The notes under the pieces are model-generated. The model saw only the letters and a list, made by a program, of their open reading frames with translations, was not told where the DNA came from and did not search any database. This document shows positions 1 to 61,040 of a stretch of 61,040 bases of DNA, piece after piece. Positions within the stretch are counted from its first letter, which is position 1; each line of letters opens with the position of its first letter. The translations under genes were made by a program, and so were the position numbers. Origin of the DNA: a virus; the IMG/VR virus record IMGVR_UViG_3300033233_000042, positions 1-61,040 of that record. One strand, written 5' to 3'.

Positions 1-96
1 AACAGCTACCCCGCCCATTCCGATAGCTTCTACTGTATCCACAAAAGAAGGAGTAAATTTCTCTGTGACATGATCCTTTATGAATAAAGCGTCCAT
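1..96 (-). CDS. Large ejection/internal virion protein, N-terminal 32 codons only (copy A)
   Basis: Partial gene cut by the window edge. The start ATG complements bases 94-96, and the encoded residues match the first residues of the 1300-residue protein at 37,245-41,147 (MDALFIKDHVTEKF). A GGGAAAG ribosome site lies just upstream, and the gene begins 10 bases after the stop of the 537-residue gene. The role is inherited from the full copy: a giant T7 gp16-like candidate ejection protein. Confidence 0.85.
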   Translation of the reverse strand, partial: MDALFIKDHVTEKFTPSFVDTVEAIGMGGVAV

Positions 97-106
97 GTTA
101 CTTTCC

Positions 107-1720
107 CTACTCTATGACTGTATATTTCGGATCCTCTAGCATCTTGTTAATGGCACCCCAGAGAGTCTTATCATTTGTGTTCTCCACAGCCTTAGTGGCT
201 ACTTCTTGTAATTGATCCATGATCTTCCTAGCTTCCGCATAGTTTCCCTTGACAATCTGTTCTTCTAGTTGTCTCTTTAGCTCAAGGAACGACTTATAGT
301 ATCCTACATCAACTTTCTTTTCTTTTCTGGGCATACTAGGAACCCTGATACCATACACAGAACCAAGCAGGGCAGCTTGTCTCCTGAGTTCTTCTGCCTT
401 CTTACTGTCGGTCTTTTCTACTTCGTCCGCTTGTCTATATAACTGATCTATCTCTTCTGCAGCCCTAGCTTTTACATCAACATGCCTTTCCCAGGCATCA
501 CCACCGCTTCTTACGACTTTCCTAGCAGCCATCATAGCGTCATGTAACATTCTCGTGTTGAATTTGAGCCACTCCAGCTTGTTCTGCTCTAACATCTTAA
601 GATTCATTAGTTTTTCCTGGTGTGAAAGCGTCATATCTTTCAATATCGCATCCCGATCGTTTCTCAGCTTTTCCAAGAGGATGTCTCCATGCAGCTTTGC
701 CTTCTCTAACTCGAATTTGAATCGCTCCAGTTGGCGCTTATATTCTTCTTCGTCCATCTCCTTCCACTGCTTCATAACACTTGGTAGAGCGCTAGTAAAC
801 CCAAGAACAGAAGTCCCACCCATACCAATTGCAGCAAGACCTGTAATAGCAATCGCAAGATTTCTGAAGAGTTCATTCTTCTTTGTTTCATCCTTGATCT
901 CATAGTTTATGAGCGGCTTATACACCTCCAGTAGCTTATCGTATATTTTGTTGGACATATCCACATACTTGCTCATTAAGTCTGCCAGCTTAACATCCGC
1001 CTCTTCTGCTTTCTTTTTGTATTCCTCTATGTTCCCTTTGAACAACTCATTGATAGCACTAACTGTAGATTGCTCGATGATGGAGGGGCTTTCTCCTCCG
1101 AGAGCGGTTGCAAGTTTCTCATGCGTGCTGGACAAGGGGGAAGTGGAAAGCTTAGGTTCAGGGCTAGGCTTAGGGATCTTACCTGTTACTACGCTTTTTC
1201 CCTTACTTACTCTTGGTGCAAAACCTCCGGTTTCATCTACAATAGGAGTGTCTTTACCAACAAGCTTTACCAGCTCCCCTAGAACCTCTTTTTCCGCATC
1301 CGAAAGTCTACCTCCAGAAGCTTCAGTGGCCATAGAATAGGCATTTGCGAAGGATTCCATAGTATATGGGAACCCGCCATATTTCATTACTTCGAGCGCC
1401 TTCTTTACTTTCTCCTCGTTAAGCTTAGACATCAACTCCTGAACTTTGGCGCTTACATCTACCTCTTGCTTCTGCTCCTGTTGCTCTTGCTTTTGCTCTT
1501 GCCGCTTGGTCTCACTAGGGGATTGAGCAGGTTTACCAAACAGTTTCTGTAGGCCATCGTCTACAAAGGATAGAGATTTCCTAACGATCTCCGCTACTGT
1601 TCCGTAAGCATCCTGGGCACCAGGCTTGGGAATTTTCCCTGTTACTACCGTCTTCCGGTCATCGTCTTTAGGAACTGCCCCTACTACTACTGCATCCCCA
1701 ATAATTCCTTCCAAAGACAT
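107..1720 (-). CDS. Candidate internal virion/ejection protein, 537 aa (copy A)
   Basis: Seen: a long helical protein with a Gln/Glu/Lys-rich low-complexity patch at about residues 65-88. A central Gly/Ala hydrophobic stretch (about 285-315) is flanked by long charged helices likely to be coiled coils. The short segment VVTGKIPKP occurs twice (near residues 25 and 177). The start ATG follows AGGAGGG. Context: it sits between a 200-residue membrane-anchored protein and the 1300-residue protein, the position of gp15 between gp14 and gp16 in T7. The ejection role is inferred from order and size only. The B homologue is 542 aa. Confidence 0.7.
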   Translation of the reverse strand: MSLEGIIGDAVVVGAVPKDDDRKTVVTGKIPKPGAQDAYGTVAEIVRKSLSFVDDGLQKLFGKPAQSPSETKRQEQKQEQQEQKQEVDVSAKVQELMSKLNEEKVKKALEVMKYGGFPYTMESFANAYSMATEASGGRLSDAEKEVLGELVKLVGKDTPIVDETGGFAPRVSKGKSVVTGKIPKPSPEPKLSTSPLSSTHEKLATALGGESPSIIEQSTVSAINELFKGNIEEYKKKAEEADVKLADLMSKYVDMSNKIYDKLLEVYKPLINYEIKDETKKNELFRNLAIAITGLAAIGMGGTSVLGFTSALPSVMKQWKEMDEEEYKRQLERFKFELEKAKLHGDILLEKLRNDRDAILKDMTLSHQEKLMNLKMLEQNKLEWLKFNTRMLHDAMMAARKVVRSGGDAWERHVDVKARAAEEIDQLYRQADEVEKTDSKKAEELRRQAALLGSVYGIRVPSMPRKEKKVDVGYYKSFLELKRQLEEQIVKGNYAEARKIMDQLQEVATKAVENTNDKTLWGAINKMLEDPKYTVIE

Positions 1721-1729
1721 GACACCCTC

Positions 1730-2332
1730 CTATGCGCCCCAAGCTGTCTTTTGCCAGTCTTCCCAGGCTTTGCTCAGACTAGAAAATCCACTAGATAGAC
1801 CCTGCATAGCTCCAGATGTGGTTGCAGCTGTTGCCTGAGTTCCAGCAAGATACCCTTGCGTAGCGGTTCCGTAGGCCTGCAGTTCCCTGGTCAAAATATC
1901 AATATCCGCTTCTGCTAGCCCCTGCTGACTAAGAGCTGTCTTTAGCTGTTGATTCAGAAGATCATAATAAGTGTTCTGATACCATCTGTCCAACTCAGCC
2001 TTCGCCTGCAAAGCTACGGAGGAATTAGCTAACCCCCTAGCACTAAGATTGGACATGACCTGCTCATACTTCTGTCTATATGCTTCATCTAGCATGTTCT
2101 TATACTGAGGTAACAACTGTCCAGCACGATACTGCTCTAGAGCCTGGGCTATATTCTGTCTGGCTTGCTCAGAGAGACCACTGATAGAAGGGAGTCTAGC
2201 CCGGATTTGACTGAAGACCTCCCTTGGAATTTTCGGGCTAGGAGGCTTCGGAGCGTTTATAAGCCCATAAATAGACGTCCCTATTGCTGTTAAACCTGCT
2301 ATTGCTGTAATTATTGGTGCTACTGCCGCCAT
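1730..2332 (-). CDS. Candidate internal virion protein, 200 aa, T7 gp14-like in position (copy A)
   Basis: Seen: a hydrophobic N-terminal segment (about residues 4-24, Ala/Ile-rich) is followed by Gln/Ala-rich helices. The start ATG has GGAGGATAAGCC upstream. T7 gp14 is of similar size with a membrane-active N terminus and lies before gp15/gp16; the same order appears here. Function is inferred from synteny, not from recognised motifs. It is nearly identical to the B copy at 42,787-43,389. Confidence 0.65.
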   Translation of the reverse strand: MAAVAPIITAIAGLTAIGTSIYGLINAPKPPSPKIPREVFSQIRARLPSISGLSEQARQNIAQALEQYRAGQLLPQYKNMLDEAYRQKYEQVMSNLSARGLANSSVALQAKAELDRWYQNTYYDLLNQQLKTALSQQGLAEADIDILTRELQAYGTATQGYLAGTQATAATTSGAMQGLSSGFSSLSKAWEDWQKTAWGA

Positions 2333-2335
2333 GGC

Positions 2336-2848
2336 TTATCCTCCATACCATTTTCTAAACTGCTCTTCTATGTCAAACCCTTGTATTCCAAGTTCGGCCA
2401 TAGATCTATTGATACCCTCTTTCCATTCCTGCCACGACTTCTGTATATTACTAAAGTCGAGGTGAGAGCCAAATCTCCTGGATCCTTCTGTCGCAAGCTT
2501 AAATGTTTGATAAGCCTCCGGAGAACTGACGGTAGAAGCAATCTCTTGCGCAACAGGAGCTGTTCTCTGTTGATATGATTGTATATTCTTCTGCAAAGAA
2601 GACTGGAAGAAATCCCTAAGATTACTATAATCTCCGATTGCTCCCGTGGTTTGTGTTCTCTCTCCGTATGTCAACGCCTTCTGGAAGGCAGGACTTACCT
2701 TTTCACTATACTGCTTCATTAGAGCGCTCATTACCGTAGTATACAGATCAGAAGCAACATTGGGCGATGGACTAGAGGAGGAAATTCTCTGCATGAACTC
2801 CTGATATTCCTTCTGCCACTGTGGTATATGTGGTTTTCTCGCTCCCAT
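2336..2848 (-). CDS. Unknown virion-module protein, 170 aa (copy A)
   Basis: Not recognised. The protein is hydrophilic and probably helical, rich in Ser/Gln/Tyr, and ends FRKWYGG. The start ATG has a very strong AAGGAGGATAAGAA site even though it lies 77 bases inside the end of the upstream 136-residue gene in another frame. The same 77-base overlap is kept in copy B, which supports both reading frames. It lies in the ejection-protein cluster. Confidence 0.75.
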   Translation of the reverse strand: MGARKPHIPQWQKEYQEFMQRISSSSPSPNVASDLYTTVMSALMKQYSEKVSPAFQKALTYGERTQTTGAIGDYSNLRDFFQSSLQKNIQSYQQRTAPVAQEIASTVSSPEAYQTFKLATEGSRRFGSHLDFSNIQKSWQEWKEGINRSMAELGIQGFDIEEQFRKWYGG

Positions 2849-3182
2849 TTCTTATCCTCCTTAAGACCCATTTTCTGGCTTTGCTGTCCCAGTAGAGTAG
2901 ATGAGTAAACATTTCTTTCCCTAACCTAAGAAGGGACAGCACGTCTTTTATATCTTTTATACTTCCCCAGAAATGATATACTAGTCCCACTTCGCCTTCA
3001 AGTCTTAAGTCGTCTAGATAAAAATCCTGCGTTTCAACTATCCTTTTTGCGGTCTCTAGATCTGTTCTGCAGTAGACAACAAGAAAATCCCTATGGGCGA
3101 AGTAGAGACCGTTCTTAAGCATAGCATCAATTAACTCGAAGATTATCTTGTTCTGTTCTAGATGATATAGATACCTTTCCAC
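2772..3182 (-). CDS. Unknown late protein, 136 aa, GTG start (copy A)
   Basis: Not recognised. The GTG start at 3182 is preceded by AGGAGGTTAAAGG, and the same codon and site are used in copy B. The protein is mixed alpha/beta with a basic segment (RKWVLRRI) near residue 105. It overlaps the upstream 207-residue gene by 56 bases and the downstream gene by 77. In position and length it resembles T7 gp13 (138 aa), but I see no sequence signature and do not assign that function. Confidence 0.75.
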   Translation of the reverse strand: MERYLYHLEQNKIIFELIDAMLKNGLYFAHRDFLVVYCRTDLETAKRIVETQDFYLDDLRLEGEVGLVYHFWGSIKDIKDVLSLLRLGKEMFTHLLYWDSKARKWVLRRIRNGSEKTTYTTVAEGISGVHAENFLL

Positions 3183-3750
3183 CCTTTAACCTCCTGAATT
3201 GCTCAGCTAAACAATCATATTGCAATACAAAGAACTTATGGATATCATCGCTAGTTAGAAAAGAACAAGCTCTATAAACCACCAACATTTTATAGACTTC
3301 TGGGATAAGATCATCTTTCTCTTCTTCATCGCTCTCTTTCTCAAATCGCTTAAACCATGGTAAGTAAACAACATCTAGAACGCCTTTGTAGATCCCAGCT
3401 GGAATCAAAATAATTCTGCCACCTTCTAGCCGATATCCACACGGATATATCTCTCTATCAAACAATCCCTTGCGCACTTCCGCTTGTATCCCCGGGGTAT
3501 CCAGCAACTTAACCCTTACGTCAGGAAACTGATAAGACGTAAAATAGACTCTCTTGGGAATACCTACAAAGCCGTCCACACCCCATCCATTTACCACGAA
3601 GGAACAACCATCATACAACTCCATGTCGCTCGCAACCCACAGTCTGGCAGAATTGATTGCTTCCACTAACCTGATTTCATCTATGCCCAGTTCTCGTGGT
3701 TCAATAAATACCCTAATACTTCTCAGATAATCACCAAGCCTAACTGACAT
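3127..3750 (-). CDS. Tail adaptor-like protein, 207 aa (copy A)
   Basis: Seen: the architecture resembles the other adaptor at 6,127-6,747. It has an opening helix (LGDYLRSIRVFIEPRE), an INSARLWVASD helix, a beta-rich middle and a closing helical part with LIPEVYKMLVVYRACSFL. Such short proteins form head-tail or nozzle adaptor rings in podoviruses. The start ATG follows GGAGGAATACA. An acidic run (ESDEEEKDD) lies near residue 145. The adaptor role is inferred from the paired architecture and its place after the nozzle gene. Confidence 0.6.
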   Translation of the reverse strand: MSVRLGDYLRSIRVFIEPRELGIDEIRLVEAINSARLWVASDMELYDGCSFVVNGWGVDGFVGIPKRVYFTSYQFPDVRVKLLDTPGIQAEVRKGLFDREIYPCGYRLEGGRIILIPAGIYKGVLDVVYLPWFKRFEKESDEEEKDDLIPEVYKMLVVYRACSFLTSDDIHKFFVLQYDCLAEQFRRLKGGKVSISSRTEQDNLRVN

Positions 3751-4114
3751 TGTATTCCTCCGATAACTGTTGAAACACTGCGTCTATATCCTGATGCATT
3801 ATATATTCTACCATCTTAAGTTGCTCAAAGGAACCAGCAGGTAAAATCTTTGGTATAAAGATAACAGGAACAGGAAGAGACGCTAGAACAGAATGTAACG
3901 TATCGTTCAAGAACTGATGAAACTGAAGATTGATCTGTATGAACTCTCTCTGATCTCTTACTTCTCTTAATATAAGCTCGAAAGGAAGAATTGTTGGGAC
4001 ATTCAGATTCAGAGAGCGAATGATCGCATTCGTAGTCTCAACAAAGCCAATATGATCTTGCGTAGCATTCTCAATAAATTTAAGCTCATCATCCTCTATC
4101 TTGACCCTAACCAT
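3740..4114 (-). CDS. Unknown tail-module protein, 124 aa (copy A)
   Basis: Not recognised. A helical protein with an acidic N terminus and a Leu/Pro-rich middle. It overlaps the stop of the 675-residue nozzle gene by 19 bases and the start of the following adaptor by 11, so translation is probably coupled; its own ribosome site is weak. It is conserved in B (127 aa with a slightly longer C terminus). Confidence 0.7.
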   Translation of the reverse strand: MVRVKIEDDELKFIENATQDHIGFVETTNAIIRSLNLNVPTILPFELILREVRDQREFIQINLQFHQFLNDTLHSVLASLPVPVIFIPKILPAGSFEQLKMVEYIMHQDIDAVFQQLSEEYNVS

Positions 4115-6123
4115 GCTGGAGTCTGCCCATAGAAGTAGTTGATTTCTCCAAGCAGAGTAAGCTTCATTTTGATAAAGTGAACATACATAAACACATCAGA
4201 ATCCTCCGAGAGCTCTAACCAGAGGTAAACGCCTTTCTTTTGCAGTGCAGGTTTATATCCAACCAGGTCAGTGTAGTATTGGACGAGCCTTTCAAAGACA
4301 TACTCATCATCGAATCCGACCTTTATTGGACAGGCCACATTAGTCTTTATGAGTATCTCTCGTATATATTTGTATCTCTTGATGCCGAGATCAAACGGAC
4401 ATAATCTGACTGTCATCGGATAATACGTAGTCTGACTGAACATCACATGTAATGCCACAGTCCCTGTTTGGCCAGGATATGGATATCCGACTAGAGAGCA
4501 ATTCTCGCCGTTGGGATTTGTGAAACTTCGTATTGCCCGAAAAGGAAGCTGAAACCATACGTCATATTCTATGCAGTAACAGAGCGTAAGGTCATTATAT
4601 CTATACGGAATAGCTAGACAATTCTTATCCTCAAACATAAACGTTCCAGCTTTGAAATGATCTAATAACGGAACCTGATCTGCAACAAGATTATCTATCC
4701 GCTCCAATGTATTCGTCCTGAGCTTGTATATTCCAGTTTTATCCACAAGGAAGATCAGGTCTCGTATCACCATTAGAGTCGAGTTAGAAAACGGCATCAG
4801 AATACCCGTGTCCAGGAGGTAAAAACTGGAAGGAATATTCGATGCCACACTAGCAGAGAGAATGAATAGGTTGCCGTCTGTGAACACATAAAGCATATCG
4901 TTGATGACGTAGAGCCAGCTTATCCAAGAGACCGTTGGATGTGTAATAAGTATATATCCCCCACCCTCGGTAGAAAGAAAAACATCCTTTGGTGGAGTCC
5001 CAGAAGTCCAAGCAAGACCACCGGTGTCAGCAAGCGTGGTAGATGTTGTTTCTACATATTGCCCCTCTCCGCCGCTTGTCGTCCCTCTCCAGACACGATA
5101 TTTAACAGCGCCAGACGGAGCATCCCACGTTAAAACAACTGTCCCGTTCTCTACGAAATTGGCATTCACCCAAGTGAGAGTTCCATTATCTACAAGAGAT
5201 GTTCCTGTGACGTCTACATACTGATTCTCCTGCCCAGCTGATGTTCCTCTCCACACTCTGTATCTAGATACACCTTCGACAGGAGACCAAGAGAGAGTCA
5301 CTGTCTTATTTGTGTTATCGGTCGTAGCAGATACTTCATTTGTAGCTCTATGAACATTATTTGCATCATCTAGGGAAGAGACACGGTAGTAATACGTCCC
5401 TGCCGCAAGATTCCCGCCAGCAGAAGCCAGTATAGTTAAATTTGTAGGGGCGACGTATATCGTAGCCTTAACTTCCACGCTGAGTCCTGTCCACCCACCA
5501 TCGCCGGCACTAGCAGAGATCTTATAATAATAGGTTCCTGTTAAATTGCCTCCAGAGGCATAATTTACCTTGGGATTTTGGGGAACCGTAGTATTGGTAG
5601 CAAAGTTTGTCTTGCTTACATCCTGAAAATCTACCGAGGAAAAGTAGAGCGTTTTACCATTGGCCACAAAGAGGCGACCTCGATAGACGCAAGCTCTATC
5701 ACCATTTGCAGTGTTGTATGTTGAAAGAAGAGTTCCATCTCGTTTAAATCTATAAATCTTGCTATTGGTAGTAACAAAAAAGAGCAGGTCATCATATCCA
5801 CCTGCCCACTGAACATCCTCATCTACCGTCACCTTAATAGACGTCTTGTTAACTGTATCTACAACCTCGCAGGACTTACCGAGCCAGAGATAAGCATACC
5901 TTCCATCGTTGTTGAACCCATTCAGAGCACCAAAAGAAGAAGTGAAGAAGGCGGTGCTCTTAGGAACTTTCTTCCACCCGAGCTTGAGGTCTGGCATGGC
6001 CGTGAGTTTCTGGCACATCCCAGGTTTGGTTGTGGCATCTCCAACATTAGTTGCCAATCCCAGGATGTGGAAGTCTTGTTCAACATTTTGAACAATCTCG
6101 CTCTGCTTCCTTCGCTTAGCCAT
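4096..6123 (-). CDS. Tail nozzle/tubular protein with fibronectin-III-like repeats, 675 aa (copy A)
   Basis: Seen: a beta-rich protein in three parts. A propeller-like N-terminal region (about 1-190) is followed by two or three repeats around residues 195-375 with YYYRVSSLD and SRYRVWRGT patterns typical of fibronectin type III-like strands, then a beta-rich C terminus. Size and position right after an adaptor match T7 gp12 (tail tubular protein B). The repeats diverge most between copies A and B while both flanks are highly conserved. Nozzle assignment is by family pattern and order; no enzyme motif was seen. Confidence 0.75.
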   Translation of the reverse strand: MAKRRKQSEIVQNVEQDFHILGLATNVGDATTKPGMCQKLTAMPDLKLGWKKVPKSTAFFTSSFGALNGFNNDGRYAYLWLGKSCEVVDTVNKTSIKVTVDEDVQWAGGYDDLLFFVTTNSKIYRFKRDGTLLSTYNTANGDRACVYRGRLFVANGKTLYFSSVDFQDVSKTNFATNTTVPQNPKVNYASGGNLTGTYYYKISASAGDGGWTGLSVEVKATIYVAPTNLTILASAGGNLAAGTYYYRVSSLDDANNVHRATNEVSATTDNTNKTVTLSWSPVEGVSRYRVWRGTSAGQENQYVDVTGTSLVDNGTLTWVNANFVENGTVVLTWDAPSGAVKYRVWRGTTSGGEGQYVETTSTTLADTGGLAWTSGTPPKDVFLSTEGGGYILITHPTVSWISWLYVINDMLYVFTDGNLFILSASVASNIPSSFYLLDTGILMPFSNSTLMVIRDLIFLVDKTGIYKLRTNTLERIDNLVADQVPLLDHFKAGTFMFEDKNCLAIPYRYNDLTLCYCIEYDVWFQLPFRAIRSFTNPNGENCSLVGYPYPGQTGTVALHVMFSQTTYYPMTVRLCPFDLGIKRYKYIREILIKTNVACPIKVGFDDEYVFERLVQYYTDLVGYKPALQKKGVYLWLELSEDSDVFMYVHFIKMKLTLLGEINYFYGQTPAWLGSR

Positions 6124-6126
6124 GTC

Positions 6127-6747
6127 CTAGCCTCTCGCTCGAACACTTCTGAAAAGCTCCATCTTCCACTGGTTATTAAAGAACTCTGCCAGAGTGAACT
6201 GCATATCATTCATAGCAAGCATATAAGCCATACGGAGAGCAACACAATCTAACAACTCGTCTGGGATAAGATCCTCCTGATCATAGAGATTATACATTTG
6301 ACTGACCAAAGGCGTATAGAGTATGTCGATATACTCATTCTCTTGGTGATTCCAGGTAGACGGAACAATAGATACTGTCTTCTCGACTTGATCGTATATA
6401 TACCCAATCGGTTCTACATCCTTTATAACATCGTCATAAGTAACCTGATCTAGCTTCTTAACATAGTTCCTATCCGGATTCACATAATACACACGCCACA
6501 CCCTAGAGATATTAGTAAGAGGGGCGTTACCAAGAATATACCAGGTGGTATAGAGATTCCATGTAGGACGGTCAAACCACCTAGCATATTTGTTAACGGA
6601 AGAATGCGTGCTCTTCTTGAGGCAAAAATTATCCGCTACATCCTGTCTGGCTTTATTGAGGATTCTATACAAAAGAGGTGATTCATCGTAGGCGACAGGA
6701 TAAAAATCAAACAGCCTACGGAAATAATCAGCCGCCGTTAGGCTCAT
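6127..6747 (-). CDS. Tail adaptor (T7 gp11-like), 206 aa (copy A)
   Basis: Seen: an N-terminal helix YFRRLFDFYP, LLYRILNKARQDVADNF, a beta middle containing DRPTWNLYTTWY, and C-terminal helices with LIPDELLDCVALRMAYML. This is the usual layout of phage adaptor/gatekeeper proteins. The ATGA overlap with the upstream gene implies translational coupling. The motif W-x-DRPxWxxYTTW(W/Y) also occurs in the unrelated protein at 15,063-15,665. Confidence 0.75.
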   Translation of the reverse strand: MSLTAADYFRRLFDFYPVAYDESPLLYRILNKARQDVADNFCLKKSTHSSVNKYARWFDRPTWNLYTTWYILGNAPLTNISRVWRVYYVNPDRNYVKKLDQVTYDDVIKDVEPIGYIYDQVEKTVSIVPSTWNHQENEYIDILYTPLVSQMYNLYDQEDLIPDELLDCVALRMAYMLAMNDMQFTLAEFFNNQWKMELFRSVRARG

Positions 6748-7061
6748 GCCTTCCTAGTCCGTCTCTCTATTACCTTTCCTGTCTCAAACTGCAAACCCTT
6801 TAAGTAATCAATAGTCACAATATTGACTTTATCTGCATCTGGATCGTCCTTAAGCTCTTTCATTACAGCAGGCTCAAACTTCAAGAACTCGAGCCTCTTT
6901 CTGCATACGTCGTAATGATGATCGTCGGTAGCCCCATAGCCCAGGAACTCCACACAGAGAGCATCTGGGACTACCGTGTCTGCATTTGGGTCTAATTCGT
7001 ATATCTTCCCATCCGTTCTATCAAAGAGGATGAGCCTCCTGTCCTGATTCTTAACTATCAT
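6744..7061 (-). CDS. Unknown head-tail region protein, 105 aa (copy A)
   Basis: Not recognised. A short mixed-charge protein with an RRLILFDRTDGK opening and a basic end (ERRTRKA). I chose ATG 7061, because GAGGAG lies seven bases upstream of it; a TTG two codons earlier would be too close. It lies between capsid and adaptor genes, so a head-completion role is possible but unproven. Confidence 0.75.
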   Translation of the reverse strand: MIVKNQDRRLILFDRTDGKIYELDPNADTVVPDALCVEFLGYGATDDHHYDVCRKRLEFLKFEPAVMKELKDDPDADKVNIVTIDYLKGLQFETGKVIERRTRKA

Positions 7062-7076
7062 GCCCAATCTCCTCTG

Positions 7077-8141
7077 TTAGAGGTTCATGCTAGGAACACC
7101 CTTAATCACCAAATGCGCCTTTGGACGCTCAGACCACAACTGACCACCAATCAAGAACACGCTCAGCCAAGAGAGTTTAGCATTGATATACTCTGGTTGC
7201 CATTCGGTCGTGTAGAAGCTGAACGGGCTAGCAAAAGTGAAGTGGATATTGTTCAGATTAAGATAAATGATATCGCCAACATAGTTACCGCCACCAGCAT
7301 CGTATGGGCTAAGATAAGGATCCGGAAAGACCGGGACACCACCAACAATAACACCCTTCACGGTATGCTCTCTTACCTCGGTAATCTCTGCTACATGCCC
7401 GACATTGTATCTCTCAAGCGGAGTAAAGGACTCGATAATCTTTTGGAATGTAGCATAGTCAGTAAATCCACAAGAAGGCAAACCGAATATGTTCCCAACA
7501 TTTTTCATGTATTTGTTCACGCCTCTCTCAATACCCTGGTAGACGTTGGAAGCGTTGCCAAGATCGGTAGCATATGAATATTGAGTCCCAACCCACCAGG
7601 TATAAGTTGTCCTGTCTAGCTCACCAAATACACCAGAAATTCCAACCACATCGAGAATACCGTAAAACTCTTTGTCGTTTGTTCTGGATCTAATAAGATC
7701 GTTCGTAAGCTTTGCAAAGGTCTGAAGTCCGATATCGCTTACCTTAATTGCTAACTCATTTACAACCTTGTTTGGAGAGTCCGCTTGGGCAATCTCGAAC
7801 TCGTTCAATCTGATGGTATTGCCCATCACAGCAGGTTCAAAGATGGCATTTATTGTTTCTGCATTGAAATCGTTGATCGTAAAGTTACCGCTGGTATCGA
7901 GATACTGTGGGCTAGGAGAGCTGAGGTCAGGATAGACCGGCTGAACAATAAAAGCAGCCTGGAACGGTCTCTGATCCGCTCTCTCAAGGATAAGTCTCAC
8001 CATCGGTGAGATCTTAGGAAGATTCTGTGCCACTGCATAGGCAATAAAGTTTCTCCTAGTTGTGTCTAAGAAGCGTTTAAGCTGTGAAGAGTCTTGAAAA
8101 ACTCCACCGGTTAAGAACGGAATATTTACTGTCGTTGCCAT
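7077..8141 (-). CDS. Major capsid protein, 354 aa (copy A)
   Basis: Seen: the gene follows a scaffold-like gene and precedes head-tail genes, and its length and beta-rich composition suit an HK97-fold capsid subunit. N-terminal residues about 10-40 are helical, and the C terminus has aromatic strands (EYINAKLSWLSVF). It is the best-conserved structural protein between copies, with about 12 substitutions, mostly I/V, D/E or N/S. The ribosome site is GGGAGGTAATAGAGAG. Identity as capsid is inferred from order, size and conservation. Confidence 0.85.
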   Translation of the reverse strand: MATTVNIPFLTGGVFQDSSQLKRFLDTTRRNFIAYAVAQNLPKISPMVRLILERADQRPFQAAFIVQPVYPDLSSPSPQYLDTSGNFTINDFNAETINAIFEPAVMGNTIRLNEFEIAQADSPNKVVNELAIKVSDIGLQTFAKLTNDLIRSRTNDKEFYGILDVVGISGVFGELDRTTYTWWVGTQYSYATDLGNASNVYQGIERGVNKYMKNVGNIFGLPSCGFTDYATFQKIIESFTPLERYNVGHVAEITEVREHTVKGVIVGGVPVFPDPYLSPYDAGGGNYVGDIIYLNLNNIHFTFASPFSFYTTEWQPEYINAKLSWLSVFLIGGQLWSERPKAHLVIKGVPSMNL

Positions 8142-8150
8142 CTCTCTCTA

Positions 8151-8639
8151 TTACCTCCCTAACATTGATAATACATCTTCCATGAGCTTGTCCTTCCCAT
8201 CAATGCCAGAGTATCTCTTTATTACATCATCATCTTGTCTAGCACGAATGGGAAGGCTATTTCTCGATTTTTGAAGTCTTTCGCTCACATACAAACGAAC
8301 AGCCGTCTCGAAATTGATGATTCCGTTCTGCTTAGCAAAATCCAGAACATCTTGGAAATCGTCTCTAGAGAGACCATAACTCTCGAGAACCTTGATAAAC
8401 TGTTCTTCCTTTCGAGCCTTCTCCTGTTCCTCCAATTTCCTTTTTAGATTATCAATCTCTCCATCATACTGTTCCTTTATTCGCTTGACCTCTTTTTCAT
8501 ACGGAGGTTCAGGTAAGCTTATACCGAACTTATCCAGGAGGGTCTTCAAATGCGGACGAAGATCGGGATCCTCGTAGGCGCTCCTGATAAACTCCTGTAT
8601 CTCCCGCAATTGCTGTTCTGGAGCTTTCGTATCTTCCAT
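8151..8639 (-). CDS. Scaffolding protein, 162 aa (copy A)
   Basis: Seen: a highly charged helical protein with a long Lys/Glu coiled-coil segment at about residues 50-85 and a C-terminal helix ending EDVLSMLGR. It lies directly upstream of the capsid gene and downstream of the portal cluster. Short, charged coiled-coil proteins in this slot are scaffolds in podoviruses. The start follows GTAGGAGTAGGTT. The B copy has the same length. Confidence 0.8.
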   Translation of the reverse strand: MEDTKAPEQQLREIQEFIRSAYEDPDLRPHLKTLLDKFGISLPEPPYEKEVKRIKEQYDGEIDNLKRKLEEQEKARKEEQFIKVLESYGLSRDDFQDVLDFAKQNGIINFETAVRLYVSERLQKSRNSLPIRARQDDDVIKRYSGIDGKDKLMEDVLSMLGR

Positions 8640-8648
8640 AACCTACTC

Positions 8649-8819
8649 CTACTTGCTTTGAGCAACAGGTTTGTCTATCTTAATGTTCTTCCTATACTTA
8701 CTAAACAGCCCATCATTGGGCTCGCTATTTCGGGGATTATATCCCCAGTAATCACCCGTTACATACCCGCTGTATTTTCCTGGGTTAATTTTCTGAGTCC
8801 CTTTGCCTTTAGTAGCCAT
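8649..8819 (-). CDS. Small conserved protein, 56 aa (copy A)
   Basis: A short gene starting at ATG 8819 after AGGAGGATAAC and ending at TAG 8649. The product starts MATKGKGTQKINPGKYSGYV and is basic, Gly/Tyr/Asn-rich and probably unstructured. The B copy (49,702-49,872) has the same length and almost the same residues, so the gene is real. Function unknown; it lies between a Pro-rich protein and the scaffold. Confidence 0.8.
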   Translation of the reverse strand: MATKGKGTQKINPGKYSGYVTGDYWGYNPRNSEPNDGLFSKYRKNIKIDKPVAQSK

Positions 8820-8829
8820 GTTATCCTCC

Positions 8830-9165
8830 TTACATTCCTATTGGCGTTGCACCAGCACCAGGCGGTGGAGTCGGTGTTGGCGTAGACCCTCCAGGTGGGA
8901 TTCCACCCGCCCCAGGAGGCATGCCAGCCTGGGCACCTTGCACAGCCTGTGCCGCCTTTGCTAATTTCTGATCCGCATCCGGCACTACCTTACTGAGTTT
9001 CTTAAGACAATCTAGGCAGACCTGCCCTTTCTCGGAGGTAGAAGAATAGATGCCGAGAGCCTCTTCTAACCCTTTGATGCACATAGCCACCACTATGTCG
9101 GCATATTCTTCCATCCCGATTGGGCCTCCAGTTGCTCCCATCTGTGGTGCCATTTCTCCATTCAT
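8830..9165 (-). CDS. Unknown head-module protein with Pro/Gly-rich tail, 111 aa (copy A)
   Basis: Seen: an N-terminal helical part (about 1-75) with Cys residues in a CLDCLKK stretch, then a Pro/Gly/Thr-rich tail (about 76-111). The tail differs in sequence and length from copy B while the helical part is nearly unchanged. The start ATG follows AGGAGGATGAT. Not recognised; its place upstream of the scaffold suggests a head-assembly or decoration role. Confidence 0.75.
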   Translation of the reverse strand: MNGEMAPQMGATGGPIGMEEYADIVVAMCIKGLEEALGIYSSTSEKGQVCLDCLKKLSKVVPDADQKLAKAAQAVQGAQAGMPPGAGGIPPGGSTPTPTPPPGAGATPIGM

Positions 9166-9180
9166 ATCATCCTCCTATTC

Positions 9181-9312
9181 TGGGGGAGAGAACTAACTAC
9201 TAGACGTATATGTGCTCGCTACTTGCGAGCTTTGCGTCGTGCTTTACGTCTAGTCCTTCTGGCCATCTACTATTCCTCCTTATCTCAACCATATAGTTAG
9301 TTCTCTCCCCCA
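9181..9312 (-). promoter_or_regulatory. Nested stem-loop enclosing a micro-ORF (copy A)
   Basis: Seen: a perfect 19-bp inverted repeat (9,181-9,199 with 9,294-9,312). Inside it is a second stem, 9,199-9,208 with 9,245-9,254, and a third, GCTCGC-TACTT-GCGAGC at 9,214-9,230. The 15-codon ORF and its ribosome site lie inside. Copy B keeps the outer and innermost stems but builds the middle stem from different sequence. It sits between the fibre cassette and the head cassette, suggesting an RNA control or processing element. Confidence 0.75.
9219..9266 (-). CDS. Arginine-rich micropeptide, 15 aa (copy A)
   Basis: ATG 9266 follows an excellent AAGGAGGAATAGTAG site and reads MARRTRRKARRKARK to TAG at 9219. 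The product would be almost entirely Arg/Lys, able to bind nucleic acid. Copy B has an equal-length ORF with one Lys/Arg exchange and silent changes, and the same type of ribosome site. Coding is supported by this conservation but not proven; it could equally be a leader peptide whose translation opens the surrounding stem-loop. Confidence 0.6.
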   Translation of the reverse strand: MARRTRRKARRKARK

Positions 9313-9340
9313 TACTCATAAATGCATATCATTCACAGAA

Positions 9341-9346
9341 AGTCAA
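9341..9346 (-). promoter_or_regulatory. Possible internal promoter -35 (TTGACT) ahead of the stem-loop (copy A)
   Basis: On the minus strand TTGACTTTCTGT is followed by an AT-rich stretch before the nested stem-loop. The same block occurs at 50,371-50,376 in copy B although the genes just upstream are unrelated there. No good -10 is seen at 16-18 bp, so the promoter call is weak. The conserved block may instead mark a recombination junction. Confidence 0.3.
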
Positions 9347-9354
9347 CACTTTAT

Positions 9355-10845
9355 TTAACTAACCCCGCCAATTTTCTGAATAATCTTCCCAACTGTATCA
9401 TTAAGCTCCTGAATACCCCGAGTCAGCAATGCGATCAGATCCATATAATTCAGACTTGCCTTGCCTTCCGTATCAATCGTCACAAGCTCAGGACAGACCT
9501 CAGATACATCCTGAGCAATAAAGCCAAATCGGTTGGCTTTTAATGGATCATCCACATACACGTATTTTACTGGTTTTAGACAGGAGATAACGTCCAGACA
9601 ATCAGTTTGAAGATAGTCTGATAAGGGCTGGACATCCGTTTTCAGATTTGCATCTGAGCGCTGAGTCAGTGTATCATAGTAGATACCAGAACAGGTAATA
9701 TTATAAGTGCCGAGACCGCCATACCAGCCAGAAGGAAAATCATTCTTGCTAATACCATGCACAGGATCCGGAACAATCATTGTCAGCTGACCCTCTGCAG
9801 TGCTGGTTGAGTAGGGGAATATAGCAACATACTTTCGGCCTCCACCAGTAGTTTGCAATATAAAAATATTATTGTTATCTTGTTCTAGATAGAAGCCGCC
9901 AACCCAGGTTCCATTAACAAAATAATCTAAACCAGTCATCGCATATGATGTAGTAGATACAGTATTAATTTTCAATCTCGGTTGGCTTGCACCAGTTCCA
10001 CTGAAAGTGATATTCCCACTTGTATCTACCACTACCCTATCTGTGTTATTAGTCCTGATGCTTAGGTTGTAATTGTCCACAGTTCCAATAAAAGCACTCG
10101 CTCCTGCCTGAATCCCAATGTTCCCGTTCACATGTAACTTGTATGACGGGGTCACTCCGATACCAACATTCCCATTTGTATCAATTATCACCCTATCTGT
10201 GTTATTAGTTCTTAGACTTAGTATATAGTTGTCTAGCGTCCCGATAAATGCATTCGCTCCTGCCTGAATCCCGATATTCCCGCCTACATGTAGTTTTTGA
10301 GCCGGGGAAGTAATACCAACACCGACATTACCAGATACAACATAGATCGGCGCGGCGCTAAGCTTAACATTCGCCGTATCAAACTGAACAAGCTGTCCTG
10401 TCACAGCATTAGTAGAATCCAGATGATAACCATCCAGATAATCCGCACAAAGGTTTGTTACCAAATTACTGCTGTTAACAACAAAGGGAGGGCTGGAGGT
10501 AACCTGAGAAACAAACTGTTGGGCTGTGATATTCCCTGAGCAGGTTGTATTCTGATCAGATCTCAGAAATTGACTAGGAAGGATCCCACCCAGCTTATCA
10601 GCATTTACAGCATTAGCAACCTTAATATCTGTCCAAGAGGAAGACTGAGCTATCTTTAGCGTAGTCCCATCGAACCAGAACTGGCCGTCATATGATATCG
10701 TAGGAGCAGTCGACCCGACGGTCACCACATTGCAGAGATAACTAAAATTTGCGTCCAGCATGCTAACGGGGAAACACTTAACCCCGTTTATTACCTGATA
10801 CTGATTATTGTTTATTACCTGCTGAAAGTTATATGGGACTTGCAT
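9355..10845 (-). CDS. Tail fibre with C-terminal S74 chaperone domain, 496 aa (copy A)
   Basis: Seen: an N-terminal beta-rich attachment part (about 1-130) and repeats with NVGIGVTPSYKLHVNG patterns near residues 170-280. The C-terminal intramolecular chaperone of the S74 family has SDANLKTDVQPL near residue 400, a GFIAQDV motif, and a final helix. S74 domains help trimerise fibres and are then self-cleaved. The first 130 residues match the 196-residue B protein; the rest is absent in B and replaced by other genes. This is a receptor-binding candidate. Confidence 0.85.
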   Translation of the reverse strand: MQVPYNFQQVINNNQYQVINGVKCFPVSMLDANFSYLCNVVTVGSTAPTISYDGQFWFDGTTLKIAQSSSWTDIKVANAVNADKLGGILPSQFLRSDQNTTCSGNITAQQFVSQVTSSPPFVVNSSNLVTNLCADYLDGYHLDSTNAVTGQLVQFDTANVKLSAAPIYVVSGNVGVGITSPAQKLHVGGNIGIQAGANAFIGTLDNYILSLRTNNTDRVIIDTNGNVGIGVTPSYKLHVNGNIGIQAGASAFIGTVDNYNLSIRTNNTDRVVVDTSGNITFSGTGASQPRLKINTVSTTSYAMTGLDYFVNGTWVGGFYLEQDNNNIFILQTTGGGRKYVAIFPYSTSTAEGQLTMIVPDPVHGISKNDFPSGWYGGLGTYNITCSGIYYDTLTQRSDANLKTDVQPLSDYLQTDCLDVISCLKPVKYVYVDDPLKANRFGFIAQDVSEVCPELVTIDTEGKASLNYMDLIALLTRGIQELNDTVGKIIQKIGGVS

Positions 10846-10851
10846 CCCTCA

Positions 10852-11151
10852 TTATACCCCCTCTAGAAAGTCTACAAGCCTTCCAAACGGTATTGTCGGT
10901 AAAAATGTCGCCTTCTTCTTAATCAAGCTTATCTCTTCCGAGGTTAAATCAATTACATCATCTTCACTCATAATCTTCTTCAACAACGTCCAGCACTTCA
11001 TCTTCTGCTCAATGTCCTGGGAATCATCTCTAGCAAGAGAAGCCAGGATGGCATTCCGGTAGGTTATCTCAGTATTGTCACCAGCAAAAACCATCGGTTC
11101 ACCATTCAACCCTAACATGACTTTGTCCAGATCTTCTTTCTTAAACCTCAT
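10852..11151 (-). CDS. Unknown protein between endolysin and fibre, 99 aa (copy A)
   Basis: Not recognised. A small helical protein beginning MRFKKEDLDKVMLGLNGEP. It lies immediately before a fibre gene and after the endolysin, with AGGAGGGATAAG as ribosome site. Copy B is same length and very similar even though the fibre after it differs. It may be a fibre-attachment or assembly accessory; this is a guess from position. Confidence 0.7.
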   Translation of the reverse strand: MRFKKEDLDKVMLGLNGEPMVFAGDNTEITYRNAILASLARDDSQDIEQKMKCWTLLKKIMSEDDVIDLTSEEISLIKKKATFLPTIPFGRLVDFLEGV

Positions 11152-11152
11152 C

Positions 11153-11572
11153 TTATCCCTCCTCTGTTAGAAATACGTGGTTACCAATTTCTGCCGCCAC
11201 CCTTAACTTATTCGCCCAAGAAGGACGCTTATTAGAGTAATACAAACTCTTGGTCATATAGTATCTAGCACCATCTATCTCATCTAAAAGAACCCTACCA
11301 TTCAAAACATTATCCGCTATTCTGTAAAAGATAGATGGAATATCTCTTTCCCCTCTCAACGCAGCTTGCAGGATAGAATAGTTAGGATCGTTCTTATTCC
11401 AGCAGGAGAACTGATAAGGTCGCAAGCACTCAGTAGCAGGATAAGTATTATTAGCCAGAGCACGATTACGAATAACCTGTGCCACAGCAATCTGGCCTTC
11501 GTGAGGTTCGCCTCTAGCTTCCCCAAATACCGTCAATCCTGTAATTTTAATATCAATTGGTCTTATCACCAT
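11153..11572 (-). CDS. Cell wall hydrolase, SleB-like endolysin, 139 aa (copy A)
   Basis: Seen: FGEARGEPHEGQIAVAQVIR at about residues 16-35 carries the catalytic-type Glu18 and the conserved motif of the SleB/CwlJ hydrolase family. NTYPATECLRPYQFSCWN lies near residues 42-59. The protein is a single domain without signal peptide. It follows two membrane or helical proteins, forming a lysis cassette, and would cleave peptidoglycan at the end of infection. The start overlaps the previous gene by 20 bases. Confidence 0.88.
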   Translation of the reverse strand: MVIRPIDIKITGLTVFGEARGEPHEGQIAVAQVIRNRALANNTYPATECLRPYQFSCWNKNDPNYSILQAALRGERDIPSIFYRIADNVLNGRVLLDEIDGARYYMTKSLYYSNKRPSWANKLRVAAEIGNHVFLTEEG

Positions 11573-11852
11573 AAGCCTTCACCTTCTGCAATGCCATTTC
11601 TACTGCTAAATTAAGGACAGAGAGCCCAACATCTATTCCAATGCTCTTAGCAGCATCCCCGAGTTGCTTAACAGCTTCTGTTCTCTTCTGTTCAGAAGTG
11701 AGGGTGTTATTCTGCATAAGCTTTGTGACAATATCTACCGCTACAGGAAGAAGTTTTTCTAGATAGTCAACAATACCCCGCTCAAACAACGAGAGAATGA
11801 ACCTTTCTAGCCAGGTAAGCTTAGCTAAAATCAACTGCTTAATGTTATTCAT
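11553..11852 (-). CDS. Holin-associated helical protein (LLH-like), 99 aa (copy A)
   Basis: Seen: an amphipathic N-terminal helix, a moderately hydrophobic segment at about 28-45, and C-terminal helices ending in a Lys-rich tail. The pattern resembles the LLH-type holin superfamily, which is usually placed beside an endolysin. It lies between a membrane holin candidate and the SleB gene. Assignment is tentative and rests on context. Confidence 0.5.
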   Translation of the reverse strand: MNNIKQLILAKLTWLERFILSLFERGIVDYLEKLLPVAVDIVTKLMQNNTLTSEQKRTEAVKQLGDAAKSIGIDVGLSVLNLAVEMALQKVKAYGDKTN

Positions 11853-12090
11853 TCTGCCTTCCTCCTATCGGCCTCTTGGTTGTTAACCTCAGCACCAAAT
11901 TAACCATAGCAAACAACCCAAGCCCTATTGTTTGTATATCCTGCTGAGACGTAACGCCTCCCGTCTTATAGTCCACAACAGCAGCAATAAGAGCGGCTAT
12001 GTTGAACCATACGGTCTTACTATAATACCAGCTCTTATTATTGCCAATCTCGTGCCCAATGTCAAAAATCTCTTTAATTATTCGCCACAT
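11845..12090 (-). CDS. Holin candidate, 81 aa (copy A)
   Basis: Seen: two hydrophobic segments, about residues 25-42 (VWFNIAALIAAVV) and 52-68, with charged ends. SKTVWFN and LRLTTKRPI flank them, a pattern common in small phage holins. I chose ATG 12090, ten bases after AGGAG; an upstream TTG would sit on the ribosome site. It starts inside the end of the fibre gene. It would form the membrane pore that releases the endolysin. Confidence 0.65.
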   Translation of the reverse strand: MWRIIKEIFDIGHEIGNNKSWYYSKTVWFNIAALIAAVVDYKTGGVTSQQDIQTIGLGLFAMVNLVLRLTTKRPIGGRQNE

Positions 12091-14683
12091 GTTCAGCAAG
12101 CTCCTTTACCGCCTTAAATAACAATGCCAACATATCAAGAATGTTTATCGAACACATCCCATTACCACTTACAGTAACCCCATTCGGGAATACATCTTTA
12201 ACATAATTGGCTACAAACCCAACATGCTCCTCCTTACTCCCTTTTAGTAAATATCTATAGACGTCTATACTTTTAACTATAGCAAGAGCAGAGTCAGAGA
12301 ACAGAACAACATTCTCCTTCATTGACAGATCGGATCCTTGATTTATCGTCCCATTCACATAAATATTCGCATTTACAATCAGATGATCATATAGATACAC
12401 TGTTCTATTATCCCCATACATAATATCTGCTCTACCGGCAATTACAAAATGACCCGTCGAGTTCTGGATCCCAACCAAGCTATTGTCATCAGCTGGACTT
12501 CCCCAGGAAATAAACGTCCCATTACCAGACATAGGCATAAGGATCGCAGATTGGCTGAATCCGGAAGAATTCCTCAAGTTGAGTCCATAATCTTGATTAG
12601 CATCTGCGTTGATATCAATTTTCTTAACACCAATCGTGCTGGGAAGCTGAACATTCCCACTTATCGTTCCACTTACACTCAGATTACCACTTACATAAGC
12701 ATTCCCGGTCATAATTGTATCATCATATATATACACAGTCTTTCTGCTCCCATAAGCAGAATCAGGTCTGCCAAAAATTACAAAATGCCCGGTAGAAGCT
12801 TGGACACCAATAAGAGAGTCACTGTCTGGAGTGCTACCCCAAGTAATCTGAGATCCAGTCCCACTTGTTGGCATAAGGATAGCTCCTTGGGAGAATCCAT
12901 TAGATCCTCTGAAACTAAGCCCATAATCTTGCCCTGCATCTGCATTAATATTGATTTTTTTACAAGTTATTATAGTCGGAGGCTGATAAGTGACATTACC
13001 AGTGATATTGCCAGTAACCTTAAGATCACCATTGATCTGAACATAATCGCTCATATATATTACCCTAGTGCCGCCAGCACTGGTAGGCCTCCCAATTATC
13101 CAAAACTGGCCGGAACTGTTAACACCTATCAGAGAATCAGCACCCCATGAGGTATTCACAGGAGTCCATGCTACAGTGCTACCATAACCCCCCACAGGCA
13201 TCCATATTGCAGTCTGCGAAAAACTACCACTAAGTTTTATCCCATAATCTTGATTAGCATCTGCGTTGATATCAATTTTCTTAACACCAATCGTGCTGGG
13301 AAGCTGAACATTCCCACTTATCGTTCCACTTACACTCAGATTACCGGATATATAAGCATTTCCGGTCATAATCGTATCGTCATACAGATATACAGTCCTC
13401 CTGCCCCCATAAGCAGCATCAGCTCTGCCAGAAATTACAAAATGACCCGTCGAGTTTTGAATCCCTATAAGGCTATTATCATAGGCTGGGTCGCCCCAAG
13501 AGATAAACGTTCCCTTCCCGGACATGGGCATAAGAATTGCAGCTTGATTGAATCCGGAAGACCCTCTTAAGTTAAGTCCATAATCCTGAGCAACCGATGT
13601 ATTCAACGCAAAGCCAACAGAAGTGGTATAACCATGAACAATCAAATTCTCATAGACATGAGTATCTCTCGATACACCGTTGGACTTACCAGCTATGATA
13701 AATTGACCAAGAGAAGAGGAGATACCAATCAAGCAATCATACGGGTTGGTATTTCCCCAGTTTATGAACGATCCGTTACCACCTGTCGGCATCAGAATGG
13801 CAGATTGAGAAAATCCATTAGATCCTCTGAAACTTATTCCATAATCCTGATTAGCGTCTGCATTGATATCGACCTTCTTAACACTAATCGTGCTAGGCAC
13901 TTGATAAACTACATTACCAGTAATTGTCCCTGTCACACTCAAGTTACCATTTATAGTCACATCGTCCCACATTCCAATCTGGCGCCTATTACCCTTTGTA
14001 GGATCAGGCTTGCCAGCAATTACTAAAGTATTACCCTGAGATAATGACACACCAATCAAAGTATTATCATACGGAGGGTCGCCCCATGAGATGAAGTTGC
14101 CCTTGACCCCACCAGTCGGCATAAGAATATAAGCACCAGAGCAATCGACAGCGCCGCTCCTAAGGTCTATCAAACTATTTTGGTTGGTCTGCGGAGCTAG
14201 TCTTATGGAGATCGGGATCAGTTGACCACCGACATTGACATCATCATATAAGTTGATTACCCTTCTTCCGCTACTGTTGTAACGACCAATAATTTTAAAG
14301 TTACCAGATGTATCTACCCCTATTACAGATTCCCCAGCACCCCAACCTCCAGATGTAGGCTGCCACTGAATAGCCGAACCAGGAACACCAACCGGCATCT
14401 TAATAGCAGCCTGGTAAAATCCGGACGCATTGGGAGATAGATCTATACCAAAATTGACCCTGTTGGGATTAGAGACCGTAACAGAGTTTACAGTGATATC
14501 TCCAGATACAGATCCGCCTCCGCCACCCGGGATGTAGCTAGACTTTATCCTCCCAGAAAGAGGCGTGCCATTCTCAAACACATCAGACAACGCCTGGAAA
14601 TTTTCATTAGCCTTCTGCAGATCGTCCCTGACCTGTGTGGGGCTTGTCCCATCATAATTGAACGGCGTGCTATACCAACCCAT
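12074..14683 (-). CDS. Multi-module tail fibre with S74 chaperone end, 869 aa (copy A)
   Basis: Seen: an N-terminal attachment part (about 1-65), then about seven similar modules of 95-115 residues. Each runs DYGLNLRGSSGF...AILMP...WG...LIGI...FVI.GR...VYLYDD, then a Gly/Ser linker. The C-terminal S74 chaperone (about 775-869) has SDLSMKENV and VGFVANYV. A 104-base stretch is repeated exactly at 12,585-12,688 and 13,242-13,345. Copy B has only four modules with another consensus. Module number and type vary as expected for receptor-binding proteins under selection. Confidence 0.85.
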   Translation of the reverse strand: MGWYSTPFNYDGTSPTQVRDDLQKANENFQALSDVFENGTPLSGRIKSSYIPGGGGGSVSGDITVNSVTVSNPNRVNFGIDLSPNASGFYQAAIKMPVGVPGSAIQWQPTSGGWGAGESVIGVDTSGNFKIIGRYNSSGRRVINLYDDVNVGGQLIPISIRLAPQTNQNSLIDLRSGAVDCSGAYILMPTGGVKGNFISWGDPPYDNTLIGVSLSQGNTLVIAGKPDPTKGNRRQIGMWDDVTINGNLSVTGTITGNVVYQVPSTISVKKVDINADANQDYGISFRGSNGFSQSAILMPTGGNGSFINWGNTNPYDCLIGISSSLGQFIIAGKSNGVSRDTHVYENLIVHGYTTSVGFALNTSVAQDYGLNLRGSSGFNQAAILMPMSGKGTFISWGDPAYDNSLIGIQNSTGHFVISGRADAAYGGRRTVYLYDDTIMTGNAYISGNLSVSGTISGNVQLPSTIGVKKIDINADANQDYGIKLSGSFSQTAIWMPVGGYGSTVAWTPVNTSWGADSLIGVNSSGQFWIIGRPTSAGGTRVIYMSDYVQINGDLKVTGNITGNVTYQPPTIITCKKININADAGQDYGLSFRGSNGFSQGAILMPTSGTGSQITWGSTPDSDSLIGVQASTGHFVIFGRPDSAYGSRKTVYIYDDTIMTGNAYVSGNLSVSGTISGNVQLPSTIGVKKIDINADANQDYGLNLRNSSGFSQSAILMPMSGNGTFISWGSPADDNSLVGIQNSTGHFVIAGRADIMYGDNRTVYLYDHLIVNANIYVNGTINQGSDLSMKENVVLFSDSALAIVKSIDVYRYLLKGSKEEHVGFVANYVKDVFPNGVTVSGNGMCSINILDMLALLFKAVKELAEHVANN
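12585..12688. repeat. 104-bp exact direct repeat inside fibre gene, first copy
   Basis: This stretch is identical, by eye, to 13,242-13,345, while the sequence on either side differs by scattered changes. It covers the start of a fibre module and the linker before it. An exact match this long inside older, diverged modules suggests recent gene conversion or unequal exchange. Confidence 0.8.
13242..13345. repeat. 104-bp exact direct repeat inside fibre gene, second copy
   Basis: Partner of 12,585-12,688 in the same reading frame, 657 bases (219 codons, two modules) away. Recombination between the two would delete or add two modules without breaking the frame. Confidence 0.8.
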
Positions 14684-14695
14684 ATCTCATGCCTC

Positions 14696-15061
14696 CTAAC
14701 TCTGTTTCTTTACCTTCAAAACTAACCCTCCAGCATTTATCACAAACGTTACACCTGTAATTATACTAAGAGAAGAGTCTAAAGTAAAGGTATAGAGCTT
14801 GTTGCCAGAGCTATCGAAGAAATAAATCTCATTTATACTCCCCCAATCCCCAGTTGCGTTAGGAAAGGAAATCTGAGAAGAGTTCTTGTAGTAATAGTAA
14901 GATGCATCCTCCGAGTCAAACACAAACAACCCAGAGGAGACATTCACCCTAGCATAACCATTACCAACCTTCTCCGTTCCGTTGTATCCTAACCCAACAG
15001 AAGCAATGTTGTTCATATTACCTATAATCTCATCAGACACTGTCTTTGTTAAAACTAACAT
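14696..15061 (-). CDS. Unknown appendage protein, 121 aa (copy A)
   Basis: Not recognised. A beta-rich small protein with Tyr/Ser-rich strands (SYYYYKNSS near residue 55) and a C-terminal LVLKVKK. It lies between two fibre or appendage genes with an AGGAGGATAGG site. The B copy is the same length but moderately diverged. It may be an adaptor or head decoration for fibres (inference from position). Confidence 0.7.
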   Translation of the reverse strand: MLVLTKTVSDEIIGNMNNIASVGLGYNGTEKVGNGYARVNVSSGLFVFDSEDASYYYYKNSSQISFPNATGDWGSINEIYFFDSSGNKLYTFTLDSSLSIITGVTFVINAGGLVLKVKKQS

Positions 15062-15062
15062 C

Positions 15063-15665
15063 CTATCCTCCTATGCAGTAATAAACATTATTGTTCGTAT
15101 CACAAAAAGCCACGTCAGAAAAAGTAAGTAAAGGATGAGATAAAGACAATTCATAAACGTCAGTTCCAGAACACAACCCATAAGTATTTTGATTGCTGTC
15201 GCAGAACATGCCTAACTCGCAGGCGTCTATCTCATAACTAGCTATCTCACCGGATATATCCATACCATAATTAGTCGGATTATCATAAACAAAAGCAAAC
15301 CCAAGAGCAAGGCCACCAAGCGTAGAAACTCCACTAACATTACTAAGAGAGATGTTGCCACCGAGAAACTCACATCCCACGGTAATATTGCCAGCCGGAA
15401 TATTGGTTATAAATGATACTCCCGTTACAGACCCAGAGAGAATAAACACATTCCTTCTAGACACATTGTTTGGATCCGGTATCCATAAGAGCAGATACCA
15501 AAGGAAGGGATGATCTATATTGAATCCAGCTATAACAGACACTTCTATCCACCAAGTGGTGTATTGCGTCCAAACAGGACGGTCTGTCCACTTGCCCCTT
15601 CTGATTGTATACCCTAAAGGAGATTCAATGCCTTCGTAATTTCTAGATTGCCAATCGCCTATCAC
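15063..15665 (-). CDS. Appendage protein with repeated FCDS motif, 200 aa, GTG start (copy A)
   Basis: Seen: the N-terminal 75 residues carry KWTDRPVWTQYTTWW, a motif shared with the tail adaptor at 6,127-6,747, so this end may dock on the tail. The C-terminal part has repeats of the form FCDSNQNTYGLCSGTD. The GTG start overlaps the stop of the upstream gene (GTGA). Copy B is twice as long (400 aa) through extra beta-rich segments. A tail-appendage role is inferred. Confidence 0.65.
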   Translation of the reverse strand: MIGDWQSRNYEGIESPLGYTIRRGKWTDRPVWTQYTTWWIEVSVIAGFNIDHPFLWYLLLWIPDPNNVSRRNVFILSGSVTGVSFITNIPAGNITVGCEFLGGNISLSNVSGVSTLGGLALGFAFVYDNPTNYGMDISGEIASYEIDACELGMFCDSNQNTYGLCSGTDVYELSLSHPLLTFSDVAFCDTNNNVYYCIGG

Positions 15666-16483
15666 ATTCCTAACCTCTGCTTAATCTCGTCTATCTCTGC
15701 TAATATGTCCCTGCCAGATACAAACAATCGATCATATATATCTACTCTTCGGTAGTCCGGAGTAATGTATCTTCCCACAATGGCAAACTTCCCATCATCA
15801 GAAGGACTAGTGGAATTAGTGAGCACACCTACGAAAGACTCCTTCCCATAGCCGCCGTGCTCAGTCGGTGTCCATTGAATAATAGACGACATCTGAACAC
15901 CAGGAGCAGGAAGAACAATCGCTCCCTTAGAACAACCTGCACCATTCCCAGTGTTGAACCAAGACATGTCTATACACGCTTCTACATTGGAATGAATGAG
16001 CTTCTGAGAGAAGTAAATACCTGTCATATGGAAATCCGAAAGGTCTATCCCATCCTGCCAGTAGCCCATAACATGTATAGCACAAGAGCAGGGCTTGGCC
16101 GCTTCGTTCGTAGCTGTGCAAAGATGTAAGCCGCAAATAAATGGATCCGGAATCTCTGTTCTCGCAGGCTTAACACCAGCCCTAGTTGTATTAGCATCCA
16201 GCTCCAGAGCTATGCATACCTTGCCGCCGGCATCAGATGTAACTACAAAATTTGCACCCCAAATATACTGCCTGCCGTTGTGATCGTCTATGTCCGAAAA
16301 GATGTTTACTATATTGTCCTTAACTGGATTGGGTATGTTCGGATTATCAGATGTGCGAACAAATACACCTACTGCCTGCCCTACGTCTATAGTGTTAATA
16401 TTGCTATAGACTACAATAGGATTCCCACCCAAAGAAGCACCTCCATTACTTCCCTTTCTCTTGCTCTTTGGCTTCTTGAACAA
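15662..16483 (-). CDS. Fibre-module protein following the portal, 273 aa, TTG start (copy A)
   Basis: Seen: a Lys/Arg-rich N terminus, then a beta-rich body. Its final 90 residues repeat the module of the 869-residue fibre (GAIVLP...IIQWTP...FVGV...FAIVGR...RRVDIYDR), followed by a short coiled-coil end. The TTG start at 16483 has GGGAGG six bases upstream, conserved in B, and lies 38 bases inside the portal gene. Function unknown beyond the shared module. Confidence 0.7.
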   Translation of the reverse strand: MFKKPKSKRKGSNGGASLGGNPIVVYSNINTIDVGQAVGVFVRTSDNPNIPNPVKDNIVNIFSDIDDHNGRQYIWGANFVVTSDAGGKVCIALELDANTTRAGVKPARTEIPDPFICGLHLCTATNEAAKPCSCAIHVMGYWQDGIDLSDFHMTGIYFSQKLIHSNVEACIDMSWFNTGNGAGCSKGAIVLPAPGVQMSSIIQWTPTEHGGYGKESFVGVLTNSTSPSDDGKFAIVGRYITPDYRRVDIYDRLFVSGRDILAEIDEIKQRLGM

Positions 16484-17921
16484 GCGCAGCCTCCCTCGCT
16501 CTCTGTAACATAATCTTTATCCTATCTTTGTGTGGAATCGGTAACAACTCTATCGCTACCTCCGGTGGTATGAGACCACGTGCGTTTAACTCTAGAATGA
16601 GCGTAGTAAAGTTTTGCAAAAGGACAGGAGATGTAGTGTGAGCATATACTTCTACTCTGAGAGGCGTCTTTGCTAAGAGAGGGAATTTGTCTGTGCATAA
16701 GACCTTATACATAGCATACAGGGTCATCACCCGCTCGATAAATTGCTCAAATTTGAGTGCACGAACGATTACTTCCGAAGAGGAAAATTGGGATGCTAAG
16801 AGAGCATGTGTGTAAGACCTTATATTCTTAGCACTGTGACCCAGCATAACTTCTGATATGCCAATGGTATCCAGAATGTTCCTCTCATACCGATCAGACA
16901 AAGTGGAAAGAACACCTGGATCTATCTTAGGAACAACCTCTTCTACAGCCATATCCGGACTGTCTACAAGCACTACACCGGAGGGTTTGCGAAGTTCATT
17001 TACTACGTCTTCCCTTGTTAAGAGACCCTGGAAAGATTTTAGAATGACCGGAGGATATGCTAATCTCTCTACCAAAGAGGGAAGTTGCTCTTCTATGTCG
17101 TTTATCCCTTCCTGCGCAGGTATGCACTGCTCGCCGTTTACAAAACCATAAATGTTGCCAGGAAGGTAAGATGGAACATAGAAGGCAAAAGGATGATCGG
17201 ATACAAACGGGGATTTGAAATGATCACGAATGGTATAATCTAGACCCAATGTCGCTACATAACATGAGCCTTCTCCCGGGTCTTTATACCAGACTTCATA
17301 GACTTCATAATACTCGTTCGGATTCAAATCTATGACCCGTGTGAGCTCGTCTGTAGAACTGACTACATCAAAGAATCTGCTAAAAGGAGAAACTGTCCTG
17401 TCTGGAATAGATACTTTGCCGAACCGCTTCTCATACTCGTCCCTGCCCATACGAAGCACATAAACAAGAATCTGTGAGTCGTCGTCCATCTCTAGATCAG
17501 GATAATAGAAGAGAATATCGAAGGGGAAAACTGGACGGAATTTTACGCCGTCTTTTCTGGGCTCTACACGAAGACCAATGAAGCCCCAGAGTTCGCCTAA
17601 TTTCGCCAGGTCATACAGAATAACATCTACGCCTTCTCTGTAAAAACCATCTTGCACTTCCTTTAGCAGAGCGTCCGATACGTCTGGTTGAAGCTCGAAG
17701 ATAACATTGTCAGAACGATAGATCAAAGAGGAAATGAGGTTGATATATCTGCGGAGGACGTTTTTGGAAGTTCGGATGTCTATGAATGACTCTAGGACAC
17801 GTAGGTATCTATCCACTAAAGCAGGACGTCTGGATATGCAAGTGGATACGATCTCCCGAAGCTCTTCCTCAGATTTGCGTCTGTCTTGCTTAATAAATTT
17901 CTCAGATTCCACTACTTTCAT
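16446..17921 (-). CDS. Portal protein, 491 aa (copy A)
   Basis: Seen: length and helical/beta distribution fit podovirus portals, with a long helical N terminus, a central domain with YYEVYEVWYKDPG, and a C-terminal crown-like helix ending in Ala/Glu/Lys repeats. It is the second gene of the late operon, upstream of scaffold and capsid. It is almost unchanged in B. The portal dodecamer is the DNA gate. Identity is from size, order and family-like features, as no single motif proves it. Confidence 0.8.
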   Translation of the reverse strand: MKVVESEKFIKQDRRKSEEELREIVSTCISRRPALVDRYLRVLESFIDIRTSKNVLRRYINLISSLIYRSDNVIFELQPDVSDALLKEVQDGFYREGVDVILYDLAKLGELWGFIGLRVEPRKDGVKFRPVFPFDILFYYPDLEMDDDSQILVYVLRMGRDEYEKRFGKVSIPDRTVSPFSRFFDVVSSTDELTRVIDLNPNEYYEVYEVWYKDPGEGSCYVATLGLDYTIRDHFKSPFVSDHPFAFYVPSYLPGNIYGFVNGEQCIPAQEGINDIEEQLPSLVERLAYPPVILKSFQGLLTREDVVNELRKPSGVVLVDSPDMAVEEVVPKIDPGVLSTLSDRYERNILDTIGISEVMLGHSAKNIRSYTHALLASQFSSSEVIVRALKFEQFIERVMTLYAMYKVLCTDKFPLLAKTPLRVEVYAHTTSPVLLQNFTTLILELNARGLIPPEVAIELLPIPHKDRIKIMLQRAREAALVQEAKEQEKGK

Positions 17922-18175
17922 AGCTCGCCTTTCTTAATGCCAGATTTGCCAAAGGCTTCATACTTGAGAGGGTTCGACTTAAACACATCCGCTATGCCAG
18001 AGAAGTCCTCCATATGCGCTTCCTTGCCAAGAAGAGAACGAGCTTCTGACATGTCTATATAGCCAGGAGAGGAAAGTAGCCTCTGATTCTGCTTGGCCTG
18101 ATACCGACCTTCCTCGCACTGCTCTAACAATCTTTCCTGCAAAGGAGAACGCTTGCCTTTTACAATAATATACAT
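17918..18175 (-). CDS. First late gene, unknown 85-aa protein (copy A)
   Basis: Not recognised. I chose ATG 18175, five bases after AGGAGG; the in-frame GTG two codons earlier overlaps the ribosome site. The product begins MYIIVKGKRS and is polar and helical. It overlaps the portal start by four bases. It is the first gene transcribed leftward from the NC1 hub and is kept in copy B. Confidence 0.75.
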   Translation of the reverse strand: MYIIVKGKRSPLQERLLEQCEEGRYQAKQNQRLLSSPGYIDMSEARSLLGKEAHMEDFSGIADVFKSNPLKYEAFGKSGIKKGEL

Positions 18176-18327
18176 ATCCACCTCCTATATTAATCCAAGA
18201 TAACAATAACAAAAAGGAAGAAAAAAGCAAGAGAAAAATGCAGGGGAAATTATTCGGTGGGGGGAGGGATCACACGGCGCCCAGCAGTAGCATCCAAGCA
18301 GTCCCGATGGCATAGCGCACACTATCT

Positions 18328-18415
18328 GAATGACTGTTCAGTCACGCAAGGAATGACCTAGTAGTCACTATGTGAATGACCATTCAGTCGCCCAAGCGAA
18401 TGACCAGTCAGTCAC
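18328..18415. repeat. Four iterons of 18 bp at 23-24 bp spacing (NC1)
   Basis: Copies start at 18,328, 18,351, 18,374 and 18,398 with the form GAATGACcnttcAGTCAC. Each is partly palindromic (TGACT-N4-AGTCA). The spacing of about two helix turns puts all copies on one DNA face, as in replication-initiator or repressor arrays. NC2 keeps three (59,676-59,739). Confidence 0.8.
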
Positions 18416-18458
18416 CCAATGAAACTTAACGAGCGGCAAGTAAGGCTTACGTAGGTTT

Positions 18459-18477
18459 GGGAATGATTATCATTATC
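18459..18477. promoter_or_regulatory. Palindromic box resembling a Fur-type site (NC1)
   Basis: The 19-mer GGGAATGATTATCATTATC agrees with the classic Fur box at 16 of 19 positions. NC2 has a weaker version at 59,807-59,825. AT-rich palindromes arise by chance and no iron-linked gene is present, so binding by a Fur-family or other dimeric regulator is only a possibility. Confidence 0.35.
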
Positions 18478-18648
18478 GATATAGCAAGCCGAACATAAGC
18501 AAGGCGAATAGTTGCTAACGATTAGCAATTGCAAAAGACAAGCTTACTGAATGGCAAGCAAGAAAACGATTGATAATTGTTCCTATTCGCAAAAGAGAAG
18601 CAACTGTTCGCTCAATCCCAAAGCTAATAGAAAAGCCAAAGAGAAAGC

Positions 18649-18678
18649 TAACCAAAGTTAACCAAGCTTAACCGAATA
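18649..18678. repeat. TAACC repeats phased at 10 bp (NC1)
   Basis: TAACC starts at 18,649, 18,659 and 18,669, exactly one helix turn apart. NC2 keeps the same phase with TAGCC, TAGCT and TAACC. Helically phased repeats often mark protein arrays or bent DNA near origins. Confidence 0.5.
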
Positions 18679-18832
18679 GCTAAACGCAAACAAGGGAAAC
18701 TTGTTCACTAGTGCTTAGGCTTAGGTTACTAAGCTTGCTAAGACAAAGAGCAGAAAACTAAAATTTCGGTTTTTCTACCTTCCCAAGACCTAGGGGTTAG
18801 AAAATTTCGCGAAACTTTTTCGTCTAGAATTC

Positions 18833-18896
18833 ATAGTCGTTAGTCTTTGTTAGTGTAATCAAATACTTAGATATTGTTCTTAAACAAGACGACTAT
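18833..18896. other. Inverted repeat ATAGTCGT/ACGACTAT (NC1)
   Basis: An 8-bp perfect inverted repeat (18,833-18,840 with 18,889-18,896) encloses a 48-base loop. Both arms and most of the loop are identical at 60,442-60,505 in NC2, making this one of the best conserved non-coding blocks. Confidence 0.6.
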
Positions 18897-18899
18897 ATT

Positions 18900-18930
18900 A
18901 CCTGGATGGAATATTTCAATGATTCCAGGT
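18900..18930. other. Stem-loop with compensatory change (NC1)
   Basis: ACCTGGA (18,900-18,906) pairs with TCCAGGT (18,924-18,930). In NC2 (60,509-60,539) the arms read ACCTAGA and TTTAGGT: one G-C pair became A-T and one G-C became G-T, so pairing is kept. This points to selection on structure. Confidence 0.65.
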
Positions 18931-18961
18931 AGTTAGATTAGCATCGTAGTTTTAGGGTAAA

Positions 18962-19027
18962 CTTGACAAACTCGAGACGACTATGACGAGAAGCTAGATT
19001 CCACAAGGCCGTCTTGAGATTGTCAAG
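18962..19027. other. 18-bp inverted repeat with covarying arms and fixed 30-base loop (NC1)
   Basis: CTTGACAAACTCGAGACG (18,962-18,979) pairs with 19,010-19,027 at 16 of 18 positions. The NC2 equivalent (60,570-60,635) keeps 14 of 18 pairs and a loop of exactly 30 bases. Two adjacent pairs changed on both arms together. The outer ends contain TTGACA facing inwards, but no -10 is correctly spaced, so a structural or protein-binding role fits better than a promoter. Confidence 0.65.
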
Positions 19028-19051
19028 AAAAAAAGATCAAAGTTTTCATTT

Positions 19052-19080
19052 CTAGGGGGGTAATACTTTCTTTCACGAAG
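19052..19080. other. Conserved block CTAGGGGGGTAATACTTTC (NC1)
   Basis: This block and the following TTTCACGAAGT are nearly identical at 60,661-60,688, although the bases around them have changed. No gene or known signal explains it. It may be a binding, cleavage or initiation site. Confidence 0.5.
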
Positions 19081-19364
19081 TCAGTTTTCCATTCAAGGGA
19101 AAGAATAGCTAATACGAAGCATAACTAATTTTCCCTTCCTAGTCAATAAGAAAGAGGGTTTTTCCTTCCTAGCAAGAAAGTTTCCCTTCTTGGATGCTAA
19201 GGAAGGAATTCTTCTCTTTGCTCACCGAAAGTTATCGTGCTCACCGATATTGCTTCCGTATTGGCGAACAAGTTTCTGTTCTTCGGCTAAGGAATGGATT
19301 TTCTCTTTCTGGTAGTCTTGTCTTTGCTTCCCAAAGCTTCCTTCTCTTGGCATAAACGAATAAC

Positions 19365-19393
19365 TTGACAAAAACTTGTGTCTTAGGTATAAG
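19365..19393 (+). promoter_or_regulatory. Early promoter P1 (sigma70-type)
   Basis: TTGACA (19,365-19,370), 17-bp spacer, TATAAG (19,388-19,393). The same signal at 60,950-60,978 precedes the second amidoligase start. It lies about 55 bases before the amidoligase ATG. TTCCTAG repeats upstream (19,131 onward) may be operators. Confidence 0.8.
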
Positions 19394-19446
19394 CTATATT
19401 GCGTTTAACCACAAACTATAACTTAAACCAAAAGGAGGGTTTTAAA

Positions 19447-20223
19447 ATGGCTTTTATCCATAGTTACGGATACGATCCAGAATGGCGTTACCATGGCAAC
19501 CCCCGCAATCACCTGCTCATGGGGGTTGAATTAGAAGTTGATGGCGGGGGTGAGGATGAGGACAAAGCCGCCAATGTTCTGAGAATTCTCAATGGGTCAG
19601 AATATTCAGAAATTAATTGTTACATTAAACATGATGGTTCCTTAAGGGATGGTTTTGAGATAGTTTCTCAACCGTCCACACTCAAGTATCACACCACTAA
19701 GATTCCATGGCAAGCCGCATTCGACTATTTAAGAAGGAATGGATATCGTAGTGGATCCACATCCACATGTGGTCTCCACATCCATATCAATAGGTTATAC
19801 TTTGGCAAAACAGAAGAAGAAATAACCGATAATGAGGCGAAGCTATTGTGGTTTTTTGAAACATATTGGCGTAAGTTAGTTATTTTTTCGAGAAGAAAAC
19901 CGGAACAAATTTCCCGATGGTGTGCTCGATATGGGCACACTAATTTTGAACAAGCAATAGAAGATAATAGGGATTCAAGATACTATGCATTGAATTTCAG
20001 AAACTTCGCAACCGATGAAATTCGGTTGTTTAAAGGAACATTGGTGTATCCGATATTCGAGGCCACATTGCGCCTCGTTTATAACATCGTTAGATATTGC
20101 AAGACTAGGTCATTGGAAGCTCTACAACAAGAAAAATGGGAAAACTTCTTGCTGTTTATTCTAAAGGATATTGAGAAGAACAAGCCGTTGATCGATTACA
20201 TGATGGCAAGAGGTATTTGGTAG
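19447..20223 (+). CDS. Amidoligase family protein, 258 aa
   Basis: Seen: GVELEV (about residues 26-31), DGSLRDGFEIVSQP (63-76) and CGLHIHI (108-114) follow the order of motifs in the amidoligase_2 family, a glutamine-synthetase-fold ATP-dependent COOH-NH2 ligase. ATG 19447 has AAGGAGGG upstream; an earlier in-frame start lies before that site. The next gene encodes a class II glutamine amidotransferase, a known partner that supplies ammonia. Known of the family: it is predicted to form amide or peptide bonds on proteins, peptides or small molecules; the substrate is unknown here. It is the first early gene, so it acts soon after entry. Confidence 0.85.
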   Translation: MAFIHSYGYDPEWRYHGNPRNHLLMGVELEVDGGGEDEDKAANVLRILNGSEYSEINCYIKHDGSLRDGFEIVSQPSTLKYHTTKIPWQAAFDYLRRNGYRSGSTSTCGLHIHINRLYFGKTEEEITDNEAKLLWFFETYWRKLVIFSRRKPEQISRWCARYGHTNFEQAIEDNRDSRYYALNFRNFATDEIRLFKGTLVYPIFEATLRLVYNIVRYCKTRSLEALQQEKWENFLLFILKDIEKNKPLIDYMMARGIW

Positions 20224-20248
20224 AAACCGAATATAGGAGGCTAAACAC

Positions 20249-20851
20249 ATGTGCGTAATAGCAATTTCTCAATCCGGAAGGAAGCTTCCGAAGGAATGGA
20301 TTGAAGATATGTTCTTGGCTAATGATGATGGTTGCGGGATTGCTTATATCCATAACGGGAAAGTTGTTGTCAGAAAAGGATTTATGAAGCTTGATCCTTT
20401 TTTGGAATTCTATGATCAAATTCCGGAAACAGTCCATATTGTTCATTTTCGGCTTGCAACACATGGGGGCGTGTCACCACAATATACTCATCCTTTTCGT
20501 ATTGATATTCCGGATAAGCTTCAAACTAGTTATGAGGCTAACCTTGTTCTTTTTCATAATGGTGTAATCAAGAATTATCAAGCCTATGCTAAGCTTGCCA
20601 ATGTTTCGCCGAAGAATTCCGATACTTTCTGCTTAGCAAGATATTTGGCCAAACTAGACCACAAAGACAAACTAGATCTATTGGTGAAGCAAACATCCAA
20701 ATTCGCAATTCTTTCTCCGAAAACGATTATCACAATTGGCGAGTTCTTCAAGAAAGACAATTTTTGGTTTTCGAATTTGCATTGGGAAAACTATAGCCTC
20801 ATTAAGGAATACATGAAATATTGGAAACATTGGAAGCAACGGAAAGATTAG
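20249..20851 (+). CDS. Class II glutamine amidotransferase, 200 aa
   Basis: Seen: Met1-Cys2 supplies the N-terminal nucleophile of the Ntn-hydrolase fold after Met removal. Arg68 in HFRLATHG, NDDGCG (25-30) and FHNGVI (102-107) match glutaminase-site motifs. The protein would hydrolyse glutamine and pass ammonia to the neighbouring amidoligase. The ribosome site is AGGAGG eight bases upstream. The C terminus is Trp/Lys-rich. A terminator follows, so these two genes form one transcription unit with P1. Confidence 0.85.
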   Translation: MCVIAISQSGRKLPKEWIEDMFLANDDGCGIAYIHNGKVVVRKGFMKLDPFLEFYDQIPETVHIVHFRLATHGGVSPQYTHPFRIDIPDKLQTSYEANLVLFHNGVIKNYQAYAKLANVSPKNSDTFCLARYLAKLDHKDKLDLLVKQTSKFAILSPKTIITIGEFFKKDNFWFSNLHWENYSLIKEYMKYWKHWKQRKD

Positions 20852-20882
20852 ATTAGGATAACCGAAACTAACGCAAAGCTTT

Positions 20883-20916
20883 GGAGGCCAATTTGGCCTC
20901 CATTTTTATTTCTTTT
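20883..20916 (+). terminator. Intrinsic terminator after the amidotransferase gene
   Basis: GGAGGCCA-ATT-TGGCCTCC stem followed by ATTTTTATTTCTTTT. This is a perfect 8-bp stem with a U-rich tail, about 30 bases after the stop codon. Confidence 0.85.
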
Positions 20917-21109
20917 CCCTTCCTTAGATATCCATTCCAGAAGCGTTTATTCTTGTTCTGGATGAATTCTTTCTTGCTAGCCAATATGGAAATACCTAAA
21001 CCGAAGCAAGCTTGCGTTTAAAGCGAAAATAGAGCTGTTCTCATACGTTTTCTTCCTAGTGCTTCCTTCCTAGTCGATCAAAAATTTTCTTTCTTGGTTG
21101 AAAAAATTC

Positions 21110-21138
21110 TTGACAAACATTTTAAGCTTTGGTATAAC
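21110..21138 (+). promoter_or_regulatory. Early promoter P2 (sigma70-type)
   Basis: TTGACA (21,110-21,115), 17-bp spacer, TATAAC (21,133-21,138). Two TTCCTAGT motifs lie just upstream (about 21,051-21,075), like those upstream of P1. It drives the gene at 21,188. The rest of 20,917-21,109 shows no gene. Confidence 0.8.
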
Positions 21139-21187
21139 GTAAGCGTGTAATGGATGTTCTTTGATAACTAACCAATAGGAGGGTCGT

Positions 21188-21562
21188 ATGAAACTTTATC
21201 AATTTGCTGGTGGTCGCAAGATCGCCTACTGGATCCGGAAGGGTAACCAGGTTAAGTTCGGATCCATAAGTATCGAAGTATCCGAACATTTTAAGAAGAA
21301 TAAGGTTGCAAGAGGTAAGATTATGTGGCTTCCTCTAAGCAACCCGAAAGATCCCTGTTTGCTTCCGGAAGCAGATAGGGATCGGAATGCTTTAGTGATT
21401 ACCGAAGCATACAATATAAGGATAGTAAAGAATGCCGCAATCAGGTTAGAAAGTTACAACGAAAGCGGGGAAGTTTACCTGGTGGAACTATGGCCACCAG
21501 GTAGTATCGAAGTGGACGGCTACGTCCTTGAATGGGACGGCCGTCATCTTGAGGTTTATTAA
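21188..21562 (+). CDS. Unknown early protein, 124 aa
   Basis: Not recognised. Predicted beta-rich and soluble, with a basic N-terminal half and a C-terminal VELWPPGSIEVDGYVLEW stretch. The start ATG follows AGGAGGGTCGT. It is the first gene after P2 and is followed by a 270-base structured leader before the methylase. An early host-takeover or anti-defence role would be typical of this position but is unproven. Confidence 0.7.
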   Translation: MKLYQFAGGRKIAYWIRKGNQVKFGSISIEVSEHFKKNKVARGKIMWLPLSNPKDPCLLPEADRDRNALVITEAYNIRIVKNAAIRLESYNESGEVYLVELWPPGSIEVDGYVLEWDGRHLEVY

Positions 21563-21563
21563 T

Positions 21564-21700
21564 ACGGCTACATAGCCGTGAGGCCTAGGGTCGTCCCTAG
21601 GCCTAAAATTAGCCCTCAGAGGCCTTGGGATACGTGCGTCCGCTTGCCTCTGAGGGATTGCAGAAGCCCGCCCTAAGCCAGCTGGCGGGAAGGACCCGCC
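21564..21700 (+). promoter_or_regulatory. Structured leader ahead of the methylase gene
   Basis: Four stem-loops in a row: ACGGCTA/TAGCCGT (21,564-21,579); AGGCCTAGGG-TCGT-CCCTAGGCCT (21,581-21,604); an 11-bp stem at 21,613-21,623 with 21,646-21,656; and GGCGGG (21,684-21,689), which can pair either with CCCGCC at 21,667 or with CCCGCC at 21,695. The last choice is mutually exclusive, as in attenuators and riboswitches. A T-run follows at 21,723. No gene fits here. Confidence 0.6.
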
Positions 21701-21835
21701 CGCTCGAGCTGTTTCGGATGGATTTTTTGGAGTAAGGTTACAGCGGCAGTGTGAAAGTTGTGTGATGCTGAAGAATATCATAAAATACAGATGCGGGCGG
21801 GTTTCAGCAAAAAACAAGCACAGAAGGAAACACAC

Positions 21836-22711
21836 ATGAAGAGCGGTTTACTTCGCTCACCGATTATTTGGTTTGGCGGCAAGGGTAACATGGTCGCCAA
21901 GTTGTTAAAGTTCATTCCTTCGCACAGAACATATGTAGAGGTGTTCGGCGGAGGAGCAAGCCTTCTGTTTGCCAAGGAGCCGTCCCCGGTAGAAGTATAT
22001 AACGATATAGACTCTGGGCTTGTGAACTTTTTCCGAGTGCTGAGAGATAAGGACAAGTTTCAGAAGTTCTATGAGAAGGTGTGCCTTACACCTTACAGCA
22101 GGGAAGAATACAACTACTGCAGAGCCACATGGCAGAACTGCGAGGATGAGGTGGAAAGAGCATATCGATGGTTTGTGGTTGCAAGAATGTCCTTCTCTGG
22201 CGATTTCGGACATAGTTGGAGCTTTAAAGTTACAGCTAGTTGTAAAGGGATGGCGGCAAGTTGCTCAGCTTGGCTAAGCGTGATTGAGGAGTTACCACTC
22301 ATGCACCAAAGATTTATGACCGTTCAGATAGAACACAAGGATTTCAGAGACCTAATAAGAACATACGACACCAAGGATACATTCTTCTATCTAGACCCAC
22401 CTTATGTTCCTGAGACACGCAGTTGGGGCAAATACAAACATGATTGCACTGACAAAGATCATAAGGATCTTGTAGAGATACTTCTGAATATCAAAGGCAA
22501 GGCTATGCTTAGCGGATACGCCAACAGAATCTACAAGAGACTAGAAGATGAAGGTTGGATAAGACACGATTTTGAGACTACCTGCCACGCTGTTGGCAGA
22601 ACAAAACAGACTGGGATCTTAGGCGAAGGCACAGCAAAAGAAAAGCACAAGAGAGTAGAGAGCATATGGCTATCACCAAATTGTTTAGACGAGCATAAAA
22701 TTTTCTCTTGA
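21836..22711 (+). CDS. dam: DNA adenine methylase (Dam/D12 class), 291 aa
   Basis: Seen: WFGGKG (residues 12-17) and EVFGGGASLLF (35-45) form the AdoMet-binding motif, VYNDID (54-59) follows, and the catalytic DPPY is at 187-190. This order defines the D12 class of N6-adenine methyltransferases. ATG 21836 follows AAGGAA and gives the usual family N terminus; an in-frame ATG 26 codons earlier lacks a ribosome site. It probably protects phage DNA from restriction or marks it; target GATC is likely for this class but not shown by the sequence. Confidence 0.9.
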   Translation: MKSGLLRSPIIWFGGKGNMVAKLLKFIPSHRTYVEVFGGGASLLFAKEPSPVEVYNDIDSGLVNFFRVLRDKDKFQKFYEKVCLTPYSREEYNYCRATWQNCEDEVERAYRWFVVARMSFSGDFGHSWSFKVTASCKGMAASCSAWLSVIEELPLMHQRFMTVQIEHKDFRDLIRTYDTKDTFFYLDPPYVPETRSWGKYKHDCTDKDHKDLVEILLNIKGKAMLSGYANRIYKRLEDEGWIRHDFETTCHAVGRTKQTGILGEGTAKEKHKRVESIWLSPNCLDEHKIFS

Positions 22712-22736
22712 CATTCGTTTCGAGTTGTGCTATATA
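22708..22736 (+). promoter_or_regulatory. Early promoter P3 (sigma70-type)
   Basis: TTGACA (22,708-22,713), 17-bp spacer, TATATA (22,731-22,736), beginning in the last codons of the methylase gene. It would drive the long operon from 22,780 onward. Confidence 0.8.
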
Positions 22737-22779
22737 GGAAGCGTAATCAGTAGGAACAACCAAACAGAAGGAGGGTGCC

Positions 22780-23049
22780 ATGATTAGAGTCAAACAATTT
22801 TCGCTGAATGGCCGTCCGCAAGTCGATCAGATTATAGTTTCGACGGACACCCATGATTATCTGGTGTCCTACGGGAAACCGGTCGTTGCCTACAACCCGG
22901 AGAGAGTGCGGCTATATCGTTACTGGAATCACTCTCGCACGACGGCCAAATGTGTTATCCATTTCCTTGGTTGCAAAGACTCGAAGGAAGTAAGGGAGAA
23001 GATTGAGTCGGGTGAATACGAACTGGTGGATGAGATCACTATGTCATAA
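22780..23049 (+). CDS. Small early protein of family a, 89 aa
   Basis: Not recognised in known families. It resembles the protein at 24,438-24,665: both have IIVSTD near the N terminus and a C-terminal (E)VRE(K/R)I-x-(S/A)G-(E/D)Y helix-strand unit. The start ATG follows AAGGAGGG. It is the first gene after P3. The duplication flanks another duplicated pair, an a-x-b-b-a order. Function unknown. Confidence 0.75.
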   Translation: MIRVKQFSLNGRPQVDQIIVSTDTHDYLVSYGKPVVAYNPERVRLYRYWNHSRTTAKCVIHFLGCKDSKEVREKIESGEYELVDEITMS

Positions 23050-23061
23050 AGGAGGCCAGCC

Positions 23062-23571
23062 ATGAAAGAAAAATGGTTGTTGGAGAAAAGAGAGGCCGAA
23101 GGTAAAACATTCTTCCTTTTGAAAGTTGGAAGTTGTCGACATGACAAGCCTAGTTTCATAATCTGGGTCTCTCCCAAGCTGGTCACTCAGACTCAGGATG
23201 GCTTCTTCCTCGAACTCCCAGCTGAGAATGTCGAACTCACAAGAGGTAAGAAGGATCTAGTTCTCCGACCTGGCAACAAAAACTTATTCAACGTCTTTGT
23301 TCGATGTGGCTATCGTGGTGAGTCGGAAATAGAGATTCTCATTCCCGGCAGTGTGTTTGAATATCAGATATGGTCTTCTCCTCAAGGCAGTTTAGGCATC
23401 AGCAGAGGCGCTCTTGTCCTTACCGAAGGCTCCTCTGTTAAATATCGTTGGCGAAGAACGGGAAGGACATACGGATCCCCAACGGAAGGCGTGTCTATTG
23501 TTTCCCTGGACGGTCGCAAGACAGACCTTGAAGGGAGTGAGGAGGACGCACTTGCTAGCTTGGAGGGATAG
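23062..23571 (+). CDS. Unknown early protein, 169 aa
   Basis: Not recognised. Mostly beta-strand composition, with basic and Gly-rich stretches (RWRRTGRTYG near residue 129) and an acidic C terminus. Ribosome site AAGGAGG. It lies inside the duplicated small-gene cluster. Confidence 0.7.
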   Translation: MKEKWLLEKREAEGKTFFLLKVGSCRHDKPSFIIWVSPKLVTQTQDGFFLELPAENVELTRGKKDLVLRPGNKNLFNVFVRCGYRGESEIEILIPGSVFEYQIWSSPQGSLGISRGALVLTEGSSVKYRWRRTGRTYGSPTEGVSIVSLDGRKTDLEGSEEDALASLEG

Positions 23572-23573
23572 CC

Positions 23574-23897
23574 ATGGAAGAAAGGTTCGGTTTTGCTGAA
23601 GTCGGCGGGGTCAAGATTTACAACACGACCCCATACCCGGTCAAGATACTCGACGAGAGCGGGAAAGTTGTTGTTGAAGTTCCGGAAGCGAGAGACCCGC
23701 TGAGATTGTTTGAGGACTACTCTTACTGTGGCAGTGTAGACGGATGTCAAATATTCAGGAAGACCTACATCACAACAGATCTTCCGCCCGAACAGAAGAA
23801 CACGTTCTACATTGTGCAATATCCTGTTGCACGTATTTCCTACAGACGTGATATTGTCCCGATTCAGCATGTAAACACAATTTATATTGTATCGTAA
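23574..23897 (+). CDS. Small early protein of family b, copy 1, 107 aa
   Basis: Not recognised. It shares with the next gene the core NTTPYPVKIL...VVEVPEARDPLRL; the neighbour has NTTPHKIDIM...ILEIPAAKQPLRL. Both have a beta-strand C terminus, so the two are tandem duplicates. The start lies two bases after the previous stop, with GGAGGGATAGCC upstream. Confidence 0.75.
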   Translation: MEERFGFAEVGGVKIYNTTPYPVKILDESGKVVVEVPEARDPLRLFEDYSYCGSVDGCQIFRKTYITTDLPPEQKNTFYIVQYPVARISYRRDIVPIQHVNTIYIVS

Positions 23898-23925
23898 CAT
23901 ACTTAAACCAAAGGGAGGGCTAAGT

Positions 23926-24315
23926 ATGAGGAAAGTTGATGTTGATGCTTTGAAAGAGAGATTTGGAATTCTCGAAACCTGGAACCGAATTCTCGTGAAT
24001 ACCACGCCGCACAAAATTGATATTATGCTCCAGGGCGAGATCCTAGAGATCCCTGCGGCGAAGCAACCTCTTAGACTGCGAGAGGAAGCGAGATTTATTG
24101 GTATCGCAGGCAACATCCCTCTGTATGCAAAAGAATTCCTCCTGGAAGGCGACTTACCTTCAGAGGATGAGAGATGCGAGATTCTATATATCGTGCCTGC
24201 TATTGTAGCTCAACTACTCAGAAAGAATCGGCGGGATCTCATAGTTCCACACAATCTCGTTAGGGACACTAACGGAAATATAATCGGATGCGGCGGCTTC
24301 GCCTTCGTAGACTAA
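23926..24315 (+). CDS. Small early protein of family b, copy 2, 129 aa
   Basis: Paralogue of the preceding gene (see the shared NTTP...PLRL core), with an extra N-terminal segment and a C-terminal Gly/Asn-rich end. ATG 23926 follows AAGGGAGGG; the open frame extends upstream without a ribosome site. Function unknown. Confidence 0.75.
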   Translation: MRKVDVDALKERFGILETWNRILVNTTPHKIDIMLQGEILEIPAAKQPLRLREEARFIGIAGNIPLYAKEFLLEGDLPSEDERCEILYIVPAIVAQLLRKNRRDLIVPHNLVRDTNGNIIGCGGFAFVD

Positions 24316-24325
24316 TCTAATTTAC

Positions 24326-24400
24326 CCTAGGAGAGCGACTTTAGGGTTCGGATATATAAACATACCACCCAATTCAGGGATTGCTCTCCTAGGCCTAAAG
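24326..24400 (+). promoter_or_regulatory. Long stem-loop / possible pseudoknot before family-a copy 2
   Basis: CCTAGGAGAGC (24,326-24,336) pairs exactly with GCTCTCCTAGG (24,383-24,393). CTTTAGG (24,339-24,345) can pair with CCTAAAG (24,394-24,400), which interleaves with the first stem. CCTAGGCCTAAA (24,388-24,399) also occurs at 21,596-21,607 in the methylase leader. A shared RNA signal is suggested. Confidence 0.5.
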
Positions 24401-24437
24401 ATGACCTGGATAGAGTGATAACCATAAGGGGGATAAG

Positions 24438-24665
24438 ATGTTTGTGATTATCGTAAGCACCGACAACCAGGACTCACTAATTGCAACCGATAAAGTAACT
24501 GCATCTAAGGGACGGTTAGGTGTGTTCCTGGCCAATGATTGGGATGCATCTCCTGCAGTTGCGGAGTGTGTCGCTCGGTTCCTCGAGTGCGAGTCTATCG
24601 AGGAAGTGAGAGAAAGAATAGTCGCCGGGGACTACAAGGTAGTCCCAGAATTAACAATATTGTAA
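24438..24665 (+). CDS. Small early protein of family a, copy 2, 75 aa
   Basis: Paralogue of the 89-residue protein at 22,780, with the same IIVSTD opening and the C-terminal EVRERIVAGDYKV unit. It is shorter in the N terminus and acidic overall. Ribosome site AAGGGGGATAAG. Function unknown. Confidence 0.75.
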   Translation: MFVIIVSTDNQDSLIATDKVTASKGRLGVFLANDWDASPAVAECVARFLECESIEEVRERIVAGDYKVVPELTIL

Positions 24666-24686
24666 CCAGCCGAGGGAGGGTCGGCT

Positions 24687-25436
24687 ATGATGGAATATAA
24701 ATTGAAGAGCGTGAACATTAAAGCATTCTATACTATTAGCAATCTCAATATCGCACCACAGGGAAAGCATGTCCGAGTCTCTGGCAAGACCGGAGCAGGT
24801 AAGACCACAGTGGTTGGAGCGATCCTGCATGCTCTCTCTTGGGTAGATGCGAAGGGACACAAACGTGTTCCTGGTGCCGTGGTCGACTTTACTCTAATGG
24901 GAGAAGAGCGTCCGGAAACACCGATACATCCGGCTCTGATCTATCCGCAGATGCACGATGGACATCCTACTCTTCTGGTTAAAGAGATTCTGTATCCGCA
25001 ACTAAGCAAGCTAGAATCTGAGCTGCGTAAAGTTAAGAGTAAAATCAAGTTTCTGAACGACATGACAGAATATCTGGAGGCCTGTGAGAGCATTCCACCG
25101 GTTCGTATAACAAATGAGAGAATTGAATTGATGAAACAGCTGGACAAGCTTTATATGGATATCGACCAATACAAATATGTGTTTGAAGCTGATCTCCTGT
25201 TTGTGAAGTGGAATGCCTATAAGGATTATCACTACATGTCTTATGCCGAGAAGGTCGCCCTTTTGTTCAATTGCATAGCTGATATAGAAGAGCGCTTAGG
25301 CATCAGGTTTTTCAAGCTTGTAGATGACGGTGAAAGGCTAAGTCCAGAATTTATCGAGAACATTAAATCCAGGTGGCAGGTTATTTACACTTGGAAAGAG
25401 TATAACGAAGATCTAACCATAACGGTGGAGGATTAA
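24687..25436 (+). CDS. SMC/RecN-like ATPase fragment-type protein, 249 aa
   Basis: Seen: a Walker A GKTGAGKTT at residues 33-41 after a beta strand typical of AAA_23/SMC N-terminal domains, then charged helices (about 105-160) likely to be coiled coil. No ABC signature (LSGG) or Walker B is visible, so the C-terminal half-site of a full SMC ATPase is missing. It lies two bases before recT, as phage recombination ATPases often do. It may work with RecT or use a partner subunit to complete its ATP site (inference). Confidence 0.7.
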   Translation: MMEYKLKSVNIKAFYTISNLNIAPQGKHVRVSGKTGAGKTTVVGAILHALSWVDAKGHKRVPGAVVDFTLMGEERPETPIHPALIYPQMHDGHPTLLVKEILYPQLSKLESELRKVKSKIKFLNDMTEYLEACESIPPVRITNERIELMKQLDKLYMDIDQYKYVFEADLLFVKWNAYKDYHYMSYAEKVALLFNCIADIEERLGIRFFKLVDDGERLSPEFIENIKSRWQVIYTWKEYNEDLTITVED

Positions 25437-25437
25437 C

Positions 25438-26184
25438 ATGAGTGGAAACATTGCAAAATTGAATCAACTTCTAGCAACCCCAAGCGTTAAACAAAAGTTT
25501 GTCGATGCACTAGGCAAGGAAGCGGGATCCTTTCTGGCCTCACTAGTAGAGGTCTATTCCAACACGGGTCTCAGGGACTGCGATCCTGGGGATGTCTTGC
25601 GTGAAGCTCTGAAGGCGGCCGCCCTCAGACTCCCAATTGTCTCTGCTCTCGGTTATGCTTATCTGATTCCCTACAAGCGTGGCAACCGGACGATTCCACA
25701 GTTCCAGCTCGGCTATCGAGGTCTTATCCAGCTTGCTCTCCGCTCTGGTCAATACAAGCGCATTGCTGTTACTGAGGTCTATGAGGGAGAGCGGATTATC
25801 AAGAAGATAACTGGCGAGATCGAGAAGGCGGGAGAGCCTCTTAGTGACAACATCATTGGACTCATCGGTTACTTCCAGCTCAATTCCGGCTTTGAATGTT
25901 GGGACTCCATAACCAGAGAAGAAGCAGAAGCACACGGCAAGAGGTTCTCTAAGTCGTTCGACAGTCCATCCTCTCCATGGCAGACTGACTTCTGGGCTAT
26001 GGCCAAGAAGACACTGCTCAAGCGGATGCTGTCCAAATATGGGCTTATCTCTGTTGAGTTTGTCCAGGCTCTTGCTCAGGATAAGGAACCCGAGCAGATA
26101 GAGGGGCAAGGGGAAATTGAATTTATAGATGTAGATTACTCTGAGGTAGAAAAGGAGGGTAAAGATGAGAATCGAGAAAGTTAA
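25438..26184 (+). CDS. recT: RecT family single-strand annealing protein, 248 aa
   Basis: Seen: AYLIPYKRGNRTIPQFQLGY (residues 74-93), GLIQLALRSG (95-104) and DFWAMAKKTLLKRMLSKYG near residue 190 follow the RecT family pattern. The C terminus is acidic. It anneals single strands during recombination, repair and perhaps concatemer formation. In this phage it also offers a route for exchange between the two tandem genomes. It is coupled to the upstream ATPase and overlaps the next gene by 20 bases. Confidence 0.9.
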   Translation: MSGNIAKLNQLLATPSVKQKFVDALGKEAGSFLASLVEVYSNTGLRDCDPGDVLREALKAAALRLPIVSALGYAYLIPYKRGNRTIPQFQLGYRGLIQLALRSGQYKRIAVTEVYEGERIIKKITGEIEKAGEPLSDNIIGLIGYFQLNSGFECWDSITREEAEAHGKRFSKSFDSPSSPWQTDFWAMAKKTLLKRMLSKYGLISVEFVQALAQDKEPEQIEGQGEIEFIDVDYSEVEKEGKDENRES

Positions 26185-26413
26185 GGCTTATGTCGAGGCA
26201 ATAGAAAAGATGTTCGGTGAGGAGGAAATTGTCTCTGTCGAGATGAATGAGTTCGTGATTAAGGTGGAAACCACCTGGGACGTATTTGTGGAACATCTCA
26301 GAGCTAACGACAGAGCAGAATGCTATGGTAAATTCGACAAACAGAATAGTCAGCTGATTCTCTCGTTTAGGTGTGACGACGGCTTTGTTCTAGTAACTAA
26401 GAAGCAGATCTAA
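26165..26413 (+). CDS. Unknown small protein after recT, 82 aa
   Basis: Not recognised. An alpha/beta protein with a helical N terminus (VKAYVEAIEKMFGEEE) and a C-terminal strand-rich part. It starts inside recT with GGAGGGTAAAG upstream. It could modulate recombination, judging only by position. Confidence 0.65.
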   Translation: MRIEKVKAYVEAIEKMFGEEEIVSVEMNEFVIKVETTWDVFVEHLRANDRAECYGKFDKQNSQLILSFRCDDGFVLVTKKQI

Positions 26414-26424
26414 TAAAACAGAAA

Positions 26425-26444
26425 CCCCTCCCATCTGGGAGGGG
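26425..26444 (+). other. GC hairpin without U-run
   Basis: CCCCTCCCA-TC-TGGGAGGGG between two early genes. No T-run follows on the plus strand, so it is unlikely to be an efficient terminator. It may stabilise or punctuate the message. Confidence 0.5.
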
Positions 26445-26470
26445 AAACCAACCAAAAGGAGGGTCGTGGG

Positions 26471-26983
26471 ATGTTTTTAGATAACATAACACACAGTAGG
26501 GAGGAAGTCAACAGTATGTTTGAACAAGACACAGTACTCTTCACCAAAAAGGAATACATCCCCGAGCTTGCAGACGTTGTGGAGGTGGTTAAGGACAGAT
26601 CTAACACAAGGCATATCCCTGTCTTTCGTGGAAGATCTAGTCTGATCACGGACGAGAAGTGGCTCCAAGAGTGGTTGGACGAGCATTCCCTCTGCCTAGA
26701 GGATGTGTTTGAGAAATGGGAGCCCTTTCCTAAGGAAGGAAGTGTGGAAAATCTAGGCAGTATAGAGGAGCTGTTCAACCTTGCTGGAGACAGGGTGCTG
26801 TTAGATATTAGACCGCAATTTCAGAGTAAGTTTGGGAGCAGGCAGATAATTCTATCAAGAGGAGGTGGAAAACATGACGAAAACATAAGAGTAGTGTATC
26901 CGGGAGAGCTGGCGTTGATTCTCAAGAGTAACGGTCTGAAATTCAGAGATGTGTTTACAAAATGGAGGGTAATGGAGGGGTAG
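26471..26983 (+). CDS. Unknown early protein with repeated DVFxKW motif, 170 aa
   Basis: Not recognised. A helical unit ending CLEDVFEKWEPF (about residue 75) recurs near the C terminus as KFRDVFTKWRVM, suggesting two related helical units separated by a beta part. Strong AAGGAGGG site. It is followed by two small helical genes. Confidence 0.7.
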   Translation: MFLDNITHSREEVNSMFEQDTVLFTKKEYIPELADVVEVVKDRSNTRHIPVFRGRSSLITDEKWLQEWLDEHSLCLEDVFEKWEPFPKEGSVENLGSIEELFNLAGDRVLLDIRPQFQSKFGSRQIILSRGGGKHDENIRVVYPGELALILKSNGLKFRDVFTKWRVMEG

Positions 26984-26985
26984 AT

Positions 26986-27189
26986 ATGAGACTGGATATT
27001 CTGAAGTATAGAGTGATGGATCATGTCTGCAACATCGCAAAACACATCTGCATTGAACGAGGTTACCTGGCGGAAGGGCTCTATTTAGCACAGGAGCTTA
27101 AAGACCGCTGGGATGAGATTTTCGATTCGGCAATGAAAAAGATTCCCAGAAAGGAGAGAGATGACAATGGGAAAGACGATGAAGAATAG
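26986..27189 (+). CDS. Small helical early protein, 67 aa
   Basis: Not recognised. ATG 26986 follows GGAGGGG and comes right after the previous stop; longer starts lie inside the upstream gene. The product is helical with an acidic C terminus. It shares a weak pattern with the next gene (LxxELKDRWDEIFDSA versus VSKALASEWQSILHLAD), so the two may be duplicates. Confidence 0.65.
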   Translation: MRLDILKYRVMDHVCNIAKHICIERGYLAEGLYLAQELKDRWDEIFDSAMKKIPRKERDDNGKDDEE

Positions 27190-27403
27190 GGAAGACGAAC
27201 TGTTAGAACATCTTTGCTTAGAGGTGATCAGGTTCTACATTAACCTCAAAGACTATGTGGCGGCTAATTACGTAAGTAAAGCGCTTGCTAGCGAGTGGCA
27301 ATCTATCCTCCATCTCGCAGATGTCATGCAAGAGGTAGAAGCAGAGCGACAATTAGCCAGTAGATCCAGATCGGATCGTGTCTATGAGTCTAAACGAGAT
27401 TAG
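27167..27403 (+). CDS. Small helical early protein, 78 aa
   Basis: Not recognised. ATG 27167 is eight bases after AAGGAGAG and is preferred over ATG 27161. It overlaps its neighbours at both ends. Possible paralogue of the preceding protein. The C terminus is rich in Arg and Ser. Confidence 0.6.
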   Translation: MGKTMKNREDELLEHLCLEVIRFYINLKDYVAANYVSKALASEWQSILHLADVMQEVEAERQLASRSRSDRVYESKRD

Positions 27404-27992
27404 GATCTATAGTTCCAGCTCAGATAAGGGATCCTCGTGTGAGATCTGGGGAGTGCTCCTGGATGCGGGGGCTCTCCCCCGGGTTAGCCTATTCGGACGA
27501 ACCTGCTTGGTGTCGCATATGCACGGGGATCATGTCAGGAAGGCGAAGGAGTTTGAATTCCGTGGTTGCAGGGTGCTGTATCCAGGCAAAGACTTCGGGC
27601 ATAAGAGCGTGATGAAGGTGGGGGATGTTTTAGTCAAAGCTGTGCTTCTGATGCACGATATTGATTGCTACGGCTTCCTTCTTCGGAAGGGTTCAGAATA
27701 TGCTCTCTATGCTGTCGACACATACGACATCCCCTATCGATTCCCGAAACTCAGATGGCTCCTGCTTGGTATTGATTATGACGAATACACGCTCTGGAAC
27801 AGCGCTCTAAATCACGAACTTCCTCTCAGCCTAGCGGAGCGTATATCTAACTCGCACATGTCGCTAGAGAGAGCGAGGCGCTTTCTGGCTAGGCAGGAAT
27901 ATGAAAACCTGGTGATTATGCACTATGGCCAATGGCTTAACCTAGAACTAGCAAGGGAGATAGGAGGGTCATTATGGACGGAGATAAAATAA
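27384..27992 (+). CDS. Metallo-beta-lactamase-fold hydrolase, 202 aa
   Basis: Seen: SHMHGDH (residues 44-50) is the HxHxDH metal motif. Later His/Asp residues (HD near 90, VDTYD near 110, NSHMS near 152, MHYGQW near 180) can complete a two-metal site. MBL-fold proteins in phage recombination or repair operons are often nucleases or phosphodiesterases; the substrate cannot be told here. The start is ATG 27384 or the GTG two codons earlier, both with weak ribosome sites; translation is probably coupled to the overlapping upstream gene. Confidence 0.8.
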   Translation: MSLNEIRIYSSSSDKGSSCEIWGVLLDAGALPRVSLFGRTCLVSHMHGDHVRKAKEFEFRGCRVLYPGKDFGHKSVMKVGDVLVKAVLLMHDIDCYGFLLRKGSEYALYAVDTYDIPYRFPKLRWLLLGIDYDEYTLWNSALNHELPLSLAERISNSHMSLERARRFLARQEYENLVIMHYGQWLNLELAREIGGSLWTEIK

Positions 27993-28666
27993 GAAGAGAT
28001 TTTGAGGAGTTTCTCGATAAACACCCGGAGACTGTATTTGAGAAACACGGACGTAGGTTATTCGCCTCAAGCAACTTATCTGCATTCTGCTTCGAGTATG
28101 ACTATCCGATTAATCATGCAAGAAAAGAGCTAAAGAGATTAGGTGCTATAAGCAACTATGTGGTCTCTGTGCGTGATCCGGAGACTAAGACTACCGTGGC
28201 TTGTTACGCTCTAGACGGTGAAAGCAACGTCCCGGAAAATGAACTTGTGGAGGAGGCTAAACAGATTATAGAGCACGCACCTAAGATAGTGTGGGAGACC
28301 CGCATATGGATACGCAAACAGCATCTTCTTCCTCTTTGTAAGAAGTATAGCATTAGTTACTATCGCCTAATTATGATACTTCGCAGACATGGGCTTGTCA
28401 CCGGAACCAGGACAATATATGATAAAGAGACGTGCACTCTCGTCAACTCAGCAGAAGTTTTGTGTGGTGACTGGGAGAAACAAACTGTGGAGAGAGTTAG
28501 AGAGCTATTAAAGGGGAAACTGCTTGAGGGAAGGTTTGTGACACAGGATAGTCTATCAGATCTCGCCAGAAACATAAATATGGATCATAGAGATCTTGTC
28601 AGCCTTCTAAAGAAGAATGGTCTTATTGGAGATCGGATGACTGTCTTCGTAGTGAAGGGGACATAA
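27974..28666 (+). CDS. Triple helix-turn-helix protein, 230 aa
   Basis: Seen: three similar helical units, around residues 28-58 (FASSNLSAFCFEYDYPINHA), 108-142 (RKQHLLPLCKKYSISYYRL) and 186-220 (VTQDSLSDLARNINMDHRDL). Each ends in a leucine/glycine turn (LKRLGAI, LRRHGLV, LKKNGLI). Each looks like a winged or simple HTH. A protein with three such units could bind repeated operators such as the iterons. Not matched to a known family; the DNA-binding role is inferred. Confidence 0.65.
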   Translation: MDGDKIRRDFEEFLDKHPETVFEKHGRRLFASSNLSAFCFEYDYPINHARKELKRLGAISNYVVSVRDPETKTTVACYALDGESNVPENELVEEAKQIIEHAPKIVWETRIWIRKQHLLPLCKKYSISYYRLIMILRRHGLVTGTRTIYDKETCTLVNSAEVLCGDWEKQTVERVRELLKGKLLEGRFVTQDSLSDLARNINMDHRDLVSLLKKNGLIGDRMTVFVVKGT

Positions 28667-28667
28667 G

Positions 28668-28991
28668 ATGGGAGAGTTGGGAACAAGGAGGAGACGACCT
28701 GCCAGATATAACCTATTTGCGGCGAGAGTAGGCAACAGGCTCTCCTGCAGGGATATGGCTAGGATGCTCGGTATCTCGCACGAAGCCTATCTAAATATTG
28801 AGCATGGGTGGACAAAGAAGATAGACCACCGGGTGGCGCAGAAGCTGGTGGAAATATTCGGAATGAGACCGGAGGAACTCTTTGCGGGTAAAGAATTCTC
28901 TATATGCGAAAACAAAAGACTATTTAAGAAGCCTGGGCTATCCTCTAGTAGAGAAGACAGAAAACTGGAACTCGTTTGCATACAGACATAA
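28668..28991 (+). CDS. XRE-type HTH regulator, 107 aa
   Basis: Seen: an HTH of the Cro/CI type at about residues 24-72 (CRDMARMLGISHEAYLNIEHG then QKLVEIFGMRPEELF). The basic N terminus may contact DNA. The last 37 residues overlap the next gene in another frame and look less protein-like. It could repress or switch early promoters. Confidence 0.75.
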   Translation: MGELGTRRRRPARYNLFAARVGNRLSCRDMARMLGISHEAYLNIEHGWTKKIDHRVAQKLVEIFGMRPEELFAGKEFSICENKRLFKKPGLSSSREDRKLELVCIQT

Positions 28992-29229
28992 CGACCTGTT
29001 CGGGTTCATAGATTTTCTGGCTGTATCTCCAGAGCATGGGACGCTCGCCCTGCAGGTTACGAGCTTCTCCAATAGATCTGCTAGAAAGAAAAAGATCTTA
29101 GAGCACAGAGAGAAGGTAGAGATTCTGCTCCGGGCGGGATGGCGTGTTGCTGTCCTGTCCTGGAAAAAGAAAGGACGTTCGTGGACTCCAGACTTGCTGG
29201 AGATAACGTATGAGGTGCTATCTGAATGA
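28882..29229 (+). CDS. PD-(D/E)XK-like nuclease, 115 aa, TTG start
   Basis: Seen: TTG 28882 follows GGAGGAACTC. The core GFIDFLAVSPEHGTLALQVTS (split in two strands, about residues 41-61) has Asp then Gln-Val-Thr in place of the usual Glu-x-Lys. It is followed by an Arg/Lys helix and GWRVAVLSWKKKGR. This matches a branch of small phage restriction-like nucleases with a QxT variant of the site. Possible junction resolvase or DNA-processing role. The 110-base overlap with the HTH gene is unusual. Confidence 0.65.
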   Translation: MRVKNSLYAKTKDYLRSLGYPLVEKTENWNSFAYRHNDLFGFIDFLAVSPEHGTLALQVTSFSNRSARKKKILEHREKVEILLRAGWRVAVLSWKKKGRSWTPDLLEITYEVLSE

Positions 29230-30121
29230 AGTCAAGACATTCCTGGATATTGCATTCGACAAGTTATTGGATGATGAATATATCCTACTGCAATATGCCC
29301 CCAGTGGCGATAAGTTATTTACTGGTCGCTTTGCTGGTAAGAAAGAGCAAATTCTCGACTTCGTGTCTCAGCACCAGAACTACGCTTATGGGATTCATCT
29401 CTCGACAAGGAAGGTAAGCAACCTAGAGCTATTCAATGAGAGATCTAACATGTCTATGACCTCGCCTTACCGACTGCACTTTATAGCTATCGATCTAGAC
29501 CTGAGAAAGACATGGTCACAAGAAGACTTCCCGGAGTTCGAGTTGTTTGAAAAAAGCGTTCTCAACTCTCTGGTGGAATACTTAGGCAGAATGGGATTTA
29601 AGCTCAACCTGCTTGGCTATACAAGCGAGCACGAAGGTAAGAGAAATTGGTTAGGGGTCATATCTATTGTCCCAAAGCCGTGGGAATATGACCCGCTATC
29701 AGTCCTGCTTGGCTGGAACGATCTGGCTTATGTAGATCGTGGTATCACATCGCTTAAGGCTGTCAGACTGCTTGGAACAAGGAATGGAGAATCAGAATCT
29801 AGGCTTCTGAAGTTCAGAAAGACTCCGAGACAGAACATCCCTTTGGCAAAGAGAAATACAAACAGAAGCATCTCATATTCTGACTTCCCAGCAGAAGGAG
29901 CACTTGATAAGATTCTGACGAAGTATGGATACAGAGCACAAAGAGTAAGAAAAGGATATATGATCAGGTGTCCATTCCATGATGACAAAAATCCGTCCAT
30001 GCTGGTATTCGAGGATGGGCGTGGGGCATACTGCTTCGGTTGCAATAAATATTATCCCATCTCGAGGGACGGTGAGTTTATAGTGAGGGAGGATCGATAT
30101 GGAAGTAAGGGTAGACTTTAA
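29210..30121 (+). CDS. Archaeo-eukaryotic-type primase with C-terminal CHC2-like zinc finger, 303 aa
   Basis: Seen: FIAIDLDLRK (D95-x-D97), SEH (139-141) and VD (175-176) followed by RLLGTRN (186-192) are the three metal/nucleotide motifs of archaeo-eukaryotic primases, including the (R)LPGTxN-type motif. The C terminus carries C254-P-F-H257 and C275-F-G-C278 with DDKNPS between, the zinc finger pattern of bacterial DnaG-type primases. The combination in this order is unusual. It would synthesise primers, or act as a primase-polymerase. It overlaps both neighbours. The motif assignment is by eye. Confidence 0.75.
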   Translation: MRCYLNEVKTFLDIAFDKLLDDEYILLQYAPSGDKLFTGRFAGKKEQILDFVSQHQNYAYGIHLSTRKVSNLELFNERSNMSMTSPYRLHFIAIDLDLRKTWSQEDFPEFELFEKSVLNSLVEYLGRMGFKLNLLGYTSEHEGKRNWLGVISIVPKPWEYDPLSVLLGWNDLAYVDRGITSLKAVRLLGTRNGESESRLLKFRKTPRQNIPLAKRNTNRSISYSDFPAEGALDKILTKYGYRAQRVRKGYMIRCPFHDDKNPSMLVFEDGRGAYCFGCNKYYPISRDGEFIVREDRYGSKGRL

Positions 30122-31853
30122 ACAGAAACTATTTGAGACTGAAGGGATCCCGAAGACTGTAGTTCTTCCCTACGGGGAAAGAGTAACGTTTTCAACAATG
30201 GCTGAAGGGGGAAGGAAGCTTGCCCTTGGCTTTACTAAGCTGGTCTTGGATGGCGTCTGGTTCGGATACATCACAAAAGAGAAACGTGTGTCTGCTGTCA
30301 GAGATAACTTCATTGCATATCCTATTGGGCGGTTGAAGGTCGGAGATGAGGAATTCATGTATATCTTCTACACGCTAGGGTTTCACTTTGCGCACGAAAG
30401 AAGCGGTATTGTAATAAACGAGGTTATAGATGTTTCGAGAGTAGAAGCGTTTGATTATTCTACTCCTGTCTTTGCCAAGAATCCTAGCGCATACAAACTC
30501 TACCAGTTCGGTTTTCAGCCGCTCTCTGGCGGTGAATGGGAATTTATCGACCGCAACTCTGAGGAAATCATGCTGGCGCAAAACATCCGGGGAATAACAG
30601 CACTGCGGAAGTTTCCAACAGGAGAGATTCTCGCTCTAGGTGGGAAGAAGCTTGCTTTTGCCACAGATGCAGCATTGCATCTCTACTCTGGTGCTACAGC
30701 AAAGGCCATACTTACTAGACTTATCGAAGAGGCAGGCAAGACAGGAACCTACAATCTATCGCCGGAACAGCTTTCTCTAGTCGAATTTTCCAGAGAGAAC
30801 GAGGCTTTCAAATTCTACGAGGAATACTGCCCTGGCATTATATTGTCTCCAGAGGAAGTTCAATTATTGATCAGACTTGCTGATAATTTTAGAGTCGATT
30901 CAATCACATATAGACTCACTGAAAACGGAATGACGCTAATTCTAAAAGAGAGAGGGCTTGTAAGAGAAGTGCCCATGGATGTTTTTCTGTCGTCGAAGGG
31001 ATTTACGAAGCTGGATGGTTATTCCGGTGTAGAATATCTCACGATGTCTGACTATGCTAGGTCTAAGAAAACAAAGATTCAGGCAGTGTGGCTTGTCTTT
31101 GCTAGATATCTCCTACACAAGTTCGGAATCGACTCCAATGATCTAGCAAAGAGAACTTACGAGGAGGTTCTTAAAACTATCAGACGTATTGTATCAAGCG
31201 CAAACAAGGTGCCATCTATGAAGCATCTGCAGATGTCAGTAAAGGAACAGGCAACCAGTGGGATATTCCACACAGTCCACAAGTATATCGAAGATGGTAA
31301 GGCCTACATTCCCAAGCTGGAACTGCTGAAATACATAAAGCTAAATGAGTTTGCATATCCAGGGGATTACCAGACCTTCTCTAGAATCTTGGCAGAGATC
31401 ACGGATTCTTACAGCTACGGAAGTATGGATTGCTTCGTATTTGCACTGACAGAAGAAGAAATCAGACAAGAAGAGAAGGTTGAGAGCAGAGAAGTATTAA
31501 AAGAGTTCCTCAACAACTCTGCAGAAGATGTTCTTACTGAGATTCCGGAAAAGATGCTGGACGAGGTTAGACCGCTGGGAGTTGTATTCATAACAGGTAA
31601 CGGCAAGGCTAAGATGAGAATGACGCCTCAGGAAGTAGTATTTGATGTGCTCGGGAAAATAGAGAGAAGAGCCTCCGTGGGGCTGCAATTTGAGAGCGAG
31701 GATATTGCAAGAAGAATGGCTACTGTGTTTGAACCGTATGAGCCTAAAATCTCCGGAGACATGATTCTCTTCGGCGATACAGACTTCGGTTACGATAGGT
31801 ATTATGTAAAAATATCTGACGATGGTTATCTGGTGTTTGAAGAGGGGAGTTAA
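30099..31853 (+). CDS. Unknown replication-module protein, 584 aa
   Basis: Not recognised. Mixed alpha/beta with no Walker A, polymerase A/B/C motif or zinc finger that I can see. The middle third (about 330-420) is helical with basic patches. The C-terminal 90 residues are beta-rich and acidic. It overlaps the primase gene by 23 bases and ends two bases before the helicase gene, so it is probably part of the replication complex. A divergent polymerase, primase partner or helicase loader are options, none shown. Confidence 0.7.
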   Translation: MEVRVDFKQKLFETEGIPKTVVLPYGERVTFSTMAEGGRKLALGFTKLVLDGVWFGYITKEKRVSAVRDNFIAYPIGRLKVGDEEFMYIFYTLGFHFAHERSGIVINEVIDVSRVEAFDYSTPVFAKNPSAYKLYQFGFQPLSGGEWEFIDRNSEEIMLAQNIRGITALRKFPTGEILALGGKKLAFATDAALHLYSGATAKAILTRLIEEAGKTGTYNLSPEQLSLVEFSRENEAFKFYEEYCPGIILSPEEVQLLIRLADNFRVDSITYRLTENGMTLILKERGLVREVPMDVFLSSKGFTKLDGYSGVEYLTMSDYARSKKTKIQAVWLVFARYLLHKFGIDSNDLAKRTYEEVLKTIRRIVSSANKVPSMKHLQMSVKEQATSGIFHTVHKYIEDGKAYIPKLELLKYIKLNEFAYPGDYQTFSRILAEITDSYSYGSMDCFVFALTEEEIRQEEKVESREVLKEFLNNSAEDVLTEIPEKMLDEVRPLGVVFITGNGKAKMRMTPQEVVFDVLGKIERRASVGLQFESEDIARRMATVFEPYEPKISGDMILFGDTDFGYDRYYVKISDDGYLVFEEGS

Positions 31854-31855
31854 CC

Positions 31856-33289
31856 ATGAGAAAAGAGCCGAAAGTCATAACGGTATGGGGATTAGCAGGT
31901 AGCGGGAAGACAACATGGCTGGCGAATATCCTAGTTCAGCTCAAGGATAAGTTCACAGCAGGCAATACACTGCTTCTGACGTTCTCTCGTATGGCAACAA
32001 AGATGTTGAATGAGAAGCTACAGCAACAAGAGCACACCCTGCAGGTGTCCACATTCCATAGCTACATTGCACAGCACTACAGAAGAGCTGGTTATGCTTA
32101 CGCTCCCTTGCAGTTTGATCGGATCTCTGAGTGGTTTGAAGCGAAGGGATTCCCTAGAATTCGGCTCAGATACATGCGTGGCGGCTTCTATCAGGAAACA
32201 GGGCACTTCTATGATCACTTCAACAACTGCAGGCTACTGCTCAAACAGCCCGAAGCATATTGGGAAGAGAGCGGAGATTATGTCCAATACGGCATGTCAC
32301 CTCAGGAATTCAAACAATTGTTTAGGGAGTTTCGGGAATACATGTATAGCCTGGGGAAATTTGATTACACAGAAACGCTCATGCTCGGGCTTAACCTAAG
32401 CATTGAGGTTCCCTACGTGGTGATAGACGAGGCAAATGATATCTGCCCGTTGGTCTGGCGGCTGGTTAGAAAGTTCTGCTCTGATACCATTCTTTTGGTC
32501 GGAGACCCCAACCAGAACATCTATACCTTTGCGGGAACTAGCGATAAGTATCTCACATCATACGAACCTATAAAGCAACTTACCTTTAGCTATAGATGTT
32601 GCGACGAAGTGGCGAAATATGCAAGCCAATATCAGGTTTGGGGAGAAAAGATTGTTGGAAACGGCAGGCATGGAAAGGTCAAGCAGATTAGCCACTATTC
32701 GGAAGGCATAGACACAGAGAAAGATACTCTCCTTCTGACTTACAAGATCAGGACAGCAGAGAGGATAAGCAATATGCTATGTAGTGAAGGAATCCCGCAC
32801 AAGTTGTTTGACGATCTGCCCTTTAGTGCGAAAATCAATGCCTTAGTCAGATTCTGGACTGGGCTAGAGCATGGATGGCTTAGAATGCGGGACTTAAGAG
32901 TGCTGGAATACATTCCAGCTAAGTATGCAAAGAATAAGACTCGTCTGCTGGAGGTGGCAAAGATTCTCGAAGATAAAAACGTGTTAGACTTCCCGGAAGC
33001 GGAAATCCTGGTAAGCGGCCTCAAGAGAATGGGAATATATGGATTGTGCAAGGTCATTAAACTGGATAGAGAAGAGAGCGAGCTGGTTTTGGAATTGATT
33101 AAAAATCCAGCTTGGTATGATCCCAAGATAAGTATCATGAACACACACAAGGCGAAGGGATCAGAGGCAGATGTGGTTATCATGTATCTAGATTTCTCGG
33201 ATAGAAGGGAGGTGGACGAGAGAGAAAGAAACAAGGTCATCTATACAACAGTGACAAGAGCAAGAGATGAACTGTATGTTGTTGAGTAA
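31856..33289 (+). CDS. SF1 DNA helicase (UvrD/Dda-like), 477 aa
   Basis: Seen in order: GLAGSGKTT (12-20, motif I), LLLTFSRMA (Ia), VVIDEAND (II), LLVGDPNQNIYTFAG (III), FSYRC (IV), THKAKGSEADVV (V) and YTTVTRARDELYVV (VI, at the very end). This is the full SF1A set in a compact protein the size of T4 Dda. It probably unwinds DNA during replication or recombination. It ends the main early operon. Confidence 0.9.
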   Translation: MRKEPKVITVWGLAGSGKTTWLANILVQLKDKFTAGNTLLLTFSRMATKMLNEKLQQQEHTLQVSTFHSYIAQHYRRAGYAYAPLQFDRISEWFEAKGFPRIRLRYMRGGFYQETGHFYDHFNNCRLLLKQPEAYWEESGDYVQYGMSPQEFKQLFREFREYMYSLGKFDYTETLMLGLNLSIEVPYVVIDEANDICPLVWRLVRKFCSDTILLVGDPNQNIYTFAGTSDKYLTSYEPIKQLTFSYRCCDEVAKYASQYQVWGEKIVGNGRHGKVKQISHYSEGIDTEKDTLLLTYKIRTAERISNMLCSEGIPHKLFDDLPFSAKINALVRFWTGLEHGWLRMRDLRVLEYIPAKYAKNKTRLLEVAKILEDKNVLDFPEAEILVSGLKRMGIYGLCKVIKLDREESELVLELIKNPAWYDPKISIMNTHKAKGSEADVVIMYLDFSDRREVDERERNKVIYTTVTRARDELYVVE

Positions 33290-33296
33290 ATCGTCA

Positions 33297-33395
33297 ATGA
33301 GATCAGCAACTTACGATAGGCTTTTCTCTACGGGCTTAAAAATGGCCTTAGAATCGAAATTCAGAAAGGACGATGAAACATACGTGGTAGTCTAA
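33297..33395 (+). CDS. Possible small protein, 32 aa
   Basis: ATG 33297 to TAA 33393. The product is basic then acidic and ends TYVVV. The ribosome site is weak and it starts eight bases after the helicase stop, so it could be read by coupling. No second copy is available to test it. Low confidence. Confidence 0.3.
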   Translation: MRSATYDRLFSTGLKMALESKFRKDDETYVVV

Positions 33396-33432
33396 AAGTC
33401 GTCGTCCTGGGGCAAAATAGAGGGCTTTGAAA

Positions 33433-33612
33433 ATGAACGAGTTGATCGAGAAAAAATTAAAGGATGGAATCTATGTGGACATCACTCCACTGGTAGGCGC
33501 TGTCTGGCATTGGATACAGATTCATACAGAAAAACCAGAGATTGATCCTATGGGATGGTCAGAATTATTGACCAAAGAGGAAAAATGTGGCAAACAGGAA
33601 ACGACCACCTGA
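33433..33612 (+). CDS. Small early protein, 59 aa
   Basis: Not recognised. ATG 33433 is about eight bases after AGAGGG; a TTG two codons earlier is too close. The protein has a charged N-terminal helix, a Trp-rich middle (VWHWIQIH) and a polar end. It is the last early gene before the terminators. Confidence 0.5.
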   Translation: MNELIEKKLKDGIYVDITPLVGAVWHWIQIHTEKPEIDPMGWSELLTKEEKCGKQETTT

Positions 33613-33681
33613 TTCCTCGTTAGAAGTTAAGGTGGCTTCCCTGGCGCTACTACCTGTCATTCTGAGGCATTACCCAGTTGC

Positions 33682-33712
33682 ACCCCCTCGAGCGAGGGGG
33701 TTATTCATTTCT
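33682..33712 (+). terminator. Intrinsic terminator T1 at the early/late junction
   Basis: ACCCCCTC-GAGC-GAGGGGGT stem followed by TATTCATTTCT. The stem sequence is almost the same as in T2 at 33,841. Confidence 0.7.
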
Positions 33713-33722
33713 CAGAAAACTG

Positions 33723-33749
33723 TTGACTAAGAGAAGAAGATGTGATAAT
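33723..33749 (+). promoter_or_regulatory. Possible promoter for a small RNA
   Basis: TTGACT (33,723-33,728), 15-bp spacer, GATAAT (33,744-33,749) with an extended TG (TGTGATAAT). The short spacer is partly offset by the extended -10. No ORF follows before terminator T2. Confidence 0.4.
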
Positions 33750-33755
33750 CGGAAA

Positions 33756-33873
33756 ACGATCGCTCGATCCCTCGGTTCGAGGTTAGGGCGACCATAGTAA
33801 CTGGGGTAGGCGTTCTGCGGCGAGGTCTCGGGTTCGGCGGATACCCCCTCACACGAGGGGGTATTTATTTTGT
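33756..33873 (+). ncRNA. Candidate terminated small RNA of about 110 nt
   Basis: Between a promoter-like signal and terminator T2 lies a GC-rich stretch unlike its AT-rich neighbours. It has CCTCG-GTT-CGAGG (33,770-33,782) and other self-complementary pieces, and no ORF with a ribosome site. It could be a regulatory RNA; alternatively it is only a terminator leader. No match to a known RNA family was recognised. Confidence 0.35.
33841..33873 (+). terminator. Intrinsic terminator T2
   Basis: ATACCCCCTC-ACAC-GAGGGGGTAT, a perfect 10-bp stem, followed by TTATTTTGT. It stops rightward transcription just before the convergent late gene stop at 33,874. Confidence 0.8.
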
Positions 33874-34338
33874 CTAGTCTTCTGGAAGCTCAGAGCACTT
33901 GAAAATACCAAACCGCTTGGCAATAATTGGATATAAGTCTTCCGCATAGCTGGGGTCGATAATGATCTTTGGCTGTGGAATCTTCTTCTCGTCTGGATAG
34001 TTAAATATCGCTTTCTCGAATCTCACATTCTCTCTGACTAGATCTAACAATACAAGAACAACATCTAACCACTTGTCTCCCCAGATCTGTCCTAGTCTTT
34101 CCTCTAGCTTGTCTCGCATGGTGGCATAGACTAGGAGCAATACCTTCTGGTAGTCATAGCTCATAAAGACTGATAGAGCATACAAGAGATGCAAGATGGT
34201 ATATTCTGAACTACCTGCTCTGATTCTAGAAAAGATCTTGCTTCTAAATTCCGGGCTTCTGTAATAGTCTAGATCGTCCAGCTTGTTTTGGTTGTTCTTG
34301 ATTCTTTCTATAGCAAGTAATGTTCTCGCATGGCTCAT
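33874..34338 (-). CDS. Unknown last late protein, 154 aa
   Basis: Not recognised. Helical, with a hydrophobic middle (about 48-70, ILHLLYALSVFMSY) and a C-terminal part of mixed charge. The start lies two bases after the terminase stop. It is the last gene of late operon B; no T-rich terminator for the minus strand was found beyond it. Confidence 0.65.
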   Translation of the reverse strand: MSHARTLLAIERIKNNQNKLDDLDYYRSPEFRSKIFSRIRAGSSEYTILHLLYALSVFMSYDYQKVLLLVYATMRDKLEERLGQIWGDKWLDVVLVLLDLVRENVRFEKAIFNYPDEKKIPQPKIIIDPSYAEDLYPIIAKRFGIFKCSELPED

Positions 34339-34340
34339 AA

Positions 34341-36116
34341 CTATGCTGTCAGTTTGAGTGTCAGATCACCTATCTTGATAATGTTCGTTGCCTTCTTGTT
34401 AAGCTTAGTCTCCTCTTCCTCTTCGTATCGATCTGGCGATATCCTTCTTAGGAATTTGTCATAGCACTCCCAGCATAGAGCGGCGGCAATTACCCTGTCA
34501 TCATGCCATCCACTCTGAGCCTCTATAACCGACCCATCTTTCACAACCCTGGTCATTTCCTCGACCAGTTCCTTAGACCTGAGGATAATTTTCCCCTCCG
34601 TAAGAGCACCACGGAATGCGCCAAGCAAAGACACCTTTGTTTCAGCCGTAGTCTTCCAGTGTCTCACGAAACTTTTCCTAAGGGCGTCCTGTCTACTGTA
34701 GAGATATTCTCTTGACTTCCTGATATTGGTATTAAACACCTCTCTTAGCTCTTCCGGAAGATTCTTAACCTCTGGAACCCAACCTTCCCTCTTGAGCTTG
34801 TCTATCTCTGCTAGGGTAGAATGACCCACACCAGTAACCTCTAGGATTACCATTGCGCTGTTGTAGATCGATGCCAGGAGAAGAACATATCTAGCCAATG
34901 CTTGGGGATCTACCTGATTATCTGCAAATTCTGCCACTTGCTCGATTCTATCCTTGTAACACTTAAACACTTGTATAACTGCATTGTCGGAATCCATATT
35001 GGCTCCCATGGTTGGATCTACGCCAACAACATATGTCCCACCTTGTTCTGGTTTCTCAAAGATGGTAAGATTGGTTGCGGAAGAGTCTTTCTCAATGATA
35101 AAGTTTCTGCTGTAATAAAGCCGATATCTTTCCGGCTTGGCTTCTTTCACGTAGTCCAGCTGAGTGTTGATGATGTTTGTGTTGAAGAAGCGCATACCGG
35201 ACAACTGGAAGGCCTGGTATTCCGTGAATGGAAATTCCTGCAAGCAGAAGTTTTCATCGTTCATATATTGTTCCGCCAACTGTTTTCTCCACCAAGCGAG
35301 CTGAGCCATCGATATTTCCACGCCATAGAGCTTTTTAACTTGTCTTATCCAGGCCGCTTCTTCCGAACTAGGAGAGTATGAATAGAACTTATAAGCTGTC
35401 GGTTCTTTGTTGGGGTCAACCCTGTAATCTTCTTTCAACCACCATCCTAGGAAGATCGCCTTCTGGACAGGAGACTTCTTAGCCGTTTCCCACATGTCAT
35501 AGAAGTCGTTGTAGCCATTCGCCGTAGATTCGTAAATAAACATTCTATACGGATGCGAGTTAGAAAGAGACGCTCTTACAGCGAAGAGGTCTTCCATATT
35601 CTTGAAGTAGGCAACCTCGGAAGCGTGTATGTAATTGAAGCCTCGAGATCGACCTACGGTTCCCTTTTTGTTCGATCTATCCGAAGTATACAGGTAATGA
35701 ATCTCCGAGAAATTGTCGAATCTGGTAAAATCCCTCGTGTTGGTCACCAAGTCCGCCTTTCTTTGCCTGGGTGGAATGTTCATGTGATAGTCACTTATGA
35801 TTGCCTTCCTAGCTAGGTTTGCATTTATGTAGTCGTTCATCATTATCGCCAGTCGAGCGCCTCGGACGGTGTAGGCATAAAAGAGATCCAGGCCAAGGAG
35901 GATCGTTGTAATGCCCATCTGCCGACCTTTTAGAATCACGAACGTCCTGCACTCGTCGTTCTCTTTCACAGCTTCCCACATCTTGTAGATTAGATACTTC
36001 TGGCTACCATACCAGTTGCCCTTGGAGAGATGCAGGAACCCTTTGTCCTTTGAGATGATTACAATATGTCTAGAATATTTAAGAAAGTTAGCAAATACAG
36101 GATCTAGCTTTGCCAT
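34341..36116 (-). CDS. terL: Terminase large subunit, 591 aa
   Basis: Seen: a Walker A variant KGRQMGITT (63-71), a Walker B-like YIHASEVAYF (162-171), and the RNase-H-like nuclease residues GVDPTMG (365-371), ILEVTG (424-429) and WHDDR near 550. This is the ATPase-nuclease that packages DNA through the portal. I chose ATG 36116, after AAGGGG; the open frame runs ten codons further upstream into the previous gene. The length is normal for TerL. Confidence 0.9.
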   Translation of the reverse strand: MAKLDPVFANFLKYSRHIVIISKDKGFLHLSKGNWYGSQKYLIYKMWEAVKENDECRTFVILKGRQMGITTILLGLDLFYAYTVRGARLAIMMNDYINANLARKAIISDYHMNIPPRQRKADLVTNTRDFTRFDNFSEIHYLYTSDRSNKKGTVGRSRGFNYIHASEVAYFKNMEDLFAVRASLSNSHPYRMFIYESTANGYNDFYDMWETAKKSPVQKAIFLGWWLKEDYRVDPNKEPTAYKFYSYSPSSEEAAWIRQVKKLYGVEISMAQLAWWRKQLAEQYMNDENFCLQEFPFTEYQAFQLSGMRFFNTNIINTQLDYVKEAKPERYRLYYSRNFIIEKDSSATNLTIFEKPEQGGTYVVGVDPTMGANMDSDNAVIQVFKCYKDRIEQVAEFADNQVDPQALARYVLLLASIYNSAMVILEVTGVGHSTLAEIDKLKREGWVPEVKNLPEELREVFNTNIRKSREYLYSRQDALRKSFVRHWKTTAETKVSLLGAFRGALTEGKIILRSKELVEEMTRVVKDGSVIEAQSGWHDDRVIAAALCWECYDKFLRRISPDRYEEEEETKLNKKATNIIKIGDLTLKLTA

Positions 36117-36357
36117 ACCGGACACCCCTTCTATATGCCTCCACAAAGAGCAGAATGTAGTCCCTAGCTAAGTAACCATGCTTATCCACAAACCTGGCCA
36201 TAGCCTTCCAGAATTGCTTATCGAAGTTATCTTCTGGCACAATAAATCCCTTCTCTCTGAGATACTTAGAGATTTCCAGCATAAGCCGTTTATCCCCTTG
36301 TAATTCAGTTCTGATCTGTTGTAGATACTCAAAGAGAAGCCTCTTATCGAGATTCAT
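36088..36357 (-). CDS. Terminase small subunit candidate, 89 aa
   Basis: Seen: a small helical, basic protein directly upstream of terL, overlapping it by about 29 bases. The T7 small terminase is also 89 aa in a similar place. No HTH signature is clear, so this is by position and size only; the 110-residue acidic protein further upstream is an alternative. Confidence 0.45.
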   Translation of the reverse strand: MNLDKRLLFEYLQQIRTELQGDKRLMLEISKYLREKGFIVPEDNFDKQFWKAMARFVDKHGYLARDYILLFVEAYRRGVRYGKARSCIC

Positions 36358-36563
36358 AATTTCCTCACAATAAACTGTATAATCAACGCAGCAATAAAGC
36401 CAAGAATAGCAACAGCTAGCTTCTTCTCTGACCTTTCTATAAGAATACGAAGTTCAGTTAATTGAGTTGATATCGCACATACTTTCTCATTTAGCTCAGA
36501 AAGTGTCTTCTCCAAGTTCTGCATCTTGACCTCCAGAACTAGGGTTCTCTCGTCTAACTCCAT
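36354..36563 (-). CDS. Coiled-coil protein with C-terminal membrane segment (XhlA-like), 69 aa
   Basis: Seen: a heptad-rich helix (about 5-48, LEKTLSELNEKV) then a C-terminal transmembrane segment (about 50-66, AVAILGFIAALIIQFIV). This matches the layout of XhlA-type phage lysis proteins. ATG 36563 follows GGGAGGAAGG and lies 68 bases inside the upstream gene. A second lysis pair beside the holin-SleB cassette is possible. Confidence 0.6.
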   Translation of the reverse strand: MELDERTLVLEVKMQNLEKTLSELNEKVCAISTQLTELRILIERSEKKLAVAILGFIAALIIQFIVRKL

Positions 36564-36744
36564 ATTCCTTCCTCCCAAACAACAGAGGTATGTATGATAT
36601 AAACAAAAAGGCTAAAACATAAGGTAGGCATTGGATCTTCTCGAGCGATAATATGAACAGCACGAAGCCAAGAGCCGTCGAGATGAAGTAAGCAAAATAA
36701 CGCATGTTAACCAGTATGCCGAGCACGAGCTTAAGCACTTCCAT
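36496..36744 (-). CDS. Two-segment membrane protein, 82 aa
   Basis: Seen: hydrophobic segments at about 14-32 and 40-57, then a polar C-terminal tail. Such a small membrane protein beside an XhlA-like gene could be a holin or antiholin. The last 68 bases overlap the next gene in another frame. Not recognised by sequence. Confidence 0.6.
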   Translation of the reverse strand: MEVLKLVLGILVNMRYFAYFISTALGFVLFILSLEKIQCLPYVLAFLFISYIPLLFGRKEYGVRRENPSSGGQDAELGEDTF

Positions 36745-36754
36745 TGTCTTCCTC

Positions 36755-37087
36755 CTAGAAGTCTCTTAATATCTTTTCAAGATCGTCTTCCTCTTCTTCC
36801 TTATCCTCTTCTTCGATGACATCCGTTTCATTCTCTTCTGGAATCTCAGTTATGGATATATCCTTCTTGAGATCCTCAAATTCATCCTCTGTTTCCTCTT
36901 CCTGAAAGTCTTCTACCTCTCCCTTGGAAATGAGCTGCATCTTGTATGCCAGGGCGATGGTCTGTCTAACTTCCTTCAACAGGGCAAGAGTCTCCTGGTT
37001 AGTCTCACCGCTGTCAACCCGACTTTCCACTTCGTCCATAAGTTTAGCAGACACGTTTTTAAGCTTCTCAATAAGCTCGTTCCACAT
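36755..37087 (-). CDS. Acidic late protein, 110 aa
   Basis: Seen: an N-terminal helical part (1-60) with SGETNQETLALLKEVRQTI, and a strongly acidic C-terminal half (Glu/Asp runs) ending LEKILRDF. The first half loosely recalls T7-type maturase A subunits, so it is the second small-terminase candidate; the acidic tail would also suit a DNA mimic. Undetermined. Confidence 0.55.
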   Translation of the reverse strand: MWNELIEKLKNVSAKLMDEVESRVDSGETNQETLALLKEVRQTIALAYKMQLISKGEVEDFQEEETEDEFEDLKKDISITEIPEENETDVIEEEDKEEEEDDLEKILRDF

Positions 37088-37096
37088 ACATACCTC

Positions 37097-37243
37097 CTAC
37101 TTTTTGCTTTTCTTTTTCTTCTTCCAACCACCGCCTTTCTTTTTGACATAACCTGTTGACTTGGAACAAATAGCATAGGCTTGGTCTTTTGTGTATCCTT
37201 TTCTCTGGACTTTCTTTACACAATCGTCTAACTTCTTTGGCAT
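37097..37243 (-). CDS. Small Lys-rich protein, 48 aa
   Basis: ATG 37243 follows AAGGAGGATTAGC. The product begins MPKKLDDCVKKVQRKGYTKD and ends in a Lys-rich tail (GGGWKKKKKSKK). The first part matches the pattern of a short helical unit seen in many phage proteins (Y.k.qAyaIC). It probably binds nucleic acid or is packaged. It starts two bases after the 1300-residue gene ends. Confidence 0.75.
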   Translation of the reverse strand: MPKKLDDCVKKVQRKGYTKDQAYAICSKSTGYVKKKGGGWKKKKKSKK

Positions 37244-37244
37244 G

Positions 37245-40200
37245 CTAATCCTCCTTGTATGCTCTTACTCTACCTTGCCTCATTCTCTCTCTTATAACTA
37301 TGTTAAGCACCTTGCTGGCTTCCCGCATAGCAGCTGCCTTTATTCTGGGGTCTAGTTTAGACTGTCTTATTGATTGGATTATCCTAGGAAGGGCAGTTCT
37401 TCTGACTTCTTCTAGTGCCGCTCTATCTCTATACTTAATCGCTGCGTCCACCTGATCGATAATGTAAAGTTCCTTCATCAGCTTCCTGACAATCCCAGCA
37501 CCGACGCTCTCATAAAAATTGCTTCTACTCTTAGCCGGGATGAGATCCATCCTTTTGAGTTCTGTTGCCAACCTTGCATATTCGTCGAAGAACCTATCTA
37601 TATCCTTCTGCACAAACTCATTGTGCATATTCTGAACAACATAATTCTCGAAATCATCCATGATCTTGGCCTTGAACGATAGCGCTTCCATGAACTGTGC
37701 GAAGTCCATAAACCATCTATGTTCTGGCAAGGTAGCGTAGTTCCTATATCTCAACCCAACAGCGCCTATCAACCCGATAGGGACAATAGACTTTATCCCA
37801 GCTATGAGCCTCTCCGAAATTGGAAGATCCCTGTTAGAAGTAAGCTCTCCCGCTAACCTGGCTAGAGAGGACATCTTCGTTGTCAAATATCTCCCGAACT
37901 CTTTACTCATCCCACCGAACAGGAACATGAGCTTTTCCAACACTGTCATGTCTTTCCTGGTAATTACCTTGCCTAGATTCTCCAGCAGAAAGGCGCTTCC
38001 AAAAAACATTTCAAGTGGCTCAAGCTCCACATTAGCAATATCTAAGGTCAAGAGCTTCCTTCTCCCTGTTTTGTCAACAAGGGGAATAGTTATCCTGAAC
38101 AGATCTCTCCAGCTCTTCAGCGCCTCTATCGGATCGTTTGAGACTCTCTCGAATATACTTTGTCCGCTGACTGCTGAGTGAATAATGTTTGCTATATACA
38201 GATGCAACCTGAGCATAGCAGGATAAAAATCCACAACCAAGGATGTTGCATCCTTAGCAGCCCACCTGGAGAAGTTGCGCCAGAGGGAGAGATACCAATC
38301 GGGAGCGAACATCAGGAGCCTCAACCACATCTGCTTCTTCGGGGAAATAAAGAACCAATCCTTAGCCCCACCGAAAATGTTATTGATCTCCTCTATATTC
38401 CTAACGGCCTCCTCTAGCGAGAGCTCACCTCTTTTGAACATATCTACGTAGTGCTTTGCGATAAGGATCTTGTAGTCTCGATATAACAAGTCCCAGGTAA
38501 GATGCTCATCTAGGTTGAACACCTTCCAGACCTTGTCTGAATATTTAGCAATATAAGGACTAGAGGTAAGCTTATCGTAAAGGCTCTGTAGAAATTTGCT
38601 TCTAAGTTCTTTGTCCATCTGGGACATGCCGACACTAAGAAACGGCGCTAAATCTTCTCTTCTGGCAAGCATCAGGAAATCTATGACCTCATCGAATGCG
38701 CTAGCAACATCATAGACACTCTTACCTTGGAAGACGCTCCAGAGAGCATTCCTTAGAGCTGTGGTTGTGACTCCCAAAGGAACGTTTGCTGATGTCGCAG
38801 ATTTGGTTAAAGTAACAGCATGGAACAGAGAGAACTTAAGCACCATATGCTTGATCATGCTGTTTACCCACGTAAGAGCATTGCTTCCTTGTCTCGCCCA
38901 GGGAATATCAGGTCTCAGTCTTGCATAGGACATAAGGTTGTCGAGCATATGCTTGAGGCCTCGGTGCATATAAAGTGTCTGCGTAGTTACACCCCAGATG
39001 GGTGGAATCTTCTCCCAATTCCATCGTTCTGTTTTCAGAAGACCAAGTTTCTGAATCTTCAGTTCTGTATAGACACCCCATATCCCTTTCTCAATTGCCC
39101 TATTCACAAACTTCCTGTATTCCTCTATTGCTTGAGGAAGTTGTCTTCCTATCACCCATGCTTTAACTAGATCAGAGCTTTGTTTAAATTCTGGATACAA
39201 CGCTTCAGGTGTGTTGCTTCTCAATGCATGCTTGATATGCTCTGTCAAAGTCGCAACCTTCCTTCTCTTGAGAGCATTCCGCCAGGAAGCAGCATTAGCT
39301 CCTACATATTGATTGATAGCCTGAGAGATATCGATAACATCCTCGGTTCTGAATCTGAGCGGGTAGAAGCTCTCTCTTGGCATATAAGTAAGAAACTGGA
39401 CAAAGAGAGGATGATCTAACGACGGTTCTTTCCTTATATACTTTAATAGACCCTTGGCAATGTTGTTTTCCGTCTCTCGTATTGTTGTTGCTGGTTCTAT
39501 ACCGACCCCTTTCAGCTTATCTATGAAAGCAAGAGAACGCCTGAATCCTTTCCTAATAGTAGTCCTCTTGAAATTGAATGCTTCTTCTAATGCTTTTAAT
39601 TCCCTGCTAGAAATGAGTTTATTTTTCAACGCCTTATTGCCCATCTTGAAGAAGGACACGACGATATCTGATTCAAATGGGATTCCTACTTCTCTTCTAA
39701 ATGCCTTCTCTGCCTCCTTTGCAACATCTTTTGCTTTTGTTGTTGGAGCAAATATTTTGGCAAATTCCGTCCTCAGTATCTCTCTCACTTCATCGTCTGA
39801 TCTGGTCTTCCTGCCGATATATTTCATTGCGCTTTTGACTGCCGCTAAGAAGAACTTCTGTCGCTCCAAGTTCTGGGATAAAACAAAGACAGAATACGAA
39901 TCTAGCTCTCTATTGGCCAAGAGATTTCTCACAACATACTTAGCATCGGATGCTCTACCGGTAGCTGCAAGCGCTCTAAGATATAGCTCGTTTATCTCTT
40001 CGAGTACCCTCGGGTCTACATCTCCTCCTAATCTGTAAAGATCACTTACTTTCTTAATGTCTTCTGGCAACTCCAGAATAGCCTTAACACCACGCAGTCT
40101 TGTGATGACATTCTTGTGTGGAGATACAATGTTGTTATAATCTTTCAGAGCATTTAAATATTCGTCCTTGTATCGAGTATATACCTTTCTGAACTCGCTT

Positions 40201-41147
40201 ATAAGATCCCTAGTGGCTATGGCATACCAGTTCTTACGAAAGGCATCATAAGCCTCATCACCATATCTTCCTAGGGGTTTATATACTTCGTCGTGAAACT
40301 TCTCCAGGAGATCCCTGGGCATAAGCTCTAAGGCAGCAGCCACGGATGTCCTTCTGTGAGGGTGGAACTTAGATTCATAGTTAAGTATGAACTCTATCTC
40401 TTCGTCCTTAAAGAACTTCTTCAGATATCTCACATAGTGATCTGTAAATTCCTTAGATGCAATGAATCTAGCAATCCTCTCTGACTGGTTATTCAGAACC
40501 GCTTCACCTACCGCTTCTAATGAGGCGAACCCACCAAGTAATCTTCTCACCTCTTTGGGGACATCATCAAAGAATACCTTATCAACCAGCTTACCTGCAA
40601 TCTCCTTAACCCTATTATACGTCTTAGTCTTACTCAGAATGTTCCCGGCTAGATGGAAGGATCCTCGCAGTCCGTGGACAGGAAGTGTAACAGCGACAGC
40701 ACTGAGGCCACCGCCAGCAATCTCTTTTGGTAAGCCTGTGCTTTCACCTCCAATCTCTCGCATGACTCCTGTAGCAGTGCCACTAGCAATACCACCAGCG
40801 AGAGCACGCTTGAGAGATAGTCTAAAAGCAGAAGCAGCACTCTGGACGCCCTTTTCTGCCATGACACCCGGCTTAAGTCCACCGGCGAGTTCTAACCCCA
40901 TCTCGGTGAGCTTTCCTACTGGTTCGCTTTTCTTCTTGATTTCCGGAAGCACAGCCTTCATTGAGTAACCACCGACTAGGACAGGCAATGCTAATCCACC
41001 AATAGTCCCTCCGATAATAGTGCCAGCAGGAGCGGCAAGAGCAGTAGCAGCAACAGCTACCCCGCCCATCCCAATAGCTTCCACTGTATCTACAAAGGAT
41101 GGGGTAAATTTCTCTGTGACATGATCCTTTATGAATAAAGCGTCCAT
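37245..41147 (-). CDS. Giant internal virion/ejection protein, 1300 aa (copy B)
   Basis: Seen: N-terminal Gly/Ala hydrophobic segments (about 27-65) and Ala/Gly-rich stretches near 100-150, then about 1100 residues of mostly charged helices with few motifs. T7 gp16 has 1318 residues and the same neighbours. No lytic transglycosylase motif was recognised at the N terminus. It would be stored in the capsid and ejected to build a DNA channel. Assignment is by size, composition and order. Copy A continues beyond the left edge. Confidence 0.7.
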   Translation of the reverse strand: MDALFIKDHVTEKFTPSFVDTVEAIGMGGVAVAATALAAPAGTIIGGTIGGLALPVLVGGYSMKAVLPEIKKKSEPVGKLTEMGLELAGGLKPGVMAEKGVQSAASAFRLSLKRALAGGIASGTATGVMREIGGESTGLPKEIAGGGLSAVAVTLPVHGLRGSFHLAGNILSKTKTYNRVKEIAGKLVDKVFFDDVPKEVRRLLGGFASLEAVGEAVLNNQSERIARFIASKEFTDHYVRYLKKFFKDEEIEFILNYESKFHPHRRTSVAAALELMPRDLLEKFHDEVYKPLGRYGDEAYDAFRKNWYAIATRDLISEFRKVYTRYKDEYLNALKDYNNIVSPHKNVITRLRGVKAILELPEDIKKVSDLYRLGGDVDPRVLEEINELYLRALAATGRASDAKYVVRNLLANRELDSYSVFVLSQNLERQKFFLAAVKSAMKYIGRKTRSDDEVREILRTEFAKIFAPTTKAKDVAKEAEKAFRREVGIPFESDIVVSFFKMGNKALKNKLISSRELKALEEAFNFKRTTIRKGFRRSLAFIDKLKGVGIEPATTIRETENNIAKGLLKYIRKEPSLDHPLFVQFLTYMPRESFYPLRFRTEDVIDISQAINQYVGANAASWRNALKRRKVATLTEHIKHALRSNTPEALYPEFKQSSDLVKAWVIGRQLPQAIEEYRKFVNRAIEKGIWGVYTELKIQKLGLLKTERWNWEKIPPIWGVTTQTLYMHRGLKHMLDNLMSYARLRPDIPWARQGSNALTWVNSMIKHMVLKFSLFHAVTLTKSATSANVPLGVTTTALRNALWSVFQGKSVYDVASAFDEVIDFLMLARREDLAPFLSVGMSQMDKELRSKFLQSLYDKLTSSPYIAKYSDKVWKVFNLDEHLTWDLLYRDYKILIAKHYVDMFKRGELSLEEAVRNIEEINNIFGGAKDWFFISPKKQMWLRLLMFAPDWYLSLWRNFSRWAAKDATSLVVDFYPAMLRLHLYIANIIHSAVSGQSIFERVSNDPIEALKSWRDLFRITIPLVDKTGRRKLLTLDIANVELEPLEMFFGSAFLLENLGKVITRKDMTVLEKLMFLFGGMSKEFGRYLTTKMSSLARLAGELTSNRDLPISERLIAGIKSIVPIGLIGAVGLRYRNYATLPEHRWFMDFAQFMEALSFKAKIMDDFENYVVQNMHNEFVQKDIDRFFDEYARLATELKRMDLIPAKSRSNFYESVGAGIVRKLMKELYIIDQVDAAIKYRDRAALEEVRRTALPRIIQSIRQSKLDPRIKAAAMREASKVLNIVIRERMRQGRVRAYKED

Positions 41148-41148
41148 G

Positions 41149-42777
41149 TTACTTCCCTTGCTCTATGACTGTATATTTCGGATCCTCTAGCATCTTATTA
41201 ATGGCACCCCAGAGAGTCTTATCATTTGTGTTCTCCACAGCCTTAGTGGCTACTTCTTGTAATTGATCCATGATCTTTCTAGCTTCCTCATAGTTTCCTT
41301 TGTTGATCTGCTCCTCCAGCTGCCTCTTCAGTTCTAGGAAAGACTTGTAATATTCTACATTCACCCTCTTTTCCTTCTCTTTCTTAGGCACACTGGGAAC
41401 CTTGATACCATACACAGCACCGAGCAGAGCGGCTTGCCTTCTAAGTTCTTCCGCCTTTTTGCTGTCGGTCTTTTCTACTTCATCCGCCTGCCTGTATAAC
41501 TGATCTATCTCTTCTGCAGCTCTAGCTTTCGCATCAACATGTCTTTCCCAAACATCCCCACTGCTTCTTATGACCCTTCCGGCTGCCATCATGGCATCAT
41601 GCAGCATTCTCGTGTTGAACTTAAGCCATTCCAGCTTGTTTTGCTCCAGCATCTTCAGATTCATTAACTTCTCCTGTTGAGAGAGCACCATGTCTTTCAG
41701 TATCATATCCCGGTCATTTCTTAGTTTCTCCAGAAGGATATCTCCATGCAGTTTTACTTTCTCTAGCTCGAATTTGAATCGCTCTAACTGTCGCTTATAT
41801 TCTTCCTCATCCATCTCCTTCCACTGCCTCATAACGTTTGGCAGAGCGCTAGTAAACCCAAGAACAGCAGTCCCACCCATACCAACTGCAGCAAGACCTG
41901 TGATAGCAACCGCAAGATTCCTGAAGAGCTCATTCTTCTTACCTTCGTCTTTAATCTCATAGTTTATGAGCGGCTTATATACCTCCAACAGCTTGTCGTA
42001 TATTTTGTTAGACATATCCACATACTTGCTCATCAGATCCGCCAACTTTGCATCTGCCTCTTCTGCTTTCTTCCTGTATCCCTCTATGTTTCCCTTGAAT
42101 AACTCATTGATCGCATCAGCTGTGGACTGTTCGATAACAGAAGGACTTTCTCCCCCGAGAGCGGTTGCAAGCTTCTCATGTGTGCTAGACAAGGGGGAAG
42201 TGGAGAGTCTAGGTTCAGGACTAGGCCTGGAAACTTTATTTGCCACTACGCTCTTCTCTTTGCCTACTTTTGGAGAGAACCTTTCAGTTTCATCCACAAT
42301 AGGGGTATCCTTACCAACAAGTTTTACCAACTCATCTAGGACACCTCTCTCCGCATCTGAGAGTTTGCCTCCAACAGATTCAACAACCATAGAGTAAGCA
42401 TTCGCAAAGGATCCCATAGTGTATGGAAAACCGCCATATTTTATTGTCTCGAGCGCTTTCCTTACTCTCTCCTCATTAAGCTTAGACATCAGCTCTTGGA
42501 CTCTGACGCCTACATCTACCTCTTGCTTCTGCTCCTGTTGCTCCTGCTTCTGCTCTTGCTGCCTAGTCTCACCAGGAGGTTGAGCAGGTTTACCGAACAA
42601 TTTCTGCAGGCTGTCATTTGCAAAGGACAGAGATTTCCTGACGATCTCTGCTATCGTTCCGGTGGTATTCTGTGCAACAGGCCTGGATGGTTCTCCTGTC
42701 ACTATTGTCTTTTGGTCATCATCCTTGGGAACTACCCCCTCCACTACTGCATCTCCAATAATTCCTTCCAAAGACAT
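41149..42777 (-). CDS. Candidate internal virion/ejection protein, 542 aa (copy B)
   Basis: Homologue of 107-1,720. The helical core is strongly conserved, while the Gln/Glu-rich linker and the two short repeats differ: the repeats read IVTGEPSRP and VVANKVSRP here against two VVTGKIPKP in A. A two-residue extension ends the protein (GK after the shared TVIEQ region). Ejection role inferred by gene order. Confidence 0.7.
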   Translation of the reverse strand: MSLEGIIGDAVVEGVVPKDDDQKTIVTGEPSRPVAQNTTGTIAEIVRKSLSFANDSLQKLFGKPAQPPGETRQQEQKQEQQEQKQEVDVGVRVQELMSKLNEERVRKALETIKYGGFPYTMGSFANAYSMVVESVGGKLSDAERGVLDELVKLVGKDTPIVDETERFSPKVGKEKSVVANKVSRPSPEPRLSTSPLSSTHEKLATALGGESPSVIEQSTADAINELFKGNIEGYRKKAEEADAKLADLMSKYVDMSNKIYDKLLEVYKPLINYEIKDEGKKNELFRNLAVAITGLAAVGMGGTAVLGFTSALPNVMRQWKEMDEEEYKRQLERFKFELEKVKLHGDILLEKLRNDRDMILKDMVLSQQEKLMNLKMLEQNKLEWLKFNTRMLHDAMMAAGRVIRSSGDVWERHVDAKARAAEEIDQLYRQADEVEKTDSKKAEELRRQAALLGAVYGIKVPSVPKKEKEKRVNVEYYKSFLELKRQLEEQINKGNYEEARKIMDQLQEVATKAVENTNDKTLWGAINKMLEDPKYTVIEQGK

Positions 42778-42786
42778 GATACCCTC

Positions 42787-43389
42787 CTATGCGCCCCAAG
42801 CTGTTTTTTGCCAATCTTCCCAAGCCTTGCTCAGACTAGAAAATCCGCTGGAGAGACCTTGCATAGCTCCGGATGTAATTGCGGATGTTGCTTGAGTCCC
42901 AGCAAGATATCCCTGAGTAGCGGTTCCATATGCCTGTAGTTCTCTGGTTAAGATATCAATATCCGCTTCTGCTAGTCCTTGCTGACTGAGAGCCGTTTTC
43001 AGCTGTTGATTTAAAAGATCATAGTAAGTGTTCTGATACCATCTGTCTAGCTCGGCTTTTGCCTGTAGAGCTACGGAAGAATTAGCCAGTCCTCTAGCGC
43101 TGAGGTTGGACATAACCTGCTCGTATTTCTGCCTGTAAGCTTCGTCCAGCATGTTTTTATACTGAGGCAACAACTGTCCAGCCCGATATTGCTCTAGAGC
43201 CTGAGCTATATTCTGTCTGGCCTGCTCGGAGAGACCACTAATAGACGGAAGCCTGGCTCGAATCTGGTTAAAGATATCTCTTGGGATCCTTGGGCTAGGA
43301 GGTCTTGGCGCACTTACAAGGCTATAGATTGATGTTCCTATTGCCGTCAATCCAGCTATTGCCGTAATTATTGGTACTACCGCTGCCAT
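42787..43389 (-). CDS. Candidate internal virion protein, 200 aa (copy B)
   Basis: Homologue of 1,730-2,332 with the same length and an N-terminal hydrophobic segment. Changes are concentrated in residues 23-42; the rest is almost identical. T7 gp14-like in position. Confidence 0.65.
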   Translation of the reverse strand: MAAVVPIITAIAGLTAIGTSIYSLVSAPRPPSPRIPRDIFNQIRARLPSISGLSEQARQNIAQALEQYRAGQLLPQYKNMLDEAYRQKYEQVMSNLSARGLANSSVALQAKAELDRWYQNTYYDLLNQQLKTALSQQGLAEADIDILTRELQAYGTATQGYLAGTQATSAITSGAMQGLSSGFSSLSKAWEDWQKTAWGA

Positions 43390-43392
43390 ATC

Positions 43393-43905
43393 TTATCCTC
43401 CATACCATCTCCTAAATTGTTCTTCTATATCAAACCCCTGTATTCCAAGCTCAGCCATGGATCTGTTAATATTCTCCTTCCATTCCTGCCACGACTTCTG
43501 TATGTTGCTAAAATCAATATTAGAACCAAATCTCCTAGCTCCTTCTGTCGCAAGTTTGAAGGTCTGATAGGCTTCTGGAGAGCCAATGGTAGAAGCAATC
43601 TCTTGCGCAACGGGAGCTGTCTTTTGTTGATATGATTGTATATTCTTCTGCAAAGAAGACTGGAAGAAATCCCTGAGGTTACTATAGTCTCCAATAGCAC
43701 CTACACTTTGCGTTCTCTCTCCGTATGTTAACGCCTTCTGAAAAGCAGGGCTTATCCTCTCACTGTACTGCTTCATTAGGGCACTCATCACTGTAGTATA
43801 CAAATCAGAAGCAACATTAGGAGCTGGACTAGAGGAGGAAATTCTCTGCATGAACTCCTGATATTCCTTCTGCCACTGTGGTATATGTGGTCTTCTCGCT
43901 CCCAT
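43393..43905 (-). CDS. Unknown virion-module protein, 170 aa (copy B)
   Basis: Homologue of 2,336-2,848 with scattered conservative changes. It keeps the strong ribosome site and the 77-base overlap with the upstream gene. Function unknown. Confidence 0.75.
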   Translation of the reverse strand: MGARRPHIPQWQKEYQEFMQRISSSSPAPNVASDLYTTVMSALMKQYSERISPAFQKALTYGERTQSVGAIGDYSNLRDFFQSSLQKNIQSYQQKTAPVAQEIASTIGSPEAYQTFKLATEGARRFGSNIDFSNIQKSWQEWKENINRSMAELGIQGFDIEEQFRRWYGG

Positions 43906-44239
43906 TTCTTATCCTCCTTAATATCCATTTTCTAGCTTTGCTGTCCCAATATAGTAGATGAGTGAACATTTCTTTCCCTAACCTAAGGAGGGACAGCACG
44001 TCTCTTATATCTTTTATATTTCCCCAGAAATGATATACCAATCCTACTTCTCCTTCAAGCTTTAAGTCGTCCAAATAGAAGTCCTGTGTTTCAACTATTC
44101 TTTTTGCGGTCTCTAGATCTGTTCTGCAGTAGACAACAAGAAAATCCCTATGGGCGAAGTAGAGACCGCTCTTGAGCATAGCATCAATTAACTCGAAGAT
44201 TATCTTGTTCTGTTCTAAATGATATAGATACCTTTCCAC
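43829..44239 (-). CDS. Unknown late protein, 136 aa, GTG start (copy B)
   Basis: Homologue of 2,772-3,182, nearly identical. The C-terminal 29 residues, which overlap the next gene in another frame, are unchanged, showing double constraint. Confidence 0.75.
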   Translation of the reverse strand: MERYLYHLEQNKIIFELIDAMLKSGLYFAHRDFLVVYCRTDLETAKRIVETQDFYLDDLKLEGEVGLVYHFWGNIKDIRDVLSLLRLGKEMFTHLLYWDSKARKWILRRIRNGSEKTTYTTVAEGISGVHAENFLL

Positions 44240-44801
44240 CTCTTAACCTCCTAAATTGTTCAGCCAGACAATCATACTGCAACACGAAGAACTTGCGGAT
44301 GTCGTCGCTAGTCAGAAAAGAACAGGCTCTATAAACTACCAACATTTTATAGACTTCCGGAATAAAATCATCCTTCTCTTCTTCATCGCTTTCTTTCTCG
44401 AATCGCCTAAACCACGGTAAGTAGACAACATCTAGGACACCCTTGTAAATCCCGGTCGGGATCAGAATAATCTTGCTACCTTCTAATCGATATCCACACG
44501 GATATATTCCCTTGTCAAACAATCCCTTATGCACTCCTACTTGTGCTTCCGGCAACAGTCTAACCCTCGCATCTGGAAATTGGTAAGATGTGAAGTAAAC
44601 CCTCCTTGGAGTTCCCACAAAACCATCTATCCCCCACCCGTTCACCACAAAGGAACATCCATCATATAATTCCATATCGTTTGCGACCCATAGTCTGGCC
44701 GAATTAACTGCTTCTACTAACCTATCACCATCTATACCTAATTCCCGTGGTTCGATAAATACCCTAATATTTCTCAAATAATCACCGAGCTTGATTGACA
44801 T
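44184..44801 (-). CDS. Tail adaptor-like protein, 205 aa (copy B)
   Basis: Homologue of 3,127-3,750, two residues shorter in the middle (LLPEAQVGVHK against LLDTPGIQAEVRK). ATG 44801 follows GGAGGAATACA; an upstream in-frame ATG lacks a site. Same adaptor-like layout. Confidence 0.6.
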   Translation of the reverse strand: MSIKLGDYLRNIRVFIEPRELGIDGDRLVEAVNSARLWVANDMELYDGCSFVVNGWGIDGFVGTPRRVYFTSYQFPDARVRLLPEAQVGVHKGLFDKGIYPCGYRLEGSKIILIPTGIYKGVLDVVYLPWFRRFEKESDEEEKDDFIPEVYKMLVVYRACSFLTSDDIRKFFVLQYDCLAEQFRRLRGGKVSISFRTEQDNLRVN

Positions 44802-45165
44802 TGTATTCCTCCGATAACTGTTGAAACACTGCATCTACATCCTGATGCATTATGTATTCTACCATCTTTAACTGCTCAAAGGAACTAGCAGGTAGAACCT
44901 TCGGCAGAAAAATTACAGGAGTAGGAAGAGATGCTAGAACAGAATGTAATGTGTCATTCAAGAACTGATGAAACTGAAGGTTGATCTGTATAAACTCTCT
45001 CTGATCTCTTATCTCTCTTAGTATAAGCTCAAAAGGAAGAATTGTCGGGACATTTAGATTCAAAGAACGGATAATTGCATTCGTAGCCTCGACAAAGCTA
45101 ATATGATCTTGTGTAGCATTCTCAATGAACCTGAGCTCATCATCCTCTATCTTGACCCTAACCAT
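44782..45165 (-). CDS. Unknown tail-module protein, 127 aa (copy B)
   Basis: Homologue of 3,740-4,114 with three extra C-terminal residues (QAR) caused by a changed stop, which lengthens the overlap with the next gene to 20 bases. Confidence 0.7.
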   Translation of the reverse strand: MVRVKIEDDELRFIENATQDHISFVEATNAIIRSLNLNVPTILPFELILREIRDQREFIQINLQFHQFLNDTLHSVLASLPTPVIFLPKVLPASSFEQLKMVEYIMHQDVDAVFQQLSEEYNVNQAR

Positions 45166-47174
45166 GCTGGAGTCTGCCCATAGAAGTAATTGATTTCTCC
45201 TAGTAAGGTAAGTTTCATTTTAATGAAATGAATATACATAAACATATCAGAGTCATCAGATATCTCTAACCAGAGATAGATTCCCTTCTTCAACAGTGTG
45301 GGCTTATATCCAACCAGGTCGACATAATATTGGACAAGCTTTTCTATAACATATTGGTCATCAAACCCGACCTTCACCGGGCATGTCACGTTGGTCTTTA
45401 TAAGCATCTCTCGTATGTATTTGTATTTCTTAATACCAAGATCAAACGGACATAATCTAACTGTCATTGGATAATACGTCGTCTGGTCAAACATCACATG
45501 TAGTGCTACAGTCCCTGTTTGATTTGGATATGGATACTCAATCAGGGAACAATTCTCACTATTAGGATTTGTAAAACTTCGTATCGCTCGAAAGGGAAGT
45601 TGGAACCAAATGTCATACTCTACACAATAACAGAGAGTAAGATCATCATATCTATATGGTATAGCTAAACAGTTCTTGTCTTCAAGTGAAAATACCCCTG
45701 CTTTGAAATGATCTAGCAATGGAACCTGATCTGCGACAAGATTATCTATCCGCTCGAGAGTGTTTGTCCTGAGTCTGTATATCCCAGTCTTATCCACTAA
45801 AAAGATCATGTCCCGTATTACCATCAGAGTGGACTTTGTGAATGGCATAGAGATGCCTGTATCCAAAAGGTAGAAGCTAGATGGGATATTGGATGCTATA
45901 CTGGCAGAGAGAATAAACAAGTTTCCGTCTGTGAATATGTAGAGCATATCATTGATAACATAAAGCCAGCTTATCCACGAAACGGTTGGGTGAGTAATAA
46001 GTATGTATCCTCCACCTTCAGTAGACAAAAAAACATCCTTAGGAGGATCCCCACTAGTCCAATTCTGTTGTCCGTCATCAGAGAACGTTGTAGTTGTGAC
46101 TTCTACATAGGCTACCTGACTACCACTAGTTGATCCCCGCCATACCCTATATTTCACAGCACCAGGGCAGGCATCCCAACTTATAACGGTAGTCCCATTC
46201 TCAGTAAATGGAGAATTTGTCCATGTCAGGGTTCCGTTGTCCACTAGTGAGGTTCCGGTGACATCTATGTATTGATTTTCTTGTCCACTCGCCGTTCCTC
46301 TCCACACCCTATATCTATTTACGCCTTCTGCTGGAGTCCACGATAGAGTTATAGTCTTGTTATTATTATCTGTTGTGGCAGCGATTTCCCCTGTGGCTCT
46401 ATAGACTTTTCCTGCATCATCTAGAGAGGAGACCCGATAATAGTATGTCCCAGGTGAAAGATTACCGCCTGAGGATACTGATATAGACAGATTTGTAGGT
46501 GGTTTATAGATAGTAGCTTTTACCTCTTCGCTGAGCCCTGTCCATCCCCCATCTGTAGATCCAGCCGACACTCTGTAATAAAATGTTCCCCAATTTGTTC
46601 CGCCAGATGCATAGTCAACTTTGATGTTCTTAGGGACTGTCGTATTAGCAGCAAAGTTGGTTTTGCTTACATCTTGAAAATCTACCGAAGAGAAGTATAA
46701 GACCTTTCCATTCGATACAAAGAGACGCCCTCTATATACACATGCCCTGTCCCCATTTGCAGTGTTATAGGTCGAAATAAGAGTCCCATCTCGCTTGAAT
46801 CTATAAACCTTATTTCTTGTAGTAACAAAAAAGAGCAGGTCATCATATCCACCTGCCCACTGGACATCCTCATCTACCGTTACCTTGATTGACGTCTTAC
46901 CAACCGTATCCACAACTTCACAAGATTTACCGAACCAAAGGTAAGCATATCTACCATCGTTGTTAAATCCATTTATAGCACCAAAAGAAGAAGTGAAGAA
47001 GGGGGTGCTCTTAGGAACCTTCTTCCACCCGAGCTTAAGGTCTGGCATGGCTGTAAGCTTCTGGCACATCCCAGGCTTGGTCGTTGCATCTCCCACATTG
47101 GTTGCCAATCCCAGGATGTGAAAATCTTGTTCAATGTTCTGAACAACCTCGTTCTGTTTCCTTCTTCTAGCCAT
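45147..47174 (-). CDS. Tail nozzle protein with fibronectin-III-like repeats, 675 aa (copy B)
   Basis: Homologue of 4,096-6,123 with exactly the same length. The N-terminal 190 and C-terminal 300 residues are highly similar; the repeats between (about 195-375) have many replacements. That pattern suggests an exposed variable belt on a conserved nozzle. Confidence 0.75.
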   Translation of the reverse strand: MARRRKQNEVVQNIEQDFHILGLATNVGDATTKPGMCQKLTAMPDLKLGWKKVPKSTPFFTSSFGAINGFNNDGRYAYLWFGKSCEVVDTVGKTSIKVTVDEDVQWAGGYDDLLFFVTTRNKVYRFKRDGTLISTYNTANGDRACVYRGRLFVSNGKVLYFSSVDFQDVSKTNFAANTTVPKNIKVDYASGGTNWGTFYYRVSAGSTDGGWTGLSEEVKATIYKPPTNLSISVSSGGNLSPGTYYYRVSSLDDAGKVYRATGEIAATTDNNNKTITLSWTPAEGVNRYRVWRGTASGQENQYIDVTGTSLVDNGTLTWTNSPFTENGTTVISWDACPGAVKYRVWRGSTSGSQVAYVEVTTTTFSDDGQQNWTSGDPPKDVFLSTEGGGYILITHPTVSWISWLYVINDMLYIFTDGNLFILSASIASNIPSSFYLLDTGISMPFTKSTLMVIRDMIFLVDKTGIYRLRTNTLERIDNLVADQVPLLDHFKAGVFSLEDKNCLAIPYRYDDLTLCYCVEYDIWFQLPFRAIRSFTNPNSENCSLIEYPYPNQTGTVALHVMFDQTTYYPMTVRLCPFDLGIKKYKYIREMLIKTNVTCPVKVGFDDQYVIEKLVQYYVDLVGYKPTLLKKGIYLWLEISDDSDMFMYIHFIKMKLTLLGEINYFYGQTPAWLGSR

Positions 47175-47177
47175 GCC

Positions 47178-47798
47178 CTAGCCTCTCGCTCGAACACTTC
47201 TGAAAAGCTCCATCCTCCATTGGTTATTAAAGAATTCCGCTAGAGTGAACTGCATATCATTCATTGCTAACATCTGAGCCATTCTGAGAGCCACGCAATC
47301 GAGCAACTCATCTGGAATAATATCTTCCTGATCATATAAGTTGCTCATAGGGCTTATCAAAGGAGTATAGATAATGTCAAAATATTCATTATCCTGATGA
47401 TCCCAATCAGCTGGAACTATCTTTATCGACTTATCAATCTGACTGAACACATAACCGATAGGCTCAGTGCCTTTAATAACATTATCGTAAGTAACTTGTT
47501 TTAACTGCTTAACATAATCTCTGTCTGGATTAACATAAAACACTCTCCACACCCTAGAAATATTCGTTATTGGCGCATTTCCCAATAGATACCACGTAGT
47601 ATATTGTGTCCATTTGGGTCTATCGAACCATCTAGCATATTTAACCTTAGAAGAGTAGGAACTTCTAGAGATACAAAAATTATCCGCCACATCCTGTCTA
47701 GCCTTGTTTAAAATCCTGTAGAGCAAAGGAGATTCATCATAGGCTACAGGATAGAAATCAAACAACCTACGGAAGTAATCAGCCGCTGTTAGGCTCAT
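47178..47798 (-). CDS. Tail adaptor (T7 gp11-like), 206 aa (copy B)
   Basis: Homologue of 6,127-6,747. The middle (about 45-150) differs more than both ends. It carries DRPKWTQYTTWY; the 400-residue protein of the same unit has DRPTWKQYTTWW. ATGA coupling to the upstream gene is kept. Confidence 0.75.
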   Translation of the reverse strand: MSLTAADYFRRLFDFYPVAYDESPLLYRILNKARQDVADNFCISRSSYSSKVKYARWFDRPKWTQYTTWYLLGNAPITNISRVWRVFYVNPDRDYVKQLKQVTYDNVIKGTEPIGYVFSQIDKSIKIVPADWDHQDNEYFDIIYTPLISPMSNLYDQEDIIPDELLDCVALRMAQMLAMNDMQFTLAEFFNNQWRMELFRSVRARG

Positions 47799-48112
47799 GC
47801 CTTCCTAGTCCGTCTCTCTATTACCCTTCCTGTTTCGAATTGCAAACTCTTTAAATAGTTAACAGTTACAATATTAACCTTATCTGCATCCGGATCGTCC
47901 TTAAGCTCCTTCATCACAGCAGGCTCAAACCTCAGGAATTCGAGCCTCTTTCTACATACATCATACGTGAAATCGTCGGTAGCCCCATAGCCCAGAAATT
48001 CTATACAAAGAGCATCTGGGACTACCGTATCTGCGTTCGGGTCTAATTCGTATATCTTCCCATCCGTTCTATCAAAGAGGATGAGCCTCCTGTCTTGGTT
48101 CTTAACGATCAT
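47795..48112 (-). CDS. Unknown head-tail region protein, 105 aa (copy B)
   Basis: Homologue of 6,744-7,061. ATG 48112 is placed after GAGGAG as in A. Only a few replacements. Function unknown. Confidence 0.75.
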   Translation of the reverse strand: MIVKNQDRRLILFDRTDGKIYELDPNADTVVPDALCIEFLGYGATDDFTYDVCRKRLEFLRFEPAVMKELKDDPDADKVNIVTVNYLKSLQFETGRVIERRTRKA

Positions 48113-48127
48113 ACTCAATCTCCTCTA

Positions 48128-49192
48128 CTAGAGGTTCATGCTAGGAACACCCTTAATCACTAAATGCGCCTTTGGACGTTCAGACCACAGTTGACCACCA
48201 ATTAGAAATACACTCAACCAAGAAAGCTTAGCATTGATATATTCAGGTTGCCATTCAGTTGTATAGAAGCTGAACGGACTCGCAAAGGAGAAATGGATAT
48301 TGTTCAGATTGAGATAAATAATATCGCCAACATAATCACCACCACCAGCATCATATGGACTAAGGTAAGGATCCGGAAATACCGGAACACCACCAACAAT
48401 AACACCCTTCACGGTATGTTCTCTCACTTCGGTGATATCAGCCACATGTCCTACATTGTAACGTTCAATTGGAGTAAAGGATTCGATGATCCTCTGGAAT
48501 GTAGCATAATCAGTAAACCCACAAGAAGGCAGACCAAACACGCTACCGATATTTTTCATGTATTTATTCACGCCTCTTTCAATACCTTGGTAGATATTGG
48601 AAGCGTTGCCGAGATCGGTAGCATAAGAGTACTGAGTCCCGACCCACCAGGTATAAGTCGTTCTGTCCAATTCTCCAAATACGCCGGAGATTCCGATCAC
48701 ATCGAGGATGCCATAGAATTCCTTATCGCTTGTCCTGGATCTGATGAGGTCATTCGTAAGCTTTGCAAAGGTCTGAAGTCCGATATCGCTTACCTTGATT
48801 GCCAGCTCGTTCACAACCTTGTTTGGAGAATCCGCTTGAGCGATCTCGAATTCATTCAGTCTAATTGTATTCCCCATTACAGCTGGCTCGAAGATAGCAT
48901 TTATTGTGGCCGCATTGAAGTCGTTGATCGTAAAGTTACCACTGGTATCAAGATACTGTGGGCTAGGAGAGCTAAGGTCGGGATAGACTGGTTGCACAAT
49001 AAAAGCAGCTTGGAACGGTCTCTGGTCTGCTCTCTCGAGAATAAGTCTCACCATCGGTGAAATCTTAGGAAGATTCTGTGCCACCGCATAAGCAATAAAG
49101 TTTCTCCTAGTTGTGTCTAAGAAGCGTTTGAGCTGTGAAGAGTCTTGAAAAACTCCACCGGTCAAAAACGGAATATTTACTGTCGTTGCCAT
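48128..49192 (-). CDS. Major capsid protein, 354 aa (copy B)
   Basis: Homologue of 7,077-8,141 with about 12 conservative replacements in 354 residues despite many silent base changes, i.e. strong purifying selection. Capsid identity rests on order, size and conservation. Confidence 0.85.
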   Translation of the reverse strand: MATTVNIPFLTGGVFQDSSQLKRFLDTTRRNFIAYAVAQNLPKISPMVRLILERADQRPFQAAFIVQPVYPDLSSPSPQYLDTSGNFTINDFNAATINAIFEPAVMGNTIRLNEFEIAQADSPNKVVNELAIKVSDIGLQTFAKLTNDLIRSRTSDKEFYGILDVIGISGVFGELDRTTYTWWVGTQYSYATDLGNASNIYQGIERGVNKYMKNIGSVFGLPSCGFTDYATFQRIIESFTPIERYNVGHVADITEVREHTVKGVIVGGVPVFPDPYLSPYDAGGGDYVGDIIYLNLNNIHFSFASPFSFYTTEWQPEYINAKLSWLSVFLIGGQLWSERPKAHLVIKGVPSMNL

Positions 49193-49201
49193 CTCTCTCT
49201 A

Positions 49202-49690
49202 CTACCTCCCTAACATCGATAATACATCCTCTACAAGTCTATCCTTTCCATCAATGCCAGAGTATCTTTTTATTACATCATCATCTTGTCTAGCACGAAT
49301 GGGAAGGCTGTTTCTTGATTTCTGAAGTCTTTCGCTTACATACAAGCGGACTGCTGTCTCGAAGTTAATGATCCCATTCTGCTTAGCAAAATCCAGAACA
49401 TCTTGGAAATCATCCTTGGAAAGACCGTAACTCTCGAGAACCCTGATGAACTGCTCTTCCTTCCGAGCTTTCTCCTGCTCCTCCAACTTCTTCTTTAGAT
49501 TACCAATCTCCTGATCGTATTGCTCTTTCACCCGCTTGACTTCTTTCTCGTATGGAGGTTCCGGTAGGCTTATACCGAACTTGTCTAAAAGAGTGCGAAG
49601 ATGTGGACGAAGCTCAGGATCCTCATAAGCACTTCTGATAAACTCCTGTATCTCCTGCAATTGCTGTTCTGGAGCCTTCGTCTCTTCCAT
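49202..49690 (-). CDS. Scaffolding protein, 162 aa (copy B)
   Basis: Homologue of 8,151-8,639; same length, same charged coiled-coil centre, last helix EDVLSMLGR unchanged. Confidence 0.8.
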   Translation of the reverse strand: MEETKAPEQQLQEIQEFIRSAYEDPELRPHLRTLLDKFGISLPEPPYEKEVKRVKEQYDQEIGNLKKKLEEQEKARKEEQFIRVLESYGLSKDDFQDVLDFAKQNGIINFETAVRLYVSERLQKSRNSLPIRARQDDDVIKRYSGIDGKDRLVEDVLSMLGR

Positions 49691-49701
49691 GAGTTACACT
49701 C

Positions 49702-49872
49702 CTATTTACTCTGAGCGACAGGTTTATCTATCTTGATATTCTTCCTATACTTGCTGAACAGTCCATCATTGGGCTCACTATTCCGAGGATTATATCCCCA
49801 GTAATCGCCCGTCACATACCCGCTGTATTTCCCAGGATTGATCTTTGCTGAACCTTTCCCTTTTGTAGCCAT
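49702..49872 (-). CDS. Small conserved protein, 56 aa (copy B)
   Basis: Homologue of 8,649-8,819, starting MATKGKGSAKINPGKYSG. ATG 49872 follows AGGAGGATAAAGT. Almost all base changes are silent, confirming a real gene. Confidence 0.8.
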   Translation of the reverse strand: MATKGKGSAKINPGKYSGYVTGDYWGYNPRNSEPNDGLFSKYRKNIKIDKPVAQSK

Positions 49873-49883
49873 ACTTTATCCTC

Positions 49884-50201
49884 CTACATGATTGATGCTC
49901 CACCCCCAGCAGTAGGAGGCGGAGTTGGTGGAGTTCCACCAGCAGGCATGCTACCAACAGGCGGTTGAGCAGCCTGCACAGCCTGTGCCGCCTTTGCCAA
50001 CTTCTGATCTGCATCCGGCACTACCTTGCTTAGCTTCTTAAGACAATCTAGGCATACCTGCCCCTTTTCGGAGGTGGAAGAATAGATGCCGAGGGCTTCT
50101 TCCAATCCCTTAATGCACATAGCAACTACTATATCGGCATATTCTTCCATTCCGATCGGGCTTCCAGTTGCCCCTATCTGTGGCGCCATCTCTCCATTCA
50201 T
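49884..50201 (-). CDS. Unknown head-module protein with Pro-rich tail, 105 aa (copy B)
   Basis: Homologue of 8,830-9,165. The helical 75 residues are nearly identical; the Pro/Gly/Ala tail is shorter and different in order, so only its composition matters. Confidence 0.75.
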   Translation of the reverse strand: MNGEMAPQIGATGSPIGMEEYADIVVAMCIKGLEEALGIYSSTSEKGQVCLDCLKKLSKVVPDADQKLAKAAQAVQAAQPPVGSMPAGGTPPTPPPTAGGGASIM

Positions 50202-50216
50202 ATTATCCTCCTATTC

Positions 50217-50342
50217 TGGGGGAGAGAACTAACCATCAGAAGGATTGCTCGCTACTTGCGAGCCTTGCGTCGTGCTCTACGTCTAGTCCTTCTGGCCATC
50301 CTCTTATCTCCTTTCTAATTATACAGTTAGTTCTCTCCCCCA
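50217..50342 (-). promoter_or_regulatory. Nested stem-loop enclosing a micro-ORF (copy B)
   Basis: Perfect 17-bp outer stem (50,217-50,233 with 50,326-50,342). The middle stem CAGAAGGATT (50,237-50,246) pairs with 50,285-50,294 with one G-T pair. The innermost GCTCGC-TACTT-GCGAGC is at 50,247-50,263. The middle stem uses different left-arm sequence from copy A yet forms the same shape. Confidence 0.75.
50252..50299 (-). CDS. Arginine-rich micropeptide, 15 aa (copy B)
   Basis: ATG 50299 after AAAGGAGATAAGAGG reads MARRTRRRARRKARK. Compared with copy A there is one Lys/Arg exchange and one silent change in 15 codons. The flanking bases differ much more, which supports selection on the peptide. 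Confidence 0.6.
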   Translation of the reverse strand: MARRTRRRARRKARK

Positions 50343-50370
50343 TATCTATAAACGCATATTATTTACAGAA

Positions 50371-50376
50371 AGTCAA
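50371..50376 (-). promoter_or_regulatory. Possible internal promoter -35 (TTGACT), copy B
   Basis: Same TTGACTTTCTGT block as at 9,341-9,346, here following an unrelated gene. Weak as a promoter because no clear -10 is present. Confidence 0.3.
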
Positions 50377-50383
50377 CAAGAAA

Positions 50384-50566
50384 TTACGCCTTAACAAAGG
50401 TTCCTCCCTGATATACATAGTCTTGAGGTTTATCAGATAACCAAACCTCATTATTCTCATCTATCTCTATAAGTCGAACATCTGGATGAAGTTGTGTATA
50501 ATCCCCCCACCTGGTGAACCCCTGGACTCTATTATCTGATCCGACAATCACAAACAGTTTATCCAT
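50384..50566 (-). CDS. Small fibre-cassette protein, 60 aa (copy B only)
   Basis: Not recognised. A beta-rich protein starting MDKLFVIVGSDNRVQGF and ending with WLSDKPQDYVYQGGTF. It is present only in B, at the end of the swapped fibre cassette; short proteins here often are fibre-assembly chaperones. Ribosome site AGGAGGTTACC. Confidence 0.65.
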   Translation of the reverse strand: MDKLFVIVGSDNRVQGFTRWGDYTQLHPDVRLIEIDENNEVWLSDKPQDYVYQGGTFVKA

Positions 50567-50578
50567 GGTAACCTCCTA

Positions 50579-51511
50579 TTATGTCGGCTGCTTGAACCCC
50601 CTGAAATTGAGTTCCCTTATAGCTGGATTGTTACTGCTAGTGACATTACTATTGACCTTTACTCTCCAATATTGATAATATCCACTTTTATTTAGATACA
50701 GATTAGTAATTACAGTTGTAAACTCCTGATTAAACGTCGCAACATCAGTAAAGTTACTTCCATCATTAGATACCTGTATAGTTATTGATGTAGGATTATA
50801 CCCATTCCCTGCACTATAAAAACCTACCACCATAACCGTATGAACAAATACAGGACTCACAAACTTATACTGAATCCACTGCGGCGAAGCACCTCCTGCA
50901 ATCCAGTAAGCTCCATAATCCTTATCAAATGCATAAAATGCATCATAGCTAGAACTACTGATACTACTTGCAGACGCCACACCTTCTGGAGCAGTGTTAG
51001 AAGTCATTTTAGGAACTTCCTTCACTGTTGAAGCATTACTGTTAATAAAAATATTCCATGCAGTCGAGTTACCTTTGATAGCATTTAACGCTGTCTGAGA
51101 CTTAATAATAATATCTATCGCTGTGGCTGACCCAGCTATGGCATACATTGCTGTAGAAGAACCGATAACAGTATTCAGAGCAGTAGAGGAATTGATAATA
51201 GCATTCATTGCCGTAGAAGACCCGGCTATAGCACTCATTGCTGCAGGAGACTTGATAACATTATTTAGAGCAGTAGAAGAACCTATTATGGCATTCATCG
51301 ATGTGGAAGAACTGACGATAGAGTTCATAGCTGTCGTATCATACAGAATATCCAAGAAAGCCACATAATAACCAAGATCCTGTAATGCTGACTCGAGACT
51401 ACTCCCATCACCCTGAGAGATCAGATTCAGCAGCTCATTTTTCTTACTCAAGACCATATCAGATAGCGATGCGCCACCTGTTGATATTCCCGATCTCTTT
51501 CTAATTGGCAT
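50579..51511 (-). CDS. Receptor-binding candidate with decapeptide repeats and discoidin-like domain, 310 aa (copy B only)
   Basis: Seen: about nine 10-residue repeats of the form SSTAMNAIIG (about residues 65-160), likely a beta-helix or trimeric shaft. A C-terminal domain (about 170-308) follows with GVASASS, AFDKDYGAYWIA, PQWIQYKF and YWRVKV, the pattern of F5/8 type C (discoidin) carbohydrate-binding domains. It has no S74 chaperone. It replaces the long C terminus of the A fibre, so it probably gives B a different surface target. Confidence 0.8.
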   Translation of the reverse strand: MPIRKRSGISTGGASLSDMVLSKKNELLNLISQGDGSSLESALQDLGYYVAFLDILYDTTAMNSIVSSSTSMNAIIGSSTALNNVIKSPAAMSAIAGSSTAMNAIINSSTALNTVIGSSTAMYAIAGSATAIDIIIKSQTALNAIKGNSTAWNIFINSNASTVKEVPKMTSNTAPEGVASASSISSSSYDAFYAFDKDYGAYWIAGGASPQWIQYKFVSPVFVHTVMVVGFYSAGNGYNPTSITIQVSNDGSNFTDVATFNQEFTTVITNLYLNKSGYYQYWRVKVNSNVTSSNNPAIRELNFRGFKQPT

Positions 51512-51524
51512 ACATCCCTCCTAA

Positions 51525-51794
51525 TTAGACTTCCCTACCATGCACAAACACATTTACAACACCAGTAGTAGATACTCTAATCACATCTCCACCATTCAGA
51601 GTCATCATAAGCGGTAAAAAACTTGTTGACCCGACCCAGTAATTATAGAACGTCGTTCCATCCCCTACCGACACAGTGAAGTTAACAGACGATCCATTGT
51701 CACTAGCAATATCCACATACACATATGCGGTCTTATTTGCTGGGCATGTGTATACGTTTGTTGTCGTATTGTTTACTTGTAATCTTGCAAGCAT
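51525..51794 (-). CDS. Small beta-rich fibre-cassette protein, 89 aa (copy B only)
   Basis: Not recognised. It begins MLARLQVNNTTTNVYTCPAN and is all-beta in composition, ending VNVFVHGREV. It is found only in B, between the fibre stub and the discoidin-like protein. It may be a tail-tip or fibre joint. Confidence 0.7.
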   Translation of the reverse strand: MLARLQVNNTTTNVYTCPANKTAYVYVDIASDNGSSVNFTVSVGDGTTFYNYWVGSTSFLPLMMTLNGGDVIRVSTTGVVNVFVHGREV

Positions 51795-51796
51795 CT

Positions 51797-52387
51797 TTAA
51801 CCTCCATAAAAAAAGCTGTAAAAAATGAGGTCACTGCTATCAAGTCCATCCAATTTATCTGCATCTAACCCGCTACCACTCCCTTGTGGACTGATAGTAT
51901 TTGGAGTCTGAGTCCCAGTATGATTTGCTCTTGCTAAGTAGTAAACTCCATGTTGCCCATCCACCATATCTGCATTCAGATTAGAAACTAGAGTGGTAGA
52001 AGAAACCACGAGAGGAGATGTTCCAGTTGTTACGGAAGAGATAAATGTATTTGCAGTAATATTACCAGAACATACCGTATTCTGATCAGAGCGCAGAAAT
52101 TGAGAAGGTAGAATCCCTCCAACCGCATCCGCATTTGCGGCATTAGCTACTCTAATATCCTTCCAAGAGGAGGATTGAGATATCTTAAGCGTAGTCCCAT
52201 CGAACCAAAATTGGCCATCTTGCGATATCGCAGGAGTCGTCGATCCGACAATCACCATATTAGACACCACATTGCAGATGTAACTAAAGTTGTCGTCCAA
52301 CATATTAACAGGGAAGCACTTAACACCATTAACTACTTGATACTGGTTATTAGCTACAATTTGCTGGAAATTGTATGGAACTTGCAT
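51797..52387 (-). CDS. Fibre attachment protein, 196 aa, lacks S74 end (copy B)
   Basis: Seen: the first 130 residues match the A fibre (MQVPYNFQQI, GQFWFDGTTL, ILPSQFLRSDQNT). It then ends with a Gly/Asp/Leu-rich segment (LDADKLDGLDSSD) in place of the beta repeats and chaperone. It is either a natural docking subunit for the B-only proteins or a shortened fibre. The clean reading frame and neighbouring replacement genes favour the first. Confidence 0.75.
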   Translation of the reverse strand: MQVPYNFQQIVANNQYQVVNGVKCFPVNMLDDNFSYICNVVSNMVIVGSTTPAISQDGQFWFDGTTLKISQSSSWKDIRVANAANADAVGGILPSQFLRSDQNTVCSGNITANTFISSVTTGTSPLVVSSTTLVSNLNADMVDGQHGVYYLARANHTGTQTPNTISPQGSGSGLDADKLDGLDSSDLIFYSFFYGG

Positions 52388-52393
52388 ACTACA

Positions 52394-52693
52394 TTACACC
52401 CCCTCTAAGAAGTCGACTAACCTACCAAAAGGAATGGTAGGCAAGAATGTCGCTTCTTTCTTAATTAAGCTTATCTCTTCCGAGGTCAGCTCAATCACAT
52501 CGTCATCGCTCATAACCTTCTTTAACAACGTCCAGCACTTCATCTTGTGTTCAATATCTTTGGAGTCATCCCTAGCAAGAGATGCTAAGATAGCGTTCCG
52601 ATAAGTAATTTCAGTATTGTCGCCAGCAAAGACCATTGGTTCACCATTCAATCCCAACATGACCTTATCTAAATCTTCCTTTTTGAACTTCAT
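52394..52693 (-). CDS. Unknown protein between endolysin and fibre, 99 aa (copy B)
   Basis: Homologue of 10,852-11,151 with few changes, although the next fibre gene differs. It therefore probably interacts with the conserved fibre N terminus or with something else. Confidence 0.7.
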   Translation of the reverse strand: MKFKKEDLDKVMLGLNGEPMVFAGDNTEITYRNAILASLARDDSKDIEHKMKCWTLLKKVMSDDDVIELTSEEISLIKKEATFLPTIPFGRLVDFLEGV

Positions 52694-52694
52694 C

Positions 52695-53114
52695 TTATCC
52701 CTCCTCTGTTAGAAACACATGGTTACCAATCTCTGCTACTACCTTTAACTTGTTTGCCCAGGAAGGACGCCTGTCAGAATAATACAAATTTCTAGTCAAA
52801 TAGTATCTAGCGTCCCCCACTTCATCCAAAAGAACCCTGCCATTCAGAACATTATCCGCTATCCTGTAAAAGATGGAAGGAATATCACTCTCACCTTTCA
52901 ACGCAGCTTGCAGAATAGGGTAATTAGGATCATTCTTGTTCCAGCAAGAGAACTGATATGGTCGCAGGCACTCAGTAGCAGGATAAGTATTATTAGCTAG
53001 AGCACGGTTACGAATAACCTGCGCCACAGCAATCTGACCCTCATGAGGCTCGCCTCTAGCTTCTCCAAATACCGTCAATCCTGTAACTTTGATATCAATT
53101 GGCCTTATCACCAT
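52695..53114 (-). CDS. Cell wall hydrolase, SleB-like endolysin, 139 aa (copy B)
   Basis: Homologue of 11,153-11,572. The FGEARGEPHEGQ motif and catalytic-type Glu are unchanged, and changes lie mostly in the C-terminal third. Peptidoglycan hydrolase acting at lysis. Confidence 0.88.
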   Translation of the reverse strand: MVIRPIDIKVTGLTVFGEARGEPHEGQIAVAQVIRNRALANNTYPATECLRPYQFSCWNKNDPNYPILQAALKGESDIPSIFYRIADNVLNGRVLLDEVGDARYYLTRNLYYSDRRPSWANKLKVVAEIGNHVFLTEEG

Positions 53115-53394
53115 AAGCCTTCACCTTCTGTAATGCCATTTCTACTGCCAGATTCAAAACAGAAAGCCCAACATCTATCCCGATATTCTTAGCAGCATCC
53201 CCGAGCTGCTTAACAGCTTCTGTTCTCTTTTGCTCAGAGGTAAGAGTATTATTCTGCATGAGCTTTGTAACAATATCTACCGCCACAGGAAGAAGCTTTT
53301 CTAGATACTCCACAATACCCCGCTCGAACAACGAGAGGATGAACCTCTCTAGCCAACTTAGCTTAGATAAAATCAACTGCTTAATGTTATTCAT
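53095..53394 (-). CDS. Holin-associated helical protein (LLH-like), 99 aa (copy B)
   Basis: Homologue of 11,553-11,852, nearly identical. Placed between holin candidate and endolysin. Tentative assignment by context. Confidence 0.5.
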   Translation of the reverse strand: MNNIKQLILSKLSWLERFILSLFERGIVEYLEKLLPVAVDIVTKLMQNNTLTSEQKRTEAVKQLGDAAKNIGIDVGLSVLNLAVEMALQKVKAYGDKAN

Positions 53395-53632
53395 TCTGCT
53401 TTCCTCCTATCGGTCTCTTGGTTGTTAATCTCAATGCCAGATTGACCATAGCAAACAACCCAAGCCCTATTGCCTGTATGTCTTGCTGTGATGTTACACC
53501 TCCTGCCTTGTAGTCCACAATCGCAGCAATAAGAGCAGCTATGTTGAACCATACGGTCTTGCTATAATACCAATTCTTATTGTTACCAATCTCATGCCCA
53601 ATGTCAAATATTTCCTTAATTATTCGCCACAT
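53387..53632 (-). CDS. Holin candidate, 81 aa (copy B)
   Basis: Homologue of 11,845-12,090 with both hydrophobic segments kept. ATG 53632 selected after AGGAG as in A. Confidence 0.65.
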   Translation of the reverse strand: MWRIIKEIFDIGHEIGNNKNWYYSKTVWFNIAALIAAIVDYKAGGVTSQQDIQAIGLGLFAMVNLALRLTTKRPIGGKQNE

Positions 53633-55346
53633 GTTCCGCAAGCTCCTTTACTGCTTTAAACAACAATGCCAACATATCCAAAATGTTTATCGAGCATTTA
53701 CCATCTTCCTCGTTTACCGTTACACCCATCGGGAACACATCTTTCACATAGTTAGCTATAAACCCGACATGCTCCCTCTGGTCTACCTTGAACAGATATT
53801 TATAGACATCTATGCTCTTCATTAAGTTGAGTGCGGAATCAGAAAATAGCTCGATATTCTCTTTCGTAGACAGATCGGATCCCTGATAAACAGTTCCTGC
53901 CACACTAAGATTATCATAAAGCAATACCGTCCTAGTAGTGCTACCTGATCCGAATATAAAGAAGTTCCCATTAGAGCCGAGTCCTATCGTGCTATCATAA
54001 TCTGGATTTCCCCACGAGATCTTATTGCCATTCCCGCTTGTCGGCATAAGAATACAAGCGGAACCGGTGAAATTGTTATAACCGTTACGGAAGTTCAACC
54101 CGTAAGTATCTGAAGATGTAGTCTGAATATCTATATGTCGGAATGTCGGAGTAGAAGATAAGGAAACATTCCCGGATATTGTTCCATTCACAGTAAGATT
54201 ACCACTTATGGTTACATTAGATCCTACCGTCATCTGCCCGCCGGCACTGATATTCCCTGCTACACTAAGGTCATCATAGATTAACACTAACCTATTAGGA
54301 CTTGTTCCTGATCCGAATATAAAAAACTGTCCACTGTTATTAAGTCCTATCGTGCTATCAGAATCTGGATTTCCCCATGAGATCTTATTACCTGCCCCAC
54401 TTGTCGGCATAAGGACACATGCAGAACCGGTAAAATTATTATAACCACCCCGGAAATTCAACCCATAGGTATCTGAGTATGTGGTTTTAATGTCTACATG
54501 TTGGAACGTAGGAGTAAGGGTTCCACCACCACCACTACTACTACCACCACTACTACTTATCGTTCCATTTACAGTTAAATTACCACCTATAATTACATTA
54601 TCATAAATATATACTGTCCTGTTAGGACTGACACCTGACCCGATTATAAAAAATATACCACCACTACTAAGTCCTATCCTACTACCGCCCGCTGGATCAG
54701 TATCCCATAAGATTTGATTACCATTTCCACTTGTCGGCATAAGGATACATGCAGAGTTGGTAAAATTATTAACTCCACCGCGGAAATTCAATCCATAAGT
54801 GTCAGAGGATGTAGTCTTAATATCTATACGTTGGAACGTAGGAGTGGGTGTAGGAGATACAGTCCCGGTTATTGTTCCATTCACAACAAGGTTGCCATCA
54901 ACATAAACATCATCACTTAAGATCATCGATCTCCTGCCACTGCTGTTATAACGACCAATAATTCTGAAATTACCGCTAGTATCTACACCTATCTTAGACT
55001 CTCCGACTCCCCAACCCCCAGACGTAGGTTGCCATTGAATGGCAGAGCCCGGAACACCGGTCGGCATCTTAATAGCAGCCTGATTAAATCCTTGCGGGTT
55101 TGAGGATATATCTACAGCAAAATCAACCTTGTTAAGATTAGATATCGTGACAGAGTTTACAACAACATTCCCAGATATTGACCCACCACCGGAAATATAG
55201 TCAGATTTTATCTTACCAGACAGCGGAGTCCCATTTTCAAACACATCCGATAATGCCTGAAAGTTTTCATTCGCTTTCTGCAGGTCATCTCTAACCTGAG
55301 TCGGACTTGTTCCATCATAATTGAACGGAGTGCTATACCAGCCCAT
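53616..55346 (-). CDS. Multi-module tail fibre with S74 chaperone end, 576 aa (copy B)
   Basis: Homologue of 12,074-14,683. The N-terminal docking part and first module are close to A, then three modules of another type follow (TYGLNFRGG...ACILMPTSGNG...FFI.GSG), with a Ser/Gly-rich linker between modules 2 and 3. The C-terminal S74 domain (about 485-576) matches A. It has four modules against seven in A: the middle has been replaced while both ends are kept. Confidence 0.85.
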   Translation of the reverse strand: MGWYSTPFNYDGTSPTQVRDDLQKANENFQALSDVFENGTPLSGKIKSDYISGGGSISGNVVVNSVTISNLNKVDFAVDISSNPQGFNQAAIKMPTGVPGSAIQWQPTSGGWGVGESKIGVDTSGNFRIIGRYNSSGRRSMILSDDVYVDGNLVVNGTITGTVSPTPTPTFQRIDIKTTSSDTYGLNFRGGVNNFTNSACILMPTSGNGNQILWDTDPAGGSRIGLSSGGIFFIIGSGVSPNRTVYIYDNVIIGGNLTVNGTISSSGGSSSGGGGTLTPTFQHVDIKTTYSDTYGLNFRGGYNNFTGSACVLMPTSGAGNKISWGNPDSDSTIGLNNSGQFFIFGSGTSPNRLVLIYDDLSVAGNISAGGQMTVGSNVTISGNLTVNGTISGNVSLSSTPTFRHIDIQTTSSDTYGLNFRNGYNNFTGSACILMPTSGNGNKISWGNPDYDSTIGLGSNGNFFIFGSGSTTRTVLLYDNLSVAGTVYQGSDLSTKENIELFSDSALNLMKSIDVYKYLFKVDQREHVGFIANYVKDVFPMGVTVNEEDGKCSINILDMLALLFKAVKELAEHVANN

Positions 55347-55358
55347 ATATTACACCTC

Positions 55359-55724
55359 CTAACCAGATTTCTTTACTTTGAGAGCAAGACCGCCTTTATT
55401 GATGGAGAATGTTATCCCGTTGATTATAGAGATGGGAGAGTCTAGGACAAATGTATAGACAATAGTCCCGTTAGAGTTAATAAAGTAGATTTCATTCACA
55501 TAACCCCAATTTCCTGTTGCAGTAGGAAACGTAATCGCAGAAGAATTAGTATAGTAATAATACGTGCCGTCGTCATGATCATACGAGAACAAACCAGACC
55601 CGACACTCACACGTGAGTATCCACCACCGCTAATTTCAGTTCCATTATATCCCAGACCGACCGATGCAACATTGTTCAAGTCATTTATAATTGCGTCAGA
55701 TGCTGTTCTTGTAATGACTAACAT
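55359..55724 (-). CDS. Unknown appendage protein, 121 aa (copy B)
   Basis: Homologue of 14,696-15,061, moderately diverged with the same length and Tyr/Ser-rich strand. Function unknown. Confidence 0.7.
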   Translation of the reverse strand: MLVITRTASDAIINDLNNVASVGLGYNGTEISGGGYSRVSVGSGLFSYDHDDGTYYYYTNSSAITFPTATGNWGYVNEIYFINSNGTIVYTFVLDSPISIINGITFSINKGGLALKVKKSG

Positions 55725-56920
55725 AGTGTTACCTCCTCTAGGACATATAGTTCGTCATTGTAAACAAAACCATAAGTATTCTGGCTATTATCAGACAACA
55801 TAAATGTCTGTTTCGGCGCAATAACGTCACCGGATACAGCCACGTCACCCTCGCCAGAATACCTAATATCGACATTAGCAAGCTCCGTCTGTAAACTTAA
55901 CAACCCTACAGAAGAACAAATAACATGAGTAATCAGGAAAGTAAAGAGGTCATTACCAGAACACAGACCAAAGACATTCTGACCACTACTATCACAGAAT
56001 AAACAACTATATTCTGGGAAGTTATACAGATATACACCAGACAAACTAACTTCTAATGAGGTAGAGTAACCGAGATCCACCATATTAGCAAAGAAACCGT
56101 CGACATCTACAGTAGCAACACTAGAGAAAGACAAGCTCCTACCTGTAACAATCTCTGTGAGATCGATAACACCACTTACACTAACGCTTGTATCTAGTAC
56201 CACAGCTTCACACACCACATCGTTTAGACTAAACGCAAAAGTATTCTGGTTGCTGTCACAAAACAGATAAGTATAATTAACAGGGATAAATATAGCATGC
56301 TCTGTGCTTATAGTGACACAACCAGGGATTGACGAACTTCCCACATGCCCACCAATAAAATAACCATAGATCGGAACAAGATAACCAGAAGAGTATCTGA
56401 ATGTAACACCAACAAATCTGGAACTTATGGACATATCACCGGACGATGTGCAGAAAATAGACAACATCGCCTTTTGATCACCCGAAATAGACAGCTCAGA
56501 TACAATATCACGAGAGAACGTCCCTATAACACTGGATACATAATCAATAATGCCCTCTTGCCCAGAGGAAGAAAGCACAGCAGAAGGAGAAACATAACCG
56601 GTAGGAGGAACAACACTTGCAGATAAACCACCATCAACAACAACATCACAACTCGAGGCAAAAGAGAGATCCATACTATCTACACTACCAGACAATACAA
56701 AAACATTCTTCTTAGACACATTGTTCGGATCCGGCAACCACAAGAGCAAATACCAAAGAAAAGGATATCTCACATCAAACCCAATCGCAACAGATACCCC
56801 AATCCACCAGGTGGTATACTGCTTCCAAGTAGGACGATCTGTCCACTTGCCTCTTCTAATTGTATACGCTAGGGGGGATTCAATACCCTCGAAATTTTTA
56901 GGTTGCCATTCGTTTATCAC
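55718..56920 (-). CDS. Appendage protein with repeated FCDS motif, 400 aa, GTG start (copy B)
   Basis: The N-terminal 80 residues match the A protein (15,063-15,665) including KWTDRPTWKQYTTWW. The remainder is about 200 residues longer, Ser/Val-rich beta structure with repeats LFCDSNQNTFAF, LFCDSSGQNVFGLCSG and DNSQNTYGF. The longer form may reach further from the tail or present another binding face. Confidence 0.65.
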   Translation of the reverse strand: MINEWQPKNFEGIESPLAYTIRRGKWTDRPTWKQYTTWWIGVSVAIGFDVRYPFLWYLLLWLPDPNNVSKKNVFVLSGSVDSMDLSFASSCDVVVDGGLSASVVPPTGYVSPSAVLSSSGQEGIIDYVSSVIGTFSRDIVSELSISGDQKAMLSIFCTSSGDMSISSRFVGVTFRYSSGYLVPIYGYFIGGHVGSSSIPGCVTISTEHAIFIPVNYTYLFCDSNQNTFAFSLNDVVCEAVVLDTSVSVSGVIDLTEIVTGRSLSFSSVATVDVDGFFANMVDLGYSTSLEVSLSGVYLYNFPEYSCLFCDSSGQNVFGLCSGNDLFTFLITHVICSSVGLLSLQTELANVDIRYSGEGDVAVSGDVIAPKQTFMLSDNSQNTYGFVYNDELYVLEEVTLC

Positions 56921-57738
56921 ATCCCTAGCCTCCGCTTGATTTCATCTATCTCTGCTAAGATGTCCCTGCCAGATACGAACAATCGGTCATACACATCCAC
57001 TCTTCTATAGCTAGACCCAGCATAAGGCCTACCTACAATAGCAAATTGACCAGGGAAAGAAGGCTTAGTAGAATTCGTTAGAACACCCACAAAAGAATCA
57101 TACCCCCAATTGCCACTATCCGGAACCCAATGGATAAGAGAAGAGTAATACTGCCCACTACCAGGGAGGACAATCGCCCCCTTAGAACAACCTGCGCCAT
57201 TCCCAGCGTTGAACCAGGACATATCTATACACGCTTCCACATTAGAGCGAATGAGCTTCTGAGAAAAGTAAATACCTGTCATGTAAAAATCCGAAAGGTC
57301 TATCCCGTCCTGCCAGTAGCCCATAATATGTATAGCGCAAGAGCAGGGTTTGGCCACCTCGTTTGTAGCAGTGCAGATGTGTAAACCGCAGATAAACGGA
57401 TCCGGAATTTCTGTCCTAGCAGGTTTTACACCAACTCTTGTTGTATTGGCGTCCAGCTCTAGGGCTATACATACCTTCCCACCAGCATCGGATGTGACCA
57501 CAAAATTCGCACCCCAAATATACTGCCTGCCATTGTGATCGTCTATGTCTGAAAAAATGTTTACAATGTTGTTCTTGGCTGGATTAGGAATGTTCGGATT
57601 GTCAGATGTGCGAACAAATACACCTACTGCCTGCCCTACGTCTATAGTGTTAATGTTGCTATAGACTACAACAGGATTCCCACTCAAAGAAGCACCTCCA
57701 TTATTTCCCTTTCTCCTGCTCTTTGGCTTCCTGAACAA
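56917..57738 (-). CDS. Fibre-module protein following the portal, 273 aa, TTG start (copy B)
   Basis: Homologue of 15,662-16,483 with the same TTG start and ribosome site. The final fibre-type module differs locally (SGQYYSSLIHWVPDSGNWGY) while flanks are conserved, again showing variation focused in this module. Confidence 0.7.
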   Translation of the reverse strand: MFRKPKSRRKGNNGGASLSGNPVVVYSNINTIDVGQAVGVFVRTSDNPNIPNPAKNNIVNIFSDIDDHNGRQYIWGANFVVTSDAGGKVCIALELDANTTRVGVKPARTEIPDPFICGLHICTATNEVAKPCSCAIHIMGYWQDGIDLSDFYMTGIYFSQKLIRSNVEACIDMSWFNAGNGAGCSKGAIVLPGSGQYYSSLIHWVPDSGNWGYDSFVGVLTNSTKPSFPGQFAIVGRPYAGSSYRRVDVYDRLFVSGRDILAEIDEIKRRLGM

Positions 57739-59176
57739 GTGCCGCCTCCCTCGCTCTCTGTATCATAACTTTTATCCTATCCTTATGCGGAATAGGTAGT
57801 AGCTCTATCGCTACCTCGGGCGGTATAAGACCACGTGCGTTCAGTTCTAGGACAAGCGTAGTAAAATTCTGCAAGAGAACAGGAGATGTGGTGTGGGCAT
57901 ATACCTCTACCCTGAGGGGCGTCTTTGCCAGAAGAGGAAACTTGTCTGTGCACAGGACTTTATACATGGCATACAGGGTCATTACACGTTCGATGAATTG
58001 CTCAAATTTGAGGGCACGGACAATCACTTCCGAAGATGCAAACTGAGATGCTAAGAGAGCATGTGTGTATGACCTTACATTCTTGGCGCTGTGACCAAGC
58101 ATGACTTCCGATATGCCGACTGTATCCAGGATGTTTCTCTCATACCGGTCAGACAAGGTAGAAAGAACACCTGGATCTATCTTGGGAACAACTTCTTCTA
58201 CAGCCATGTCCGGACTATCTACGAGAACTACACCAGAAGGCTTCCTTAGCTCGTTAACTACATCCTCTCTAGTTAAAAGACCCTGGAAGGACTTCAGGAT
58301 GACCGGAGGATAGGCTAATCTCTCCACCAAGGAAGGAAGCTGTTCTTCTATGTCGTTTATCCCTTCCTGTGCCGGTATGCACTGCTCGCCGTTTACAAAG
58401 CCATAGATATTGCCAGGAAGGTAAGATGGGACGTAGAAGGCGAAAGGATGATCAGATACGAATGGGGATTTGAAGTGGTCACGAATGGTATAATCTAAAC
58501 CCAGTGTGGCCACATAGCACGAACCCTCTCCTGGGTCTTTATACCAGACTTCGTAGACTTCGTAATACTCGTTCGGGTTTAAATCTGTGATGCGTGTGAG
58601 TTCGTCTGTAGAGCCTACTACATCGAAGAATCTGCTAAAGGGAGAAACTGTTCTGTCTGGAATAGATACCTTGCCGAACCGCTTTTCATACTCGTCTCTA
58701 CCCATACGGAGCACATAAACAAGAATCTGTGAGTCGTCGTCCATCTCTAGGTCGGGATAATAGAAAAGAATATCGAAAGGAAAGACTGGACGGAATTTGA
58801 CACCGTCTTTTCTAGGTTCTACACGGAGACCAATAAAACCCCAGAGCTCGCCTAGTTTGGCTAAATCATACAGAATGACATCTACACCCTCTCTGTAAAA
58901 ACCATCCTGCACCTCCTTTAGCAGAGCATCCGATACGTCTGGTTGGAGCTCAAAAATGACATTGTCAGAACGATAGATCAGAGAGGAAATTAAGTTGATA
59001 TATCTGCGAAGAACATTCTTGGAAGTTCGGATGTCTATGAATGACTCTAGGACACGTAGGTATCTATCCACTAAAGCAGGACGTCTGGATATGCAAGTGG
59101 ATACGATCTCCCGAAGCTCTTCCTCAGATTTGCGCCTGTCCTGCTTAATAAATTTCTCAGATTCCACTACCTTCAT
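57701..59176 (-). CDS. Portal protein, 491 aa (copy B)
   Basis: Homologue of 16,446-17,921; only about ten replacements are visible over 491 residues. Forms the DNA gate for packaging with the terminase at 34,341-36,116. Confidence 0.8.
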   Translation of the reverse strand: MKVVESEKFIKQDRRKSEEELREIVSTCISRRPALVDRYLRVLESFIDIRTSKNVLRRYINLISSLIYRSDNVIFELQPDVSDALLKEVQDGFYREGVDVILYDLAKLGELWGFIGLRVEPRKDGVKFRPVFPFDILFYYPDLEMDDDSQILVYVLRMGRDEYEKRFGKVSIPDRTVSPFSRFFDVVGSTDELTRITDLNPNEYYEVYEVWYKDPGEGSCYVATLGLDYTIRDHFKSPFVSDHPFAFYVPSYLPGNIYGFVNGEQCIPAQEGINDIEEQLPSLVERLAYPPVILKSFQGLLTREDVVNELRKPSGVVLVDSPDMAVEEVVPKIDPGVLSTLSDRYERNILDTVGISEVMLGHSAKNVRSYTHALLASQFASSEVIVRALKFEQFIERVMTLYAMYKVLCTDKFPLLAKTPLRVEVYAHTTSPVLLQNFTTLVLELNARGLIPPEVAIELLPIPHKDRIKVMIQRAREAALVQEAKEQEKGK

Positions 59177-59430
59177 AGCTCGCCTTTCTTAACACCAGAT
59201 TTGCCGTAGGCTTCATACCTAACCGGGTTGGACTTAAACACATCCGCTATGCCAGAAAAATCTTCCACATGCGCCTCTCTACTAAGAAGAGAACGAGCTT
59301 CGGACATGTCTATGTAACCAGGAGAAGAGAGTAACCGCTGGTTTTGTTTAGCCTGATACCGACCCTCCTCGCACTGCTCCAACAACCTTTCCTGTAACTG
59401 AGAACGCTTGCCTTTTACGATAATATACAT
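59173..59430 (-). CDS. First late gene, unknown 85-aa protein (copy B)
   Basis: Homologue of 17,918-18,175 with the same ATG choice (AGGAGG five bases upstream). A handful of replacements. Function unknown. Confidence 0.75.
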   Translation of the reverse strand: MYIIVKGKRSQLQERLLEQCEEGRYQAKQNQRLLSSPGYIDMSEARSLLSREAHVEDFSGIADVFKSNPVRYEAYGKSGVKKGEL

Positions 59431-59497
59431 GGCCACCTCCTAGAGTAATCCAAGATAACAATAACAAAAAGAAAGAAAAAAGCAAGAGAAAAATAAA

Positions 59498-59530
59498 TGC
59501 CCGATAGGCAAGAACTTAACCTACCGGGCA
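59498..59530 (-). terminator. Intrinsic terminator/attenuator in the late leader (copy B only)
   Basis: On the minus strand TGCCCGGTAGG pairs with CCTATCGGGCA (one mismatch, 11-base loop), followed by TTTATTTTTCTC. It lies between the late promoter and the first late gene, so most transcripts would stop unless antitermination occurs. NC1 lacks this segment. Confidence 0.6.
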
Positions 59531-59563
59531 AAACTGCTTGATCCTGAACCTCTCCCCAGAGAT

Positions 59564-59591
59564 ATAATAGACAAAGACCAGGAGATGTCAA
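59564..59591 (-). promoter_or_regulatory. Late promoter candidate (copy B only)
   Basis: Minus strand TTGACA (59,591-59,586), 16-bp spacer, TATTAT (59,569-59,564). It points at the late operon, about 135 bases before the first gene. The segment is missing in NC1. Confidence 0.65.
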
Positions 59592-59675
59592 TGGAATTTT
59601 ATCGGTGGGGGGAGGGATGACACGGCGCCCAGCAATAGCATCCGATCCGTCCCATTGGCGTAGTGCGCACTATCT

Positions 59676-59739
59676 GAATGACCGTTCAGTCACGCAAGGA
59701 ATGACCGACTAGTCACTACGTGAATGACCATTCAGTCAC
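59676..59739. repeat. Three iterons at 23-bp spacing (NC2)
   Basis: Copies start at 59,676, 59,699 and 59,722 with the NC1 form GAATGACcnttcAGTCAC. The fourth NC1 copy is missing here; sequence after the third copy departs from NC1. Confidence 0.8.
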
Positions 59740-59806
59740 CCAAGAGCAAGGAAGCAATGGTTCCCATAGAAACTTAACTGGCGCCAAGTAAGGCTTGCGT
59801 AAGCTT

Positions 59807-59825
59807 AGGAATGATTATCGTTATC
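59807..59825. promoter_or_regulatory. Palindromic box, weaker Fur-like match (NC2)
   Basis: AGGAATGATTATCGTTATC corresponds to the NC1 box at 18,459 with one change that weakens the palindrome. Role unproven. Confidence 0.3.
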
Positions 59826-60224
59826 GATATAGCAAGCCAAACATAAGTAAAGCAAAGACTTGCCAATGATTAGCAATTGCAAAGAACAAGCTCGTTGAAT
59901 AATCAGCAAGGAAGCAATCGATAATCGTTCTTGTTCGCAAAGAGAAAGCAACCGTTCGATTAATTCTAAGGCTAACAGAAAACTAAGAAGAAGCTAGCCG
60001 AAGTTAGCTAAGCCTAACCGAATAGCTAAGCACAAACAAAGCAAGGAAAGATAAAACGACTAAGAGAAGAAAAACTAAGCTAAGCAAGGCAACCGAACAA
60101 CCTTTAGGCTAACCACTAGGAAGAACAAACAATCGTTAGCCACTAACGCTTAGGCCTAGGTTGCTAAGCTTGCTAGGGAAGAAACTATGAAGCTATGGCC
60201 GGCTATGATTGACTATGATGAGCC

Positions 60225-60332
60225 TTAAACAAGCGTTTAAATTGACCCAAGTTGCCGAAATTACTAGAGAAAACACGAAAATTTGTGCTCTAGTTGCTAA
60301 TGGTTGTTATTTGCATTTAAACAAGCGTTTAA
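60225..60332. repeat. Two TTAAACAAGCGTTTAA palindromes 92 bp apart (NC2 only)
   Basis: The 16-base palindrome occurs exactly at 60,225-60,240 and 60,317-60,332, each followed by about 45 bases that are similar (AAGT..., ATACTAG..., AAAATT). The unit is absent from NC1. It may be a tandemly duplicated operator acquired by this copy. Confidence 0.65.
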
Positions 60333-60441
60333 CATGATCTAAGTAGTTGAAAATACTAGGGATAGTCGGAAAATTAGTCTCACCTAACCCTTTGGCCTCT
60401 TGGGATTTTTAAATTTCGTGGAAACTTTTTGTCTAGAACAC

Positions 60442-60505
60442 ATAGTCGTTAGTCTTTGTTAATGTAATCAAATACTTAGATTTTGTTCTTAAACAAGACG
60501 ACTAT
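60442..60505. other. Inverted repeat ATAGTCGT/ACGACTAT (NC2)
   Basis: Arms at 60,442-60,449 and 60,498-60,505, identical to the NC1 arms with the same 48-base loop length. Confidence 0.6.
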
Positions 60506-60508
60506 ATT

Positions 60509-60539
60509 ACCTAGATGGAATATTTCAATGATTTTAGGT
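60509..60539. other. Stem-loop with compensatory change (NC2)
   Basis: ACCTAGA (60,509-60,515) with TTTAGGT (60,533-60,539); partner of 18,900-18,930. Pairing is kept by an A-T and a G-T pair in place of two G-C pairs. Confidence 0.65.
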
Positions 60540-60569
60540 AGTTAGATCAACATCGTAGTATGAGACTAA

Positions 60570-60635
60570 CTTGACAAACCATAGTCGACTATGATGGGAA
60601 GCTAGATATTCCAAAGCCGTCTTTGGAATGTCAAG
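60570..60635. other. 18-base inverted repeat with covarying arms (NC2)
   Basis: CTTGACAAACCATAGTCG (60,570-60,587) and 60,618-60,635 pair at 14 of 18 positions around a 30-base loop. Partner of 18,962-19,027. The loop side also contains ATTCCAAAG-CCGT-CTTTGGAAT, a small perfect hairpin sharing the right arm. Confidence 0.65.
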
Positions 60636-60660
60636 AAAATGAGATCAATTTTTTTATTTT

Positions 60661-60688
60661 CTAGGGGGTAATACTTTCTTTCACGAAG
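60661..60688. other. Conserved block CTAGGGGGTAATACTTTC (NC2)
   Basis: Matches 19,052-19,080 except for one G fewer in the G-run. Unknown role. Confidence 0.5.
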
Positions 60689-60949
60689 TTAATTTCCCAA
60701 GAGAGGGAATACTAGCTAGAGGGAAGAATAGCAAATTTTCCCTTCCTAGTCAAACAAAAAGAGGGAAGTTTCCCTTCTTGGATGTTAAGGAAGATCTTCT
60801 CTTTGCTAACCAAAAGGTTGCTTTGCTAACCGATATTGCTTCCATATTGGCGAACAGGCTTTCTTCTTCGGCTAAGGGATGGATTTTTTCTTTCTGGTAG
60901 TCTTGCCTTTGCTTCCCAAAGTTTCCTTCTCTTGGCATAAACGAATAAC

Positions 60950-60978
60950 TTGACAAAAACTTGTGTCTTAGGTATAAG
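60950..60978 (+). promoter_or_regulatory. Early promoter of the next unit (P1 equivalent)
   Basis: TTGACA (60,950-60,955), 17-bp spacer, TATAAG (60,973-60,978), identical to P1 at 19,365, followed by the same leader and AAGGAGGG. Confidence 0.8.
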
Positions 60979-61031
60979 CTATATTGCGTTTAACCACAAA
61001 CTATAACTTAAACCAAAAGGAGGGTTTTAAA

Positions 61032-61040
61032 ATGGCTTTT
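61032..61040 (+). CDS. Amidoligase, first three codons only
   Basis: ATG 61032 after AAGGAGGGTTTTAAA reads Met-Ala-Phe, as at 19,447. The gene continues past the window edge, so a further early module follows. Confidence 0.7.

Follow-up and report, generated by a model that had tools for sequence, protein, structure and literature searches.

The 61,040-base IMG/VR virus record IMGVR_UViG_3300033233_000042, analysed here over its whole length (the window), very probably follows a path that an assembler took through the sequences of two or more coexisting strains, all of one phage kind. Positions 19,338-61,040 would be a whole genome of 41,585 bases that closes as a circle and consists of an early module and a late module (copy B), and positions 1-19,337 the late half of a second strain (copy A). 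The two would be joined through 118 or more bases, at the beginning of the early module, that are identical in A and B. Among the origins considered in a first-pass annotation of the window, the one with the best support is a chimeric assembly of co-existing strains: the 118-base join, the single early module, relatives that show the late module only once and the poor standing of A-B as a sister pair all argue for it.

The gene content (terminase, portal, capsid, S74-ended fibres, cell wall hydrolase, holin, RecT, D12 methyltransferase, primase-like zinc finger and UvrD-type helicase) marks the source as a tailed phage. Comparison of the window with itself revealed that copy A (1-19,455) and copy B (41,052-61,040) carry the same late genes in conserved order and direct orientation. 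The copies are 41.05-41.6 kb apart and about 83% identical at the nucleotide level, the identity being weakest at the fibre genes. The collinear matches, far above chance level, were the following:

1-9348 with 41052-50378, direct, 82.6% identity
10523-12342 with 52053-53887, direct, 82.6% identity
14221-15061 with 54891-55724, direct, 70.4% identity
15433-18239 with 56688-59494, direct, 85.3% identity
18245-18693 with 59593-60039, direct, 81.2% identity
18802-19455 with 60411-61040, direct, 84.9% identity

The offset between A and B rises along the record from 41,051 through 41,255 to 41,585. These collinear direct matches and their offsets bear out the earlier observation that the late module occurs twice, 41-41.6 kb apart.

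The modules and principal genes are located as follows:

1..19337, minus strand, late module copy A (structural, fibre, lysis and portal genes), collinear with 41052-60922 at about 83% nucleotide identity, probably from a second strain
7077..8141, minus strand, major capsid protein, copy A, 97% amino acid identity to copy B
16446..17921, minus strand, portal, copy A, 98% amino acid identity to copy B
19447..33289, plus strand, early module, single copy (amidoligase-like, glutamine amidotransferase-like, D12 adenine methyltransferase, RecT, HTH, primase-like zinc finger and UvrD-type helicase genes)
34341..36146, minus strand, terminase large subunit, single copy (PHROG 2, Pfam Terminase_6C)
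37245..41147, minus strand, 1300-aa protein, the only complete copy, its C-terminal third resembling Hydrogenobaculum phage 1
41149..59436, minus strand, late module copy B
48128..49192, minus strand, major capsid protein, copy B (PHROG 9953, E 5.6e-7)
57701..59176, minus strand, portal, copy B (PHROG 156, E 7.5e-6)

At the start of the early module (19447-20851) the amidoligase-like gene adjoins the glutamine amidotransferase-like gene. The 1300-aa protein had no match among PHROG or Pfam families.

The portal and major capsid genes are present twice and the terminase gene once. Neither the early block (19.5-33.3 kb) nor the 1300-aa gene has a second copy in the record by self-comparison. Copy A begins, at the left edge of the record, inside the first approximately 96 coding bases of a homologue of the 1300-aa gene, and its right limit is the late/early intergenic region. 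The record length corresponds to about 1.47 units of 41,585 bases. Two genomes in tandem, as first proposed, would have every module twice; the terminase, the early block and the 1300-aa gene occur once each, although the record is possibly cut short. The late half alone is doubled and the second genome is incomplete, so the tandem description fails.

The two late modules differ mainly by silent change. In the genes with more than 80% amino acid identity (4,252 codons) dN was 0.058 and dS 0.967, and the codon-position differences in the same gene set numbered 1505 at third, 358 at first and 220 at second positions. The reading frames of the late genes are open in both A and B; both modules are conserved and under purifying selection. 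The earlier description of near-identical proteins with many silent changes agrees with these dN and dS values. A simple concatemer of one repeated genome would give identical copies and is rejected by the difference of about 17% between A and B; its dismissal in the first-pass annotation is upheld by the same 83% identity.

Whole genes also differ between the copies, as had been noted before: fibre genes are strongly diverged or replaced.

9355..10845, minus strand, tail fibre with S74 chaperone end, copy A
50579..52387, minus strand, copy B counterpart of that fibre slot, an F5/8 type C (discoidin-like) fibre gene and two short genes
12074..14683, minus strand, repetitive S74-ended fibre, copy A, 869 aa
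53616..55346, minus strand, repetitive S74-ended fibre, copy B, 576 aa, 64% amino acid identity to copy A over aligned codons

In the first of these slots (9355-10845 / 50579-52387) the content is swapped and the neighbouring genes are conserved, a pattern as in receptor-gene exchange between strains. The repetitive fibres (12074-14683 / 53616-55346) have internal repeats approximately 65-80% alike, and their lengths in A and B are unequal.

The place where the two copies come together is a short exact match.

19338..19455, no strand assigned, 118-base match, first site, comprising the upstream region and the first 9 coding bases of the first early gene; the A and B paths meet here
60923..61040, no strand assigned, 118-base match, second site, at the record end; closes 19338-61040

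The first early gene was taken to start at the ATG at 19447, which was our choice. The final 118 bases of the record are exactly those at 19338-19455, the match reaches the last base, and it is the sole 118-mer common to 1-41051 and 41052-61040. Through it, 19,338-61,040 closes on itself as a circle of 41,585 bases. The first-pass annotation does not mention this match at the record end. The join lies in a stretch that is identical between its two sources (19338-19455 and 60923-61040), as expected of an assembly chimera. An identical run of at least 118 bases ended at only 1 of 15,956 aligned A/B columns. When the A/B mismatches were permuted within 300-column blocks, none of 1000 shuffles gave an identical run of 116 or longer (longest run: mean 62, maximum 98).

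A second long run, of 116 identical bases, lies inside the portal genes (17764-17879 / 59019-59134); it exceeds all 1000 shuffles and suggests recent recombination among strains. Short direct repeats of the form GAATGAC...CAGTC occur in the late/early intergenic region of both copies (18328-18419, 59668-59744) and are possible regulator or origin sites.

IMG/VR was searched for relatives by portal, terminase and capsid. The terminase relatives considered were the best 80 of 159, and copy number was counted in the nearest ten. Two of these are close: G001 (IMG/VR 3300032018_000013; 32,173 bases) and G002 (IMG/VR 3300033233_000081; 40,754 bases). G002 shares with the window the late-gene order, the terminase (93% amino acid identity), the capsid (95%) and much of the early block, but has one late module and an exact 127-base terminal repeat. 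G001 is about 90% identical in nucleotides to copy A over 2794-9757 and has early-block matches of 78-86%; unlike the window it has one late module and lacks a match to 19.5-23.9 kb, and it is an incomplete fragment. A megablast comparison with a phage collection detected no near DNA relative.

Eight distant relatives have terminases 47-52% identical to that of the window, one each, which brings the count to one terminase in every one of the ten relatives. Seven of the eight have one capsid gene; the exception is a 19,351-base record, evidently Hydrogenobaculum phage 1. One portal ORF was found in two of the eight (in two in-frame pieces each), a portal fragment in one, and none in five. A second late module, recognised by more than one capsid or portal gene, was seen in none of the ten relatives, most of which are fragments, making the counts lower bounds. 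In one distant relative (G006) the terminase frame (13173-14924) was matched across one TAG stop.

The ends were compared in four distant records: one, G007 (IMG/VR 3300032018_000009; 42,877 bases), has a terminal repeat, of 171 bases, and three have none. G002 closes on itself at 40.6 kb and G007 at 42.7 kb. Both the end of the window and, apparently, the contig ends of G002 lie in the intergenic stretch between late and early genes, which could reflect a hard-to-assemble variable region or a physical end.

The kinship of the two copies was assessed with the close relatives. By rounded nucleotide identity the nearest neighbour of copy A was an outside relative (G001 or G002) in 15 of 23 late genes and copy B in 7, with one tie; some of the gaps amount to a single point, and three genes had no G001 comparison. 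Informative sites were counted in the 18 late genes alignable in all four sequences, which omits three missing from G001 and two partly matching fibre genes. Of 782 such sites, 348 joined A with G001 and B with G002, 240 joined A with G002 and B with G001, and 194 joined A with B and G001 with G002. The fewest sites thus pair A with B (194 of 782), the result expected of separate lineages. Gene by gene the leading pairing was A-G001 in 9 of 18, A-B in 5 and A-G002 in 4, a mosaic signal. Judged from these alignments, A and B overall do not behave like copies that would have been born by duplication within one genome. Duplication within one lineage is accordingly disfavoured: overall, A-B has less support than either other pairing, despite leading in 5 of the 18 genes.

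The structure is most simply accounted for by an assembly graph in which a stem (late A) feeds a closed loop (early module and late B). The path would enter the early module from the late side of strain A, continue into the late side of strain B and halt on its return to the shared 118 bases; the left end would be the point where the strain A piece stops. The join would then be the work of the assembler, with no DNA recombination behind it. Ownership of the early module is a separate matter: recombination may have given A and B a common one, or the strain switch may lie elsewhere. One detail that does not fit a plain chimera is the left end, which is not a k-mer overlap, because it has only 18 bases identical to the sequence from 41,052 onward before the first mismatch.

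The length of the overlap also speaks against a plain chimera. Agreement with an assembler k would have been supporting, though not required, evidence, and 118 is not a standard k: it is not odd, nor is it the 127 of G002. According to a statement in the COBRA paper, contig overlaps equal maxK for metaSPAdes and MEGAHIT and maxK-1 for IDBA_UD (PMC10914622). Given these values, an overlap of 118 would call for uncommon settings, namely k 119 and an overlap of k-1. The remainder of strain A did not turn up as a contig of its own in the portal, terminase and capsid searches of IMG/VR, although the records nearest the window were perhaps not covered.

A real mixed concatemer would place the join in the cell: in a double infection, the replicating genomes of strains A and B would be linked end to end through the 118 bases they have in common, which would act as a true terminal repeat or a RecT annealing site, and the contig would sample this replicating DNA. 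We consider this improbable. The phage encodes RecT, 118 is not a usual assembler overlap, and G002 seems to have its own ends in this late/early intergenic region too; moreover, a tandem of A, early, B and early with near-identical early modules would be expected to yield the same contig. However, the repeat reaches 9 bases past the likely coding start of an early gene, an unexpected place for a physical end to fall. The 118-base stretch has only short weak matches in G001 and G002 (at most 36 bases, E 0.08 or worse), and 75 of its bases had no exact match in IMG/VR with the window's own record excluded. None of the ten relatives shows the late module twice, and assembly of the mixed form would require it to be frequent among the copies as a whole. 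A literature search, judged by titles, returned no phage work on mixed or heterologous concatemers or heterodimer prophages. That such heterologous concatemers form through a shared 118-base terminal sequence often enough to dominate the assembly is, if anything, a shade less probable still. If true, they would be a standing route by which strains swap whole late modules together with receptor fibres. Even then both fibre sets would not be expected in one virion, as 61 kb exceeds the 40.6-42.7 kb units of G002 and G007 and packaging would probably follow that of other tailed phages.

A tandem prophage pair, or a plasmid-like element with two related phages, is very unlikely. The direct orientation of the copies and their intact genes under purifying selection would suit it, but no integrase or partition family was found among 40 proteins scanned with PHROGs, a subset of the ORFs, and the outer flanks may lie beyond the record. 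Two pattern-based scans of genome contigs, reaching mainly close relatives, confirmed no terminase relative there and gave no integrated relative as a clue to the host. A genuine 61-kb phage, its single early module accompanied by two diverged late modules and its capsids or fibres mixed, is the least credible reading: both late modules are intact and conserved, but the size is about 1.5 times the unit of G002 and G007, A and B are not favoured as sisters, and copy A begins inside a gene at the record edge.

Taken as one molecule, the record would imply a phage with two receptor specificities, and the first-pass annotation had raised this possibility. It is unsupported: the second genome is incomplete, the 118-base join coincides with the record end, the relatives lack a second late module and A-B is the least supported pairing overall. 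Nothing supports a single packaged molecule carrying two receptor specificities. With the two-strain assembly as the preferred reading, the biology that remains is ordinary but useful, namely a pair of related late modules whose head genes are conserved and whose fibre genes have been replaced.

By terminase, the nearest named relative is Hydrogenobaculum phage 1 (NC_028651, 19,351 bases; Iceland), at 49% amino acid identity. Like the window it has a homologue of the 1300-aa protein (28% identity over the C-terminal third) three small genes from the terminase; unlike the window it is half the size, and NC_028651 has no capsid match. The IMG/VR record of 19,351 bases, evidently the same phage, has neither a portal nor a capsid match and may be partial. 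The two phages share a related terminase near a large-protein homologue, but not capsid and portal. Hydrogenobaculum phage 1 is stated to have been assigned to Hydrogenobaculum by CRISPR spacers (PMC7689252), and the host of the phage described here is plausibly one of the Aquificales.

Published work offers precedent for assembly artefacts of this general kind. Chimeras are stated to be usually below 5% of large contigs in simulated viromes (PMC5610896). Over-long phage contigs are known from the CheckV work, where 290 IMG/VR contigs that exceed the expected length more than twofold and repeat one genome are described as probable assembly artefacts (PMC8116208). The window resembles these contigs in being over-long, a phage unit plus more. 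The CheckV cases, as described there, repeat the same genome, whereas the copies in the window differ by about 17%; because of this difference a k-mer frequency test would probably miss it. The record is better taken as a case for caution: a chimera of diverged strains has no identical repeated k-mers and no repeat shared by its two ends, and its sign is a doubled late module beside a single terminase.

Follow-up and report, generated by a model that had tools for sequence, protein, structure and literature searches.

What does selection maintain in the gap between the tail-fibre-like gene and the first head-cluster gene of a phage genome, where nested stem-loops surround a very short, arginine-rich ORF, and what might such an element do? 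The question arises at positions 9181–9312 of IMG/VR record IMGVR_UViG_3300033233_000042, the whole 61,040-base sequence of which is the window analysed here. A preliminary description made from the sequence of the window had placed the element at these coordinates, which are correct; it reads as RNA on the minus strand (9312 to 9181), flanked by the fibre-like gene (9355–10845) and the gene that opens the head cluster (8830–9165).

Positions 1–19455 and 41052–61040 of the window are two diverged versions of one region, approximately 41 kb apart and roughly 70–98% identical by segment. One relative fills a single record of 40,754 bases. The window thus most plausibly contains roughly one and a half genomes from two related 41-kb phages, one after the other; assembly has probably joined two variants, a true tandem genome being the less likely alternative. 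On this reading, its two copies of the element (A and B) are better regarded as natural variants than as a duplication inside one phage. Fibre-like genes at 12074–14683 and 53616–55346 contain internal repeats of approximately 200–240 nt (families D1, D2 and D14) that differ between the genome copies. The features of the window used below are these.

7077..8141, minus: major capsid protein (PHROG 9953, E=7e-6; approximately 23% identical to the annotated capsids of MW202753 and MW202825)
8151..8639, minus: probable scaffold gene, 162 aa (by position only)
8830..9165, minus: the head operon's first large ORF, 111 aa, with a C-terminus rich in Pro/Gly; its Shine–Dalgarno sequence (SD) is directly 3′ of the helix
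9181..9199, minus: outer helix 3′ arm, copy A; ends approximately 20 nt before the next start codon
9199..9208, minus: middle stem 3′ side (folding)
9214..9230, minus: inner hairpin GCTCGC-AAGTA-GCGAGC over the stop codon (folding)
9219..9266, minus: micro-ORF MARRTRRKARRKARK, 15 codons plus TAG; intact in 4/4 close sequences
9245..9254, minus: middle stem 5′ side, inside the ORF; pairs with 9208–9199
9275..9280, minus: SD of the micro-ORF, AGGAGG (sequence); predicted 96% unpaired in copy A at 37 °C
9294..9312, minus: outer helix 5′ arm, copy A; perfect 19-bp inverted repeat with 9181–9199
9318..9346, minus: predicted promoter, copy A, TTGACT (9346–9341), 17-nt spacer, ATTTAT (9323–9318) (sequence and comparison with relatives)
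50217..50233, minus: outer helix 3′ arm, copy B; pairs with 50342–50326
50252..50299, minus: micro-ORF of copy B, MARRTRRRARRKARK (sequence)
50326..50342, minus: outer helix 5′ arm, copy B; 17 bp with 50233–50217
50348..50376, minus: predicted promoter, copy B, TTGACT-17-GTTTAT (sequence)

The 111-aa ORF is weakly similar to the equivalent genes of the relative L106 and of MW202753, and a family search with the 162-aa ORF gave no match. Bacterial genomes searched with the window capsid protein alone likewise gave no matches; searched with a capsid alignment, they returned mostly binned contigs of the distant group described below.

A long helix around a basic micro-ORF

The preliminary description had claimed a perfect 19-bp outer stem enclosing a ribosome site and a 15-codon Arg-rich ORF. 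Both are present: 9312–9294 pairs with 9199–9181, with a 17-bp counterpart in copy B, and the SD AGGAGG (9280–9275) precedes MARRTRRKARRKARK (9266–9219), 10 of whose 15 residues are Arg or Lys. The helices of copies A and B are the longest and second-longest perfect inverted repeats within 300 nt in the 61-kb window; a scan for such repeats of at least 13 bp found none besides these two, and first-order Markov control sequences gave a mean of 0.2 per window, the longest being 14 bp. The arm sequence of copy A occurs nowhere else in the record. Folding z-scores against shuffled sequences were −9.1 for A, −8.3 for B and −7.5 for L012. The observation is real and stronger than claimed.

L012 and L013, both close to the window phage, have the element too. 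A peptide-pattern search alone led to L106 (capsid 46% identical to that of the window) and L107, which show gene order matching the window, L107 sharing a contig with L126; profile searches with the capsid then brought in L125, L126 and L127 and later L250, L251 and L252, and a final peptide-pattern scan returned only the L251 and L252 contigs. The resulting window-type set comprises 11 elements, copies A and B and nine related ones, all 11 of which have an intact basic ORF of 15–25 codons, an upstream promoter-like sequence and an enclosing helix. The ORFs encode MARRTRRKARRKARK (three elements), MARRTRRRARRKARK, MARRTRRKKRTTKRTKRAKRS, MARRKRRAKKRGSRKKKR, MARRKRRKKRTSRKKKR, MARRKRRTKKRTSRKKKR, MARRKRKKTRKAGRKAGRRKKRTTA, MARRKKRTVRKKARK and MARRKKRATRKKSRK; the micro-gene is thus a previously unannotated one for a strongly basic peptide of 15–25 residues.

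Comparison of the outer helices revealed arm sequences that are unrelated or strongly changed among lineages (GGGGGAGAGAACTAACTA, AGAAGGGCGCTGAGT, AGGGGCACTGAGTATG, AAGAGAGGCTGCTGAAATT, TAGTGGGGAGGCATCTGAT and TGGTGGGGAGGCGTTT). Nevertheless, the first 13 pairs from the helix base are paired in 143 of 143 cases across the 11 elements, against 53% when arms were mixed between lineages. Without correction for phylogeny, the 192 outer-helix pairs of the 11 elements comprise 181 Watson–Crick, 10 G-U and one other pair, and no A-C pair on the transcript strand. A DNA-level inverted repeat, read on the transcript strand, would yield A-C as often as G-U, so this bias argues for an RNA structure under selection. 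Two-sided changes occur at stem pairs within the clade II alignment alone, and at one stem pair among the four closest sequences, which are too few for a formal test; most helices, taken singly, beat nearly all shuffles of their own flanks. The duplex is 15–19 bp long with arms a variable 88–167 nt apart, and in eight loci its predicted mean probability is 0.84–1.00 at 37 °C and 0.80–0.99 at 65 °C.

The outer helix is therefore conserved as structure on the transcript strand and not as sequence across the wider group. Because helix and peptide are both kept while the helix sequence is repeatedly replaced, structure and peptide themselves are under selection. The ratio pN/pS was 0.10 in clade I (four close sequences) and 0.31–0.41 in the distant group, as pairwise sums that are non-independent and uncorrected for phylogeny, and indicates purifying selection on the micro-peptides. 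The earlier claim that structure and peptide are conserved while the rest varies thus holds up (in 11 of 11 elements the ORF is free of frameshifts and the outer stem is paired), with the amendment that the helix persists as structure rather than as sequence in the wider group and that conservation of the peptide extends beyond the helix.

Within the element, the outer helix alone is general. The inner hairpin is identical in the four clade I sequences, so covariation cannot test it, and clade II has other inner stems or none. The middle stem, 10 bp with the ORF in copy A, is not uniformly conserved: it pairs with the ORF in A and L013, whereas in B and L012 the equivalent CCUUCU segment can pair either with the ORF (CAGAAGGA) or with the micro-ORF's own SD, and the two pairings compete in the predicted ensemble. 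Rebuilding of the middle stem from different sequence, as proposed for copy B, is found in L013 and is ambiguous in B and L012. Across eight loci the predicted unpaired fraction of the micro-ORF SD varies from 0.31 to 0.96.

At the gathering threshold, neither the window element nor the tested loci of the two groups matched any Rfam 15 family, permissive Rfam searches gave only sub-threshold matches to unrelated families, and we found no description of these peptides or helices in the open-access literature. Downstream-peptide RNA (RF01704, PMC2864571) likewise places a structured RNA upstream of a short conserved ORF, but its architecture differs from that of the window element.

Position of the helix on the predicted head-operon transcript

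In copy A, the G-run of the outer stem begins 35 nt after the first base of TTGACT. A consensus promoter scan did not list this putative promoter of the window, whose −10 box is poor, so the call rests on comparison: a TTGAC[AT] box begins 35–38 nt before the 5′ arm in eight loci, in L251 and L252 a TTGAAA-16-TATACT/TATAAT sequence stops 5 nt short of the arm, and in L250, which has TTGACA-17-TATAAT, the arm lies 49 nt beyond the first base of TTGACA. The predicted start coincides with the 5′ arm in most loci, and in L250 the arm lies approximately 14 nt downstream of it. At the other end, the 3′ arm stops 15–23 nt before the next gene's start codon in 11 of 11 elements. Taken together, the promoter spacing and the 3′-arm position predict that the helix reaches from approximately the start of the transcript to a point immediately ahead of the first head gene's ribosome site; the SD of that gene is predicted to be mostly free in eight loci, L125 excepted. 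No terminator-like site was found between 9165 and 9355, and no boxA-like site in 9181–9346 with up to one mismatch.

Related peptides and a pseudoknot in a distant group

The Manatee Spring phages MW202753 and MW202825, with capsids approximately 25% identical to that of the window in the alignment, have a matching gene order. Between portal and scaffold they contain two tandem unannotated 13-codon ORFs with SDs, for example MRKAYKKTRKTRR and MARAKRKGRKARK; the MW202753 record has hypothetical CDSs on the opposite strand over this site. The features concerned are these.

L014:3407-3448 and 3527-3568; L015:3457-3498 and 3576-3617: tandem basic micro-ORFs, 13 codons each, unannotated in GenBank
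L014:3452-3526; L015:3501-3575; L104:5954-5880 (minus); approximately 55 further loci: H-type pseudoknot

Basic micro-ORFs of the distant group have 12–14 codons and occupy the equivalent place, and the gene after the peptide is weakly but recognizably similar between the two groups. At least one basic micro-ORF is present in 64 of the 66 distant IMG/VR loci that hold the interval, 50 of which pass a strict filter for both; L121 lacks a peptide gene, and L120 carries a less basic ORF of 20 residues. Searching for a DNA pattern of MARKxRKxRKxR downstream of an SD yielded 78 loci for checking, all 78 exactly 13 codons long and adjoining related portal/capsid genes. L104, another relative, encodes MARRHRRKRR at this position. 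Such genes fall below usual gene-calling length limits and are unannotated in the deposited relatives, which suggests that head gene clusters hold conserved micro-proteins overlooked by standard pipelines.

No long helix encloses these ORFs, the longest stem being 7.6 bp versus 7.1 bp in shuffles; helix and peptide are therefore separable, and the peptide, kept where the helix is absent, would have a role beyond the window-type helix. Instead, the second micro-ORF is preceded by an H-type pseudoknot with stem NGGG/CCCN and loop T(A/G)TGGCTxyz, in which GGCTxyz pairs with a downstream NNNNGCC-like heptamer (GGCTGAC/GTTGGCC, GGCTGCT/AGTGGCC, GGCTGCC/GGTGGCC and GGCTGAT/ATTGGCC). In 27 sequences 94.5% of cells pair, against 37–66% in slid controls, with 35 two-sided changes versus 10.5 in shuffles, and the loop sequence lies upstream of 77 of the 78 pattern-found loci. 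The pseudoknot, which had no Rfam match, is unreported; none was seen in window-type leaders.

A hairpin that starts at the stop codon of the second peptide has at least six pairs in 37 of 45 unique regions, versus 44% of shuffles; its resemblance to the window's inner hairpin over the stop codon is suggestive only. A promoter downstream of the second peptide is visible by eye in some distant loci, and since 10 of 59 pass the pattern we do not claim it.

What the leader may do

Our preferred reading, to which we assign a probability of roughly 0.45, is that the element is a 5′-end-sealing leader of the late head-operon transcript, carrying the gene for a nucleic-acid-binding micro-protein. Given sequence evidence for a helix conserved as structure on the transcript strand, at a fixed place, for the micro-ORF and for selection on related peptides, we infer the transcription start, mRNA protection and peptide role as follows. 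Transcription would begin on the outer stem's 5′ arm or within a few bases of it; the first 15–19 nt would then pair with the segment just upstream of the first head gene's ribosome site, sealing the 5′ end and looping out the micro-gene, which would be translated separately. No micro-ORF codon takes part in the outer helix, which would therefore survive translation of the micro-ORF.

The helix would most likely shield an abundant late mRNA from decay starting at the 5′ end, and would present the head gene's ribosome site directly behind a rigid stem. Protection of the late message is favoured because the 5′ end would be sealed, the next SD is predicted to be mostly exposed and the helix lies where base pairing, at the mRNA 5′ terminus, is known to slow decay in E. 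coli (titles cited in PMC3997798). The 5′-terminal stabilizing stem-loops of ompA and papA offer a likeness in having a base-paired 5′ end on an abundant message, as predicted near the start here; unlike them, the window helix is long-range (88–167-nt loop) and loops out a translated-looking micro-gene. A helix of repeatedly replaced sequence enclosing a micro-gene at the very start of a head operon would be a sharply defined, testable leader architecture in tailed phages.

On the same preferred reading, a micro-gene placed first would yield its peptide in large amounts alongside the head proteins. The composition and place of the 15–25-residue Arg/Lys-rich peptide favour nucleic-acid binding, most likely in head assembly or DNA packaging. 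A protamine-like viral DNA-binding peptide is suggested by composition (10/15 Arg or Lys) and head-operon location: phiX174 J and adenovirus mu are likewise short Arg/Lys-rich peptides from a structural gene region, whereas those described here have only 12–25 residues, and are encoded as such beside tailed-phage portal/capsid genes.

A serious rival, unlikely in our estimate, is a processing helix between the fibre and head messages: RNase III would cut the 15–19-bp duplex, split the micro-gene fragment from the head message and give the latter a defined 5′ end. The element is a long, almost perfect duplex that stays paired as its sequence changes, as expected of processing stems such as T7 intercistronic RNase III sites and pre-rRNA leader–trailer helices, and the distance from helix to next gene is fixed. 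The window helix differs from these examples in starting near a promoter and enclosing a small ORF; promoter-like sequence just outside it would leave little upstream message to separate, and classical RNase III sites are usually somewhat longer than 15–19 bp.

Equally to be weighed, and doubtful, is autoregulation, in which the Arg-rich peptide would bind structured RNA in its own leader and adjust the expression of its own gene or of the head genes. Peptides of such a size, when basic, can bind structured RNA. In both groups the peptide gene has a structured RNA beside it, in different designs (helix versus pseudoknot), and in B and L012 a downstream segment is able to pair with the micro-ORF SD; the earlier suggestion of an RNA that binds its own peptide also gains a little from the pseudoknot beside the equivalent peptide gene in distant relatives. 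However, the two groups have no RNA sequence or structure in common for one peptide family to recognize, the SD pairing is absent in A and L013, and the peptide is also kept where the window-type helix is absent. Lambda and P22 N peptides with boxB likewise combine an Arg-rich peptide, with an early N-terminal 'MARRxRRK' look, and structured RNA; in contrast to them, the window 15-mer has no room for a polymerase-contact region, no boxA-like sequence accompanies it and the helix is not a boxB hairpin. T4 gene 32 and ribosomal protein S15 are known cases of pseudoknot autoregulation (PMC3014915); there, structured RNA (the gene 32 leader pseudoknot, the S15 operator) adjoins the gene of a nucleic-acid-binding protein, as it would here if the peptide binds nucleic acid, but the window element is a simple long helix and the pseudoknot belongs to the distant group only. 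Improbable in our view is a minimal ribonucleoprotein switch, in which a 12–25-residue peptide would bind the leader helix (or the distant pseudoknot) and couple head-gene expression or packaging to its own level; if true, few known gene-encoded autoregulatory RNA-binding proteins would be as small.

A DNA-level inverted repeat serving as a protein-binding site, an origin or mobile-element ends is very improbable: the repeat is perfect and present in both copies, but its 10 G-U and zero A-C pairs, the variable spacing of its arms, their absence elsewhere in the record and the fixed gene position in all relatives argue against it. We give still less credence to a leader-peptide attenuator sensing Arg/Lys supply. 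An Arg/Lys codon run does lie inside a structured leader, whose middle and inner stems would open depending on where the ribosome stands, yet the element has no terminator-like site, the outer helix is independent of ribosome position, and the peptide sequence, not Arg codons only, is conserved and occurs without a window-type leader in the distant group. The peptide-controlled switch of the preliminary description is weakened by the first two of these points and by the uneven conservation of the middle stem; the interpretation offered there is partly supported. Chance structure with a chance ORF is negligible, being refuted already by the 11 elements and further by the inverted-repeat control, the shuffles, pN/pS and the 78/78 pattern loci.

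Several search hits were set aside. The 16-mer GGGGGAGAGAACTAAC also matches L008, L009 and L011, without helix or ORF there, and these matches were attributed to chance; most other matches of the first peptide pattern (L105, L108, L109, L111 and L113–L117) were Arg-rich or chance ORFs for which relatedness of context was not established. Phages of Myxococcus (Mx8/Mx9), Stenotrophomonas (BUCT555), Microcystis (Mwe-JY13), TM7 and Bradyrhizobium have distantly similar capsids and, in the stretches examined, no comparable SD-preceded basic ORF. Two other basic ORFs came to light: a 24-residue repetitive one with a strong SD near fibre/tail-like genes (L110:2513-2587, MARSSRSKRSKRSKRSSRKSKKRK) and a 56-residue protamine-like one in another viral contig (L116:12455-12625, MARRKRRKERRSRKTAKRVKRISRAIRRRRKRRKRRTKRKRRK...).
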